From Globodera rostochiensis (lineage: Eukaryota; Nematoda; Chromadorea; Rhabditida; Heteroderidae), in contig JAEVLN010000028.1 in assembly GCA_018350325.1 (NCBI GenBank), forward strand, positions 496,001 through 560,000: a stretch of DNA of 64,000 nucleotides, given 5' to 3'. Below, piece after piece: positions 1 to 64,000 of this stretch. A model generated the notes under the pieces. It worked only from the letters and a program-made list of their open reading frames with translations, was not told the DNA's origin and searched no databases. The translations under genes and the position numbers were made by a program. Numbering within the stretch: position 1 is the first letter of the stretch; every line of letters starts with the position of its first letter.

Positions 1-865
1 CATCCGAAATTCCGGATCTCAAAAAGTCCGGAAAATCCAGGAAATTCTTGAATCTCAAAAATTTGTTTTTTTAATTTTTTGATCTTTTTTCGCCCTTCCG
101 CGATGCATTTTTTTGGGTCATTTTTCTTGACAATTGCATCAAAAAAGCAAAATTTCCTTGGGGATGCCTTCCGGCCAGGGATGTGCTGCTCTGGTCGCCT
201 TTTCAAAACCAGAAAATCAGAAATTCTGGTATCAAAAAAACCAGAATCAGAAATCTAGTCTGGTCGCTTTGTTCAAAAATGCCCAGTCGGTTGAACTGCT
301 CGAACTTTATGGAGTGGCGAAAAAATTTTGAAAATGATTGTCATGGTTTAAAAACTGCTACATCTTTTCTTAGCATTTGTTTTTTTTTATCTTTTTTAAT
401 CAATTTATAGTTGTTTTTAACGAAAATCGGTGAAATTTGTCCTTACAGTATACCGAGTTTGACCCCCTGGCTCAGTGCACAAAATGCACTGTTGTGTTGT
501 ATAAATACAGTATGCCAAAAAATTTGAAACACCATTGCGCCATGGGTTCAAATTACTATTTTCAAAGCTATTGGAGCGTAAGTTAGTGCGTAGAATTCTA
601 ATTTCGACTCCTTTGCTCAAAAATATTTTATTTATTTTATAATTGAAAATTAAGAAATTCTGAATTATTTTAGTATTGAAAAAATTTCTTCTTGAAAAAG
701 CCCTGGTTGGTGAAATTCCTTTGTTGGGCAATTCGAACTGGAGCGATTTCTTATAAATGAGTGACAACAATATAAATACAAAATGATCCCGTCTGAAAGA
801 ATGAGATTATTTATTGATAATTTTGAAATCAGGAAAAGGCTATCTCTCCCCTTCCAATTTCGCCT

Positions 866-3800
866 TTACTCGTCACCAATGTGCCTGTCTTCGAAGGCAA
901 TGTTGACCCAATTCCATTGATGGCATTTCCAATCAATCGCCTCCTTTTCCCATTTGGCCCATTTCACTTCGTCTCGCTTAATCGGACAACGGACCAATAG
1001 CACTTTGTCTTTGTTAAGGTGTCGCAACTCCAATCGTTCACTCGTCAAATTGTTCTTCAGATCAAATGGCACAATCTCTTCCGAAGAGCGACCCCAAAAA
1101 TAGGCAATGAAATTGGCAGAAATGGACGAAGTCCTAAATGCCTAAAATTGCATAAAAAAGGAATTAAAATTAAATGTGTGTATAAAAAGCACCCTTTTGA
1201 ATCTCTTCATCCCTTTTAACGGGTACACGCATTTGAGCACATTCGGACGGCCATCCCCGCGGGGACTGTGCAACCATTTGGCCAATGCTTGGGCAGAAGA
1301 AGCGCCGGCACTGTCATCGGCCGGAAATTCGGGGAAACGCCCAAAGGCGTCGACAAATCGGAGATTTGTACAATTGCAAAGAACGGACGGATAGAATTGG
1401 CGCAGATGGTCAAAACAAGTTGGAGACAAATATAAGCCATAAATGTTGTCGTTGATCAGAGGCCAAATTCGATGACAAATCATTTCCCAACTGCGGCTTT
1501 GGTGATTTCTAGTCGAAATGTAAAGATTGATGCTGTTGGAGTCGAAAAGTCGGTGGAAGCGTTGGAGAAAGTCGATGACACTTCGGTCGATGTAACTAAA
1601 TTTAATAAAAACAATTAAAATTATTTAAGAAATTTTTGCACAATTTTCTTAACAAAGCGCCTCTAATTTAGGGTGGGGGGGGGGCTCTATTTACTAGAGC
1701 CCGGTCGAGACGAGATCTCGTCTCGAAATCTCGAAAAATCTCGACGAGATTCATGCTTCTAGTGCTCCCTTCTTACCCGTACAAAATTTGGTGGAGTTTC
1801 TGAGAATTTTGGAAAAAAAATAATATTTTAATCAAAAATCCGACTGTTCCGGCTCGAGATTTTTCGAGATCCGTAATTTTTCGAGAATCTCGTCTCGACA
1901 TCTCGTCTCGACTAAAATGAGCTTCACGAGATTTTTCGAGATCCGAGATTTTTTCGAGAATCTCGTCTCGAGTCTCGCTCGAAAGAAGCTCGAGATTCTC
2001 GATCTCGACTCCAAAATGTTTCATAAAAACAGTGCTTTTCTTAACAAAGATTGCCTATTTTGTAAAAAAACTCCCCCGGCGGCGCCTGTCGGCACCGCCG
2101 GACATACTCCCTTTTGGCTGCAAATCTCTTAACAAATTGAGTTAAAAATTCAAAATGTTCTCGGCGGCGCCTATCGGCACCGCCGAACCTCCTCTCACTC
2201 CCAAAGTGAATAAAAATTCTCAATTTGTAAAATTTCTTAAAAAAATATTTAAAAAATTCGAACAATTTTCTCACCGGCTATTTCATACCCCACTATGGGT
2301 CAAGCCCAAAGGCGAAATGCCAAAAATTTAAGCAATTTCTCTAATTGAATTTTCTTTTGATTTTAAAACTTTGGAACACAGGCTAACACTTTTATTTCGT
2401 GACCAAATTTTGCAGACATGCTTCTAGTGCTCCCTTCTTACCCGATACAAAATTTGGTGGAGTTTCTGAGAATTTTGGAAAAAAAATAATATTTTAATCA
2501 AAAATCTCGAGTCTCGACTGTTCCGGCTCGAGATTTTTCGAGATCCGAGATTTTTCGAGAATCTCGTCTCGACATCTCGTCTCGACTAAAATGAGCTTCA
2601 CGAGATTTTTCGAGATCCGAGATTTTTTCGAGAATCTCGTCTCGAGTCTCGCTCGAAGCTCAAGTCCGGGCTCTACTATTTACAACCTTTTTGAATTATT
2701 CTGGACTCGCTGAGTTATTAATTTTGCACCACACGGTTGTGGTTTGGATTGCCTCCCACCCCATTTTTGAAAAAAAAAAAATTGTTTTCAAAGTTGAGAT
2801 TTGGCCATTACATATGGTAAAAATAAAAAATCTTAAAAAGGTTTAACTGTCAAAGTTATAAATCTCAGGGGCAGAAAAGTTGAACGAAAAAACTCGAAAT
2901 CGATATATTCTAACTTTTTTGATGACGTTCGAATGATCTTCTGCTTACAAAAAGATTATAATCTCGATTAAAGCTGTTGAAATTTACTAATTTTATTTGA
3001 TTTTTTTGGTTCAGAATAAGCTGTGTTATGATAGAAGGCGAATTTTTGGAGACGGGACGAATATTAGAGCCCCAATGGTTAAGGATTGAGAAAATTTGTA
3101 CTAGAGTTGGCCGGGGCCGGGATCCCGGCCGGGACCGGTCGAGAAATTCCCGGTCTTTTGAATGAAAAGGCGAAATCCCGATCCCGGTCCCGTTCGCCGG
3201 GACTAAGCGGGAAAAAAGTACACCCATAAGGATGGAATTTTTGAGCAACAGAACTACTGTGTAAGTGATTTTTTCCGATTTTCTCTTAACATTTACGATG
3301 CTGTAAACAATTCTAAAAATTTTTTTAAACTTTTCTAATTTTTAAAAAATATTTTAGATGATAATTCACAATTTTGATTTTATTTTTTGGTTGAACTGAA
3401 CTCACAAAATCTCCGGCGGCGCCTTTCGGCACCGCCGACCCCTCCCCCCCCCCCCCCCCCACCCCCCAGGAGTAAGCAGAATTCGCAAAAAGCCGTCCGC
3501 CCCCCAGAAAATCCTTTAACCAGAGGGTCAACGATTTTCCGCAAAAAGGATTTTTGTGATGAAAACCCAAAAGGGCTCCACTATGGGTTTTTGGAAAATC
3601 GTCGACCCCCCGGCTAAAGAATAGAGAAAGGACTTGAGCCGATCAAGATTTCGATCGAGAATCTCGATCGTCCTTTCTCTACTAAAGAAGTGCCTAAAAC
3701 AAAATTCTCAAAAATTACTGGTGATGCAATCGACTTGAAGACAATGGGGAATATATTTTTGAAAATAAAAAAAAATTTGGTTTCACCTTGTAATCATTAC

Positions 3801-4591
3801 AAAAAAAAAAAATTTTTATTGCCAGTCCCGGTTTTTCCCGTTTCCCGGTTTTTGAAAAGGCAAAATCCCGATCCCGATCCCGGTCTCGGTTTGAGATGCT
3901 GGTCCCGATCCCGGCTTTCACGGTCCCGGTCAATCCCGGTCCCGATTTTTCTCAAAAATCCCGGTCCCGGCCAACTCTAATATTTACTAAAGAGCACATT
4001 TTTGGGGACATTTTGTCGAGGTTTTCCGTTAAGGAATTTTGTAAGGGGCTTCAGAATTTACCGAAAGGGCCTAGAAACATTAATACGACTTCCTCAAATT
4101 TTTGGGGGGGGGGGGCTTTATTTTAGGATATGCGGTAATTAAAATATTAAAATAATAAAAGCAAAATCAATAAAAATATTCATATTAAATTAAACTAATT
4201 CTTAAAAATATTAAATTAAACAAGTCAAATTAAAATTAAACAGATTAATTAAAAATATTAAATTGAACTTAAAAATATTAAAAAAATGAAAAATCAATTC
4301 ACTTGCCGGAGTTGAATGCTTTTGAAACCAATCACATTGTCCGGAAACGATTCTTGTGGCAATGGAAAACGTTGAACGAGGTCAGTACCCTCGTATTTGA
4401 TAATTTGTGCCCCGCTCCCGTTTTTGGCAAATGCGGGATAAATTTTCATTGCACCCAACGACCATTGCTTCGATTTGAAATGGGCGTCCACCAATGTGTC
4501 AAATCGGAAATTGATCAATGCAAATTTCAATCCGAGATAAATCGGTGGGCAGAATTTGAAGACTTCGAACAGAACGTCGTCACAAATGAAA
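866..4591 (-). CDS. F-box-like family protein, copy A (5' end not found)
   Basis: Three minus-strand exons are supported: 4307-4591, 1193-1595 and 866-1141. The first exon encodes an F-box-like stretch ([15 protein letters not shown], then [11 protein letters not shown]). The second contains [13 protein letters not shown] and [16 protein letters not shown], and the third contains [13 protein letters not shown] and [19 protein letters not shown]. Phases agree across both junctions. The first donor is GC rather than GT (CG|GCAAGT). An acceptor precedes the first exon, so an initiating exon upstream is unseen. The protein resembles a large multicopy family that I recall from cyst nematodes; a role as ubiquitin-ligase adaptor is inferred only from the F-box-like N-terminus. 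The 2.7-kb first intron holds three short transposons (1695, 3102 and 3622). The copy at 14,528-18,138 is its close paralogue. Confidence 0.65.
1695..2675. mobile_element. hAT-like short element, word tctcgaga
   Basis: The perfect terminal inverted repeat TAGAGCCCGG / CCGGGCTCTA is flanked on both sides by the 8-bp duplication ctatttac. The inside is filled with direct and inverted copies of 'tctcgaga/ctcgtctcga', and about 240 bp is present twice (near 1752 and 2418). Two GC hairpins lie at 2076 and 2161. No coding capacity. It sits in the first intron of the F-box-like gene. Confidence 0.88.
2076..2187. repeat. Two GC hairpins (ggcggcgcc...ggcaccgcc)
   Basis: Hairpins at 2076-2101 and 2161-2187. 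Each has a 10-11-bp GC stem around tatc/tgtc, preceded by 'cttaacaaattgagt'-type AT sequence. Both are inside the element 1695-2675. Confidence 0.85.
3413..3438. repeat. GC hairpin
   Basis: ccggcggcgcctttcggcac then cgccga, followed by a long C run. Inside element 3102-3979. Confidence 0.8.
3622..3681. mobile_element. 60-bp hAT-like miniature element
   Basis: Terminal repeats TAGAGAAAGGAC / GTCCTTTCTCTA enclose only 36 bp, made of 'gatcgaga' words. The flanks are a perfect 8-bp duplication, ctaaagaa. It is nested inside the element at 3102-3979. Confidence 0.85.
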
Positions 4592-4705
4592 CTGAAAATT
4601 TAAACTTTGTGAATAAAAACCAAGAAAGTATTCTTTTAAATTTTTTTTTTGGGCAAGAAATACTCCAAAATATAATCGATTTGTTGATAAAATAAGAGTT
4701 TTAAG

Positions 4706-5335
4706 TAGGGTTGAGCGGGACCGGTGCCGGGACGGGATTTCCCGGGTTTTTAAGTCCCGGTCGGGACGGGACTTTTTGAAAACTGAAAGTCCCGGTCCCG
4801 GTTTTTTGGTCCCGCCGGGACCGGGACCAACCGGGACAAAATTTACACCCCTAATGATGGCATCATCGAGCGACAATTTCAATCTTTTTTTACAAGGTAC
4901 CCCCCAAAGAACTCGATGACTTTGTGTTTTGTCAACCGGCAAGTCAAATATTTGTGTTATTTATCCTTTTTCCTCTACTCACATAATTTTCTTATGATTA
5001 AATTTCTTTAACAAAATTGAGTCAAAATTTCCAAAAAAATTTTCTCGGCGGCGCCTATCGGCACCGCCGCCCTCCCCTCCCCCCCCACCTAAAAGGCAGA
5101 ATCTCAAAAAAATTATATGAGAAAATTGAAGTTAATGACAATGAAGAAGATATTTTTGAATAACAAAAAATTTTTTTGTTTTACCATTGAACACAAAAAA
5201 AATTTTCATTGAAAAGTCCCGGTTAGTCCCGGTACCCGTCCCGGTTGAAAATATTGGTCCCGGTCCCGGTTTTTCTGGTCCCGGTAAGTCCCGGTCCCGG
5301 TTTTTCCCAAAAGTCCCGGTCCCGCTTCATGGGCG
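4706..5335. mobile_element. hAT-like element, one clear end, word cccggt
   Basis: It starts with TAGGGTTGAGCGGGACCGG and ends in a long cccggt array around 5217-5325 next to 'catgggcgtaacc'. No matching right terminal repeat was found. The first 180 bp are an inverted relative of 20,905-21,092. A GC hairpin lies at 5045. The matching point in copy B (near 18,165) lacks it. Confidence 0.5.
5045..5069. repeat. GC hairpin
   Basis: Standard form (tcggcggcgcctatcggcac...), followed by a C-rich run. Inside 4706-5335. Confidence 0.8.
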
Positions 5336-5428
5336 TAACCAAAAACCTTGAGTTTAGGGGGGGGGGGCTAATTAAAAAAAAATCGATTTTTAAAGGGTAT
5401 TTTGGAAATTTCCCCCATAGGTTCAAAA

Positions 5429-5959
5429 CAGGATGACCAGAGTACCTGATTTGTCAGGTTTTTCCTGATTTTTGGGTGTTTTCCTTATTTTTTCCTGATT
5501 TTCCATTGTTGTCTGATTTTGCCTGATTTTTGGGAGTTTTCCTGATTTTCTCCTGATTTTTCAAAAATTTGAAAAGTTTAAGCGAAAATGGCCAATTTTC
5601 TTAACAAATATCGAAAAAATCTTCAAAAAATTTTCCCGTCGGCGCCTATAGGCGCCGACGGACCTCCCCCCATTCTTAAAAAGCTTCAAAAAATGATTTT
5701 TTTTAAAATTTTGGTTGCAAATCTTTTAACAAATTGGAGTCGAAAATTCAAAATTTTCTCGGCGGCGCCTATCGGCACCGCCGACCCCCCCCCCGCACAA
5801 TTCGTAACAAATGCCTTGTCGAGAAATACAAAAAATAAAGTTTTGGCATAAAAATTCATATAATTAGGCGCTTAAAAAATATTCCTGATTTTTGCTAAGG
5901 CTGATCCTGATTTTTCAGCTTCAATTCCTGATTTTTGGGTTTGACAGGTGGTCACCCTG
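5429..5959. mobile_element. hAT-like short element, word cctgattttt
   Basis: It begins CAGGATGACCA and ends TGGTCACCCTG, and is flanked by perfect duplications gttcaaaa. The interior word is 'cctgatttttgg'. Two GC hairpins (5637 and 5759) lie in the middle. Copy B has the unfilled site near 18,258 ('tagattcaaaattcacat'), which confirms insertion. Confidence 0.88.
5637..5784. repeat. Two GC hairpins
   Basis: At 5637-5662 the palindrome is exact (gtcggcgcctataggcgccgac), a compensated variant. At 5759-5784 it is the standard form. Both are inside element 5429-5959. Confidence 0.85.
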
Positions 5960-6722
5960 GTTCAAAATTCACATTGTTTTCAATTTTTTCGGCTTCGCTC
6001 GGATTGTCGACATTTGTTGTTTGGCCTTGTATTTTATTTATTAGAATTCAATTGGCTAAAAAATAAAATAGAGTTCTACGTATATAAAGGAAAAATACCG
6101 TATCGTATATATAATATCGTAATTTTTATTAAATTCGTTTTAGCACATCGAAAAATTCTTTAATAAAAAAACAATAAACCCCGAAAAATGCACCCCTAAA
6201 ATTGTTTTAACAAAAATGTGATAAAAAAAATTTCACTAAAGTAAACATAAAAATGTAATTTTCTGGACCAAAAATGCACTGCTCAAAAGTGATGTTTTTT
6301 TTATTCCAACAATAGTTTTATTTGAATAACTTCACAAATTGAATTTTATTTAAATTCGAAATTAACAAGTAAAATTTAAAGTCCTATTTTTTTGAAAGAA
6401 AATATAAAAACAATAAAGAAAAATTAAGTATCAAAGTCTACTAGTGGAATCCGAATTTTTCTGAGTTTAAAAAAGAATTTTTTATTTAAATAAAACTAAC
6501 TCGCTAAAACTTTATCCGAATAAACATTATAAATCCCACCCTTAATTACGATTGTTCTAATTCATATAAATAAAAAACTATTGGTCATGTGGAGTTGAGT
6601 TTTGTAGCTTTGCATTTGAGCTGAGATTTTGTGGCTGGGGGAGGGCAAACGTAAATGGTAAAATTCAAAATTAATTTCACTATTTATCCTCTTCGTCTTG
6701 GTTGATTCGGCATAATACAAAA

Positions 6723-7145
6723 TCAATCCCATACTGTCCAACTCCATCTTCCCCATTTGACATTCACTCATTCTCAACCAGTACCCGCAGTACAATCAAA
6801 TTTGAATTCAGAACATTGGGGCAGGCAAAATTCCATACTGTCCAACTAACTCCATCTTCTTCATTTGACATTCACTCATCCTCAACCAGTACCCGCAGAA
6901 CAATCAAATTTGAATTCAGAACATTGGGGCAGGCAAAATTCCATACTGTCCAACTAACTCCATCTTCTTCATTTGACATTCACTCATCCTCAACCAGTAC
7001 CCGCAGTACAATCAAATTTGAATTCAGAACATTGGGGCAGGCAAAATTCCATACTGTCCAACTAACTCCATCTTCTTCATTTGACATTCACTCATCCTCA
7101 ACCAGTACCCGCAGAACAATCATTTGAATTCAGAACATTGGGGCA
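6723..7145. repeat. 108-bp tandem repeat, about four copies
   Basis: Unit starts recur at 6792, 6900, 7008 and 7116 with near identity. Each unit contains 'gaattcagaacattgggg' and 'ccagtacccgcag'. Because 108 is divisible by 3, a frame stays open through the array, but I see no other sign of coding. Copy B has about two units (19,990-20,230), so copy number changed after duplication. Confidence 0.9.
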
Positions 7146-7455
7146 GGCAAAATTCCACACTACCAACTCCATCTCCCCCATTTGACATTCAACGCATTCA
7201 TTGACGGCATCAGAAAATTTTATTTTTAAAAATGAATTTAAATTGTCCACTCGAAAGTTATTCATAACATTTGCTGCATTTGCACTTGACCTGGGTTCAT
7301 ATCAAAAAACTCAACTAACATCTGGGGCTTATTTCAATTGTGTCATATCTTTGATATGATCCGAAATGTTTCGGGTCGGTTCGGATACCCGAAAAGCCCC
7401 AGATCGGTGCTTTGGTTCGTTTATCCGTACGTGACGGTTTGGTTGTGGTTCCGGG

Positions 7456-8301
7456 TAGAGCCCGGTAAAAAAAAATTTCCGGGAACGGGAACGGGGTTTT
7501 TCAAAAAGTACGGGACGGGAATCCCGAACGGGAATCCCGTGTTTTTCCCGTTCCCGTAGAAATCCCGTTCAATTTTTAACGGGAATCCCGCGGGAACGGG
7601 AAAAATTTTGAAAATTTTTAAACTAAGAATTTTTCGAAATTTTTTTTGTTGCGATAAATTTCTGATATACAATTGGAGGGTCCGACAACGCCGATAGGCG
7701 CCGTCGGAAAATTTCTAAAACATTTTTGTTAAGAAAATTGCTCAAAATTTTCGAATTTTTTCCGATTTGCGAATTTTTCAAATTTCATATTTTTTGAGAA
7801 TTTCATTTCTTGAGGTGAAGGGGGGGGGGGTCGGCGGTGCCGATAGGCGCCGCCGAGAAAATTTTGCATTTTTTGCTCAATTTGATAAGAGATTTGCTAT
7901 CAAAATCTTAAAAATACGGTAGTTTTTTTAAGCTTTTGAAATCTTAATTGATTCAGAAAATCAGAAACTAACAGAATATGGCACTGGGTGGGTTCGGCGG
8001 TGCCGATAGGCGCCGCCGTTAAAAAAAATTTGTAATTTAACATTTTTGTAATGAAAATTGGTCCAAAATTGTTAAATTTTTGAAAACATTTCGCCAAGAA
8101 AAATAAACGGGAACGGGAAAAAGACTGAAAAAAATTTCCGGGAACGGGAACGGGGTTTTCAAAAAGAACGGGACGGGAATCCCGAACGGGAATCCCGTCT
8201 TTTTCCCGTTCCCGTAAAAAATCCCGCTGGGCAAAAAAGACGGGAACGGGACCGGGATTCCCGTACTTTTCCCGCGGGAATCCCGTTCCCGCCGGGCTCT
8301 A
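7456..8301. mobile_element. hAT-like short element, word cgggaacggg
   Basis: Perfect 10-bp terminal repeats TAGAGCCCGG / CCGGGCTCTA with an exact 8-bp duplication gttccggg. Both ends are built of cgggaacggg and its complement. Three GC hairpins (7682, 7831 and 7994) occupy the centre. The empty site is intact in copy B near 22,415 ('ggttccgggtacccg'). Confidence 0.93.
7682..8019. repeat. Three GC hairpins
   Basis: At 7682, 7831 and 7994, all in the complementary orientation (ggtgccgataggcgcc). Inside element 7456-8301; the same set less one is in its relative 16,573-17,280. Confidence 0.85.
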
Positions 8302-8509
8302 GTTCCGGGTACCCGAAATTTCCAGGAACTGCTCGGAGCGGGACGTTTGAGTCTGGCTGTTGAGTCCGACCTTTGAGTAGGAAAAGATCATTTAAACGCG
8401 TACCCAAACTCCGACCTGGTACCCCCTGAACACACACCACTTTCACGCCACTAAACCGAAATAATACTCAAAAAATTTGTACAAAAAAATACGTTGGACC
8501 AAACAATTA

Positions 8510-8836
8510 TTTGTACAATATTTTTTGGGTTTTGGTTTTTTTTTGGGTTGCGCTCCAATTTGACCAAACAAACAAACAAACAAACAAACAAAAAAATTTG
8601 GGTCCAATTTTTTGTACAAATATTTGGGTTTTTTTGTACAATTATTTGTTTGGACTCTACTTGAAAGCCATTGACGATTACAAAAAAAAAAATCCTACAT
8701 TGCCACAGCCCCGGTTTTTGAAAAAGCGAAATCCTGGTCCCGGTTCGAGATGCTGGTCCTGATCCCGCCATTCACGGTTCCGGTCAATCCCGGTCCTGAT
8801 TTTTCCCAAAAAAAAATCCCGGTTCCGGCCAACTCT
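8510..8836. mobile_element. Truncated hAT-like element, right end only
   Basis: The right end reads CCGGCCAACTCTA, equal to the right end of the element at 3102-3979, with cccggt words before it. No left end is visible. The left part contains 'gggttttggttttt' words like those of the element at 51,876. The same fragment occurs in copy B at 22,590-22,912, so it predates the duplication. Confidence 0.6.
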
Positions 8837-9177
8837 AGTTCAAATTCGACTTTTGTACAAAATGTTTGTCTGACCGCGAAGCGAGAATCTCGACGATTAC
8901 CATTTCCATTTATATTATTAATCCACCTCAACTGTTTAAGGACAATCTGAAGGCGTTTACCTAACAAATAAGTGTTTCTTCAAATTGAGAAAAGTCCTTT
9001 AAAAAAATGTTGATAATTCATTAATAAACCAAAAACAGACTATTTGTGGTGTATTTTATGGAAACAAACTAATTTTACGGGTGAGTTTTTTTAGGCAAGA
9101 AAAAATCGATTTATAGAAATTTTCGTATCGCAATTTAGAATAACATTATAAAATCTAAACAAAAATTAATAATTCGG

Positions 9178-9627
9178 GACCCGACATCCCGCGGTATCCC
9201 GAAAAATCTTTGGGATTGATCAGGACGTGGATTTAGTCGGGATGCCAATACAAAACGAAAACAGATTTAATGAAAATGTGTAATATTAATATATTTAATG
9301 TCAAAAAGCGGTTATCATAGAAAATAATTGTTAAAAAAGAAAAATAATGGTTAAAATTGAATAGTGTCGTCGTGTGTTCGTTTTATGATATATCGATTGT
9401 TCATTGTGCTGTGACCACACACCAAACTTATGTCAGATGGGTGTAATTAGGAGATTTTGGACGTCTGATTTCGAATTCTGCGTCCCCCATAAAACATGCA
9501 AAATTCGACATTTTGTTCGAATTCGGGTCAAAAACGGGTCGCAACAACATAAATAGGACAATTTTTTTAAACGGAATAAGTTCATCTCAAATATTGGAAT
9601 ATAATTAGTGAAGTGTGTGGTGAGTAG
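9178..9627 (+). repeat. Dispersed repeat, orientation 1
   Basis: From 'gacatcccgcggtatcccg' to 'gaagtgtgtggtgag' this matches the reverse complement of 50,818-51,290. A degenerate relative lies at 24,355-24,840. No coding region is visible. The left end shows 'tcccg' words. Confidence 0.7.
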
Positions 9628-9812
9628 TGTTCGGCAAATGGGGTTTTTCGGTATTCGGTATCGGTATTTCGGTATAATACCGATACCGAAAAAATACCGA
9701 AATCTCAATTTTTTCGGTATCGGTATTTCGGTATAAATACCGAAAAATACCGATACCGAAAAATACCGACCCAAAAAATTCGGTATACCGACCGGTATTC
9801 GGTATTTTTTTT
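9628..9812. mobile_element. Word array ggtattcggtatcggt, possible hAT-like left end
   Basis: It starts TAGTGTTCGGCAAATGG and continues as alternating 'cggtatttcggtat' words in both orientations. It interrupts the dispersed repeat at 9178. A matching right terminus was not found before 10,590. Confidence 0.45.
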
Positions 9813-10213
9813 GAAAATTTTAAATTTCAATTTAAAATTAACAAAACTTTTGACCAGAAAAACCCGAAGAAAAAAGGCAAAATTCGTTAGGGTGGACATA
9901 TTGGCTCCTGTTATAGCTCCTTGCGAGAGCGCCCAAACAGGCAAAATACATGAAAATTTAATGTGAGACTTTTAAAATTTAAAAATATTTTGTTTTTTAA
10001 ATATAATTCATTCGTCAACATTCTATTATTTAGATATTGCTTGAAGCGCAAATTTATTATTTTTTGGTAATAAGAATAAGTTTCTAAGGCTTTTGTAAAT
10101 TTTTTCTTTTAAATTACTTTGAATAAATTTCACGAAAAATTTCTTAAAATTTGCGAATTTTCAATGCAATTTTTTGCGAATCCTCTTCACTTCTGGGGAT
10201 GGGGCGGGTAGGC

Positions 10214-10236
10214 AGGCGGTGCCGATAGGCGCCGAG
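10214..10236. repeat. GC hairpin, one arm shortened
   Basis: ggcggtgccgataggcgccg with the outer right arm lost. No host element identified. Confidence 0.65.
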
Positions 10237-10245
10237 TTTGTTAAA

Positions 10246-10530
10246 ATCGTTTAAAACGTTTTAAGAAGAAAAAATAATCTTTGCGCAGAATAAAGTTTAT
10301 AAATAAAAGAATATCATAAAAATTCGTAATTTTAAGGAAAAACAAATAATAACGCTATAATGCAGAAGAATAAACGTTTTAAGAAAAAAAATATAACAAT
10401 CTTTCGCGCAGAAAAAGTTGTTAAATTAAAGAATATCATAAAACATTTGTTAAATGTTATAATGCAAAAAATAAAACGTTTTAAGAAAAATAAATAATTA
10501 ATAATCTTTCGCGCAGAAAAAATTAATAAA
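10246..10530. repeat. Degenerate tandem repeat, about 105-118 bp
   Basis: Segments beginning 'cgttttaag' recur near 10,256, 10,374 and 10,479. Each is followed by 'ataatctttcgcgcagaa' or a variant and then 'gaatatcataaaa'. Function unknown. Confidence 0.65.
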
Positions 10531-10590
10531 AATATAAGCTTTCAGCCGAATAATAAAAGCATACCAAACTTTCACTTTCCTTTCGCCTCC

Positions 10591-11350
10591 CTATGCCGCC
10601 TCGTCTTCGTCGTCGTCACTGCTCTCCTCGGCGGCCATGTCTTTTAAGTCGATGTGGATCCGATTCCACTGCCGGCCCCAATCAAAATCAGTTGCCTCCT
10701 TTTCCCATTTGGCCCATTTCACTTCGTCTCGCTTAATCGGACAACGGACCAAAATCACTTTGTCTTTGTTAAGGTGTCGCAACTCCAATCGTTCACTCGT
10801 CAAATTGTTCTTCAGATCAAATGGCACAATCTCTTCCGAAGAGCGACCCCAATGGGTGATAAAATTGGCCGTCTTCTTCGATGAATTGCGAAATTGCTAA
10901 ACTTGATTAAATGATAGACAGATAAGGTCGCATAAAAAACAAACAAACCGATTTAAGCGCTTCCAATGGCATCGATCGGCCTGCGTAAATGAACACTTTC
11001 GGACGGCTATCCCCGCGGGGATTATGCAACCATTTAGCCAAAGCTTGGGCTGAAGAAGCGCCGGCACTGTCATCGGCTGGAAATTCGGGGAAAAGGTCCA
11101 TGGCATAGACGAGTCGGAGTTTTGCGCAATCGTCGAGAACGGTCGAAGAGTATTGTCTCAAGCATTCCAAATCACTATCAAACAAATATAAGCCATAAAT
11201 GTTGTCGTTGATCAGAGGCCAAGCTGATGACAAATTGTTTCCCAACTGCGGCTTTGGTCAGCCTCAGTCCCAAAGCAAATGTTGATGCCGTTAGAGTCGA
11301 AAAGTCGTCCGAGGCGTTGGAAAAATTCGATGACACTTCGGTCGAAGTAA
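10591..11350 (-). pseudogene. F-box-like family pseudogene, middle copy
   Basis: Two exons are present, 10,949-11,350 and 10,591-10,896, equivalent to exons 2 and 3 of the neighbouring copies. The F-box-like first exon is missing: sequence corresponding to 17,700-18,590 of copy B is deleted near 12,600. A one-base deletion near 11,220, at the segment reading TCHQ/LGLW against CHRIWPL in the other copies, shifts the frame. Downstream of it the frame is open ([17 protein letters not shown] to LPLEALK-like end, then [14 protein letters not shown]). The C-terminal tail is longer and acidic (SSDDDEDEAA). It is most likely a non-functional member. Confidence 0.7.
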
Positions 11351-12795
11351 CTAAAACTTAATAAAACTATTATAAGCCAAATCACCGTATATCCTAAAAT
11401 AAAGCCCCACCCCGATTTTTTAGCAATATTTGCAATTTTGTCGCAATTTTTTGGTAAAATTAGGCATGTTGCACACTTTTTTACAACATTTTATTTTCCG
11501 TCTCAATTTTCCAAATAAAAATGAATTTGGTATGAAATAAATTTTATTATCTTTTTGATCAACATCATAATTTATGCTTGCTTGAATTAATTCTGTTATT
11601 CTGGCCATTACCGGACTCACAAAATGCTGAGTTATTAATTTTGCACCGCACGGTTGTTGTTCGGATTGACCTCCACCCCATTTTTGAAAAAAAATTGTTT
11701 TCAAGTTGAGATTTGACCTTGGTTGAGCTTCTAGAGCCCATTTTATAATCCATATTTTTCCATATATCCAGATTTTTATCACCCTAAAAATTGGCTTTTT
11801 CGCGACTAAGAATTCTGCCACCAAAAAATGCGCATTTTTAAAATTCTGCTTATTTTCAAAAAATTTTTCTGAAATTCCTTTAATTCACATATAAAAAACT
11901 TTATTTCTCTTATTACTTCAATTAGGAAATTTGCCCATTTTTTGCAATATTTGAAAAAATTGTCTCCATATTTCGTCCATATTTTGCAATTTTTGTCCAA
12001 TTTGGTCTCAGGGGCAGGATGAAAAGGACCCCTCGACAAAATGTCCACTAACGGGAAAGCCTACAAAATGTCCCCCATTTAAAAAGGGGGATAATGCAAA
12101 ATCAAAAGAACTTAATACCATACGACAGGATTAGTCTGAAAAATGTTTTTGCAAAAGTTGGCTAAGCATTTAGTGTAGTAAAAAGTTAGAACAAAAAAAC
12201 TCGAAATTTCGATAAATTATTCTAACTTTTTTAATCAAGTTCGAATGATCTTCTGCTTACAAAAAGATTATAATCTCGATTAAAGCTGTTGAAATTTACT
12301 AATTTTATTTGACTTTGATTCAGAATGAGCTGGATATGATAGAGGGCAAATTTTGTGGATTGAGAAAATTTGTCATTTTGGGGTGGGGGCATTTTTTGAC
12401 GAGGTTTGCCGTTCAGGAATTTTGTAAGGGACTTCAGAGTCTACAGCCCAATAGGGTCTAGAAATATTTTAATACGACTTCCTCAAACTTCATTTTTTTA
12501 AAAGGGGGGGGGGGCTTTATTTTAGGATATGCGTTAATTAAAAATATTAAAATTTAATAAAAGCAATTAATATAATTCAGAACAAAATCAATTAATATTC
12601 TTATTAAATTAAACTAATCCCGAGCAACCCTATGTATTCATTGCATCGGCGCTTATCATGTGTATATGTTCATGAAATGACGTATTTAGGATCATACGTT
12701 CGTAATTGTATTTATTAAAGTATTAAAAATTTAAAAAAAAACTAAAATTTTATAATAAAAAAGGAACTTTTTGAAAATCTTTTACTCTCCATTTA
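10591..12795. repeat. Segmental duplication, partial middle copy
   Basis: This is a third, shorter copy of the duplicated locus. It matches copy A from 866 to about 4,130, and copy B from 14,528 to 17,680 and again from 18,590 to 18,780. It lacks the transposons in those intervals, so it supplies empty-site sequence (for example 'gatagagggc' near 12,345 and 'aaaatttgtcattttgggg' near 12,380). The stretch 12,796-13,123 between it and copy B shows nothing I recognise. Confidence 0.75.
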
Positions 12796-14142
12796 CAATG
12801 AATAGCATCGATTTTCTACTCACTGAATGTTCGCAAGGCACGAACTTTGCTCGCAACATGGAGACGCAAATGGCAAGTTTGACCATAGGCATTTCCGGTG
12901 GCATGCAGGGCACCCAAAAAAAATATATTAATATATTTGAATTTTTCTGCCCTCCGCTGGTGGTGACTGATGTAAATAGATTAACTTCATGGCAAAGAAA
13001 ACAATTTTTAAAATATTTAAGGTAATTTGAAATTTTTAACTTTTTGCTTCAGCGAATTCACTTAACATTAAAAAATTTGCCAAATTCTCTTTAGGTCTCA
13101 AGCATAACTAGCAAGTAATTAACCATCCGAAATTCCGGATCTCAAAAAGTCCTGAAAATCCAGGAAATTCTTGAATCTCAAAAATTTGTTTTTTTAATTT
13201 TTTGATCTTTTTTCGCCCTTCCGCGATGCATTTTTTGGGTTCATTTTTCTTGACAATTGCATCAAAAAAGCAAAATTTCCTTGGGGATGCCTTCCGGCCA
13301 GGGATGTGCTGCTCTGGTCGCCTTTTCAAAACCAGAAAATCAGAAATTCTGGTATCAAAAAAACCAGAATCAGAAATCTAGTCTGGTCGCTTTGTTCAAA
13401 AATGCCCAGTCGGTTGAACTGCTCGAACTTTATGGAGTGGCGAAAAAATTTTGAAAATGATTGTCATGGTTTAAAAACTGCTACATCTTTTCTTAGCATT
13501 TGTTTTTTTTTAATTTTCAAATCTTTTTTAATCAATTTATAGTTGTTTTTAACGAAAATCGGTGAAATTTGTCCTTACAGTATACCGAGTTTGACCCCCT
13601 GGCTCAGTGCACAAAATGCACTGTTGTGTTGTATAAATACAGTATGCCAAAAAATTTGAAACACCATTGCGCCACGGGTTCAAATTGCTATTTTCAAAGC
13701 TATTGGAGCGTAAGTTAGTGCGTAGAATTCTAATTTCGACTCCTTTGCTCAAAAATATTTTATTTATTTTATAATTGAAAATTAAGAAATTCTGAATTAT
13801 TTTAGTATTGAAAAAATTTCTTCTTGAAAAAGCCCTGGTTGGTGAAAATTCCTTTGTTGAGCAATTCGAACTGAAGCGATTTCTTATAAATGAGTGACAA
13901 CAATTGAATACAAAATGATCCAGCCTGAAAGAATGAGATTATTTATTGATAATTTTGAACCCCTCCAAATCAGAATTATAAATTGAGTCAAAAATTCAAA
14001 AATTTCTCGGCAAATGGGGAGGGGGGGGGGGGGGGGGGGAGTTAATGGGGGTGAATTTTCCATTTTTACTACATTTTTTCTTAAGGAATTTTTCAAAAAT
14101 GCAAATTTTTTGAAAATTTTGTATTACTTTTAGGGGGGGGGG

Positions 14143-14168
14143 TCGGCGGTGCCGATAGGCGCCACCGA
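14143..14168. repeat. GC hairpin
   Basis: Complementary orientation with one mismatch (gccaccg). Inside the 520-bp insertion specific to copy B. Next to long G runs. Confidence 0.8.
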
Positions 14169-14527
14169 AAAATTTTTGACTCAATTTGTTAAAGGATTTG
14201 CGACCAAAATTTAAAAATACGATAATTTTTTGGAGCTTTTTATGAATGAGAGGAAAAAATTTTGAAATAATTGTTGGCAAACAGAATTTAACAGTTTTTG
14301 TTCAGGAATTTGAATCTTCAAAAAATTGCCAACGCAAGGAATATATCCCAATTTTGACCGGGTCCGACCCCTTTGTTCTTTTGTTGAGCAATTCGAACAG
14401 TTATTTCTTATAAATGAGTGACAACAATATAGTAAATAGAAAATGATCCCGTCTGAAAGAATGAGATTATTTATTGATAATTTTGAAATCAGAGGAAAAG
14501 GCTATCTCTCCCCTTCCAATTTCGCCT

Positions 14528-17500
14528 TTACTCGTCACCAATCTCCATGTCTTCGAAGGCAATGTCGACCCAATTCCATTGATGGCATTTCCAATCAATC
14601 GCCTCCTTTTCCCATTTGGCCCATTTCACTTCGTCTCGCTTAATCGGACAACGGACCAATAGCACTTTGTCTTTGTTAAGGTGTCGCAACTCCAATCGTT
14701 CACTCGTCAAATTGTTCTTCAGATCAAATGGCACAATCTCTTCCGAAGAGCGACCCCAAAAATAGGCAATGAAATTGGCAGAAATGGACGAAGTCCTAAA
14801 TGCCTAAAATTGCATAAAAAAGGAATTAAAATTAAATGTGTGTATAAAAAGCACCCTTTTGAATCTCTTCATCCCTTTTAACGGGTACACGCATTTGAGC
14901 ACATTCGGACGGCCATCCCCGCGGGGACTGTGCAACCATTTGGCCAATGCTTGGGCAGAAGAAGCGCCGGCACTGTCATCGGCCGGAAATTCGGGGAAAC
15001 GCCCAAAGGCGTCGACAAATCGGAGATTTGTACAATTGCAAAGAACGGACGGATAGAATTGGCGCAGATGGTCAAAACAAGTTGGAGACAAATATAAGCC
15101 ATAAATGTTGTCGTTGATCAGAGGCCAAATTCGATGACAAATCATTTCCCAACTGCGGCTTTGGTCTTTTCTAGTTGAAATGTAAAGATTGATGCCGTTG
15201 GAGTCAAAAAGTCGGCGGAAGCGTTGGAGAAATTCGATGACACTTCGGTCGATATAACTAAATTTAATAAAAACAATTAAAATTATTTTATATTTTTGCA
15301 CAATTTTCTTAACAAAACATTAAAAATTATAAATTTTCCCGACAGCGCCTGTCGGCGCCGTCGGGCCCACCAACAACAAAATCCAGATTTCCCGTCTCAA
15401 TTTCGAAATAAAATGAATTTGGTATTAAATAAACCTTTTACTATTTTTTTTATCAACATCTTAAGTTATGCTTGCTTGAATTAATTCTGTTATTCTTGGC
15501 CATTACTGAACTGCTGAGTTATTAATTTTGCACCACACGGTTGTTGTTCGGATTGATCCCCCCCCCCCATTTTTGAAAAAAAATTGTTTTCAAAGTTGAG
15601 ATTTAGCCATTATGGTCAAAATAAATATTTCTTAAAAAGGTTTAGACTGTCAAAGTTAAATCTCAGGGGCAGGAAAAGTTGAACGAAAAAACTCGAAATC
15701 TTTTCTAACTTTTTTGATGACGTTCGAATGATCTTCTGCTTACAAAGATTAACTAATCTCGATTAGAGCTTTTGAAATTTAAAATTTTATTTGACTTTGA
15801 TTCAGAATATGCTTTGATATGATAGAGGTAGGGTTCGGACGGGCGCCCGGTTCGGGCGGGCAACGGGCGGGCATTCGGCCGGGCGGGCGCCCGACTTGGA
15901 AATATTCGATCTGGGCGCTAAAGCCCGGTATTCGCCCGGCAAAGCCCGCCCGGACAAAAAATCAAAAAAAGCCCGCCCGGCAAAGCCCGCCCGGCCCCTT
16001 TTAGGTAGCCCGGAAAAAAGCCCGCCCGGCCCCAAAAAACCGAATATTTTCCGAATATTTTTATGTCATTTTTGCATGTTCGTATTTTTAAATTAACTTC
16101 CAACAGGATGCCAAACTATTATAAATAAAAGCAATAAATACATCGCACAGTTATAGTACTATTATAAATGCAATTTATATTTGTTGATTTTCTTTTAATC
16201 ATTTCTTAATTATGCCGAGAGGCGCCGTCGAGGAAATTTTAATTTTTGACTCTATTGTTAAGTTTGAAAATACGGTACTTTTTTAAAGGGTTTTAGGCAG
16301 GCGCATATGCAGGGAGTGGATGCCCCCTCCGAAATGTTTTTTGAGAACAAAACCATAGTAGGGAACCCCTTTGCTTTGCAAAATTCGTAATTTTTGGACC
16401 AATTTTCTTTACAAATCTCATCAAAAATCAAAAAAATTCCTCGCATTCGTAAAAACTTCAAAAAAAGGTAGCGTATTTTTAAATTTTGGATGAAAATCTC
16501 TTTTGAGTAAAAAATTCAAAAATTATTACGATATTTACGATTACGATACGATACACCATCCCTTGTCTATATTAGAGCCCGGTAAAAAAAAATTTCCGGG
16601 AACGGGAACGGGGTTTTCAAAAAGAACGGGACGGGAATCCCGAACGGGAATCCCGTCTTTTTCCCGTTCCCGTAGAAATCCCGTTTAAAATTTTTAACGG
16701 GAATCCCGCGGGAACGGGAAAAATTTTGAAAATTTTTAAACTAAGAATTTTTTGAAATTTTTTTTGGCGGGCACTTTGCGATAAATTTCTGATATACAAT
16801 TGGAGGGTCCGACAACGCCGATAGGCGCCGTCGGAAAATTTTGCATTTTTTGCTCAATTTGATAAGAGATTTGCTACCAAAATCTTAAAAATACGGTATT
16901 TTTTTAAGCTTTTGAAATCTTAATTGATTCAGAAAATCAGAAACTAACAGAATATGGCACTGGGTGGGTTCGGCGGTGCCGATAGGCGCCGCCGTTAAAA
17001 AAAATTTGAAATTTAAGCATTTTTTGTGATGAAAATTGGTCCAAAATTGTTAAATTTTTGAAAACATTTCGCCAAGAAAAATAAACGAGAACGGAAAAAA
17101 TACTGAAATAAAATTTCCGGGAACGGGAACGGGGTTTTCAAAAAGAACGGGACGGGAATCCCGAACGGGAATCCCGTCTTTTTCCCGTTCCCGTAAAAAA
17201 TCCCGCTGGGCAAAAAAGACGGGAACGGGACCGGGATTCCCGTACTTTTTCCGCGGGAATCCCGTTCCCGCCGGGCTCTAGTCTATATCGTACATGATCA
17301 GGAATGATCAATCTCTAACTTTTAAGCTGTTTCAAAAAAATTTTTAAATATTCGCCCGGTATTCGGATTTTTTCCAAAATCCGGGCTAAAGCCCGGTATT
17401 CGCCCGGCAAAGCCCGCCCGGAGGAAAAACCAAAAAATATTCGCCCGGCAAAGCCCGCCCTGACAAAAAATCGAAAAAAGCCCGCCCGGCCACTTCCCGG

Positions 17501-18138
17501 CCCCAACCCGATTATCCGAACCCTAGATAGAGGGCGAATTTTTGGGGACGGGACGAATATTAGAGCCCCAATAAGGGCTTCAGAGTTTACCGAAGGGCCT
17601 AGAAACATTTAATACGACTTCCTCAAAATTTTTTTTTAAATTGGGGGGGGGGGGGCTTTATTTTAGATAATATAATTAAGAACAAAACCAATAAAAATAT
17701 TCATATTAAAATTGAACAAATTCAATTAAAGAAATAAAATTAAAATTGAACAAATTCAATTAAAGTTATTAAAATTAAATTGAACAAATTCATTTAAAAA
17801 TATAAAATTGAACTTAAATATTAAATTAAAATGAACAAAATCAATTCACTTGCCTTAGTTGAATGCTTTTGAAACAGATCACTTTGTCCGGCAACGATAC
17901 TTGTGGCATTGGCAGACGTTGCACGAGGATAGCACCCTCGTATTTGACAATTTGTGCCCCGCTCCCGTTTTTTGCAAATGCCGGGTAAATTTTCATTGCA
18001 CCCAATGACCATTCCTCCAATTTGAAATGGGCGTCCACCAATGTGTCAAATCGGAAATTGATCAATGCAAATTTCAATCCGAGATAAATCGGTGTGCAGA
18101 ATTTGAAGATTCCGAACAGAACGTCGTCACAAATAAAA
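14528..18138 (-). CDS. F-box-like family protein, copy B (5' end not found)
   Basis: Minus-strand exons are 17,854-18,138, 14,855-15,257 and 14,528-14,803. Junction phases are consistent: the first donor AG|GCAAGT is GC type and joins to give the codons for LSYIDRSV, and the second junction gives FKRAFRTSS. The first exon reads [14 protein letters not shown] then [14 protein letters not shown]. The second has [16 protein letters not shown], and the third has IVPFDLKNN and WAKWEKEA. All three exons are open. The 2.6-kb first intron is mostly one nested pair of transposons (15,829-17,525, interrupted by 16,573-17,280). As in copy A, an upstream initiating exon is missing from view. The family assignment is from memory; the F-box call is inference. 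Confidence 0.68.
15338..15365. repeat. GC hairpin variant
   Basis: cgacagcgcctgtcggcgcc then gtcgg. Near the 3' side of the F-box intron; host element not identified. Confidence 0.7.
16573..17280. mobile_element. hAT-like short element nested in 15,829-17,525
   Basis: A close relative of the element at 7456-8301, with the same TAGAGCCCGG termini and cgggaacggg word. It has a different perfect duplication, gtctatat, so it inserted independently. GC hairpins lie at 16,808 and 16,969. Confidence 0.93.
16808..16994. repeat. Two GC hairpins
   Basis: At 16,808 (acaacgccgataggcgccgt) and 16,969 (standard). Inside element 16,573-17,280. Confidence 0.85.
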
Positions 18139-18839
18139 CTGAAAATTAAAATTTAAACTTTGTGAATAAATGGTCGAAAATCGTTTTTTTTGCATTCAAA
18201 TATTTGCCTTTAAATTTTTTTGGCCAAAGATTCAAAAAATCAGTTTTTCCTCCATAGATTCAAAATTCACATTGTTTTCAATTTTCTCCGCTTCGCTCGG
18301 ATTGTTGACATTTGTTGTTTTGGCCTTGTTATTTTATTTATTAGAATTCAATTGGCTAAAAATGAAATAGAGTTCTCCGTATATAAATGTAAAGCATGAG
18401 GTTGAGTATGTCAAGTGTCCAATGATATTGAAAAAGCATGACATTTGGATTAAAAAATAAAATTGAGGTTTTCAAAAAAGTAGGCTGTGTACCCGTATGG
18501 TTGCTCGGGACTCGGGACCCAATTAAACGAAACTGTAATTTAAATTGGGGTCGAGAGCTGAAAAACTCGAGATTTCCTGACTCGGGAATCCCGAGCAACC
18601 TTAGTGTATCGATCGCATCGGCGAATTATATGTATATGTATCATGAAATAACGTATTTAGGATCATACGTTCGTAATTGTATTGTCGTAAAGTATTAAAA
18701 ATTTTAAAAAACAGTAAAAATAAAGTTCTATCAAAAACAAAAATTTTTTGAAGTTTGAATCTTTTACTCTCTTGATTCCAAAATACGCTGGAAAAATACC
18801 GTATCGTTTATCATATATAACGTAATTTTTAGTCAATAT

Positions 18840-19385
18840 GTTCTGTCCCAGCCAGTCCCGTCCCACCGATCGAAAATCTCGAGCTTCTTTCGAGCGAGAT
18901 TCGACAATTCCGAACCCCGAACCCGAATTCTAACATTTTTTCAAAAATTCAAAATCTTTTTCAAAAAACATGAATTCTATCGTTACTTGAGTTTTCGTGT
19001 AATTTTGTGCTTTTTAATTGATGTGAATTTTGAAAAAAGGTCGGCACTTTTGGAAGTTATACAAGCAGCCTTAAAGTTTGTTGTTTTGCTTGGGTTTTAT
19101 TCATTGATTTCCATTATTGACGCTAAAATCTATCTATTTGAAAAAAAAGTAAGTATAAACTGAACAATGTCACTTTTATAAACATAGACAAAGAAAAAAG
19201 CAAAAAAAAACTATTCAAATGGAATCAGAAGCTTAAAAGATGCAAAAACTATAAATTTATTCAAAATGTTTTTTGGTTTACCAAAAAATAAAAATAAAAC
19301 ATAAATTTGTGGGTGGGACGGGACTGGCCGGCGGCGGGACGGGACCGGCCGGGATGGGACTGGCGGGACGAGACTGACCCGCTTC
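18840..19385. mobile_element. Copy B insertion with cgggacggga words
   Basis: Left end 'cagccagtcccgtccc' and right end 'gggacgggaccggcc' are complementary word arrays around an AT-rich core. Flanking sequence 'aataccgtatcgt' lies on both sides, and copy A (6100-6130) has one uninterrupted version. Exact ends and target duplication could not be fixed. A related array is at 57,115-57,180. Confidence 0.5.
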
Positions 19386-19989
19386 GAAAAATACCGTATC
19401 GTATCATATAATATCGTATTTTAGTAAATGTTACATATTTTGCATATTTTTTTTAACCCCAAAAAATGCACCTCCAAAATTGTTTTATCAAAATGTGATA
19501 AAAAGAATTTCACTAAAGTAAAGATAAAAATTTTCTGGACCAAAAATGCACTGCTCAAAAGTTTTTTTTTTATTCCAACATTAGTTTTATTTGAATAACT
19601 TCACAAAATTGAATTTTATTTAAATTCGAAATTAACAAGTAAAATTTAAAGTCCTATTTTTTAGAAAGAAAATATAAAAACAATAAAGAAAAACTAAGTT
19701 TCAGTCTACTAGTGAAATTCGAATTTTTCTGAGTTTAAAAAGAATTTTTTATTTAAATAAAACTAACTCGCTAAAACTTTATCCGAATAAACATTATAAA
19801 TCCCACCCTTAATTACGATTGTTCTAATTCATATAAATAAAAAACTATTGGTCATGTGGAGTTGAGTTTTGTAGCTTTGCATTTGAGCTGAGATTTTGTG
19901 GCTGGGGGAGGGCAAACGTAAATGGTAAAATTCAAAATTAATTTCACTATTTATCCTCTTCGTCTTGGTTGATTCGGCATAATACAAAA

Positions 19990-20230
19990 TCAATCCCATA
20001 CTGTCCAACTCCATCTTCCCCATTTGACATTCACTCATTCTCAACCAGTACCCGCAGTACAATCAAATTTGAATTCAGAACATTGGGGCAGGCAAAATTC
20101 CATACTGTCCAACTAACTCCATCTTCTTCATTTGACATTCACTCATCCTCAACCAGTACCCGCAGAACAATCAAATTTGAATTCAGAACATTGGGGCACG
20201 CAAAATTCCATATTGTCCAACTAACTCCAT
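19990..20230. repeat. 108-bp tandem repeat, about two copies
   Basis: The copy B counterpart of 6723-7145, with the same unit but fewer repeats. Confidence 0.85.
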
Positions 20231-20412
20231 CTCCTTCATTTGACATTCAACGCATTCATTGTCGGCATCAGAAAATTTTATTTTTAAAATGAATTTAAAT
20301 TGTCCACTCAAAAATTTTCATAACATTTGCTGTATTTGTGCTTGACCTGGGTTCTTCATTTTTATCGTTCTTTTTTTTGAGATTCTATTTTACTTTTAGG
20401 GGGAGGTGGGGG

Positions 20413-20585
20413 TCGGCGGTGCCGATAGGCGCCGCCGAGAAAATTTTTGAAATTTTGACTCAATTTTGTTAAAGAAATTTTACCAAAATTTTAGCAAAAT
20501 TATGAATTATGCTTCGGATTCAGAGAAAAAAACTGGTTTACGTAAGAGTGGAGGATGTCCGGGGGTGGCGACAGGCGCCGCTGGA
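20413..20585. repeat. Two GC hairpins
   Basis: At 20,413 (standard) and about 20,560 (degenerate, gacaggcgccgctgg). Inside the insertion 20,352-21,092. Confidence 0.75.
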
Positions 20586-20825
20586 GGAATTTTTACAAAA
20601 ATTGGCAATCTTTGTTAAGGAAATTGAAGCAAAAATTTAGAAAGACGTGATAAATTTATTTCAAAAATTCTTGTATCTATTCTTTTGCTCATTTTTAATT
20701 TAAAAAATATTAGAATATTTATTTAAAAAATCTTATTAATGAGGGGATGCCTATTTATGTAGAGGGGAAAAAATAAATAAGTGCTTGCACTCAAGCGGGG
20801 GAAAAAATAAATAAGTTCTTGCACT

Positions 20826-20892
20826 CAAGCGGGTTCGAACCCAACACATAACATGAGAGTCACAAAAAGTCAAACCACTAAGCCATCGATTT
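20826..20892 (-). repeat. tRNA-derived SINE-like segment
   Basis: On the minus strand, A-box tggcttagtggtttgac and B-box gggttcgaaccc, close to the segment at 52,148. Confidence 0.6.
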
Positions 20893-21186
20893 ACGTAGGA
20901 AGGCTTAGTAAAAAAGATTGAAATTGTCGCTCGATGATGCCATCATTAGGGGGTGTACTTTTAGTCCCGGTTGGTCCCGTTCCGGCGGGACCAAAAAACC
21001 GGGACCGGGACTTTTTTCAAAAAAATCCCGTCCCGACCGGGACTTAAAAACCCGGGAAATCCCGTCCCGGAACCTGGTCCCGTCCAACCCTAGTTCATAT
21101 AATAAAACTCAACTAGCACATCTGGGGCTTATTTCAATTGTGTCATATTTTTGATATGATCCAAAATGTTTCGGGTCGGTTCGGAT

Positions 21187-22332
21187 CAGGGTTGCAACGG
21201 ATTGGGAAAAAAGTCGGATACGGATTTCGGATCGGATAACCCAAAATTTGTCGGATCGGATTTCGGATATCGGATTTGAAAAAACACCGGATTTCGGATA
21301 TCGGATAACGGATTTCGGATGAAAAAATTTTTTAGTGGAAAAAATGAGAAATTTTGGTGTTTTTTAGACGATTTCCGGGAAATGATAATTTATTCAATGT
21401 AACACTCAAGTTCAATAAGAAAAATCGCAAATGGGCAAATTATGGTGAAGAAAAAGTTTAACTTCCCATCCAGGGCCGTAACCAGAAAAATTTTTAGAGG
21501 GGGGGGGGCAAGCCAAAAAAAAGTCGATTCTTAATTTTATTGAAGTTTAACTAAAAATTTTGTCGATTTTTATTTTTCAAAAATACAAATTTTTTTTTGC
21601 GAATTCTGCTTGCGGGGTGGGGGAGGGGTCGGCGGTGCCGATAGGCGCCGCCGAGAAAATTTTTGAATTTTTAATGTGAATTTGTTAAGAAAATTGGTCA
21701 AAAAATGTAAAAGTTTATTTATAAAAATACCAAATAAAAAAATTTTAGGGAAAATTTCGATCTTTGGGGTGGATTTTTGGTAATAGAAAAAGTCCCTTTT
21801 TAGGGGGTAAATTTGTTTTATTGCTTTTTTCTTGCGAAATTTTGGGGAAAAATATTGAATTTCTTCAAGAAATTTCTAAAAAATGCTTAAAAATTGCATA
21901 TTCTCAAGAAAATTGCTTAAAATATTGATTTATTACGGAAAAATCGCGAATTATTGATTTATTCTCAAAAAGCCAAAAAGATTTATATTAACTAAAAACT
22001 CGCTCTAATTTTAAAATTTTCAAAATGAATGCTATTTCCGGGCTTCTCACATGATTCCCTATTCGCAAAAAAAAACAGGTTAAAACTTGAAATCTCGACC
22101 CTATTGATAAGCCCTTCGGTATGCTATTATATTTTACTCGTTGGTTCATTTTTTTGTGTTCAATCATATCGGACAATTATCCGGATTTCGGATCGGATTT
22201 GCCAAAATTTGTCGGATCGGATTTCGGGTATCGGATTAGCGCCCAAAATTTGTCGGATCAGATTTCGGATATCGGATTGAGAAAAACACCGGATTTCGGA
22301 TAACGGATTTCGGATGATCCGTTGCAACCCTG
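21187..22332. mobile_element. hAT-like element, word cggatttcggat
   Basis: A 16-bp terminal repeat CAGGGTTGCAACGGAT is mirrored by the right end ATCCGTTGCAACCCTG. The exact duplication gttcggat flanks it. Both ends carry 'cggatttcggatatcgg' words. Copy A has the empty site near 7378. A GC hairpin lies at 21,629. The interior also holds 'cagggccgtaaccag', perhaps the end of another inserted element. Confidence 0.92.
21629..21654. repeat. GC hairpin
   Basis: Standard complementary form inside element 21,187-22,332. Confidence 0.85.
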
Positions 22333-22589
22333 GTTCGGATACCCGAAAAGCCCCAGATCGGTTCCCCAGATCGGTTCTTTGGTTCGTTTATCCGTACGTG
22401 ACGGTTTGGTTTTGGTTCCGGGTACCCGAAATTTCCAGGCACTGCTCGGAGCGGGACGTTTGAGTCTGACTGTTGAGTCTGGGACCATTGAGTCCGACCT
22501 TTGAGTAGGAAAAGATCATTTAAACGCGTACCCAAACTCCGACCTGGTACCCCTGAACGCACACCACTATCATATAAAAAATACGTTGG

Positions 22590-22912
22590 ACCAAACAAAT
22601 ATTTGTATTAATATTTTTTGGGTTTTGGTTTTTTTTGGGTTGCGCTCCAATTTGACCAAACAAACAAAAAAAAATTTTGGTCCAATTTTTAGTACAAATA
22701 TTTGGGTTTTTTTGTACAATTATTTGTTTGGACTCTACTTGAAAGCCATTGACGATTACAAAAAAATCCTCCATTGCCACAGCCCCGGTTTTTGAAAAAG
22801 CGAAATCCTGATCCCGGTTCGAGATGCTGGTCCTGATCCCGCCTTTCACGGTTCCGGTCAATCGCGGTCCCGATTTTTCCCAAAAAAAAATCCCGGTTCC
22901 GGCCAACTCTAG
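22590..22912. mobile_element. Truncated hAT-like element, copy B
   Basis: Collinear with 8510-8836, with the same right terminus CCGGCCAACTCTA and no left end. Confidence 0.55.
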
Positions 22913-23704
22913 TTCAAATTCGACTTTTGTACAAAATGTTTGTTTGACCGCGAAGCGAGAATCTCGATGATTTACCATTACCATTTATATTATTTAAATC
23001 ACCTCAACTGTTTAAGGACAATCTGAAGGCGTTTACCTAACAAATTTTTTCTTCAAATTGAGAGGAGTCCTTTATGTTGATAATTCATTAATAACCAGAA
23101 ACAGACTATTTAGCGGTGTATTTTTATGGAAAGAAACTTCATTTTACGGGTGCAAGAAAAAATTTCGTATTGCATTAGAATAAGATTATAAAAAATTCTA
23201 AACAAAAATTAATAACTAACAATTCTAAAGATAAAAAAAATAACAATTTATTTAAATAACATTTTTGTTTAAAAATTCCAGTTTTGTCAACGCATCAGAG
23301 GTGATCTGATCATAATCTGACGGACCATGACCATAAACAAACCTTCTGAGAAAAAAAAGAGCTGCTAAACACAGACAGAACCGGTTCATACAATACATAC
23401 AAATAATACAACAAAACCAACACGAGGATGGCCAATGCTGATTAAGTATTAAATAGGGTTGCACAAGACCGGTTATCCCGGTTTCTGACATCCCGGTTTC
23501 AAATTTAATTTTTTTTAAGGGTACAATTCAAAAAAAATGGAAAATTGCAGTATATGGGTACCTCGCTAAATTGGGCGAATCATATATCAATCGGCTCTAC
23601 GCTAAGCCTAACGCACGAATTCGTAAAATTTTTTTGGCGGAAACCACTTTTGAAACAAGTTATGAGCCCGGGACTAAAGTGTCTTTTTGGGTGGGGACTC
23701 AGAC

Positions 23705-24179
23705 CGGTACACCTCGATTCGGCGCGCACGATCGGCGCGCACGTTTCGGCGCGCACGATTCGGCGCGGCACGATTCGGCGCCGACAAGTTTTTCGTTATA
23801 ATTAGTTCAAAGTCAACTAAACCAAACATACTTGGTATCATTCGAAAGCTCTTAGTATGCTGAACCTTTGATCAAGCTAAAGCTAACCGATTTGTCTTTC
23901 CAAAAAAAAGATAGCTTAAAATCTTAGAAAATTTCTGTTTTTCGTGCCAACTTTTAGTTATGGTGCCATAACTTTTATTATTTAAGTCGAATCACTTAGC
24001 TTTAGCTTGATCAAAGGTTCAGCATACTAAGAACTTTCGAATGATTACCAAGGATGTTTGGTTTAGTTGACTTTGAACTAAGTTATAACGAAAAACTTGT
24101 CGGCGCCGAATCGTGCCGCGCCGAATCGTGCGCGCCGAAACGTGCGCGCCGAATCGTGCGCACCGAATCGTGGTGCTCC
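23705..24179. mobile_element. 475-bp foldback element with 9-bp duplication
   Basis: Two arms of about 200 bp are inverted copies of each other. The outer parts repeat gattcggcgcgcac, and the inner parts include 'gttcaaagtcaactaaac' and its complement. The flanks are a perfect 9-bp direct repeat gactcagac (23,696 and 24,180). Nine-base duplications and long inverted arms are typical of Mutator-like foldback elements; that family name is inference. Confidence 0.85.
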
Positions 24180-24354
24180 GACTCAGACTGATTAAAAATG
24201 GGCAAAATCACTCATATAGGCGTTAAAAATTACGAATTTGTCAATAGAAAATAAAAATTGAGAATTGAACGCACGCACAATTCTGTAACCATTTTTGATA
24301 AAATTAGATAATGAACTTTTATTTTTTCCAAATAAATACTCGAAATTAAATACC

Positions 24355-24840
24355 GGACGGGACCGGGATCCCATTGGGATTTTTTCGTGACTTCGGGACT
24401 CCGACATCCCGCGGTATCCTGAAAAATTTGGGTCGAATCTGATCAGGATGAAAATTCTCAATTTTTGTTTTCTAATGACGAATTCGTAATCAGCGCACAA
24501 ATAACATATTTTCAGACAATTTTAGAATAAAAAAATTTCCTACAAATTTTGGCGAAAAGGGTCCTCCCTATGGGGTTTGGCCAACTTTTAGGGGTATAAC
24601 TTTATTCATAGTTGAGATCTTCGGGATTGATAAAGACGGGATTTAGTCGAGATGCCAATACAAAAAAAAATCGGTTTGGCCGGTCTCTACTCGAAATATG
24701 AAAATAAAAAAATGAAGGTAGCATACACAAAGTAAATTTCAAATCTCGATCGATCCTATGCGCGAATAATGACCAAAACAGATTTAATGAAAATGTGAAT
24801 AGGTAAATATTAATATAATTAATGTCAAAAAGCGGAACTC
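24355..24840 (+). repeat. Dispersed repeat, degenerate copy
   Basis: It shares 'gacatcccgcggtatcc', 'gatttagtcg(a/g)gatgccaatac' and 'aacagatttaatgaaaat' with 9178-9400, with an internal insertion. Confidence 0.6.
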
Positions 24841-25439
24841 CATCTCCCCATTTGTACAACTCCCAAACACACTAGCTACAACCCGCCCCAACCCCACTCA
24901 TGCCAGCTACAACATCCCCCCCCCCCCCAGCTAAATCAAAAACAAAGTTCAAATTCGTATTCGCCGTATCAAATTTAGTGAAAATTTTGATGAAAAAAAA
25001 CAAAGGGTCCCTTCCAGTGTTTTGCTGTTCCAGCTAAGCAATTTCTTGAAGGCATAAAATATTTGTTTCATTAAATTTAAGAAAAAAAAATCTAGTGGAC
25101 CTTTTTGTTTTGTAATTTATAAAAATCAAGACCAATTATTTAAAAAACTCTCAAAATCTTCAACCCGGGCTCCTACCATTTCCAAAAAGCTTCAAAAATG
25201 GTTGCACATCTCTTAACAAATTGAGTCGAGAATTCAAAATTTTCTCGACACCCCTCCCTCCAGAAGAAAGCATAAGTCTCAAAAAATTATTTGATTTTTT
25301 CTCTAAGGTTGCTCCCCATTCTCAAAATTGGGTCGTCCATGACCCTCGACATGACCAACCCCACCTCCCCGATTTTCCCGCCTCGAGGGATCAGGAGCAA
25401 ACCTATTTTGAACCTAAATTAAAATTTTGGTAAAAGTCT

Positions 25440-25509
25440 CAGATTTTTGGGAGTGAATTCTCGAGTCTCGGGGTCAAGTCTCGGTAAATTTAGGTCTCGA
25501 GCATCACTA
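25440..25509. mobile_element. Fragment of gtctcgg-word element
   Basis: It contains 'gagtctcggggtcaag' and ends TCGAGCATCACTA, like the right half of the complete element at 48,014-48,849. The left end is missing. Confidence 0.55.
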
Positions 25510-25599
25510 ACAAGTGATGAACACTTTGTTCAATGAATCACCGATTATAATTTCATACTGAATTTCACTCGGGAAATTTTTAATTTGGAACAGTCTAAA

Positions 25600-25705
25600 A
25601 ACAGTTTACACTGTTCTGTTCTGTTCTCGAGGTCGGAACAGAACAGAACAGGAACAGAACAGACAGGCTGTTCTAAGATTTTAGAACAGAACAGGAACAG
25701 GTTCA
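25600..25705. repeat. Word array gaacagaacag
   Basis: Direct and inverted copies of 'ggaacagaacag' / 'ctgttctgttc' around a centre near 25,630. This resembles the inside of the hAT-like elements, but no termini were identified. Confidence 0.5.
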
Positions 25706-26004
25706 AAATTGGTAAACACTGGTCCCTTCCCTTTGGGTTCACTTTTTCGACCATACACTAAGGGTATTAAAATGAACTCAAATATTTTCTAATAGAGCTA
25801 AAAATAAGCTATTTATCTAATTAGCGCTTTTTTGAGAATTCACAAAAAATGGTCATGCTTTTTTTAAATTTTTTTTTTTTCGAAAAATTGACCATAACTT
25901 TTTGAATTTCAAGCTTTCAGACAAATATTAGGGGTAAAAGCGAAGTGCCGTGGAATTTTGAACAAAACTAGAAAAAAATCATAATTTTGGACATATCGGG
26001 TATC

Positions 26005-26155
26005 GTAAAAAATGGCTACCGGTCCGAATCCCACCCGTCCGAACCCCACTCAAGCGAAAAGTGTCCCGAATCCCATCCCAGCCAAAAACAGTCCGAATCC
26101 CACCCGTCCAAATCCCACTCCGAATCCCACCACACACAAAAATGTCCCGAATCTT
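26005..26155. repeat. Word array gaatcccacccgtcc
   Basis: Tandem variants of 'ccgaatcccacccgtc' over 140 bp. Read on the plus strand it gives a Ser-His-Pro-rich phrase, but there is no sign of a gene. Confidence 0.6.
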
Positions 26156-26257
26156 TTATTTTACTTAGTGGCATAATTTATTTAGTATTAAGTTTGCGAT
26201 CAAAGTTATAGAATAACGCTAATTTCGAATTTCAAATCAAGGATTGTGGAAGACGGA

Positions 26258-26375
26258 CGCAGGACCCACTTCGACTAACTTTTTTGCAAAGCCAACTAAA
26301 TCCAGCATTTTTGATACCATTCGAAAGCTTATAATGAGGAAACGCTATCAACAAGCAAAGGCTAAGCGATTGGAA
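26258..26375. repeat. Foldback-arm remnant at the edge of the satellite
   Basis: 'caaagccaactaaatcc', 'ataccattcgaaagctt' and 'aaggctaagcgatt' follow the same order as the inner arm of the foldback element at 23,803-23,900. The satellite begins about 15 bp after it. Confidence 0.55.
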
Positions 26376-29300
26376 ACTCCCTAAAAATCCCAAAGGAAAA
26401 ATGCCAAAGGGGAGAAAATGCCAAAGGAATGCTAAAGGGGAGAAAAATGCCAAAGAGGAGAAAATGAGAAGATAAATGCCAAAAGAGAAAAATGCTAAAG
26501 GGGAGAAAAATGCCAAAGAGGAGAAAATTAGGAGGTAAATGCCTAAAGAGAAAAATGCTAAAGGGGAGAAAAATGCCAAAAGGGAGAAAATGTCAAATGC
26601 GGAAATGCCAAATGGAGCTAACGGAGAGAAAATGCCAAATGGGAGAAAATACCAAAAGGGGAAATGTCAAAGTGAGGATGCCAAAGGAAAAATGCCAAAG
26701 GGGAGAAAATGTTAAATGCGGAAATGCCAAAGGGAGGAAATGCCAAAGGGAGGAAATGCCAAATGGGGAAATGCCAAAGGGAGGAAATGCCAAATGTGGA
26801 AATGCCAAAGGGAGGAAATGCCAAATGGGGAAATGCCAAAGTGAGGAAATGCCAAAGGAAAAATTCCAAAGGGGAGAAAATGTTAAATGCGGAAATGCCA
26901 AAGGGAGGAAATGCCAAATGGGGAAATGCCAAAGGGAGGAAATGCCAAATGGGGAAATGCCAAAGGGAGGAAATGCCAAATGGGGAAATGCCAAAGTGAG
27001 GAAATGCCAAAGGAAAAATTCCAAAGGGGAGAAAATGCCAAAGGAATGCTAAAGGGGAGAAAAATGCCAAAGAGGAGAAAACGAGGAGGTAAATGCCAAA
27101 AGAGAAAAATGCTAAAGGGGAGAAAAATGCCAAAGAGGAGAAAATGAGGAGGTAAATGCCAAAAGAGAAAAATGCTAAAGGGGAGAAAAATGCCAAAAGG
27201 GAGAAAATGTCAAATGCGGAAATGCCAAATGGAGCTAACGGAGAGAAAATGCCAAATGGGAGAAAATGCCAAAGGAATGCTAAAGGGGAGAAAAATGCCA
27301 AAAGGGTAAATGCTAAAGTGAGTAATGCCAAAGGGCAGAAAAAGCCAAAGGAAAATGCCAAAGGGGAGAAAATGCCAAAGGAATGCTAAAGGGGAGAAAA
27401 ATGCCAAAGAGGAGAAAATGAGGAGGTAAATGCCAAAAGAGAAAAATGCTAAAGGGGAGAAAAATGCCAAAGAGGAGAAAATGAGGAGGTAAATGCCAAA
27501 AAAGAAAAATGCTAAAGGGGAGAAAAATGCCAAAGAGGAGAAAATGAGGAGGTAAATGCCAAAAGAGAAAAATGCTAAAGGGGAGAAAAATGCCAAAAGG
27601 GAGAAAATGTCAAATGCGGAAATGCCAAATGGAGCTAACGGAGAGAAAATGCCAAATGGGAGAAAATGCCAAAGGAATGCTAAAGGGGAGAAAAATGCCA
27701 AAAGGGTAAATGCTAAAGTGAGTAATGCCAAAGGGCAGAAAAAGCCAAAGGAAAATGCCAAAGGGGAGAAAATGCCAAAGGAATGCTAAAGGGGAGAAAA
27801 ATGCCAAAGAGGAGAAAATGAGGAGGTAAATGCCAAAAGAGAAAAATGCTAAAGGGGAGAAAAATGCCAAAGGGGAGAAAATGCCAAAGGAATGCTAAAG
27901 GGGAGAAAATGCCAAAGGGGAGAAAATGTCAAATGCGGAAATGCCAAATGGAGCTAACGGAGAGAAAATGCCAAATGGGAGAAAATACCAAAAGGAAAAA
28001 TGCCAAAGGAGAGAAAATGTTAAATGTGGAAATGCCAAAGGGAGGAAATGCCAAATGGGGAAATGCCAAAGGGAGGAAATGCCAAATGGGGAAATGCCAA
28101 AGGGAGGAAATGCCAAATGGGGGAAATGCCAAATGGAGGAAATGCCAAATGGGGAAATGCTAAAGTGAGAAATGCCAAAGGAAAAATTCCAAAGGGGAGA
28201 AAATGTTAAATGCGGAAATGCCAAAGGGAGGAAATGCCAAATGGGGAAATGCCAAATGGAGGAAATGCCAAATGGGGAAATGCCAAAGGGAGGAAATGCC
28301 AAATGGGGAAATGCCAAAGTGAGGAAATGCCAAAGGAAAAATTCCAAAGGGGAGAAAATGTCAAATGCGGATGCCAAAGGAAAAATGCCAAAAGGGGAAA
28401 TGCCAAAGGGAGGAAATGCCAAATGGGGAAATGCCAAAGGGAGGAAATGCCAAATGGGGAAATGCCAAAGTGAGGAAATGCCAAAGGAAAAATTCCAAAG
28501 GGGAGAAAATGTCAAATGCGGATGCCAAAGGAAAAATGCCAAAAGGGGAAATGCCAAAGGGAGGAAATGCCAAATGGGAGAAAAGCCAAAAGGGGAAATG
28601 CCAAATAATGCCAAAGGGGAGAAAATGTCCAAGGGGAAAATGCCAAATAAGAGATGCCAAAAAGGAAAATGCCAAAAGAGAAAAATGTCAAAGGAGGTAA
28701 ATGCAAAAAGAGAAAAATGCCAAATGGGAGAAAATGCCAAAAAGGAATGCTAAAGGGGAGAAAAATGCCAAATGGGAGAAAATGCTGAAAGGGAAAAATG
28801 CCAAAGGGAGGAAATGTCAAATGGATGAAAATGCCAAAAGGGTAAATGCTAAAGTGAGAAATGCCAAAGGGCAGAAAAAGCCAAAGGAAAATGCCAAAGG
28901 GGAGAAAATGTCAAATGCGGAAATGCCAAAGGAAAAATGCCAAAAGGGGAAATGCCAAAGGAAAAATGCCAAAGGGGAGAAAATGTCAAGGGGGAAAATG
29001 CCAAAGGGGAGAAAATGTCAAAGGAGAAAATGCCAAATAAGAGATGCCAAAAAGGAAAATACCAAAAGAAAAAATGTCAAAGGAGGTAAATGCAAGAGAA
29101 AAATGCGAAATGGGAGAAAATGCCAAAAAGGAGAAAATGCTGAAAGGGAGAAATGCCAAAGGGAGAAATGTCAAATGGGTGAAAATGCCAAAAGGGTAAA
29201 TGCTAAAGTGAGAAATGCCAAAGGGCAGAAAAAGCCAAAGGAAAATGCCTAAGAGGAGAAAATGTCAAAAGAGATAATGCCAAAAGGAAGAAATGCCAAA

Positions 29301-29422
29301 TGGAAGAAAATGCCAAAGGAGAGACAATGGAGAGAAAATGCCAAAAAGGCAAATGCCAAAATTCCAAGGACAGAAAGCCTCGAAGTATTTCAGTCAAATC
29401 TGTTCACAACATAATCGTAATT

Positions 29423-29461
29423 CTAGCGGTTGGTGCGCCGTAGGCGCACCTAAACCGCTAG
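29423..29461. repeat. 39-bp hairpin in satellite, copy 1
   Basis: Left arm ctagcggttggtgcgcc, loop gta, right arm ggcgcacctaaaccgctag. The arms pair completely except for a two-base bulge. It follows a fixed 80-bp tail starting 'ttccaaggacagaaagcc'. Confidence 0.9.
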
Positions 29462-30408
29462 TATGGACTAAAAATGCCAAAGGAATGCTAAAGGGGAGAA
29501 AAATGCCAAAGAGGAGAAAATGAGGAGGTAAATGCCAAAAGAGAAAAATGCTAAAGGGGAGAAAAATGCCAAAGGGGAGAAAATGCCAAAGGAATGCTAA
29601 AGGGGAGAAAATGCCAAAGGGGAGAAAATGTCAAATGCGGAAATGCCAAATGGAGCTAACGGAGAGAAAATGCCAAATGGGAGAAAATACCAAAAGGAAA
29701 AATGCCAAAGGAGAGAAAATGTTAAATGTGGAAATGCCAAAGGGAGGAAATGCCAAATGGGGAAATGCCAAAGGGAGGAAATGCCAAATGGGGAAATGCC
29801 AAAGGGAGGAAATGCCAAATGGGGGAAATGCCAAATGGAGGAAATGCCAAATGGGGAAATGCTAAAGTGAGAAATGCCAAAGGAAAAATTCCAAAGGGGA
29901 GAAAATGTTAAATGCGGAAATGCCAAAGGGAGGAAATGCCAAATGGGGAAATGCCAAATGGAGGAAATGCCAAATGGGGAAATGCCAAAGGGAGGAAATG
30001 CCAAATGGGGAAATGCCAAAGTGAGGAAATGCCAAAGGAAAAATTCCAAAGGGGAGAAAATGTTAAATGCGGAAATGCCAAAGGGAGGAAATGCCAAATG
30101 GGGAAATGCCAAAAAGGAGAAAATGCTGAAAGGGAGAAATGCCAAAGGGAGAAATGTCAAATGGGTGAAAATGCCAAAAGGGTAAATGCTAAAGTGAGAA
30201 ATGCCAAAGGGCAGAAAAAGCCAAAGGAAAATGCCTAAGAGGAGAAAATGTCAAAAGAGATAATGCCAAAAGGAAGAAATGCCAAATGGAAGAAAATGCC
30301 AAAGGAGAGACAATGGAGAGAAAATGCCAAAAAGGCAAATGCCAAAATTCCAAGGACAGAAAGCCTCGAAGTATTTCAGTCAAATCTGTTCACAACATAA
30401 TCGTAATT

Positions 30409-30447
30409 CTAGCGGTTGGTGCGCCGTAGGCGCACCTAAACCGCTAG
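30409..30447. repeat. 39-bp hairpin in satellite, copy 2
   Basis: Identical to the copy at 29,423, 986 bp further on, with the same tail before it and 'tatggactaaaaa' after it. Confidence 0.9.
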
Positions 30448-32110
30448 TATGGACTAAAAATGCCAAAGGAATGCTAAAGGGGAGAAAAATGCCAAAGAGG
30501 AGAAAATGAGGAGGTAAATGCCAAAAGAGAAAAATGCTAAAGGGGAGAAAAATGCCAAAGGGGAGAAAATGCCAAAGGAATGCTAAAGGGGAGAAAATGC
30601 CAAAGGGGAGAAAATGTCAAATGCGGAAATGCCAAATGGAGCTAACGGAGAGAAAATGCCAAATGGGAGAAAATACCAAAAGGAAAAATGCCAAAGGAGA
30701 GAAAATGTTAAATGTGGAAATGCCAAAGGGAGGAAATGCCAAATGGGGAAATGCCAAAGGGAGGAAATGCCAAATGGGGAAATGCCAAAGGGAGGAAATG
30801 CCAAATGGGGGAAATGCCAAATGGAGGAAATGCCAAATGGGGAAATGCTAAAGTGAGAAATGCCAAAGGAAAAACTCCAAAGGGGAGAAAATGTTAAATG
30901 CGGAAATGCCAAAGGGAGGAAATGCCAAATGGGGAAATGCCAAATGGAGGAAATGCCAAATGGGGAAATGCCAAAGGGAGGAAATGCCAAATGGGGAAAT
31001 GCCAAAGTGAGGAAATGCCAAAGGAAAAATTCCAAAGGGGAGAAAATGTCAAATGCGGATGCCAAAGGAAAAATGCCAAAAGGGGAAATGCCAAAGGGAG
31101 GAAATGCCAAATGGGGAAATGCCAAAGGGAGGAAATGCCAAATGGGGAAATGCCAAAGTGAGGAAATGCCAAAGGAAAAATTCCAAAGGGGAGAAAATGT
31201 CAAATGCGGATGCCAAAGGAAAAATGCCAAAAGGGGAAATGCCAAAGGGAGGAAATGCCAAATGGGAGAAAAGCCAAAAGGGGAAATGCCAAATAATGCC
31301 AAAGGGGAGAAAATGTCCAAGGGGAAAATGCCAAATAAGAGATGCCAAAAAGGAAAATGCCAAAAGAGAAAAATGTCAAAGGAGGTAAATGCAAAAAGAG
31401 AAAAATGCCAAATGGGAGAAAATGCCAAAAAGGAATGCTAAAGGGGAGAAAAATGCCAAATGGGAGAAAATGCTGAAAGGGAAAAATGCCAAAGGGAGGA
31501 AATGTCAAATGGATGAAAATGCCAAAAGGGTAAATGCTAAAGTGAGAAATGCCAAAGGGCAGAAAAAGCCAAAGGAAAATGCCAAAGGGGAGAAAATGTC
31601 AAATGCGGAAATGCCAAAGGAAAAATGCCAAAAGGGGAAATGCCAAAGGAAAAATGCCAAAGGGGAGAAAATGTCAAGGGGGAAAATGCCAAAGGGGAGA
31701 AAATGTCAAAGGAGAAAATGCCAAATAAGAGATGCCAAAAAGGAAAATACCAAAAGAAAAAATGTCAAAGGAGGTAAATGCAAGAGAAAAATGCGAAATG
31801 GGAGAAAATGCCAAAAAGGAGAAAATGCTGAAAGGGAGAAATGCCAAAGGGAGAAATGTCAAATGGGTGAAAATGCCAAAAGGGTAAATGCTAAAGTGAG
31901 AAATGCCAAAGGGCAGAAAAAGCCAAAGGAAAATGCCTAAGAGGAGAAAATGTCAAAAGAGATAATGCCAAAAGGAAGAAATGCCAAATGGAAGAAAATG
32001 CCAAAGGAGAGACAATGGAGAGAAAATGCCAAAAAGGCAAATGCCAAAATTCCAAGGACAGAAAGCCTCGAAGTATTTCAGTCAAATCTGTTCACAACAT
32101 AATCGTAATT

Positions 32111-32149
32111 CTAGCGGTTGGTGCGCCGTAGGCGCACCTAAACCGCTAG
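32111..32149. repeat. 39-bp hairpin in satellite, copy 3
   Basis: Identical to copy 1 and 1,702 bp after copy 2. It marks the right edge of array 1. Confidence 0.9.
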
Positions 32150-32264
32150 TATGGACTAAAAAGTCGCTCTAATTCTAAAATTTTTCAAAATGAATGCTAT
32201 TTCCGGGCTTCTCGCATGATTCCCCTATTCGCAAAAAACATGTTAAAACATGAATCGTCTCTAC

Positions 32265-32618
32265 CGCATCAGGTGGTTCCGACAGTAGTTGATTTCGACA
32301 GTAAGTGATTTCGACAGTGAATTCCAAAAAAATGTATCGAACTTGTTAGCATTTCGAATTTTCAACTTCTAAATGCTTTTAGCCTGTACGTTATCAGTTT
32401 TGCTAAAAAAAAATGCATTTTTAGGCTTGCCTCGAAAATTACAGATTTTTTGAATTGTTCGAATTTTTTACTTTTTTAGGGATTTTATATCGTTTACGTG
32501 GGTCGAAATGCCTAAAAATGCGAATTTTAAACTTCTTGGAAAATTATAGAATTTTTAACAGTGGCACTGTCGAAATCACTTACTGTCGAAATCAACTACT
32601 GTCGGAACCACATGATGC
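32265..32618. mobile_element. Foldback element with 9-bp duplication, copy 1
   Basis: About 50-bp inverted ends: GGTGGTTCCGACAGTAG then gatttcgacagtaag on the left, complemented on the right. The flanks are a perfect 9-bp repeat cgtctctac. The interior is AT-rich and non-coding. It is copied again at 36,200 by the large duplication. Confidence 0.85.
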
Positions 32619-33365
32619 CGTCTCTACATATACATACATATTGATGAGGTTTTTTGAGAAAAAAAATCTTAATAAATTTTGAATATTTGGCGTAATGTTC
32701 ATGCATTTTTTCTCTGTGTACTTGTTTTAATCAAAAAGTTGTTCGGATTTGAATTGAAAATTTTAATAAAAACCTCATTTTCCATTGATTTTTATGCAAA
32801 AAAAAAAAGTTACATTTTCTGCAAATCTATTAACAAATAGAGTCAAAATTGGAAAAAAATTTCTCGGCGGCGCCCCCTCCCCCCCCCCCAAAAAAAAAAG
32901 GTTTTGAGAAAAAACGCGTGCAAAATCAAAAATTTTACTTGCATTGTTTTCATTTTTCGAATTACACAAATTTAAACTCATTAAATTGCTTTTTTGCATG
33001 GCAAATGGATGATTTCAATTTTAGAAAAATGCAAATTGAGGCACTTATTTTTTGGAAAATTCGTAATTGAAATGTAGCCAGCCAAAAAAAGGAAATTTTA
33101 AAATTCCCCCATCAAAAAATTTGACTGAATTGCTAAAAAGTTGCAAAGTGAGTCAGCCTTCTCCCGTTGTGAGATTTTTCCATTTTTTTTTTTTGCTTAA
33201 CTTGATTTGAATGTTTATTTAGAAATTAGCAAAAACAAAATTGTGCTGATTGTAAAGTGCAGAAAAATCGTCACTTAAAAGTGACAACACGACAACATCG
33301 ACCAACTTTTGCAAATGTCCCTTGTAAGTCGGGTCCATACGTGACTATTAGGGGTGGGTCAACGG

Positions 33366-36094
33366 CCAAAGGGAGGAAATGCCAAATGGGGAAATGCCAA
33401 AGGGAGGAAATGCCAAATGTGGAAATGCCAAAGGGAGGAAATGCCAAATGGGGAAATGCCAAAGTGAGGAAATGCCAAAGGAAAAATTCCAAAGGGGAGA
33501 AAATGTTAAATGCGGAAATGCCAAAGGGAGGAAATGCCAAATGGGGAAATGCCAAAGGGAGGAAATGCCAAATGGGGAAATGCCAAAGGGAGGAAATGCC
33601 AAATGGGGAAATGCCAAAGTGAGGAAATGCCAAAGGAAAAATTCCAAAGGGGAGAAAATGCCAAAGGAATGCTAAAGGGGAGAAAAATGCCAAAGAGGAG
33701 AAAACGAGGAGGTAAATGCCAAAAGAGAAAAATGCTAAAGGGGAGAAAAATGCCAAAGAGGAGAAAATGAGGAGGTAAATGCCAAAAGAGAAAAATGCTA
33801 AAGGGGAGAAAAATGCCAAAAGGGAGCAAATGTCAAATGCGGAAATGCCAAATGGAGCTAACGGAGAGAAAATGCCAAATGGGAGAAAATGCCAAAGGAA
33901 TGCTAAAGGGGAGAAAAATGCCAAAAGGGTAAATGCTAAAGTGAGTAATGCCAAAGGGCAGAAAAAGCCAAAGGAAAATGCCAAAGGGGAGAAAATGCCA
34001 AAGGAATGCTAAAGGGGAGAAAAATGCCAAAGAGGAGAAAATGAGGAGGTAAATGCCAAAAGAGAAAAATGCTAAAGGGGAGAAAAATGCCAAAAAGGAG
34101 AAAATGAAGAGGTAAATGCCAAAAGAGAAAAATGCTAAAGGGGAGAAAAATGCCAAAGAGGAGAAAATGAGGAGGTAAATGCCAAAAGAGAAAAATGCTA
34201 AAGGGGAGAAAAATGCCAAAAGGGAGAAAATGTCAAATGCGGAAATGCCAAATGGAGCTAACGGAGAGAAAATGCCAAATGGGAGAAAATGCCAAAGGAA
34301 TGCTAAAGGGGAGAAAAATGCCAAAAGGGTAAATGCTAAAGTGAGTAATGCCAAAGGGCAGAAAAAGCCAAAGGAAAATGCCAAAGGGGAGAAAATGCCA
34401 AAGGAATGCTAAAGGGGAGAAAAATGCCAAAGAGGAGAAAATGAGGAGGTAAATGCCAAAAGAGAAAAATGCTAAAGGGGAGAAAAATGCCAAAGGGGAG
34501 AAAATGCCAAAGGAATGCTAAAGGGGAGAAAATGCCAAAGGGGAGAAAATGTCAAATGCGGAAATGCCAAATGGAGCTAACGGAGAGAAAATGCCAAATG
34601 GGAGAAAATACCAAAAGGAAAAATGCCAAAGGAGAGAAAATGTTAAATGTGGAAATGCCAAAGGGAGGAAATGCCAAATGGGGAAATGCCAAAGGGAGGA
34701 AATGCCAAATGGGGAAATGCCAAAGGGAGGAAATGCCAAATGGGGGAAATGCCAAATGGAGGAAATGCCAAATGGGGAAATGCTAAAGTGAGAAATGCCA
34801 AAGGAAAAATTCCAAAGGGGAGAAAATGTTAAATGCGGAAATGCCAAAGGGAGGAAATGCCAAATGGGGAAATGCCAAATGGAGGAAATGCCAAATGGGG
34901 AAATGCCAAAGGGAGGAAATGCCAAATGGGGAAATGCCAAAGTGAGGAAATGCCAAAGGAAAAATTCCAAAGGGGAGAAAATGTCAAATGCGGATGCCAA
35001 AGGAAAAATGCCAAAAGGGGAAATGCCAAAGGGAGGAAATGCCAAATGGGGAAATGCCAAAGGGAGGAAATGCCAAATGGGGAAATGCCAAAGTGAGGAA
35101 ATGCCAAAGGAAAAATTCCAAAGGGGAGAAAATGTCAAATGCGGATGCCAAAGGAAAAATGCCAAAAGGGGAAATGCCAAAGGGAGGAAATGCCAAATGG
35201 GAGAAAAGCCAAAAGGGGAAATGCCAAATAATGCCAAAGGGGAGAAAATGTCCAAGGGGAAAATGCCAAATAAGAGATGCCAAAAAGGAAAATGCCAAAA
35301 GAGAAAAATGTCAAAGGAGGTAAATGCAAAAAGAGAAAAATGCCAAATGGGAGAAAATGCCAAAAAGGAATGCTAAAGGGGAGAAAAATGCCAAATGGGA
35401 GAAAATGCTGAAAGGGAAAAATGCCAAAGGGAGGAAATGTCAAATGGATGAAAATGCCAAAAGGGTAAATGCTAAAGTGAGAAATGCCAAAGGGCAGAAA
35501 AAGCCAAAGGAAAATGCCAAAGGGGAGAAAATGTCAAATGCGGAAATGCCAAAGGAAAAATGCCAAAAGGGGAAATGCCAAAGGAAAAATGCCAAAGGGG
35601 AGAAAATGTCAAGGGGGAAAATGCCAAAGGGGAGAAAATGTCAAAGGAGAAAATGCCAAATAAGAGATGCCAAAAAGGAAAATACCAAAAGAAAAAATGT
35701 CAAAGGAGGTAAATGCAAGAGAAAAATGCGAAATGGGAGAAAATGCCAAAAAGGAGAAAATGCTGAAAGGGAGAAATGCCAAAGGGAGAAATGTCAAATG
35801 GGTGAAAATGCCAAAAGGGTAAATGCTAAAGTGAGAAATGCCAAAGGGCAGAAAAAGCCAAAGGAAAATGCCTAAGAGGAGAAAATGTCAAAAGAGATAA
35901 TGCCAAAAGGAAGAAATGCCAAATGGAAGAAAATGCCAAAGGAGAGACAATGGAGAGAAAATGCCAAAAAGGCAAATGCCAAAATTCCAAGGACAGAAAG
36001 CCTCGAAGTATTTCAGTCAAATCTGTTCACAACATAATCGTAATTCTAGCGGTTGGTGCGCCGTAGGCGCACCTAAACCGCTAGTATGGACTAA
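33366..36094 (+). repeat. Purine-rich gccaaa satellite, array 2
   Basis: The same units and order as 26,743-29,474, with one set of higher-order repeat and one terminal hairpin. Confidence 0.93.
36046..36084. repeat. 39-bp hairpin in satellite, copy 4
   Basis: Identical to the other three, lying 6,623 bp after copy 1. Confidence 0.9.
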
Positions 36095-36199
36095 AAAGTC
36101 GCTCTAATTCTAAAATTTTTCAAAATGAATGCTATTTCCGGGCTTCTCGCATGATTCCCCTATTCGCAAAAAACATGTTAAAACATGAATCGTCTCTAC

Positions 36200-36552
36200 C
36201 GCATCAGGTGGTTCCGACAGTAGTTGATTTCGACAGTAAGTGATTTCGACAGTGAATTCCAAAAAAATGTATCGAACTTGTTAGCATTTCGAATTTTCAA
36301 CTTCTAAATGCTTTTAGCCTGTACGTTATCAGTTTTGCTAAAAAAAATGCATTTTTAGGCTTGCCTCGAAAATTACAGATTTTTTGAATTGTTCGAATTT
36401 TTTACTTTTTTAGGGATTTTATATCGTTTACGTGGGTCGAAATGCCTAAAAATGCGAATTTTAAACTTCTTGGAAAATTATAGAATTTTTAACAGTGGCA
36501 CTGTCGAAATCACTTACTGTCGAAATCAACTACTGTCGGAACCACATGATGC
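36200..36552. mobile_element. Foldback element with 9-bp duplication, copy 2
   Basis: Duplicate of 32,265-32,618 with the same flanks cgtctctac. It arose by segmental duplication, not by a new insertion. Confidence 0.85.
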
Positions 36553-37300
36553 CGTCTCTACATATACATACATATTGATGAGGTTTTTTGAGAAAAAAAA
36601 TCTTAATAAATTTTGAATATTTGGCGTAATGTTCATGCATTTTTTCTCTGTGTACTTGTTTTAATCAAAAAGTTGTTCGGATTTGAATTGAAAATTTTAA
36701 TAAAAACCTCATTTTCCATTGATTTTTATGCAAAAAAAAAAAGTTACATTTTCTGCAAATCTATTAACAAATAGAGTCAAAATTGGAAAAAAATTTCTCG
36801 GCGGCGCCCCCTCCCCCCCCCCCCCCAAAAAAAAAGGGTTTGAGAAAAAACGCGTGCAAAATCAAAAATTTTACTTGCATTGTTTTCATTTTTCGAATTA
36901 CACAAATTTAAACTCATTAAATTGCTTTTTTGCATGGCAAATGGATGATTTCAATTTTAGAAAAATGCAAATTGAGGCACTTATTTTTTGGAAAATTCGT
37001 AATTGAAATGTAGCCAGCCAAAAAAAGGAAATTTTAAAATTCCCCCATCAAAAAATTTGACTGAATTGCTAAAAAGTTGCAAAGTGAGTCAGCCTTCTCC
37101 CGTTGTGAGATTTTTCCATTTTTTTTTTTGCTTAACTTGATTTGAATGTTTATTTAGAAATTAGCAAAAACAAAATTGTGCTGATTGTAAAGTGCAGAAA
37201 AATCGTCACTTAAAAGTGACAACACGACAACATCGACCAACTTTTGCAAATGTCCCTTGTAAGTCGGGTCCATACGTGACTATTAGGGGTGGGTCAACGG

Positions 37301-39565
37301 CAGGGCTTCTATTTTGCCCCGGAAACGTGGGATTTACCACGTTTTGGGCTTCTTTGCCACGTTTTTCCACGTTTTTTAAAGCTGGCACGTTTTCCACGTT
37401 TTGGGGTTGAATGCCACGTTTTTACCCCGTTTCTGCCTTAAATTCAATTTTTTACCATTTAATCCCAATTTAATGTGATATTTTAAAAATTAGTAAACAT
37501 TTCGCCAAAAAAGCGACAAAACAATGTTTCCGAAGAAGGCATAACATTTTTTATCGTTATTTTTCCTGTTTATATCACTACCGTAATTCCAATTAAGCAT
37601 AAAAATGTCTCAAAAATCTATTATTAATTTCCTTTCATCAAAAATTAATTTGCGTTCTATTTCTTCCACACCGCCTCCCATGGAACAGGAGCAATACAAC
37701 ACAACCGTCAATCCGAATCCATCTACATCAGCAACAAATGATGAACAGCATTTTTCAAGTGCTGAAGAAGTCGATTCTGATCAGATTCTGTCCAGCGATG
37801 AATATGAACAAACTGTATGCATAATTCAATGAATGCTTTTAATTTTAATTGTAAGGTCCAATCTCCAATCAAACGGAAAAAGTACTCGCACAACATAAAT
37901 CCAAATTTGAAGCCAATTATGCAGAGAAGTTCAAAAATAAATTTATCCAGCGAAGTTGCAAGGACGAATACCAATTTTTCTGCAAAGCCTGTGACCAAAA
38001 TTTGAAATTTCGCAAAGCGGGTGCAAGGGCGATTACTGATCACATTGGAACAGAGAAACACAAGAAAAATGTCGCGGTTTTGAGCGCTAATGCGCCGTTA
38101 ACTGACTTTGTCAAACGAAAATCGGTATAACAAAAAAATAAGCATTCATTTATAAATTAAGCTTTTAAGTTTAAGGCTTCCGAAGAAAAAAGGGCACTGG
38201 CAGCGGAAATTTCAATGGCTTATCACATCGCAAAGCATAATTTCTCCATGAATTCTGCAAATTGCTCATCCGAACTCTTGCCAATTGTCTTTTGTGCGGA
38301 TCCTGCGGCTGTGGAGTTCGCATCAAAACGACAAAACGACAAAACGACGGCGTTGATTCGTGGTCATTATAAGCTGCAAATTTTCTTAGCAATTATTAGT
38401 TTTAGGGGTAATATCTCCGCATTTTTTGACTCAAATTTTGGACGAAATTGGCATGGCTGGGACTTATTCATTGGGAATTGATTCGACATCAATGGATAAT
38501 GAAAGATTTTATGCTTTTGTTGTTAGGTAAAATTGCAACCATCATGTTTTTTAAAATTATACTAATTTAAGATATTGGTTTGGCGGAACCAAAACACGCG
38601 TGCTCCGTCTTTGCACGCAGAGCAGCGAAAAAGCCGCGAAAATGGATGAACTGTTGCGAGGCGTTTTGGAGGAGTCTCATTTGCCTTTGGAGAAAATGAC
38701 GTCGCTGTGTGCGGACAATACGAATTCCAATTTTGGCGGAAGAAACAGACGAGGCAGAAACAATTTGTTCTTTTATTTGCGGCAACGTATTTTTTTTTGA
38801 ATTGATTGTTACAAAATGTTTTTTAAGAAAATCAAAAGTTGCTTGGAATTGGATGCGCCAGTCACATTTGCAACAATGCCATCGGGCATGCGGTTGAACA
38901 ATTCGACTATGAAGTGCGTGGATTTTCACGCGCAATTTCCGACCATTTCTCGAACCACCCCGGTCGTTGGGAACTGTTTCAAGAAATAGCCGCTGAGGAA
39001 AATGTACTTATATTAGCAGTAAATTTTCCTTTAAAACAAAAGTTCAGGTCACAGTTCACGTTTTTCAGGACTATACGGCAGTGAGATAGATGTCGCTCGG
39101 ACGCATTTTCAAAAGAATTTGTGAAATGTGGGTCATTGTGGAGAAGTACTTCAGGTCATTGCCGGAGCGCGAGTGCCCAAAGTTTCTTCGCACCATCTTC
39201 AATGACGAAATGACTCAATCCGCCGATGAATGGAAAACAATTTCACATTTTTTGTGTTTCGTATTCAGTCAATTTAACCAATTGAACCTTATCAGTCAGG
39301 TAAAACTATAAGGATTGGCAAAACAACTCACAAATATACAATTATAGAAACCAAAACTGCCGCTTCCGGCACTGATTAAACATTTTAATGCACTCAAACA
39401 ACGGCTCAATCTTTCGCTAAATGAGGAATTTTACGGAGAAGAAACAATGGATCTTTTGAGAAAATTGGGGCAAGACGCGGCGGTTGTTGCTAAATTAGGG
39501 ACCTTGCTTTTTGAACTTTTAAAAATTAGTAAAAATGGGCACATTCTAACCACCATTCAAGCTTG
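37301..39565 (+). mobile_element. hAT transposon, left end and transposase region
   Basis: The left terminus CAGGGCTTCTATTTTGCCCC is a typical hAT end and is followed by 100 bp of 'ccacgttttt' words. The transposase lies inside on the plus strand. No matching right terminus was found; the 3' side passes into a 260-bp tandem repeat. The element starts exactly at the end of the large duplication. It is the only transposase-like coding sequence I find in the window. Confidence 0.75.
37604..39565 (+). pseudogene. hAT-family transposase, decayed
   Basis: An initiating exon starts at 37,604 (MSQKSIINFLSSKI). A zinc-finger-like segment near 37,930-38,060 has FFCKACDQNL and then DHIGTEKHKK, fitting a C-x2-C...H-x5-H finger. 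The RNase H-like core follows: AEISMAYHIAKHNFSMNSA near 38,200, a first acidic motif GIDSTSMDNERFYAFVV near 38,490, a second in CADNTNSNFGGRNRRG near 38,710, and GIGCASHICNNAIGHAVEQF near 38,850. The 3' part reads SLGRIFKRICEMW and ends KISKNGHILTTIQA. Frame breaks occur near the zinc finger, near 38,780-38,840 and near 39,085, where the usual R-W-L-S motif is damaged. Its catalytic domain would cut and join DNA at hAT termini; this copy is probably inactive but shows that the family was present. Confidence 0.75.
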
Positions 39566-40245
39566 AATATAAACTAAAAGTAATAGCAAAATGTCAATTA
39601 CAGAAAATGCCGAGAGTAATTGTAAATTTTATTTTAATTTTATTTTCAAAAATTTTCATAGATTTTTTCACTACAATTATAAATAGATTTATGAAAATAG
39701 CCAGAAGTTTCAAATATCGATTATATATAGGAGTTTTTATAAATTGTTGCTAAATTAGGGACCTTGCTTTTTGAACTTTTAAAAATTAGTAAAAATGGGC
39801 ACATTCTAACCACCATTCAAGCTTGAATATAAACTAAAAGTAATAGCAAAATGTCAATTACAGAAAATGCCGAGAGTAATTGTAAATTTTATTTTAATTT
39901 TATTTTCAAAAATTTTCATAGATTTTTTCACTACAATTATAAATAGATTTATGAAAATAGCCAGAAGTTTCAAATATCGATTATATATAGGAGTTTTTAT
40001 AAATTGTTGCTAAATTAGGGACCTTGCTTTTTGAACTTTTAAAAATAGTAAAAATGGGCACATTCTAACCACCATTCAAGCTTGAATATAAACTAAAAGT
40101 AATAGCAAAATGTCAATTACAGAAAATGCCGAGAGTAATTGTAAATTTTATTTTTATTTTATTTTCAAAAATTTTCATAGATTTTTTCACTACAATTATA
40201 AATAGATTTATGAAAATAGCCAGAAGTTTCAAATATCGATTATAA
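39484..40245. repeat. 260-bp tandem repeat, about 2.9 copies
   Basis: The unit begins ttgttgctaaattaggg at 39,484, 39,744 and 40,004, with almost no differences. The first unit overlaps the last coding exon of the transposase, so the array grew from its 3' end. 40,246-40,494 shows no recognisable feature. Confidence 0.92.
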
Positions 40246-40494
40246 AATCTAGCCGATTCTTACCAATTGCATCACGTCCCCGTGGTTTAATTCAAGGGCA
40301 TCGGTCGCTTGCCTATCGAATTCTCCACCCTTTGGTAAGTCTCCACATCGTATTGAGTCACTATTGTAAGCGCTATTCCGGACTTTAAAAATTACAAACC
40401 GTGAAATAATTTTCCGACATTTGCGCCCCAGAAATTTGCGGCTCAACATTTCGCCAATTTTCCAAACCAAATCGTAAATTCAAACGCTGCCCCA

Positions 40495-41031
40495 CAAAAC
40501 ACCGAAGCCACGAAACACCGACTAAGCCAAAAAACCACGAAATACCGAAAAAAAAATACTTTTTAAAAGTCGATAAAAAGTTTTTTTAGGGGTATACAAG
40601 GGCTAATCCGAATCCGACCTCCATTTTGACCAATTCCGAACCCCGGACCCGGATTCGAACATTTTTTCGAAAATTTAAAAAATTTCTAAAATCAATTTTG
40701 GGGCTCAAAATCGTTCTCAAAAAGCATGCATCGGGTCCGGGATTCAGAATTGGACGAAATGGATGTCAGATTCGGCTTCTACAGCCCAGAAAGCCCCTTG
40801 AAAACTATTTTTAAATTTTTGAAAAAATGTTCGAACCCGGGTTCGGGGTTCGGAATTGGTCAAAATGGAGGTCGGATTCGGATTCTACGCCCTTGTATAC
40901 CCCTAAAAAAACTTTTTATCGACTTTTAAAAAATTTTATTTTTTTTTGGTATTTCGTGGTTTTTTGGCTAAGTCGGTGTTTCGTGGCTTCGGTGTTTCGT
41001 GGCTTCGGTATTTCGTGGCTTCGGTGTTTTG
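40495..41031. mobile_element. Foldback element, 537 bp
   Basis: Inverted arms of about 190 bp. The outer words are caccgaagccacgaaa and the complement on the right; then 'aggggtatacaagggc' and 'cgcccttgtatacccct'; then 'ttcgaacccgggttcggg'-type words toward the centre. No clear target duplication. Confidence 0.7.
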
Positions 41032-41683
41032 ACGCAAAATCAAATCTTTTGATTGCCCAGTCGTTGTCCACCCATTTATTCTTGCGATTCTCACTGAGTC
41101 CTCAGGTGGGATCAAGCTTATAGGGTCTCATCGCGTTTTTTGATATTTTACTCCATTCCACTCCTCCATAGCATTGTGAAAAATTTAGCAGTTGTTGATG
41201 TTTTCTTTTGTAAACTTAGAATAAAATTCAGAATTTGAATAAGTTCATCCGACGAATTGATCGGAACTAATCAAGCGACAATGTAACTTAAAAAATATTT
41301 ATTTAATTTTGTTTAATATATTTTTTGCGCTTTTCTTACAATTTTGCTTTTTTAAACCGAGTCTCGTCGTGGGATACTCCGCTGGGGGTTTTGAAAATTT
41401 GCTTAAAAATGAGAAATAACATTTTTAAATAGTCAATTTTTAGGGAATTCGGGGTGTTAGCAAAAAACAAATAAGTTAAGCCTCCCAAATTTGTTCGTAC
41501 ATTTTATTTTGCTCCAATAGCTGGTATACATATAAATGCATTAAGTTGCTCAAATCGATCAAAAAGTATGCCATCGTCACCCGATTGTTTTTTAGGGTTG
41601 GGACCAGGGCTTGTCAAAATTGGAAAATAAAAGGTGAAAAATAAAATGAAAAATGAAAAGCAAAAAGTAAAAGGGGGTTGGAT

Positions 41684-41748
41684 GTGGTGGCGTAATGGTG
41701 AAAGGTGGCAACTGCAATGTTTTTGGTCAAGGGTTCGAACCCTGACTG
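41684..41748 (+). repeat. tRNA-derived SINE-like segment
   Basis: An A-box-like gtggcgtaatggtgaaagg lies about 40 bp before a B-box gggttcgaaccct. This spacing fits an RNA polymerase III promoter. The rest does not fold as a normal tRNA by eye, so a SINE head is more likely than a tRNA gene. Confidence 0.5.
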
Positions 41749-42555
41749 TGTAAATCACTTTTTTATAAGTTTCATTTCCAAACAAAAAAATTTTATATGT
41801 AAAGCAAAATTCAAAAGATAGTTTTAGCAATATTATTCCAATTCCATACGTTCTTGAGTGAATGAGATGGCAAATTTCTTGAGATGGTCTATAAAATAAA
41901 TTTCCTTACCAATATCTGATGAGAAAATTTGTCTGGAAGACCAATTTGGGTAACCCCGACAGTCCCGCCCCCCGAAAAACCCCGACCCCACAATTCTTAA
42001 CCCCACACGCGGGGTGACAACCCTAGATAAGACTATCTTTTGAATATTGGTTTACATATAAAATTTTTTTTTCAAAATTTTAATTAGCTTAAATTTTTTG
42101 AATATTTGTTGTAATGTCGAAAAATCCGCTTTCGGATCATCAGCCGATGTCGAATTGTCCAGCACTGTCGAAAAGTCCGGACACCCTCCAAAAGCTATGC
42201 ACCAAAAATTGCAAAATATGCACATAAATTTTTCCAAATTCAATATAAAATTTCCCCAAAATTCTTCAAATTTTCAAATATAGCAAAAAATGGGCAATAT
42301 TTTTCTATTTGAAGTAATAAGAAAAATAAAAAATCTTTATGTGTAAATTAAAGGCAGTTCAGAAATTTTTTTTTTTAAATAAGCAGAATTTTAAAAATTT
42401 TCATTTTTTTTTGCTGTCCATTTTTAGTCACGTAAAAAATTTTTAGGGGTGCATTTTTGGAAAATTTTTAAAAAGTCGATCCTTAGGGGTGTATTTTTTG
42501 CATTTTTGCTAAGGAATTTTTTATTTTTTATGAAGGTGTCCAATATGAATAAAAT

Positions 42556-42808
42556 TAGAGATCGGACGGTACGGGAAAGTACCGATGCTTTTTCGGTACT
42601 TTTCGGTACTCAGGCATCGGTACTTTCCCGAAAAGTACCGACCGAACCTTTTCGGAAAGTACCGATGGTTTTCGGCACCGGTACTTTTTCGGTACTTTAC
42701 CGAAAAGTACCGACCAAACCTTTTTGGACTTTTTCGGTACTTTTCGGTACCGGTACTTTTTCGGTACTTTACCGAAAAGTACCGACCGACCCTTCTGGCC
42801 GGTCTCTA
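42556..42808. mobile_element. hAT-like short element, word cggtacttttcggtac
   Basis: Ends TAGAGATCGG / CCGGTCTCTA with an exact duplication aataaaat. 253 bp composed almost wholly of cggtac words. Same family as 55,880-56,481. Confidence 0.92.
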
Positions 42809-43121
42809 AATAAAATCACTAGGATTTTGCAATAGGTCATGTAAGGTAACCGGTTTTTGCACCCCTATTTAATACTTAATGAGTATTGTCCATTATTGTT
42901 TTATATAGATAAATTGTTATTTATTTTTTTATATCTTCACTCAATGTCTGGGTTTGACGAAATGAAATCCCAATTTACCAATTTTACAAAGAAAAAATTG
43001 GATTAAATATTCACTGAATTCGTTCAATTCAAATTTGTGAATTTTATCTAATTTTAAAAAATTGGGAATTTTAAAAAATTTGGAATTGTTTACACACCGT
43101 ATAAGAGAATATTGGAAAAAC

Positions 43122-43450
43122 CAGGGTGTGCACCAGGGCTGGGCAAAATCGAAAAATAAAATCTCAAACCCGAAACCCTAAAAATCCAAAACGATTTAAA
43201 TCCGAAATCCGTAATATCCGAAACCCGAAATCCGAAATTTTTTCAAGGAAATTTTTGCATTTCTGATTTTTAAAAAAAAGGTTTTCTATCTTATTTGTGC
43301 TTCACTCCGATCCGTCCGTATCCGGATATATCCGCGTCCGGATTAGAGCCCGGACTCGAGCGAGATCTCAAAGTCGAGATTTTTCGAGATCTTCGAGACC
43401 GAGTTCTCGTCTCGACCTGGCTCTAACCCGGATATCCGTGCACACGCCTG
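43122..43450. mobile_element. Probable hAT-like element with smaller element inside
   Basis: The left end CAGGGTGTGCAC and right end GTGCACACGCCTG are near-complements; the flanks agree at 6 of 8 bases. A second hAT-like start CAGGGCTGGGCAAAATC lies at 43,134. A tiny TAGAGCCCGG element (43,344-43,425) with tctcgag words lies near the right end. Confidence 0.55.
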
Positions 43451-44012
43451 AAAAAAACAATTAACGTTGCCGGGATTTAAACTAGGGTTCCTCCCCGACC
43501 CCTCGGGGGCGGGAAAGTCAGTCGGGGGTCGGGGAGGCCGAGGTTGCCATGTCGGGGGTCGGGGACGACCCAATTGTCGAGGTCGGGATCGGGGGTCGGG
43601 GATCGGGGTTGGTTGAAGAAAATTCTGTTCATAAAAATTTTTTTAAATAAAAATTTCAGCATTTTTTCATAAAATTTCAGCAATGTCTTTACTAGGCAAG
43701 CAAAAAATATAATTTTATTTTTATATCCGTTCCTCATCTTTAAAAAGCTTGAGAGTAAGGAAATTTTGTAATTTTTATAAAGGATATTTGACGGAGTTCA
43801 CGTCATGTTTGACTTGGCCCAACAACTCAGAATAATAGAAATCACGCGAAAACTTCTCCAAATATCTTGTTGTGGCCAAGTTTTGCTTTTCTGAGCAAAT
43901 TTTGATCAGCGATTTTTCTTTAAAAATTTGAGGGGGGGGCGAACAATTTAATTTGATATTATTTGCATACAAATTTTTTAATTGGCATTTTTTCGATTAT
44001 GAATTTAATGAT

Positions 44013-44492
44013 TAGGGCCCGGATTTTTAGGGTTTACCTATTTTTGCGAACGGGGTTTGACGAGAGAAGCCCAGAAATAGCATTTTTCCAAAAATTTTTT
44101 AAGAAAAATGCAAAAAAAAAGAGAAAATCTACCCCTAAAAGTCAAATTTTTTTTCAAACTAAAAATGCACCCTTAAAAAAAGACTTTTTCTTGGACCAAA
44201 AATCCACCCCCAAAGATCGGCATTTTCCCTAAAAATTTTTTATTTGATTTTTTATAAAAGTTTTAAAAGCGTGTGAAAATATTATATTTACAATTGCAAG
44301 AAGAAAATTAATAAAGACTGATTGATTTTAAAGGTTTTAACGCAAAAATTGACTGGATTTAGTCAGTTTTAGCACCTTATTTAGTCCGTATTTTGCCACT
44401 TTTTTGGGGTTTTTGTCCCTATTTTGGAGTTTTTTAGTCCTTACTATATGTCCCTTTTTCACGTTTTTTAGTCCCTAAAAATCCGGACCCTA
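44013..44492. mobile_element. hAT-like element, word tttttagtccc
   Basis: A 20-bp terminal repeat TAGGGCCCGGATTTTTAGGG on the left; the right end has one mismatch. Flanks ttaatgat and tttatgat agree at 7 of 8. 'tttagtccctattttgg' words fill the right side. Confidence 0.8.
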
Positions 44493-44750
44493 TTTATGAT
44501 ACTAAAAACTTAAGAGGTTACCCCACATTTGCGGCGCAGACATTTGCGGCCTAGACTTTTGCGGTCCAGACATTTGCGGCCCAGACTTTTGCGGTCCAGA
44601 CATTTGCGGTCTGCTGGAAATCAGACATTTGCGGTCCGACTTTTGCGGTCCGACATTTGCGGCCCAGATATTTGCGGCCTCAGCCAAAATAGGACATTTG
44701 CGGCCCGACATTTCGCCAAAATTCAAAAACATTAATTAGTAAGTCCATAA

Positions 44751-44934
44751 TAGAGTAGGCCGGGACCGGGATTTTTGGGAAAAACCGGGACCGGGATTTC
44801 AGAAAATTTAAAACCGGGAATTTAATAGGGGATAAAACTTTTTTCCCGGTCCCGGTGAGACCCGGGACTTAGGTACTCGTTTGTACTTTTTTTCAGTACC
44901 TTAGTCCCGGAACCGGGAAAAATGGCCCACCCTA
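44751..44934. mobile_element. hAT-like short element, 184 bp, word ccgggacc
   Basis: Ends TAGAGTAGGCC and GGCCCACCCTA match at 9 of 11 bases; the target duplication gtccataa is exact. Confidence 0.85.
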
Positions 44935-45692
44935 GTCCATAATTGTTTTCACTTTATGTCTCAGTAAAGCTCTTCGTTTCGATTAGTATCATTATCGTAT
45001 CGCAAAATCAAGCTCTAACAAATTTTCTTGCGGTTACGTAGACCTCTTGTCGGATCAAGCTTGTAAGACCTAATTTTTTTCTAGTAGTGTGGTGATAAAT
45101 CTTTTAATTTATTTGAAATACTTAAATGCCATCCCTCATTGCATTTTTAGTCCTATGTAGGTTTAAAATAGTTGAGTCATGCATATTCCAATTAGAGTGC
45201 GGCAAAATCACATTTGCGGGATCCCGCTGCGGGATTTTTTTCCGCAAGTCGTGCGGGAGCGGATTTGCGGGATAAATCCCGCAAAATCCCGCAAATTCCG
45301 CATTTTAAATTTGCGGGATCCCGCGCGGGATTGCGGGATTTTTTCAAAAAAATTAAAACACCTTTCACTGAACCGAATCGTTCAATTTTAGTATCATTTA
45401 ATGCTCTTATTTGTCTGAAACTACTTGTAACTTGTGCCGGGACCGGGGTTTTAACCCGGGACCGGAACCGTGAAAGCCGGAATCGGAATTTTGACTTTTT
45501 AAAACCCGAGATTGGGATTAACAGGGATTGACAATGGGGGAATTTTTTTTGTTCAAACATTTTTTTCGAAAATTACTTGATGGAATAACGCAATAAAAAG
45601 TGGAAAACACACACCTAAACGACTTTTTTGGCTTGCCCCCCCCCCTTCCCCCCCCCCCCCCGCCGAGAAAAAATTTTCTGGTTAGCCTTGGG

Positions 45693-45847
45693 GTCGGCGG
45701 TGCCGATAGGCGCCGCCGAGAAAATTTTGAAGATTTTAACGATATTTGTTAAGGAAATTGCACCCTAAAATTAAAAAATACGGTAATTTTTTGAACCTTT
45801 TTAAGAATCGGGGGGGAGGGCAGGCGGTGCCGACAGGCGCCGCCGGT
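45693..45847. repeat. Two GC hairpins
   Basis: At 45,693 and 45,821, preceded by G runs. Inside element 45,193-46,400. Confidence 0.85.
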
Positions 45848-46029
45848 AAAAATTTTTGAGTTTTTTGATGGAATTTGTTATAATGGCCCAAAAATTATTA
45901 ATCGTCCAACCAAAAAAAAAGAAAAATCAAAAAGATGCCAAAAAAAATTTTAAAGATTGAAAATCTAAGAAGAAATTGTTTACTTTAGTACAAATACTCA
46001 CTGAAAGCTCTTAAAATAATTTTGTACTG

Positions 46030-46093
46030 TAGGGGTTTGAACAAACACCCGAAAATCCCACGGACAGCACCAGTACCACTTAGCCACACTATG
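46030..46093 (-). repeat. tRNA-derived SINE-like segment
   Basis: On the minus strand an A-box-like tggctaagtggtactgg precedes a B-box gtttgttcaaacccc. It lies inside the element 45,193-46,400. Confidence 0.5.
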
Positions 46094-46460
46094 TATTGAT
46101 TCCTACCCAAATATCCCACCCACCTTGGTACTTTAATTTAAATGATTGGCAAAATGTCAATCCTAATTTTGAATAAATGACATTATTCACTAACAAAATG
46201 ATCAATCCCGCAAATCCCGCACCTAAATTGCGGGATCCCGCTGCGGGATTTTTTTTTTGAAATCTTTGCGGGAGCGGATTTGCGGGATTAATCCCGCAAA
46301 TCCCGCAATCCCGCAAATCCCGCAAAACGCAAAAAATGCGGGATTGCGGAGCGGGATCCCGCAAAATCCCGCGCGGGATCCGCTCCCGCGCCGCACTCTA
46401 ATTCCAATCATAGTGTGAAGCAAGAGAGAGTCAAGGAATAATATGTTTAATTGGCGCCAC

Positions 46461-47456
46461 TACAACTCGCCTATGTAACATTTCGCCTACACAGCCAATA
46501 GGCAACATTTCGCCTACAAGGTTAAAATGTTACATTTCGCCTACCCAGTCAAAAAGTAACATTTCGCCTACAAATTTTAAAAATTCGATTTTTAAAAAAA
46601 TGTTGTTGCCGGGCATTGACGGAGTTGTGCGGTCTTGGCGAAGGAAGCCCAACTTGAATTGAGTAGTTGTAGTCAAAAAATGTAGACGTTATGAGTGCCC
46701 GGTTCTAGACTCCCTAAAACAAAAGAAACTTGTGCAAAACACTCGAATTAATTGCCAGAATTGTTCAAAGGATCGGCCCATCCTCTTTGATTTGCAGAGG
46801 GGTCAAACGCATTGGCACCCCATCTCCACAAAAACCTCGCAGGTGACGTCCTTCTTTGCTTGCCCGAATTGTTGAGGCTTTGCGTTTGGCTTTTCCCTTC
46901 TTGGATCTTCCTTTTCAGACCCAGCTTTTTAGAATCAGCCTAAAATTCAATAGGCTCCAAGGTTTCTTCTCCAACCAGAAGTGATCGGCGAATCTCGATG
47001 AACTAATGACATTTGTTTTTTCTTCTTCTCGAACTGTACTTGCTTTAACGCAATGTACTGCTTCTTCTTCTTCTGCAGGCCTCAACTTTGTTGCGCAACA
47101 AATTTTCGAGATTCATTTTCGGGTAATCTAAAGAACTTTGGTCCCGTTTTTTTTTGTTTTAATGTAGGTTTGAAGAAATTCTGAGAAGTACACGGGGGTT
47201 ATCGAGGTCGCTGATCACGAATATGACATCAGATTTAGCATATGGCATCATCTAATCTATGATTTCAACATTTAAGATTTGTGAAAAAAATCAAAAAAAT
47301 TTTCAAAGTCGCTAAAAGGGTGTTTCTAGGGGTATTCGGGGCGTAGAATTCGAATCTGACCTTTTTGTTGTATTTTTGTGCTTTTTTGAATGATTTGAAG
47401 CCAACATTAATTTTTGAATTTGCTGGGTAGGCGAAGTGTTACATAGGCGAGTTATA
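46461..47456. mobile_element. Element with aacatttcgcctac ends
   Basis: Inverted ends of about 28 bp around aactcgcctatgtaacattt, with one or two mismatches. The word aacatttcgcctac is repeated near the left end. The interior (46,600-47,400) is unlike other sequence in the window, with no open frame that I trust. No target duplication found. Confidence 0.6.
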
Positions 47457-47959
47457 CAGCAGCGGTTTAATTAATGTTTTGAATTTTGGCGAAATGACTG
47501 GCCGCAAATTTTGGCTGAGGCCGAAAATGTCTGGGCCGCAAATGTCCGAAAATGGGGCACGAAATTCCTTCACATTATGGCCGCAAAAGTCTGGACCGAA
47601 ATGTCTGCGCCGCAAATGTCTGGACACGACTTAAGATCATTCAACTTTGAACAAAGTAATAAATACATTTTTAAATAGTCGCCGAATTTTGCTGACCACA
47701 AGAGTTAAAATGATCTGAATTGGCATCAAAAATATTTTAAAAAAGACGTAACAATTTAAAAATTTTCAAATTGTTTCAAAAGTACTTTTCTCCCAAAAAA
47801 AGTCCGGTCTTTAGGGGTGTTCACCCCCGATCCCCGACCTTAAAAAAAGTCGGGGACGGGGGGTCTGGGAGGCCGGGGTTGGCCATGTCGGGGGTCGGGG
47901 TCGGGAAGGACACCTTTTTTGGGCTCCGGGTCGGGGGTCGGGGTCGGGGAGGAACCCTA

Positions 47960-48013
47960 ATTTGAACCTCGTCCCACCATCAGTCCAACTCCCTTCACCA
48001 CTCACCACTAGAC
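47960..48013 (-). repeat. tRNA-derived SINE-like segment cut by two insertions
   Basis: On the minus strand this reads from an A-box-like 'gtctagtggtgagtgg' to a B-box-like 'gaggttcaaat'. The element 48,014-48,849 inserted at the A box and 43,483-47,959 at the B box. Reading through both target sites restores 'tggtctagtggtgag' and 'ggttcaaatcccgg', a complete promoter pair. Confidence 0.6.
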
Positions 48014-48849
48014 TAGTGATGCACGAGAGTCTCGGTCTCGAGTCTCGACTCGAGAAATTTCTCGGGTTTTTTGGGTCTCGGTCTCGGTCTCGACTCTCGG
48101 GTTTTTAGTCTCGGAAAACGAGACTTTTTTGCACTGGTAAAGATGGCATTTTTGGAGAGAATTTGTTTAGAATTCAAAGCTTAGATTTGAAAAACATAAT
48201 GACAAATCAAATTTAAAAATCCTTTAAATAAATCCTTTGCACAGCGCATCCGTTGGATCCTCTTATGACTCAGTGGTTAAGCTCTATATCGTAACTTATG
48301 TATCGGCGGTTCTATTCCCATAATTAAATTCGGTAGTTATTTTTGGTGTGTAGACATTTGCGGCCCAGACATTTGCGGCTTAAAACAAAATAGACATTTG
48401 CGGCCCGACATTTGCGGCCCAGTCCACACTCTCTGATAATTCCACACTCTCTAATAATTCCGCCCTTTCTGAGGAGGTTGAAAAATAATTCCACATGTGG
48501 AATTACAAGAGGTAATACGGTAACCCAAAAATACACTCCTAAATTTAAACTAAATAAATTCTTGTTCGCTGCGGCGCCTGCCGGCACCGCTGGTCCCTGC
48601 AAAACCCTTTAATAAAAATTGCAAAAATTTTTTGATTTTTCCAAATTTTTGAACCAAAAAATTAAAAAATTTTCAAAAAAGTCTCGGTCTCGAGTCTCGA
48701 CTCGAGAAATTTCTCGGGTTTATTGGGTCTCGGTCTCGGTCTCGAGTCTCGGGGTCAAGTCTCGGTCTCGGTCTCGAGTCTCGGGGTCAAGTCTCGGTCT
48801 CGGTCTCGACTCTCGAGTCTCGGTAAATTTTGGGTCTCGTGCATCACTA
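48014..48849. mobile_element. hAT-like element, word gtctcggtctcgag
   Basis: Ends TAGTGATGCACGAGA and CTCGTGCATCACTA with exact duplication cactagac. gtctcgg words lie at both ends. Inside are a GC hairpin (48,568), acatttgcggcc words and a weak tRNA-like segment at 48,263-48,320. Confidence 0.9.
48568..48594. repeat. GC hairpin variant
   Basis: gctgcggcgcctgccggcac then cgctgg. Inside element 48,014-48,849. Confidence 0.7.
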
Positions 48850-48889
48850 CACTAGACCATAAAATTCCATCATTAGGGGTGTGTTTTTT

Positions 48890-49186
48890 TCGTTTTTACA
48901 ACCGAAACCGGAAAACCAGTGGTCCCGATTTTTGGTTAGGCCGGTTTTACGACCCCCGGTTTTCGGTTTCGGTTTTTGGGCCAAAAAAACCGGTTTTCGG
49001 TTTCGGTTTTTGGGCCAAAAAAGCCGGTTTTCGGTTTCGGTTTTGGGCCAAAAAAGCCGGTGGACGAAAAAAACGTTTTGGAAAAAACCGGGGCTATTTA
49101 AAGCCGAGCTCGAAAAAAACCGGGACTAAATTTCAGTCTCAGAAAAGACGTTTCAGTACTGGTCCCGGTCCCGTGCCATCCTAGTT
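48890..49186. mobile_element. Word array cggttttcggtttcgg, right end hAT-like
   Basis: Repeats of cggttttcggtttcggttt on both strands, ending GTGCCATCCTA. The left end is unclear. Confidence 0.5.
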
Positions 49187-49198
49187 TAACTCTCAAAT

Positions 49199-49490
49199 TT
49201 TGGAGTTTGAACTTTAATCTCGCATTTTTGTGGGTAACCAGCTCAACAATTTTCTTCAATTTTCAAGCATTTTGCCTAAGCCACCCCCCCCCCTCTCATT
49301 TCTCGTCAATTTTCAAATTAATTTTGCCCCCTGCCGAGAAGGGGCCCAGCCCATTCATCCAAATCCACCCACTTTCGGCACGGCTCGGCACGGCACTCAC
49401 TCTTCATTCATTCTCGAATTCGACTCTCGAGACCAGATTGGCCCAGAGATTAGGTTTACGTGGCCAAGTGTTCCTTGCCTTTTCAAAAAT
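49199..49490 (+). repeat. Direct repeat, copy 1
   Basis: Begins 'ggagtttgaactttaatc' and is nearly identical to 50,028-50,320, 829 bp away. Between them (49,490-50,028) I see no recognisable gene. Confidence 0.85.
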
Positions 49491-50027
49491 TTTCATTGTA
49501 ATGCCCAAAATTAAAAATGCGTTTCACGATTTTGAAGTGCAAGAAAAAGTGTGTCAAATTCCTTGCCAAGCCCATGCATGGATGACGCTGTTTTTCGTCA
49601 TGCCAATGCCAATTTGTCGCCGGAGGGGGGAAATGCTTGAGGTTATCGTATTTCATTTCATCAATTTTCAAGCCCTTTAGCTGGAAGAAGGCGAAAGTAC
49701 CAACCAGCTAACGGACAAAAAGATACAATGCCAATTTTATTTTTAAAATTTTTTTGAACATTTTCCTTATTCCCGCCCATGCGTTTGCGTGCCAACCATA
49801 AAATTTTCCCGCAAGCCCCAATCCCCGTTATTGGCGTGTTGGAACGGTTGAAGGGGCTTAATGGTGTAGTTAAAATGATGCTAAACATCCCCTCGGGCGT
49901 CATATGTCTCCCGGTTTAGCGAATCAGTACAACCAATTCATTAGGGACCTGAAATGGAAGATGACATTTTCATAAGCCTTAAATGGACGCTCACAAACTG
50001 TTGTAGGAAACAAAATGGGTCAGACAT

Positions 50028-50320
50028 TTTGGAGTTTGAACTTTAATCTCGCATTTTTGTGGGTAACCAGCTCAACAATTTTCTTCAATTTTTAACCATT
50101 TTGCCTAAGCCACCCCCCCCCCTCTCATTTCTCGTCAATTTTCAAATTGATTTTGCCCCCTGCCGAGAAGGGGCCCAGCCCATTCATCCAAATCCACCCA
50201 CTTTCGGCACGGCTCGGCACGGCACTCACTCTTCATTCATTCTCGAATTTGACTCTTGAGACCAGATTGGCCCAGAGATTAGATTTACGTGGCCAAGTGT
50301 TCCTTGCATTTCAAAAATTT
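50028..50320 (+). repeat. Direct repeat, copy 2
   Basis: Second copy of the 290-bp segment, with a handful of substitutions. 50,320-50,810 is AT-rich with nothing I can name. Confidence 0.85.
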
Positions 50321-50817
50321 TTCACCAACAAATGTTTCGAACTGCTAAAATTGGGTTTTCCGTAAATTCATTGTTATGCGCTAAAAGCCGCTAATTGAAT
50401 TCCCAGAATATGTGTGTACCTTTTAAAACTTCAAAAAATTTTAGCGAGGCCCAAAACAGTTAAAATTTATTTGAAAAAATCACAAAATGGATTTTTTTGT
50501 TTTTATTATTAAATTTTTGTTTCAGAAAATGGTACCTTACTGATTTAACCCAAATTTCGCGTTCTAAGAATAAATTTCCCAGTTCAAAAAATTAATCTTT
50601 ATAATTTGTTTTTCAAGTCAGGTGTCATTATTGCCTAAGGCCAAATTGCGTCCGTTCAAATTCAAATAATTGCTTCGGGCCCATTGAAAGTGGCTTAAAA
50701 CGGATCTCCAATCAATCAAACTGTCAAAAGGGCCCCCGGGGGGATGGTCTTCACGGGACACCCAATCCATCTCAATAATTGCCTGAAACATTTGTATTCA
50801 TTCATCCACTCATACCA

Positions 50818-51290
50818 CACACTTCACTCATTATTATTCCAATATTTGAGATGAACTTATTCCGTTTAAAAAAATTGTCCTATTTATGTTGTTGCGACCG
50901 TTTTTGAACCGAATTCGAGTCGAATTTTGCATGTTTTATGGGAGCTGAGCGCAAATTCAAAATTAGGCGTCCAAAATCTCGTAATTACACCCATCTGGCA
51001 TAAGTTTAGTGTGTGGTCACAGCACAGTGAACAATCGATATATCATAAAACGAACACACGACGACACTAATTCATTTTTAACCATTATTTTTCTATGATA
51101 ACCGCTTTTTGACATTAAAGATATTAATATTTACCTATTCACATTTTCATTAAATCTCTTTTCGTTTTGTATTGGCATCCTGATTAAATCCCGTCCTGAT
51201 CAATCCCGAAGATTTTTTCGGGATACCGCGGGATATCGGGGTCCCAAAGTCACGAAAAAATCCCGACGGGATCCCAGTCCCGCCCGGTAT
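50818..51290 (-). repeat. Dispersed repeat, inverted copy of 9178-9627
   Basis: Reverse-complement match including 'ccgtttaaaaaaattgtcc', 'acaatcgatatatcataaaa' and the 'gggataccgcgggatatcgg' end. Confidence 0.75.
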
Positions 51291-51624
51291 TTATTTCGAA
51301 TAAAAGTACATCGTTATCTAATTTTATCAAAAATCGTTGCAAAACATTTATACAGAATTGTGCGTGCGTTTAGATGATTGAACAAACTCTTGAATATTCC
51401 AATCAGCCCACGCAAAGCGGAAATGAAAATGTACCCATCGCAATACAACAACTTTGCCTGACATGCAAAGTAAATTTGTGGGGGCTCATTTTGTGGGTCA
51501 ATTAACAACAACAACAACAAAAAAATGAACTTTTTGTGCACTTTTTTTATGACGCAAATTTCAAAATAATTAAAAATATTAATTTAAATTTAAAAAAACA
51601 TTTATTTCCCAATTGCGTCTTTAG

Positions 51625-54600
51625 TTAATCGCCGTTCTGTCCTACTCAGCGCTGAGTTTGATCGCATTTGTCGGAAACGCACTGATTTTGGCCGTTTTTT
51701 TGCGATTCAAAAGGCTTCGGACGCCCACAAACATGTTCATTGCTAAACTGGCAATTGGTGAGTTTAAATTGAAAAATTTGTTAATTTAATTTAAAATGTT
51801 GCGAATAAATTAATAATTTTTTGGAAAATTAAATGAAAATAAGAACTGTTATTTTCTTAAAACTATTAATATAACTAGAGACCGGACCCAAAACCAAAAT
51901 TTTTTTTTGGGTTTTTGTACAAAAAATTGGACCAAAAGTTTTTTGGGTTTTGGTTTTGGGTCAACTCGGAGTAAAACCCAAAAAAAACCAAAACCCAAAA
52001 AATCCCAAAAAAATCTTTTGGTTTTGGTTTTGGGTCCATGCCCTTTTTTGTACAAAAGTTTTGGGTGTTGCCCGGTTGAATTTACACCCCTAAAGATAGC
52101 ATCATCGAGTGATTTTTCAATCTTTTTTTAAGAATCCTTCGAAAGTAATTGATGGCTTAGTGGTTTGTCTTTTCGGCAACCCTTACGTTATGTGTTGGGT
52201 TCGAACCTCCTTTAGTGCGAGCAATTATTTTTCCTCTGCTCACATACGCTTCCCCCATTAATAAATTTTAAAATAATTTTTCGAATATTTTCTAATTCAG
52301 ATGACAGAAAAAAAGAATTTTTGAAAAAAATTCATCACATCTTTTTGAATTTTTTTCAACAAATTTTTTTAACAAAGATTGCCAAATTTTCATATTTTTC
52401 TGAACTTTTTGGTTTAATTTTGTAACAAAGACGATCTGTAAAAATTTTTCTGGCGGTGCGGGCGGACCTCTCCCATTCCTAAAAAAACTACCATAATTTT
52501 AAAATTTTGGTTGCAAATCCCTTAACAAATTGAGTCAAAAATTCAAAATTTTCTCGGCGGCGCCTATCGGCACCCCGACCGCCACCCCCCTAGTAAGGCA
52601 AAAGAAATTGGATTTCTGAAAATTCAAAAATCGGCTAATTATCGAAATTTTACACAATTTTCTTAACAATAAAAAAGTTTTGGCATTAAATTCATTATAT
52701 TTACACACCTAAAAAAATTCCTGATTTTTTTCTGATTTTTCAGCCGGTATTCCTGATTTTTGTTTGATAGGTGGTTTCCCTGATTTAATATTATTCATGG
52801 ATTTATGATGACTGGTCAGAAAAATGCGTTGAATAAAACTTTTACTAAAAATTTTAAAAAAATCGGAAATTTGGGCATTTTATTATGTTTTCTCAAATTT
52901 TTTGGGTTTTGTACAAAATTTTGGGTTTTGTCAACCCAAAAAATACCAAAACCAAAAAATCCCAAAAAAATGTTTTGGTTTTGGTTTTGGGTCAAATTGG
53001 CGCACAACCCAAAAAAAAACAAAACCCAAAAAATCCCAAAAAAATCTTTTGGTTTTGGTTTTGGGTCCAAGTTTCCGGTCTCTAAATATAACTAAATCAA
53101 TTCAATTAGTAGTTAGGTAATTAAAACAAATTTAACAAAAAAAATTTATACATTAATAAATGTTAATTGTTTATTATTTTATTTAAAAATAAATTTGTTT
53201 GGTATAATAGGTGACCTCATGGTTAGCGTGTTTTGCATACCGCTCAGTTATTGGCATGTGCTGGTGTTTGAGGACCAACGGTACGGCACTTTTTTACGAT
53301 TTGTTTGGACAATTCTTTAAATTTTTCTAATTTAAGTTGGGTGTTTGGTGCTTTTCTGTGCAAATGCTTCAACTACCTTCAGGTACCCACTTTTTGAACA
53401 TTTTTTTAATTGATTTTCCTTAATAAAAAAACTGTAATTTTTCAGAAAAAAAAAATTTATGCCCCAGTGCCAATCGACACGGCACGGCACTATCATTGAC
53501 ATCCACTCAGACAATTTTTTTTATTGATTTACGTTTTTGAGTTAAAGCGTTGAAATTATCGACCGAACCCTAAAGTTTCCGGCATGCCCTGGACTAAATT
53601 TAAAAATAAAAAATTAAATATCCATAAGTATTTTGTAAATTTTCAGGCTACCGCGGTGTTTCTTTCCTCGTGGACGCTGGTGGCAATTTCTTTTGACCGC
53701 TTCATCGCCATCCAGTTTGCCATGTCGCCGTGGCTAAAAATGACGCGCCGTCGCGCACTGTACGCCATCCTAGGCACTTGGTTGTTCTCGCTTGGCATGG
53801 CACTGCCATTATTGGTTGTCAACAAGGTAAAGAAACGCGCTGTTCATTTTAAATTATGTTGACAGCTGATCAATTTTCCGAGGGTTTAAAATTAATTTTA
53901 TCCCCTATAAATCGGATTGGATTTGATCAGATCAGAATCATGATCACTTTTATTGAATTGAATTTATCATCAGAATCTCGATCACTTTTTGTTGAAATGA
54001 ATTGATCAGTGATAGCCTATATGTGTAGTCTGTGATTGATCTAAGCCTGGATTATATCAGAAAGCATCGTTTTTTAGCTTTCCCATTCTTCTGACGGCGT
54101 CGAGACGTGCCTGGAACAGTGGGAGCATTTCTTCTCCGCAAATTATGTACACGTCCAGTCTGTTTGGCTGCAATATTGTTTGCCTTTGGCTGTGCTGCTG
54201 ATCACCTACACGGCGATTGGTTGCAAAATGTGGAACAGTGGCAAAGTGCCCGGAGGCGAAAGCTATTTGCCGCCAAGGGCCAGCAACAAACTGTACGACA
54301 AGGTACAGTAGTACCCTTTATATCATTTGAAATGCAATTGTACTGTGTATTCTGGTAGCCATGAGATCTGATCTAGACTGATCACATATTTTGATTGATC
54401 ATATCCATATTTTAAAGTGATTTAGGAATCCACGACACCAACCAGTGGAAGATATTCAAAGGCACGTGAATCCAGCATATGCGGCACGTTGACTGAAGGC
54501 AGTCCACGAACAGTTGATGGGACAGTCCGAAGACGAAGCTCATTGCAACGGGCAAATGTTCAACAGGAGCGTAAGAGTCCGTCAAAAAGGTGATCGCGGA

Positions 54601-55214
54601 TCAAATTAAAGCATTCTGAGTGGACAGGAAATTAATTTTTTTTAATCATTTTAGCTGGTCCCGATGGTGTTGCTGGTCAGCGCTTTGTACGCCGTCTGTT
54701 GGTTGCCTCAGAATTTGTTGATGAACATTTTTGTGACGTACGACCCGGCCATTCTCTCGCATCCGTACATTCTCTATATTTGGTGAGTCCTTCAAGATTA
54801 CGGTATTTGTATTTTTTGTAACGTTCTGTAGCGTTCAGGCTAAATCAATTTAATTCATAGCTATTTGAAAGCACAGTATGAAAAGCATTCAGTAATTACA
54901 GTAAATATTCCATTTCACTTTTTACAGTAAATATTCCATTTCACTTTTTACAGTAAATATTCCCCGTGTTCAGGTGGGGCAGTCACTCAGTTGCCATCTG
55001 CCATTCCTCTGTCAAACCGTTTGTGTATTATGTCACGAATCGACCGCATTCACGCAGCATTGAAGGTACCATAATCAAACCGTCCGCTATTGTAACTGAT
55101 AAAAATGGCATTGTGTTCCCCGGGGAACTTGGAAAGAAGAATCCCCTCCGAGACACTTTACCCTTCCTTCCGGCGTTAAAAAACAAAAAGAAAATTTTTA
55201 AAATAATCTTTTGA
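51625..55214 (+). CDS. Rhodopsin-like (peptide-type) G-protein-coupled receptor
   Basis: Exons: 51,625-51,757; 53,211-53,280; 53,337-53,382; 53,647-53,826; 54,078-54,302; 54,426-54,589; 54,655-54,782; 54,974-55,214. Transmembrane landmarks follow in order: FVGNALILAVFL (TM1), LAIGDLMVSVFCIP (TM2), WVFGAFLCK with the TM3 cysteine, SFDRFIAI (DRY-type motif with F), GTWLFSLGMALPLL (TM4), the CLEQW loop cysteine, YCLPLAVLLITY (TM5), YAVCWLPQN (CWxP, TM6) and HSSVKPFVYYV (altered NPxxY, TM7). It should be a plasma-membrane receptor signalling through G proteins. The pattern suits neuropeptide receptors, but the ligand cannot be told. An N-terminal exon before 51,625 is missing. Phases agree at each junction except between 54,589 and 54,655, which is off by one base. 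Intron 1 holds the transposon 51,876-53,084. Confidence 0.85.
52148..52212 (+). repeat. tRNA-derived SINE-like segment
   Basis: A-box tggcttagtggtttgtc and B-box gggttcgaacc about 45 bp apart. The upstream sequence 'gcatcatcgagtg' also flanks the related segment at 20,826-20,892. Confidence 0.6.
52553..52580. repeat. GC hairpin, imperfect
   Basis: ctcggcggcgcctatcggca with the right arm damaged (ccccgacc). Inside element 51,876-53,084. Confidence 0.7.
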
Positions 55215-55317
55215 AATTGAAAATAAAAATCTTTTCAATTTTAAATTAGACTGAATTAAATTCAATCTTTAAATAATTCTAACAAATTGATGTCCTCGGG
55301 CACAATTATGGCATGAA

Positions 55318-56817
55318 ATGGTCGATTGGCTTGGCATCCTTGCATCTTCTACGTGCTGATCCTGATAGTTGGCATATGGGCCGGTCGCAAGACGGATGCC
55401 ACCAAAACGGGCATCGGCGATCAGACAGAAGAGGTCACTTTCCTAGCATCCGGAATTGGCATAAAAATAGTGTCAATTAAAAAACTTCCATACCTAGTTT
55501 AAATTGGCATCAATTTTTTTTGGCATTTTTCAGATAATGTTAGCCGGTCGAAACATTGGCACGCTGGTAGGGCATCTTCACAATGACTGGTGAGGCCAAA
55601 ACATACAATTTCTACCATAATTCCTATGTTTGAAATGCTTGAATCAACCTTAATCCACCTAAACTTGACACACTATCGGTTCTACAGTAATTCACACCAA
55701 ATTAAAAAATTTGGCATTTTATAGTAAAATTAAATGAAGAATTTTCACACCTTCAAGCAAATGCACTCGCATTTTTCAGAAAAAAAATTCATTCAATTTT
55801 CGTGCCAATATATATGGGAAACGGCATATGAATTATTAATGGGCCAGCAGGCTTTGAAATCCTGGGACCATATAGATATTAGAGATCGGACGGTACGGGA
55901 AAGTACCGACGCTTTTTCGGTACTTTTCGGTACTCAGGCTTCGGTACTTTACCGAATAGTACCGACCGAACCTTTTCGGAAAGTACCGATGGTTTTCGGT
56001 ACCGGTACTTTTTCGGTACTTTACCGAAAAGTACCGACCGAAAAAATCTGAGTACCGAAGGTACCGACCGAACAAAAAGCAGGAACAGGTCGAAATGCTG
56101 ATTTTTTTGAACCGCAATCTCCCAATACTCAATTATTAATATAAGAAAGCCAAGATTTCCAAAATAAACGATTTTTTGTTGAAAAGTTAATTATAAAAAA
56201 TTTTGGTACCGAAAACCGAAAAAGTACCGACAATTTTTTTCGGTACTTTTCGGTACCGGTACTTTTTCGGTACTTTTCGGTACTCAGGCATCGGTACTTT
56301 CCCGAAAAGTACCGACCGAACCTTTTCGGAAAGTACCGATGGTTTTCGGCACCGGTACTTTTTCGGTACTTTACCGAAAGTACCGACCGAACCTTTTTGG
56401 ACTTTTTCGGTACTTTTCGGTACCGGTACTTTTTCGGTACTTTACCGAAAAGTACCGACCGACCCTTCTGGCCGGTCTCTAATAGATATGATGCACTATA
56501 ACAATGGAAATTCTCGATGATGCTGGCGGCATTTTCCAAGGATTATAAATTTAATTTAGTATTTTTTTTTTACGAATATTTATTGAACCGTCTTTATAAA
56601 ATTTTCCGATGTTAAAATTGAGCCCTATTTTTAATTATTACTATGTGCTTTTTTAGCCTAGGTGGCGCCTATATAAACGGCACAGCGGAAGCTCTCTACA
56701 ACGGGGGCCTACTCGGATGCCAAGCGCCGTTACGCAATGTCGTTGGTGGTGGGCGGCCTGCTATTTGCAAAGCCAATGCGCGACATGGGCTACGTGACCA
56801 TGCTGGACCCGCTCCAA
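55318..56817 (+). pseudogene. cho-1: High-affinity choline transporter CHO-1, broken 5' fragment
   Basis: Three exons match the N-terminal region of the sodium-coupled choline transporter (SLC5A7), which reloads choline at cholinergic synapses. They are about 55,318-55,433 (MVDWLGI..., then YVLILIVGIWAGRK), 55,534-55,589 (MLAGRNIGTLVG) and 56,657-56,817 ([20 protein letters not shown], then [14 protein letters not shown] and TMLDPLQ). Each has damage: bases missing after the first seven codons, an extra G after TLVG, missing bases before GGAY that bring in a stop, and a shift after CQAP. The last exon would end in a GC donor (CAA|GCAAGT). No later exons follow; most of the transporter is absent. 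Sequencing error could explain single shifts, but four lesions plus truncation favour a pseudogene. Intron 2 holds the element 55,880-56,481. Confidence 0.85.
55880..56481. mobile_element. hAT-like element, word cggtacttttcggtac, in cho-1 intron
   Basis: Ends TAGAGATCGG / CCGGTCTCTA with exact duplication atagatat. Word blocks at both ends surround a short AT-rich centre. The outer 250 bp match 42,556-42,808 closely. Confidence 0.93.
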
Positions 56818-57114
56818 GCAAGTCAATCAAAGAAAGATCAATAATCAGTGATCACTGATCAGGATTGTTGGTCAATGACTGAGTCAATTTGATCAGCCAA
56901 CATTTATTGGTCTAACATTTATCCTAAATATTTACATGAAGAAATTAGTTTTTTTCACCATTTCAATTATCGAAATAAGGACAAATTTCCTTAATAAAAC
57001 CGTAAGAATTTTCATTTTTTCCTTTCGGCGACGCCTATCGACATTATCGATCACCTACAAAAACCTAAAATTTCGAAATTTCAAAAATGTGATTTTTTTC
57101 TCATTTTTCACTCG

Positions 57115-57250
57115 ACCGGCCGGGACGGGACCGGCGGGACGGAACCGGCGGGACGGGACCGGCCGGGATGGGACTGACCCCCTTACTCGCGCTGCGCACT
57201 CGCAGCAATCAGCAGCGAGTGGCGTACGCGTTAGCGACGCGCGCGCCACA
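57115..57250. repeat. Word array cgggacgggaccggc and GC-rich tail
   Basis: About 65 bp of cgggacgggaccgg words, related to 19,310-19,380, followed by 'cgcgctgcgcactcgcagc' GC-rich sequence. No termini found. 56,830-57,110 shows only a weak GC hairpin remnant near 57,026. Confidence 0.5.
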
Positions 57251-57419
57251 GCGTGCAGCGTAGGCATTTGCCCAATATCTTTGCCCATTTATCTTTCATT
57301 TTTCTCTCTTTTCTGCCATCTTCACTTTCCACACTATTTCTTTTAAATCTCTCGTCTAACCTTCTTCATCCCCAAGCGCATCGTTCACAAAACTCAAAAC
57401 AAACATTAAACTTTATTAT

Positions 57420-57673
57420 TAGGACTGCGATTTATATGGGAATCCATATTTTTCTTCGACTTAAAACGGCTTCTAAATGCCATAAATGATGTTTATAGCT
57501 TTGTTTGGAGCTTCTAGAGCCCATTTTATCATCCATATTTTTTCCATATTTCGCGATTTTTATCCATATTCCATAATTTTATCCATATTTTGCAATTTTT
57601 GTCCATATTTTACAATTTTTCATCCATATTTTATGGCCTTCGAGATTTTTTGACCATATAAATCGTAGCCCTA
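57420..57673. mobile_element. hAT-like short element, word tccatattt
   Basis: Left end TAGGACTGCGATTTATATGG and right end complement agree at 18 of 20; the duplication tttattat is exact. The inside is ccatatttt / tttgtccatatt words. Word-like relatives lie at 11,730-12,010. Confidence 0.88.
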
Positions 57674-57980
57674 TTTATTATATAAGATGTTTTCTGCAGC
57701 TCTGTTTTGGCGAGTTATGCACAAAAAATAGACAAATTTTATTGTTTTAACAAACCTAAACGAATCTAGAAAAGAGTTTTAGATCCGAAAATACAAGCAA
57801 ACTTATTTTAGGCTCTGGAGTTTTTTGTGCATAAAATTCGAAATTTTTCTTGTCAAGAATTGACTTTTTTTTGCGCAATACACCGTAAAATTAAAAGTTT
57901 CAAACATTTTTTTTTGAAAAAACTGATTTTTTTCAATTTAAAAAAAGAGAAAAAGATTGACAAGTCCTTTTAGAATTTTA

Positions 57981-58569
57981 ATGGACGAAGCCGATTTATT
58001 TGAGTCTTTTATAATTATCCTCGTTTGTTTATCTGGATGGTTCTTTCTGAGGAGTCGAGCTTTTAGGTAAGAATAGATATAATACACTTAGAGAGTTTTA
58101 AAATAAAAATATTTCTAGCCTTATCCGTTGGCCGAGTTCAGCAACGATAATGCGAATTATTATGATGCTGTGCCTGCTTTGGATTGCCCTCCTCTTTTTT
58201 GCCAGCTTTTTTGAAGGAGGAGGAGGAGGCGGTGGAGGTGGTGGTGGGGGAGGCGGCCAAGGAGGAGATGGAGCACCAACGACGGAGCCCCCAGTGTAAG
58301 TTATTTAAAAAAAAAAAACGAAGTAAAAAAAAACTTTTCAGGATGCCGCAAGTCTACCACCTCAATCGCATGCGGCGGAGGAACCAGCAGGCGGCGGCGA
58401 CACTGCAGGCCGCCAACCAGGCCCAGCAACAACAACAACTGGTGCATTTGGCACTGATCAGTCCAAAGTGGGCTTTTCTCTAGACACTTTTGGGTCACTG
58501 AAAAGGGAATTACAAACAATTGCCATTCTTAAATCGTATTTTACAATAAAAATTAAATTTCGAAATTAG
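57981..58569 (+). CDS. Small membrane protein, unassigned
   Basis: Exon 1 (57,981-58,066) starts MDEADLFESFIIILVCLSG. Exon 2 (58,119 to 58,292 or 58,295) gives a second hydrophobic stretch, IIMMLCLLWIALLFFASFF, then about 14 glycines and DGAPTTEPP. The third exon from 58,342 can be read in two frames depending on the donor. With the donor at 58,293 it gives DAASLPPQSHAAEEPAGGGD and continues to a stop at 58,569; this looks more natural than the Gln-rich frame. The first hydrophobic segment could be the missing N-terminus of the acyltransferase gene downstream, but I cannot show that. Part of exon 3 is repeated at 59,896-60,150. Confidence 0.45.
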
Positions 58570-58613
58570 TTAATTTTTTGACGCAACTTTCTAAAAATAT
58601 TATATGACAGGAC

Positions 58614-58795
58614 GGTAAATACCCAATTCGTTTTTGGCCAATCGTTTTTTACCCAATTCGTTTTTTGTGTGTTATAAGTATAGACACTCTAACCTTCTTA
58701 CTGTCTGCGCTCTTTCTATTTTGTACTAGTTTATATAGACAAAAAACGAATTGGCGTAAAAAACGAATTGGCCAAAAACGAATTGGGGTCCGTTC
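58614..58795. mobile_element. 182-bp foldback element with 9-bp duplication
   Basis: Arms repeat acccaattcgtttttgg and complement; the centre is 'gtgttataagtatagac'. Flanks are a perfect 9-bp repeat tgacaggac. Confidence 0.85.
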
Positions 58796-58926
58796 TGACA
58801 GGACTCCCAAACGTTCTGATTTTCCAGTTTGTCTTGAAATTTGTTTTGCGATTTTGGTTTTGTTCCAAAAGAACCATTTAACCAATTTCCTAGTTAAAAC
58901 ATATTTAATCGTCTACTAATTTTAAG

Positions 58927-59893
58927 GTGGAAGGGTGGCAAAGAGTTGCCGTTGAGCAACAAATTCCGAATGCAGAACAATGTGAACGATTACGCGTTGA
59001 CCATCAACGATTTGGCCATGGAAGACCGGGGCGAGTATGCAGCAAGGGCGGAGAACGCATTTGGCCATAGGGAATGCTTGAATGCCGCTGGACAAAGTGG
59101 GTTTATTGAAGAATTTAATTTACATATATTTTCTAAAGCTTTGAAGTTATATTATTCATTTTAGCTTTTAGGATAGCTTTTTGAACTCAAACAAAAACAA
59201 TTAAGCTATTTTTTTGTTAGAGTAATTTTTAGTTAGTTTTAAATTTGAAATATTCGAAATTTTTTCATTTTATTAATAAAAAGATTTTAAATTTTCTTAA
59301 TTTGCAACTCTTCTTTTTAAGTTCAGTTTTTCGTTTTTCACTGTTTTATTTTTATTGCTATAAATTTAAATAAGTTTTTGTTTACTTTTTCCGGCGGGTT
59401 TGGAATTTTGAAATCAATTTTTTCAAAGGGACTCCTACCCCTCGGCCACCCTCTCGGGGCGCCGTCGCCAGACTTCATTCGCCACTTGCGGAAGAACCTG
59501 CTACCGTACCCGGGCATACAGTGCCGTCACCGCTGCTGCCTACCGTAACTGAGTCCACTGCGGTGTTTCAGGTCCAATTGTCATCGCAAAACTTTACATT
59601 CATTTTTGATAAATCGTAGACAAAAAATGTGATTTTTTAGAGCCCGGTCTTTGGGTTGTTGATCGAAATACCGATCCGGAGAGGGAGCTCAAAACAAATT
59701 TCAAAATTATTAGGGTTTTTTTTAATTTTTTTTTTTGAAAAATAGGTGCCCATGTTGGCCTCGTCGGTGGTGCGGCGTCAGCGCACCCAAATGGAGGTGC
59801 CGCGTGTGGTGGAGCAGCGCGGCGCGCCCTTCTCCTTCTCTTTGCGGCCACGGCTGATCCAGAAGAACAACGCGTGCAAATTGTTGTGCACAG
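58927..59893 (+). pseudogene. UNC-89 (obscurin)-like immunoglobulin fragment
   Basis: Three exon-like segments are in natural order. 58,927-59,096 gives the C-terminal half of an I-set domain (GGKELPLSNKFRMQNN, then DYALTINDLAMEDRGEYAA and RAENAFGHRE), with the D-x-G-x-Y signature. About 59,430-59,571 gives a Pro/Ser-rich linker (PRPPSRGAVARLHSP). 59,746-59,893 gives the start of the next domain (PRVVEQRGAPFSFSLRPRL, then NACKLLCTV with its first core cysteine). Giant muscle proteins of the UNC-89/titin class, which organise the sarcomere M-line, have this arrangement. The first domain lacks its start and the second its end, where the reading frame runs straight into a repeat of the upstream gene. 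It is therefore a fragment. Confidence 0.65.
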
Positions 59894-59895
59894 TG

Positions 59896-60150
59896 AACCA
59901 GCAGGCAGCAGCAACACTTCAAGCCGCTAACCAGCCTCAACAACCCGGTGCGGACGCTCTCGGCCTGTCAATCGCTGTCCTTGTCGGCGGTTGGATGGCA
60001 CTTTGTTCACTGATCACTGTTCTTGCGCATTTGGCACTGATCAACATTATTCGTTGTCCAAAGTAGGCTTTTCTCGAGACACTTTTGGGTTCCCGGGAAG
60101 GGAATTATGAACAATTGGCATTCTTAAATTGTATTTTGCAATAAAATTAA
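59896..60150 (+). repeat. Direct repeat of 58,385-58,555
   Basis: 'aaccagcaggc(a/g)gc' through 'caacaa', and then 'ggcttttctc(g/t)agacacttttggg' to 'ttgcaataaaatt', match the upstream copy. The downstream copy contains about 80 bp more, encoding LGLSIAVLVGGWMALC of the acyltransferase. The repeats bracket the UNC-89-like fragment. Confidence 0.8.
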
Positions 60151-62467
60151 AATTTTGTCCCCTCCTTTTGCAGTCATCTCACCAACATCTACTTTGTTGG
60201 CACGTTTACCTTTTTGGCACTGCTTCGATGCCAACATTTTGTGGAACTTCCTCGCCTGGAATTTGTCAGCAATGCCATTCAGCTGATCATGACACTGCAG
60301 GTTGGTCGTTGTGGATTGGTGGTGATCAATCGATGAAAACAAAATTTTAAAAAAATTAATAAATTGTTTATACAATATTTTCTTTTTTTTTAAGAAAATG
60401 CCATCGCCGTCATATTCTGTTATTTATTCTTTACAGGTGATTGGGCTGGCCTATGAAATTGCGGACATTCGACGGACGAAGGAGCACGATGAAGATGGAA
60501 CAAATGGCGACGAGAATCAAACCACAACAACGGCAACAATACCAACGACGGATCGCCATGAACCAAATGACATCGAGGCATTCACTTACTTGTACAGCTT
60601 CACCGGGCTGTTCACGGGTCAGAGAATGATGAGAGAATTTATTTTGGTCATTAAAATTTTGGATTTAAGGTCCCAACTACACATATAAGACGTATTCGGA
60701 TGCAATTGGTCGTCAGAAGCCGATCGCATGGACCAAATTGGCACCATTGATCGGGCAGAAATTGCACACGCTTTGCTGGACAGTGCCATCACTCGTCCTG
60801 ATGACCTGGCTGGACTCGTTGAATGTGAGTTGTTCATTACTTTATATAAATTTCATTTTTTAATTAATTTTTGATTGAAAATATTTTTGTTACAAAATTA
60901 CAATTTAGTCATGTCCATTTTTTACTTTTTCAACGATCCCGAACCCGTATCTTCAAACATTAATATTTTCGTAAATTTAAGGTTGCCGAGTCGATTTGTC
61001 TAGTGGCCGGCATTGGCATCTACCCGGCGGCTGGGCACAATGAAGTTGGCAGTGGGCCAAAAAATGAGCACTCCCCCCACTTTCAGTGAGAGCAAAATTC
61101 TTTCCAAAAATTGTCAAATATATAATTAATATTTAATTTCAGATCTTTGGACTACGATGACCCTGCCGTTGCGTTGGATGCTGAGACAATTCGAAATTTG
61201 TGCGTAGAACACTCGGACGGATTTCGTTCCGGAATGCGCGCTTGGAACAGGTGTGGGGTTTTTTGACATGTTTTTGCAATTGTATTTGAATCTTTAAGCA
61301 TTTTTTGGTAAAACTTTGGTTTTGGGGTCGAGAAATCCGAACTGAGCTCCATCAGACCCGAATTTGAAAAATAATGTTAATTATTTTGAGGCCACATTTG
61401 ATTTTTGGAAAGATAAAAAAAATGTTCTAATTCCAGGTCTGGGTTCGAAATTGCGGTCACATTAGGATTTCTCGACCCCAAAAATTTCTAGCAACACATC
61501 TCTTCCATGAACTTTTCAATTAAAATGTTTTTTTTCGAAAAATTTGGGAGGGGCAGCTTTATTATATCCATTTTTTAGGACTGTCCAGTTTTGGCTGGCC
61601 AACTTTGTCTACCGTCGTACCAACCGGGCGTACCGGTGTGTTTTAAAATTTAACCGCAAATTTCTGTTTTTGGACAAATGCCATTTCTCACAGAATGCCC
61701 TACACAATGTTTGTGAGCGCGTTCTGGCACGGCATCCATCTCGGCTATTTCCTCTCATTCCTCACCATCCCATTGTGCACCAGTGCCGAGGATCGGCTGT
61801 TCAAGGCGTTCCCCGAACGGCCAGCATGGCTACGGCATTTGTAAATCACTTTCGAATAATCGATCAAATCGAGATCTCTCCGAGAGTTTTTGAGTCAACA
61901 ATTCGAGATTCTCGAATCAAGATACCTAAAATATTGCCGGCTGGGCTATGGATAGAGCACGGGCCGATTGAGATCTGATCGAAATCGCGATCAATTAATT
62001 TTTACCGAGATTTTTTGAAATTCTCGATCGCAATCTCGATCGGTCTTCGAGCCCGGGCTTTAGTTATTGGCACAGATCGGACGCGGCGGTACGGTACTTT
62101 ACTTCCGTTCCAAGAATAATGGTGATTTTTAGTACCAGTACTTTTCAGTATTTTGGCGAGTGTTGATAGCCGAACCGTCCGGCCGATCTTGTGTTATTTG
62201 TTATGCCCATTTATTCTATTTCGTAATTTTAAGTGTTTTTCCCCTCAGATGGTCCTTTGTGAGAATGCGCGGCTTTGAAATGATGGCCTGCGGCTTTTTG
62301 TTGCTGGATGGGTGGGACACTATTCGGCTGTGGTCTAAAATGTAACAAAAAAATTTGAATTTTTAAATATTTTTATATTTATTTCGATAATTTTCAGGTA
62401 TTTTTGGCTGCACTTGGTGATGTTCGGTACAATTTTGGCCTTGAAAGCGTACAAAATGTTGCGATAA
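59944..62467 (+). CDS. mboa-7: Lysophosphatidylinositol acyltransferase MBOAT7/MBOA-7 (N-terminus unclear)
   Basis: Ten exons, all phases consistent: to 60,062; 60,174-60,300; 60,437-60,617; 60,670-60,824; 60,982-61,085; 61,143-61,250; 61,579-61,635; 61,694-61,840; 62,249-62,341; 62,398-62,467. About 386 residues, against roughly 450-475 for the family, so an N-terminal part is missing or unrecognised. Family landmarks: LEFVSNAIQLIMTLQ, YLYSFTGLFTGPNYTYKTY, DAETIRNL, SGMRAWNRTVQFWLANFVY with the conserved Asn, and SAFWHGIHLGYFLSFLTIPL with the catalytic His. The enzyme sits in ER membranes and puts arachidonate-type chains onto lysophosphatidylinositol. A low-complexity acidic insert (HDEDGTNGDENQTTTT) lies in the third exon. 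Unlike cho-1 there is no frameshift. The intron at 61,841-62,248 holds gatctcgatcg and ggtac word DNA. Confidence 0.9.
61850..62060. mobile_element. Word array gatctcgatcg in mboa-7 intron
   Basis: Inverted 'gatcgagatct' / 'gatctgatcg' words, ending GAGCCCGGGCTTTA, similar to the TAGAGCCCGG termini. Left end unclear. A second small array with CAGATCGGACG and CGTCCGGCCGATCTTG ends follows at 62,073-62,199. Confidence 0.5.
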
Positions 62468-62747
62468 AAAGCGACCAAATTCAAAAACATAAAATTATTG
62501 TTTTTAATGATGATATTTAATGCATACTATTAGTTGGGGCGATGTTGAGAGTATTGTCCATTATTGTTTTATAATAGATAAATTGTTATTTATTTTTTTA
62601 TATCTTCATTCAATGTCTGGGTTTGATTCCAGCAAAATCATTTTCATGTTCATCGACTTTAACAAAGCTTTTTTGGATTAATATGAGTAGACAATGTCTG
62701 ACAAATTTATATCCCTAATTTTCAGATAAATTTGTCTCTGCCGCCCT

Positions 62748-62821
62748 CATTCCGTGCCCAAAAGTTCTTTGTGGCGTTCTTTTAGTTCCTTCGCTGCTTC
62801 AGCCCCCAATTTATTAAATTC
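62748..62821 (-). CDS. Possible terminal exon on minus strand
   Basis: On the minus strand this reads EFNKLGAEAAKELKERHKEL and a few more residues before a TGA stop, a charged helical tail. Further minus-strand coding-like sequence lies at 62,955-63,075 ([18 protein letters not shown]). I cannot link them or name a family. Confidence 0.3.
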
Positions 62822-64000
62822 AAAAAATATTGTTAAAATAATTCTTCCCGACAATCAAAAATTCGTCCTTGGTCATTTCTTCCAAAATTTTCGTCTGATA
62901 TTGTTCGAATTAAACGTTTTATTTATATTTTGCAAATTTTGGACCTTCATGTCAAGGATGCCGCAACAAAAGTGCCAATCGGAATTTGCAAATGGCCGAC
63001 TTTTTGCTCTTTTTCAACAGAAAGTCAACGCAACGCTTTTCAACGGAATCCAACAAAAACGATTTGCCAATAGCAAAACGTTCTCAATGCATACATCTGA
63101 ATCTTTTGGATTCTCATTTTTATGGCTATTTTATCATTAAATGCATTAAATTGCTCAAATCGATCAATAAATAGTATGCCATCGTCACCCAATTGTTTTT
63201 TAGGGTTGGGACCAGGGCTTGGCAAAATTAGAAAATAAAAGGTGAAAAGTAAAATGAAAAGCATAAAGTAAAAGGGGTTAAAAAGTGGAAAAAAAAAGTA
63301 AAAAATGGGTGAAATTTTCCAAACTTTTATTTACGAATTTAAAAAGATAAAAATTTTTATTCTAGTATAGTGTGTATCAGGGATGGTTGGAATTCTGATA
63401 TCCGACTTTTTTAGGGTCGAAATTCCGAATTCCAAAAGTTTTTGCCAGAAAAACCGGTTCAAACAGAGTTGAGTCCGTATTCAACGACGAACACTGATCG
63501 ATGCCCTTCGAGAATTGTTCAATCCAACTCAGCCCAAAGGGGGGTCATTCATGTCAAAAAACAAACTCGGGTCCAAAATGTCTTGGAAGATTGGCACAAA
63601 AAAATGACGTTAATGGCAACAACGATGAGAAGAAGTTTAACGGAAAATTGGGAAAAGGGTGGCAGCAGCAGCATCAATTTGAACAGAAAGCAGAGTCGCG
63701 TTGGGTGGGATTGAGACTGAAACATCTGTTTTTGGAAATAAAGTTCCCCGTTATATAATGCCCAAATTTTATTTTGCCGTTATAGTCCCGAGTTTTTTGC
63801 CGAGATTTGAATAGTATATCCAGGCGCTTGTTTTCCGACTCGCTCTACTCTACTGAAAGCCAATTTTATGCCAAAACTAGGTTTAAAAGCGGCACCGGTT
63901 TAATTTTTAAAATTTTGGTTGAATGTACATGTTATTTGATAGCATAACCAAAACGGGTCCAGTGAATGCTAGTCGGGAGCGGGAGTTCAAAACTACCAGA

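Follow-up and report, generated by a model that had tools for sequence, protein, structure and literature searches.

Private subterminal words in hAT transposon families of the nematode Globodera rostochiensis

Background

In a 64,000-nt stretch of the Globodera rostochiensis genome (contig JAEVLN010000028.1, positions 496,001 to 560,000; the window), small elements with inverted ends are each filled with a short word repeated in both orientations, which raises the question of what these elements are and what the words do. An initial annotation had taken them for hAT-like miniature elements, and the words for amplified transposase-binding sites or for products of a copying process spreading end sequence inward.

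Methods

The window was scanned de novo for pairs of [TC]AG ends with terminal repeats (TIRs) matching at 9 or more of 12 positions and an exact 8-bp duplication (TSD), with 12 shifted-flank controls. To obtain transposase-bearing elements (masters) we fetched 40 loci around 40 of the listed matches to the PF05699 profile, which has at least 100 matches in the genome among those listed. The loci without an accepted enclosing pair (L011, L013, L020, L024, L026, L031, L033, L035, L039, L040 and L048) were kept out of the element counts, the exception being the single end of L033 and its domain. The pair call of L030, whose TIRs match at only 6 of 12 positions, is doubtful, and this locus still stands in several counts.

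For word enrichment we considered the commonest 6-mer in the terminal 250 bp of each element against 200 dinucleotide shuffles. C-terminal domains, terminal repeats and words were compared over 19 representatives with permutation tests.

Results

The scan gave 15 pairs in the window, namely the 14 elements of the initial annotation, each with its exact duplication and matching inverted end, plus 25015-25721. The shifted-flank controls gave 0 pairs in 11 of 12 cases and 1 pair in the remaining one; a chance origin of the 8-bp duplications is thus ruled out, and they are far commoner than at shifted positions, the opposite of what had been named as grounds for abandoning the assignment. Together with 43483 and 44013, which match at 7 of 8 positions as reported before, the duplication is exact in 15 elements and 7/8 in two. 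No [TC]AG pair was found in the window with duplications of 7, 9 or 10 bp. VANDAL elements are of the MULE type, with 9-bp duplications; the window has 0 [TC]AG pairs at 9 bp, and a hAT domain is present instead.

The duplications follow the preference nTnnnnAn. The earlier figures, T at position 2 in 10 and A at position 7 in 12 of 14 duplications, were reproduced, and over 45 duplications (16 from the window and 29 from related loci) the values are 36 and 40, respectively (binomial P 2e-12 and 1e-14). The 8-bp duplications, this preference and, for 8-9 of 16 window elements, the PF05699 transposases found behind the same ends bear out the hAT assignment: the window elements (Table 1) are hAT DNA transposons of Globodera, mostly non-autonomous derivatives. 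Rfam had no match anywhere in the window at gathering scores. One element end had been overlooked by the annotation, at 9625; the second end of this CGGTAT-type element was not found within the window.

Table 1. Elements of the window, with word counts given against those in shuffles
Feature	Position	Strand	TIR	Word	TSD	Related transposase-bearing loci
hAT MITE	1695..2675	.	TAGAGCCCGG	TCGAGA/AATCTCG	CTATTTAC, exact	L016 and L017; word cosine 0.96 to L017
60-bp minimal element	3622..3681	.	TAGAGAAAGGAC	6-mer not beyond shuffles (59/200); 60 bp too short for word test	CTAAAGAA, exact	
hAT MITE	5429..5959	.	CAGG[AG]TGACC	AATCAG, 10 vs 4.5	GTTCAAAA	
hAT MITE	7456..8301	.	TAGAGCCCGG	ACGGGA(A)	GTTCCGGG	L010 and L028; word cosine 0.98 to L028
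Single end, CGGTAT-type element, pattern match C21:505640	9625..9805 (right limit approximate)	+	starts TAGTGTTCGGCA			
hAT element	15829..17525	.	TAGGGTTCGG	AGCCCG/GCCCGC, 11 vs 3.9	GATAGAGG	
hAT MITE, 7456 family copy 2, within 15829..17525	16573..17280	.			GTCTATAT	word cosine 0.99 to L028
hAT MITE	21187..22332	.	CAGGGTTGCAAC	ATCCGA, 20 vs 5.3	GTTCGGAT	
Extra element, absent from initial annotation	25015..25721	.	CAGTGTTT	CTGTTC, 14 vs 4.3	GTCCCTTC, exact	
hAT MITE	42556..42808	.	TAGAGATCGG/TAGAGACCGG	CGGTAC	AATAAAAT	L047; word cosine 0.96
4.5-kb element enclosing 44013, 44751 and 45193	43483..47959	.	TAGGGTTCCTCCCCGACCCC (20/20)	CCCCGA, 17 vs 4.3	7/8	
Nested element	44013..44492	.	TAGGG[CT]CCGG	weak CTAAAA, 8 vs 4.3	7/8	
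Nested hAT MITE	44751..44934	.	TAG[AG]GT[AG]GGCC	CCGGGA	GTCCATAA	L041; word cosine 0.90
Nested hAT MITE	45193..46400	.	TAGAGTGCGG	GCGGGA	ATTCCAAT	L033 (one end identified); word cosine 0.98
hAT MITE	48014..48849	.	TAGTGATGCACG	CGAGAC	CACTAGAC	L045; word cosine 0.99
hAT MITE	51876..53084	.	TAGAGACCGG	weak, AT-rich (TGTACAA); 6-mer not beyond all shuffles (15/200)	AATATAAC	L032 and L044; cosine 0.59 to each
hAT MITE, CGGTAC family copy 2	55880..56481	.		32 vs 5.0	ATAGATAT	retains tail of transposase ORF (compared with L047)
hAT MITE	57420..57673	.	TAGG[AG]CT[GA]CGAT	ATATGG, 9 vs 3.0	TTTATTAT	

An 8-bp duplication with matching ends encloses the PF05699 domain in 28 of the 40 fetched loci. Sixteen window elements, all but 3622, were matched to masters, with L030 among the entries, and for 8 of them, or 9 if a tie is counted, the best word match is also the best terminal-repeat match; these elements thus share TIR and word with PF05699-bearing elements elsewhere in the genome. 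Homology to the ends of masters was found for 8 window elements, and an end of 45193 is homologous to L033; 7456..8301 is 89-90% identical to L010 at both ends, and when 40 of 1991 candidates for its family were scored, 39 proved to be additional full-length copies. For 5429, 15829, 21187, 25015, 43483, 44013 and 57420 the sampled loci contained no master. Since transposase-bearing elements carry the same TIRs and words, the small window elements matched to them are, as judged from sequence, end-retaining derivatives of hAT masters. That the words arise by a process confined to the small elements is ruled out, as masters carry them too, and the copying process suggested earlier is not needed to explain arrays that the masters already have.

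We scanned nine peptides against profiles, taken from the elements with listed ORFs and from L018/L012. PF02892 (BED, 45 matches genome-wide) was over cut-off in L021, L027 and L038, in line with the N-terminal BED finger of the hAT superfamily, and below it in the L010 and L018/L012 peptides. Of the four remaining peptides one has PF05699 and three are without any match; PF02892 is absent from those of L037 and L046.

Fifteen of 17 window elements (all but 3622 and 51876) and 25 of 28 scored transposase-bearing elements have a 6-mer beyond all 200 shuffles; the latter set includes the doubtful L030 and leaves out L047. Some enrichment is seen in the controls as well: of 60 stretches, 15 surpass all of their 60 shuffles, although only two, perhaps unrecognised elements, have 6-mer counts above 10 (17 and 20). 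The counts of 44013 (8), 57420 (9), 5429 and 44751 (10 each) lie within the upper control range, some elements being shorter than the controls. The density of the words (n = 17, chosen in the very elements that served for the count) is about 20-70 per kb in the ends of their own family, at most 3.1 in those of other families and at most 1.5 in the background. The interior words do therefore differ from family to family, as had been claimed, and are not equally frequent outside the elements, which had been named as a second possible ground against the reading. Twelve of these 17 words contain CGG on one strand.

Copies of a family's own word, 6-8 bp long, number some 10-35 in most families, in masters and derivatives alike, and lie no more than about 250 bp from an end. 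The exceptions are 3622, 51876, L032, L044 and L046: there is no word in L046, a hAT whose finger looks BED-like by eye, and the words of L032 and L044 are weak.

Within the arrays the words are better conserved than the surrounding positions. Over nine pairs, some elements entering two of them, differences fall on 40 of 1274 word positions and on 214 of 1882 positions outside the words (Fisher 1.4e-18), 3.6 times less often in the words; L016 with 1695 goes weakly in the expected direction (words 14/130, spacers 22/161) and L010 with L028 runs against it (2/130 and 2/230). Between the two ends of an element the arrays are repeated directly rather than in inverted form: direct matches exceed inverted matches in 37 of the 40 elements compared, a set including L030, from which 3622, 42556, 43483, 44013, 44751 and 57420 were dropped as short or nested. 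Copying between the ends in direct orientation seems to occur, and tandem units of about 72 bp are visible in L012 and L018.

Words follow the transposase less closely than terminal repeats do. Similarity of the C-terminal domain goes with that of the terminal repeat (rho 0.44, reached by 0 of 1000 permutations) and weakly with that of the word (rho 0.20, 43/1000); terminal repeat and word also show a correlation with each other (rho 0.24, 1/1000). Precisely, L010, L016, L044 and L047 have mutual C-terminal similarities of 0.56-0.62 (among the pairs listed) and TIRs alike at 9-10 of 10 bases, with word cosines of only 0.00-0.05. Words are hence narrower than clades, against the expectation of a single transposase clade for every word family. 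TIR and word as a single unit is likewise ruled out, near-identical TIRs accompanying unrelated words; in 15829, 43483 and 44013 the TIR matches masters at 9 of 10 bases and the word is not common to both. For the BED region the Mantel test against word similarity was null over 11 elements (rho 0.08, 611/2000); L021, L022 and L029, whose BED regions score 0.86-0.88 to each other, have a common word (cosine 0.98-1.00).

In two sister pairs, CGGTAA/CGGTAT and CGGATA/CGGTTA, whose transposase ends are 92-94% identical, most word copies are changed by the same base. The change affects 22 of 26 ungapped words in one pair and 24 of 32 in the other, and it is seen on either strand and in the arrays of both ends. 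Around the switched words 7-12 different flank contexts can be told apart, which stayed in place, and mixed stretches of three words are rare genome-wide (1 of 58 and 0 of 73 for the two pairs). In a comparison made by place, one list of ends holding 100 of 107 matches, neither pair had a second-type copy (CGGTAT or CGGATA) with a BED near the listed ends, so a matching change in the protein was not seen. L038, L043 and L045 show no clean switch and have mixed arrays; this family may be an intermediate of word switching.

Discussion

The reading that we consider probable is that these hAT families carry private subterminal words which are predicted sites for the BED region of their own transposase and are rewritten throughout the arrays when its preference changes. 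Of the two origins offered by the initial annotation, amplified binding sites is the better one on sequence grounds, because masters carry the same ends and words and the word copies are conserved. The words would be bound by the BED fingers of the family's transposase, a multimer of which would grip each end with many fingers; the terminal repeat would be common to related families and the word would act as the address that decides by which transposase an element can be moved. The arrays may expand and spread blockwise, in tandem and, directly oriented, from one end to the other, and when the DNA-binding domain changes its preference, selection, or conversion with selection, would rewrite the word throughout them, giving a new private family. 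Against this stand the null test of BED and word similarity, the failure to find second-type copies with a BED near the listed ends of the switched pairs, the lack of a word in L046 and the weak words of L032 and L044. In Hermes, moreover, about 70% of activity was retained with two inner left-end sites mutated, according to the part of PMC10368747 cited here, so that arrays of dozens of sites exceed the need of that model.

Rather unlikely, in our opinion, is molecular drive without function, in which slippage, unequal exchange and template switching in gap repair would homogenise the arrays and variants would sweep and then be inherited. Such processes would account for the direct block repeats between ends (37 of 40 elements) and the 72-bp units of L012 and L018, and the motif repeats of VANDAL elements are reported to contract, expand and evolve synchronously (PMC10398659); but words are better conserved than spacers, the change is identical on both strands and at both ends, and the unmoved 7-12 flank contexts would require very short conversion tracts. 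A smaller probability is given to the words being bound by another factor, element-coded or from the host, with a role in expression or silencing rather than synapsis, for which the model is VANC, an anti-silencing protein that binds the family-private short motifs in VANDAL tandem repeats (PMC10398659). However, the only Pfam matches among the nine peptides are BED and the hAT dimer domain; three of these peptides have no match, and a small second protein is conceivable among the other ORFs. The words persist in MITEs without genes, adjoining the cut ends. That the arrays act through structure (hairpins or silencing RNA) is very improbable: words in both orientations could pair, but direct matches between ends exceed inverted ones in 37 of 40 elements, and pairing would not require conservation of a specific word or a single-base switch.

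Returning to the binding-site reading, the statement that no such pattern had been described as a system was too strong, since hAT transposases that bind repeats in subterminal regions have been described (PMC3260210, PMC3143072 and PMC10368747); by their layout, the window arrays are of the Ac/Hermes type and not a new kind of system. Maize Ac/Ds, as presented in the part of PMC3260210 used here, has an 8-bp TSD, a short TIR and, in its terminal 200 bp, a repeated hexamer, AAACGG, bound cooperatively by the transposase, and Ds elements are non-autonomous, with kept ends and filler interiors; that account gives one family and one motif, whereas Globodera has many families with their own words, switching between sisters. 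The Hermes BED finger recognises short subterminal repeats, AAG[T/C] (PMC10368747), and the Herves transposase binds CG/AATTCAT (PMC3143072), both with asymmetric ends in the passages concerned; the Hermes motif is of 4 bp and occurs 17 times in one end and 14 times in the other, while the Globodera words have 6-8 bp and reach densities of 70 per kb in the ends. CGG-binding proteins domesticated from hATs (CGGBP, hAT-19), with zf-BED and a Hermes-type DNA-binding domain, have diverse motifs, usually CGG or CGC, that match subterminal regions of the hATs tested (PMC8097297); unlike the Globodera transposases, those in the section cited are mostly host proteins, from many genomes, without array-wide switching. 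Arabidopsis VANDAL elements have private short tandem motifs that evolve synchronously, each specific to its own family's protein (PMC10398659 and PMC5142408), but there the anti-silencing protein is separate from the transposase, and the Globodera elements are nematode hATs.

How a transposase and its sites, dozens per element in many copies per genome, change specificity together is an open problem, and here two sister pairs have 22 and 24 word copies altered by the same base with transposase ends 92-94% identical. With so many families side by side, this genome could further serve to work out the recognition code of BED fingers. More tentatively, a hAT lineage may change its lock, shifting its DNA-binding preference and rewriting one letter of the word in both arrays, and so escape its own MITEs and sister families, MITEs with the old word being left stranded. 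If this possibility were true, the private words would document a series of such escapes within a single genome, during which the terminal repeat and the catalytic core hardly changed.

Elements and their words

The genome searched comprised 92.6 Mb in 80 contigs, the window included. A protein search with one window ORF returned 53 proteins, every one assigned to Globodera pallida or G. rostochiensis and the closest at 83% identity across 65% of the query, which places the host among the Globodera cyst nematodes. Each of the 14 elements of the initial annotation, designated here by its start position in the window, shows an exact 8-bp duplication together with matching ends; for elements 43483 and 44013 the duplication match was 7 of 8, as annotated. 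A de novo scan of the window returned 15 [TC]AG-ended pairs, precisely the 14 listed elements and 25015-25721, against no pair in 11 and one pair in 1 of the 12 shifted-flank controls, so that the duplications exceed those at shifted positions. The same scan gave no [TC]AG pair with duplications of 7, 9 or 10 bp. The nTnnnnAn target preference was recovered, with T at position 2 in 36 and A at position 7 in 40 of 45 duplications, which include family members and are not all independent.

We fetched 40 loci (given L labels, as in L010) around 40 of the matches to the hAT dimerisation domain PF05699 among the 100 listed. In 28 of them an element with duplication and ends encloses the domain; L030 is an additional, doubtful case.

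The top 6-mer of the terminal 250 bp was above all 200 shuffles in 15 of the 17 window elements and in 25 of the 28 transposase-bearing elements scored (L030 included, L047 excluded), the exceptions being 3622, 51876, L032, L044 and L046. Among control stretches outside known elements, 15/60 beat their 60 shuffles, hence mild repetition is common here; counts above 10 were found in 2/60 controls, and four window elements are themselves at 8-10. Seventeen words, picked from the very elements counted, reached densities of 20-70 per kb in their own family's ends, 0.05-3.1 per kb in those of other families and 0-1.5 per kb in 40.4 kb of window background, in agreement with their being private and rare outside elements.

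Left and right subterminal regions matched better in direct than in inverted orientation in 37 of 40 elements (30-232 bp, 75-100% identity); L047 had an inverted match only, and L046 and 25015 had neither. It is mostly the short tip that is inverted. The direct orientation may come from block copying, from avoidance of long palindromes or from a need for asymmetric ends; by analogy, the last would fit the inactivity in insect cells of Hermes carrying two left ends, as reported in PMC10368747.

Transposase-bearing relatives

Sixteen window elements were set against 31 entries (the 28 elements and L030, an element nested in L036 and a single L033 end). For 8 of the 16 the best word match was also a best match of the terminal inverted repeat (TIR; at least 9 of 10), and for 51876 the best match was tied. 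This association was unmatched in 2000 shuffles of the entries, family members not being independent. Small and transposase-bearing elements aligned at their ends with about 77-100% identity across 22 to about 340 bases, and 55880 still has the tail of the ORF that encodes the transposase in L047. Shared words and TIRs, end alignments and this tail show that these small elements are end-retaining derivatives of the transposase-bearing ones, as Ds elements derive from Ac (PMC3260210).

Of nine peptides scanned, those of L021, L027 and L038 exceeded the cut-off for the N-terminal BED finger (PF02892), L010 and L018/L012 matched it below the cut-off, and those of L037 and L046 matched nothing.

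The initial annotation had proposed to test whether each word family pairs with one transposase clade, which was not supported in that form: across 19 representatives the C-terminal domain followed TIR similarity (rho 0.44, reached in 0/1000 permutations) more than word similarity, where the correlation was weak (rho 0.20, 43/1000). TIR and word similarity gave rho 0.24 (1/1000). L044 and L047 share 10 of 10 terminal bases, with a C-terminal similarity of 0.56 and a word cosine of 0.05. Words thus follow the transposase more loosely than the ends. No BED-word correlation was found over larger distances.

Word conservation and switching

In nine same-word pairs, 40/1274 word positions differed, versus 214/1882 of the remaining aligned positions (odds ratio 0.25, P 1.4e-18), the direction being clear in 7 pairs, weak in 1 and opposite in 1; words are maintained between relatives.

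In two sister pairs the words differ by one same base across alignable arrays. L018 (CGGTAA) has 35 words, of which 22 are switched in L015 (CGGTAT), 3 are the same, 1 is otherwise changed and 9 fall in gaps, the C-terminal ORFs being identical at 134/146 positions; for L034 (CGGATA) and L037 (CGGTTA) the figures are 24, 2, 6 and 3 of 35 words, and 135/144. The telling point is that the same position changed in most words. Switched bases occur at both ends and on both strands in both pairs, with binomial tails per end of 2e-9 to 1e-18 when the chance of the switched base is set at one third of the non-word difference rate. Switched words occupy 7-12 distinct flank contexts, which holds even with block copying taken as free. 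We read the switches as unpolarised differences, which may have gone in either direction.

Genome-wide, a degenerate three-word pattern of the first family gave 58 matches (52 with T throughout, 5 with A throughout and 1 mixed) and, with any base and up to 2 mismatches, 73 all T, 23 all A and 4 not uniform among 100 listed of 107, both splits being our own reading of the rows. The second family, any base allowed, gave 73 matches (66 all T, 7 all A, 0 mixed); copies share descent, and each family possibly represents one switch event. Arrays of the L038/L043/L045 family are mixed and graded. For neither switched pair did the listed genome matches compared show both BED types.

Other repeats

A filler sequence with a hairpin, about 95 bp long, recurs in miniature elements of different word families, and also outside elements and in many fetched loci. 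Elements totalling 13.6 of 64 kb hold 15/23 of its window matches (binomial 7e-6), and it is present in 8/13 top-level window elements. The two CAGGGATGTGCTGCTCTGG copies may be solo ends or belong to a duplicated segment; the L027 family TIR equals the first 11 bases of CAGGGATGTGCTGCTCTGG.

Features in the window and in contig C11 of the genome (G000)
Feature	Position	Remarks
Elements with agreeing best word and TIR match	1695, 7456, 16573, 42556, 44751, 45193, 48014, 55880	
Filler	2037-2204, 5593-5794, 7676-8038, 16213-16261, 16804-17040, 21617-21696, 25199-25250, 45691-45881, 52505-52577	core GGCGGTGCCGATAGGCGCCGCCG
Satellite-like arrays, two blocks	26383-32017, 33365-35983	AAATGCCAAAGGGGAG-type units; about 8.3 kb; longer periodicities near 337 and 400 bp
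Alike segments, one after each AAATGCCAAAGGGGAG block	32280-32604, 36215-36538	16-bp repeats
CAGGGATGTGCTGCTCTGG, two copies	176, 13299	each preceded by the same 8 bases, CTTCCGGC
Clean tandem arrays	6740-7168, 20007-20249, 39484-40244	108-bp unit in two arrays separated by 13 kb; 260-bp unit, 2.9 copies, 99%
Tandem array of hAT-derived unit	C11, about 100.6-112.1 kb	PF05699 and L037-type N-terminal matches, five times each, spaced about 2.72-2.76 kb

Discussion

Beside the observed anatomy, sharing, conservation and switching of the words, their binding by the transposase is predicted. In the best reading, the word arrays would be docking sites for the BED-finger region of the transposase, the tip serving catalysis and the word identity.

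Our searches of the open-licence PubMed Central literature listed no account of words switching across whole arrays in hAT elements. The nearest precedent is VANDAL/VANC, whose motifs are reported to evolve synchronously (PMC10398659). Subterminal word arrays are an already known kind of system. Word and transposase would have co-evolved, and by switching words a family may escape its parasites.
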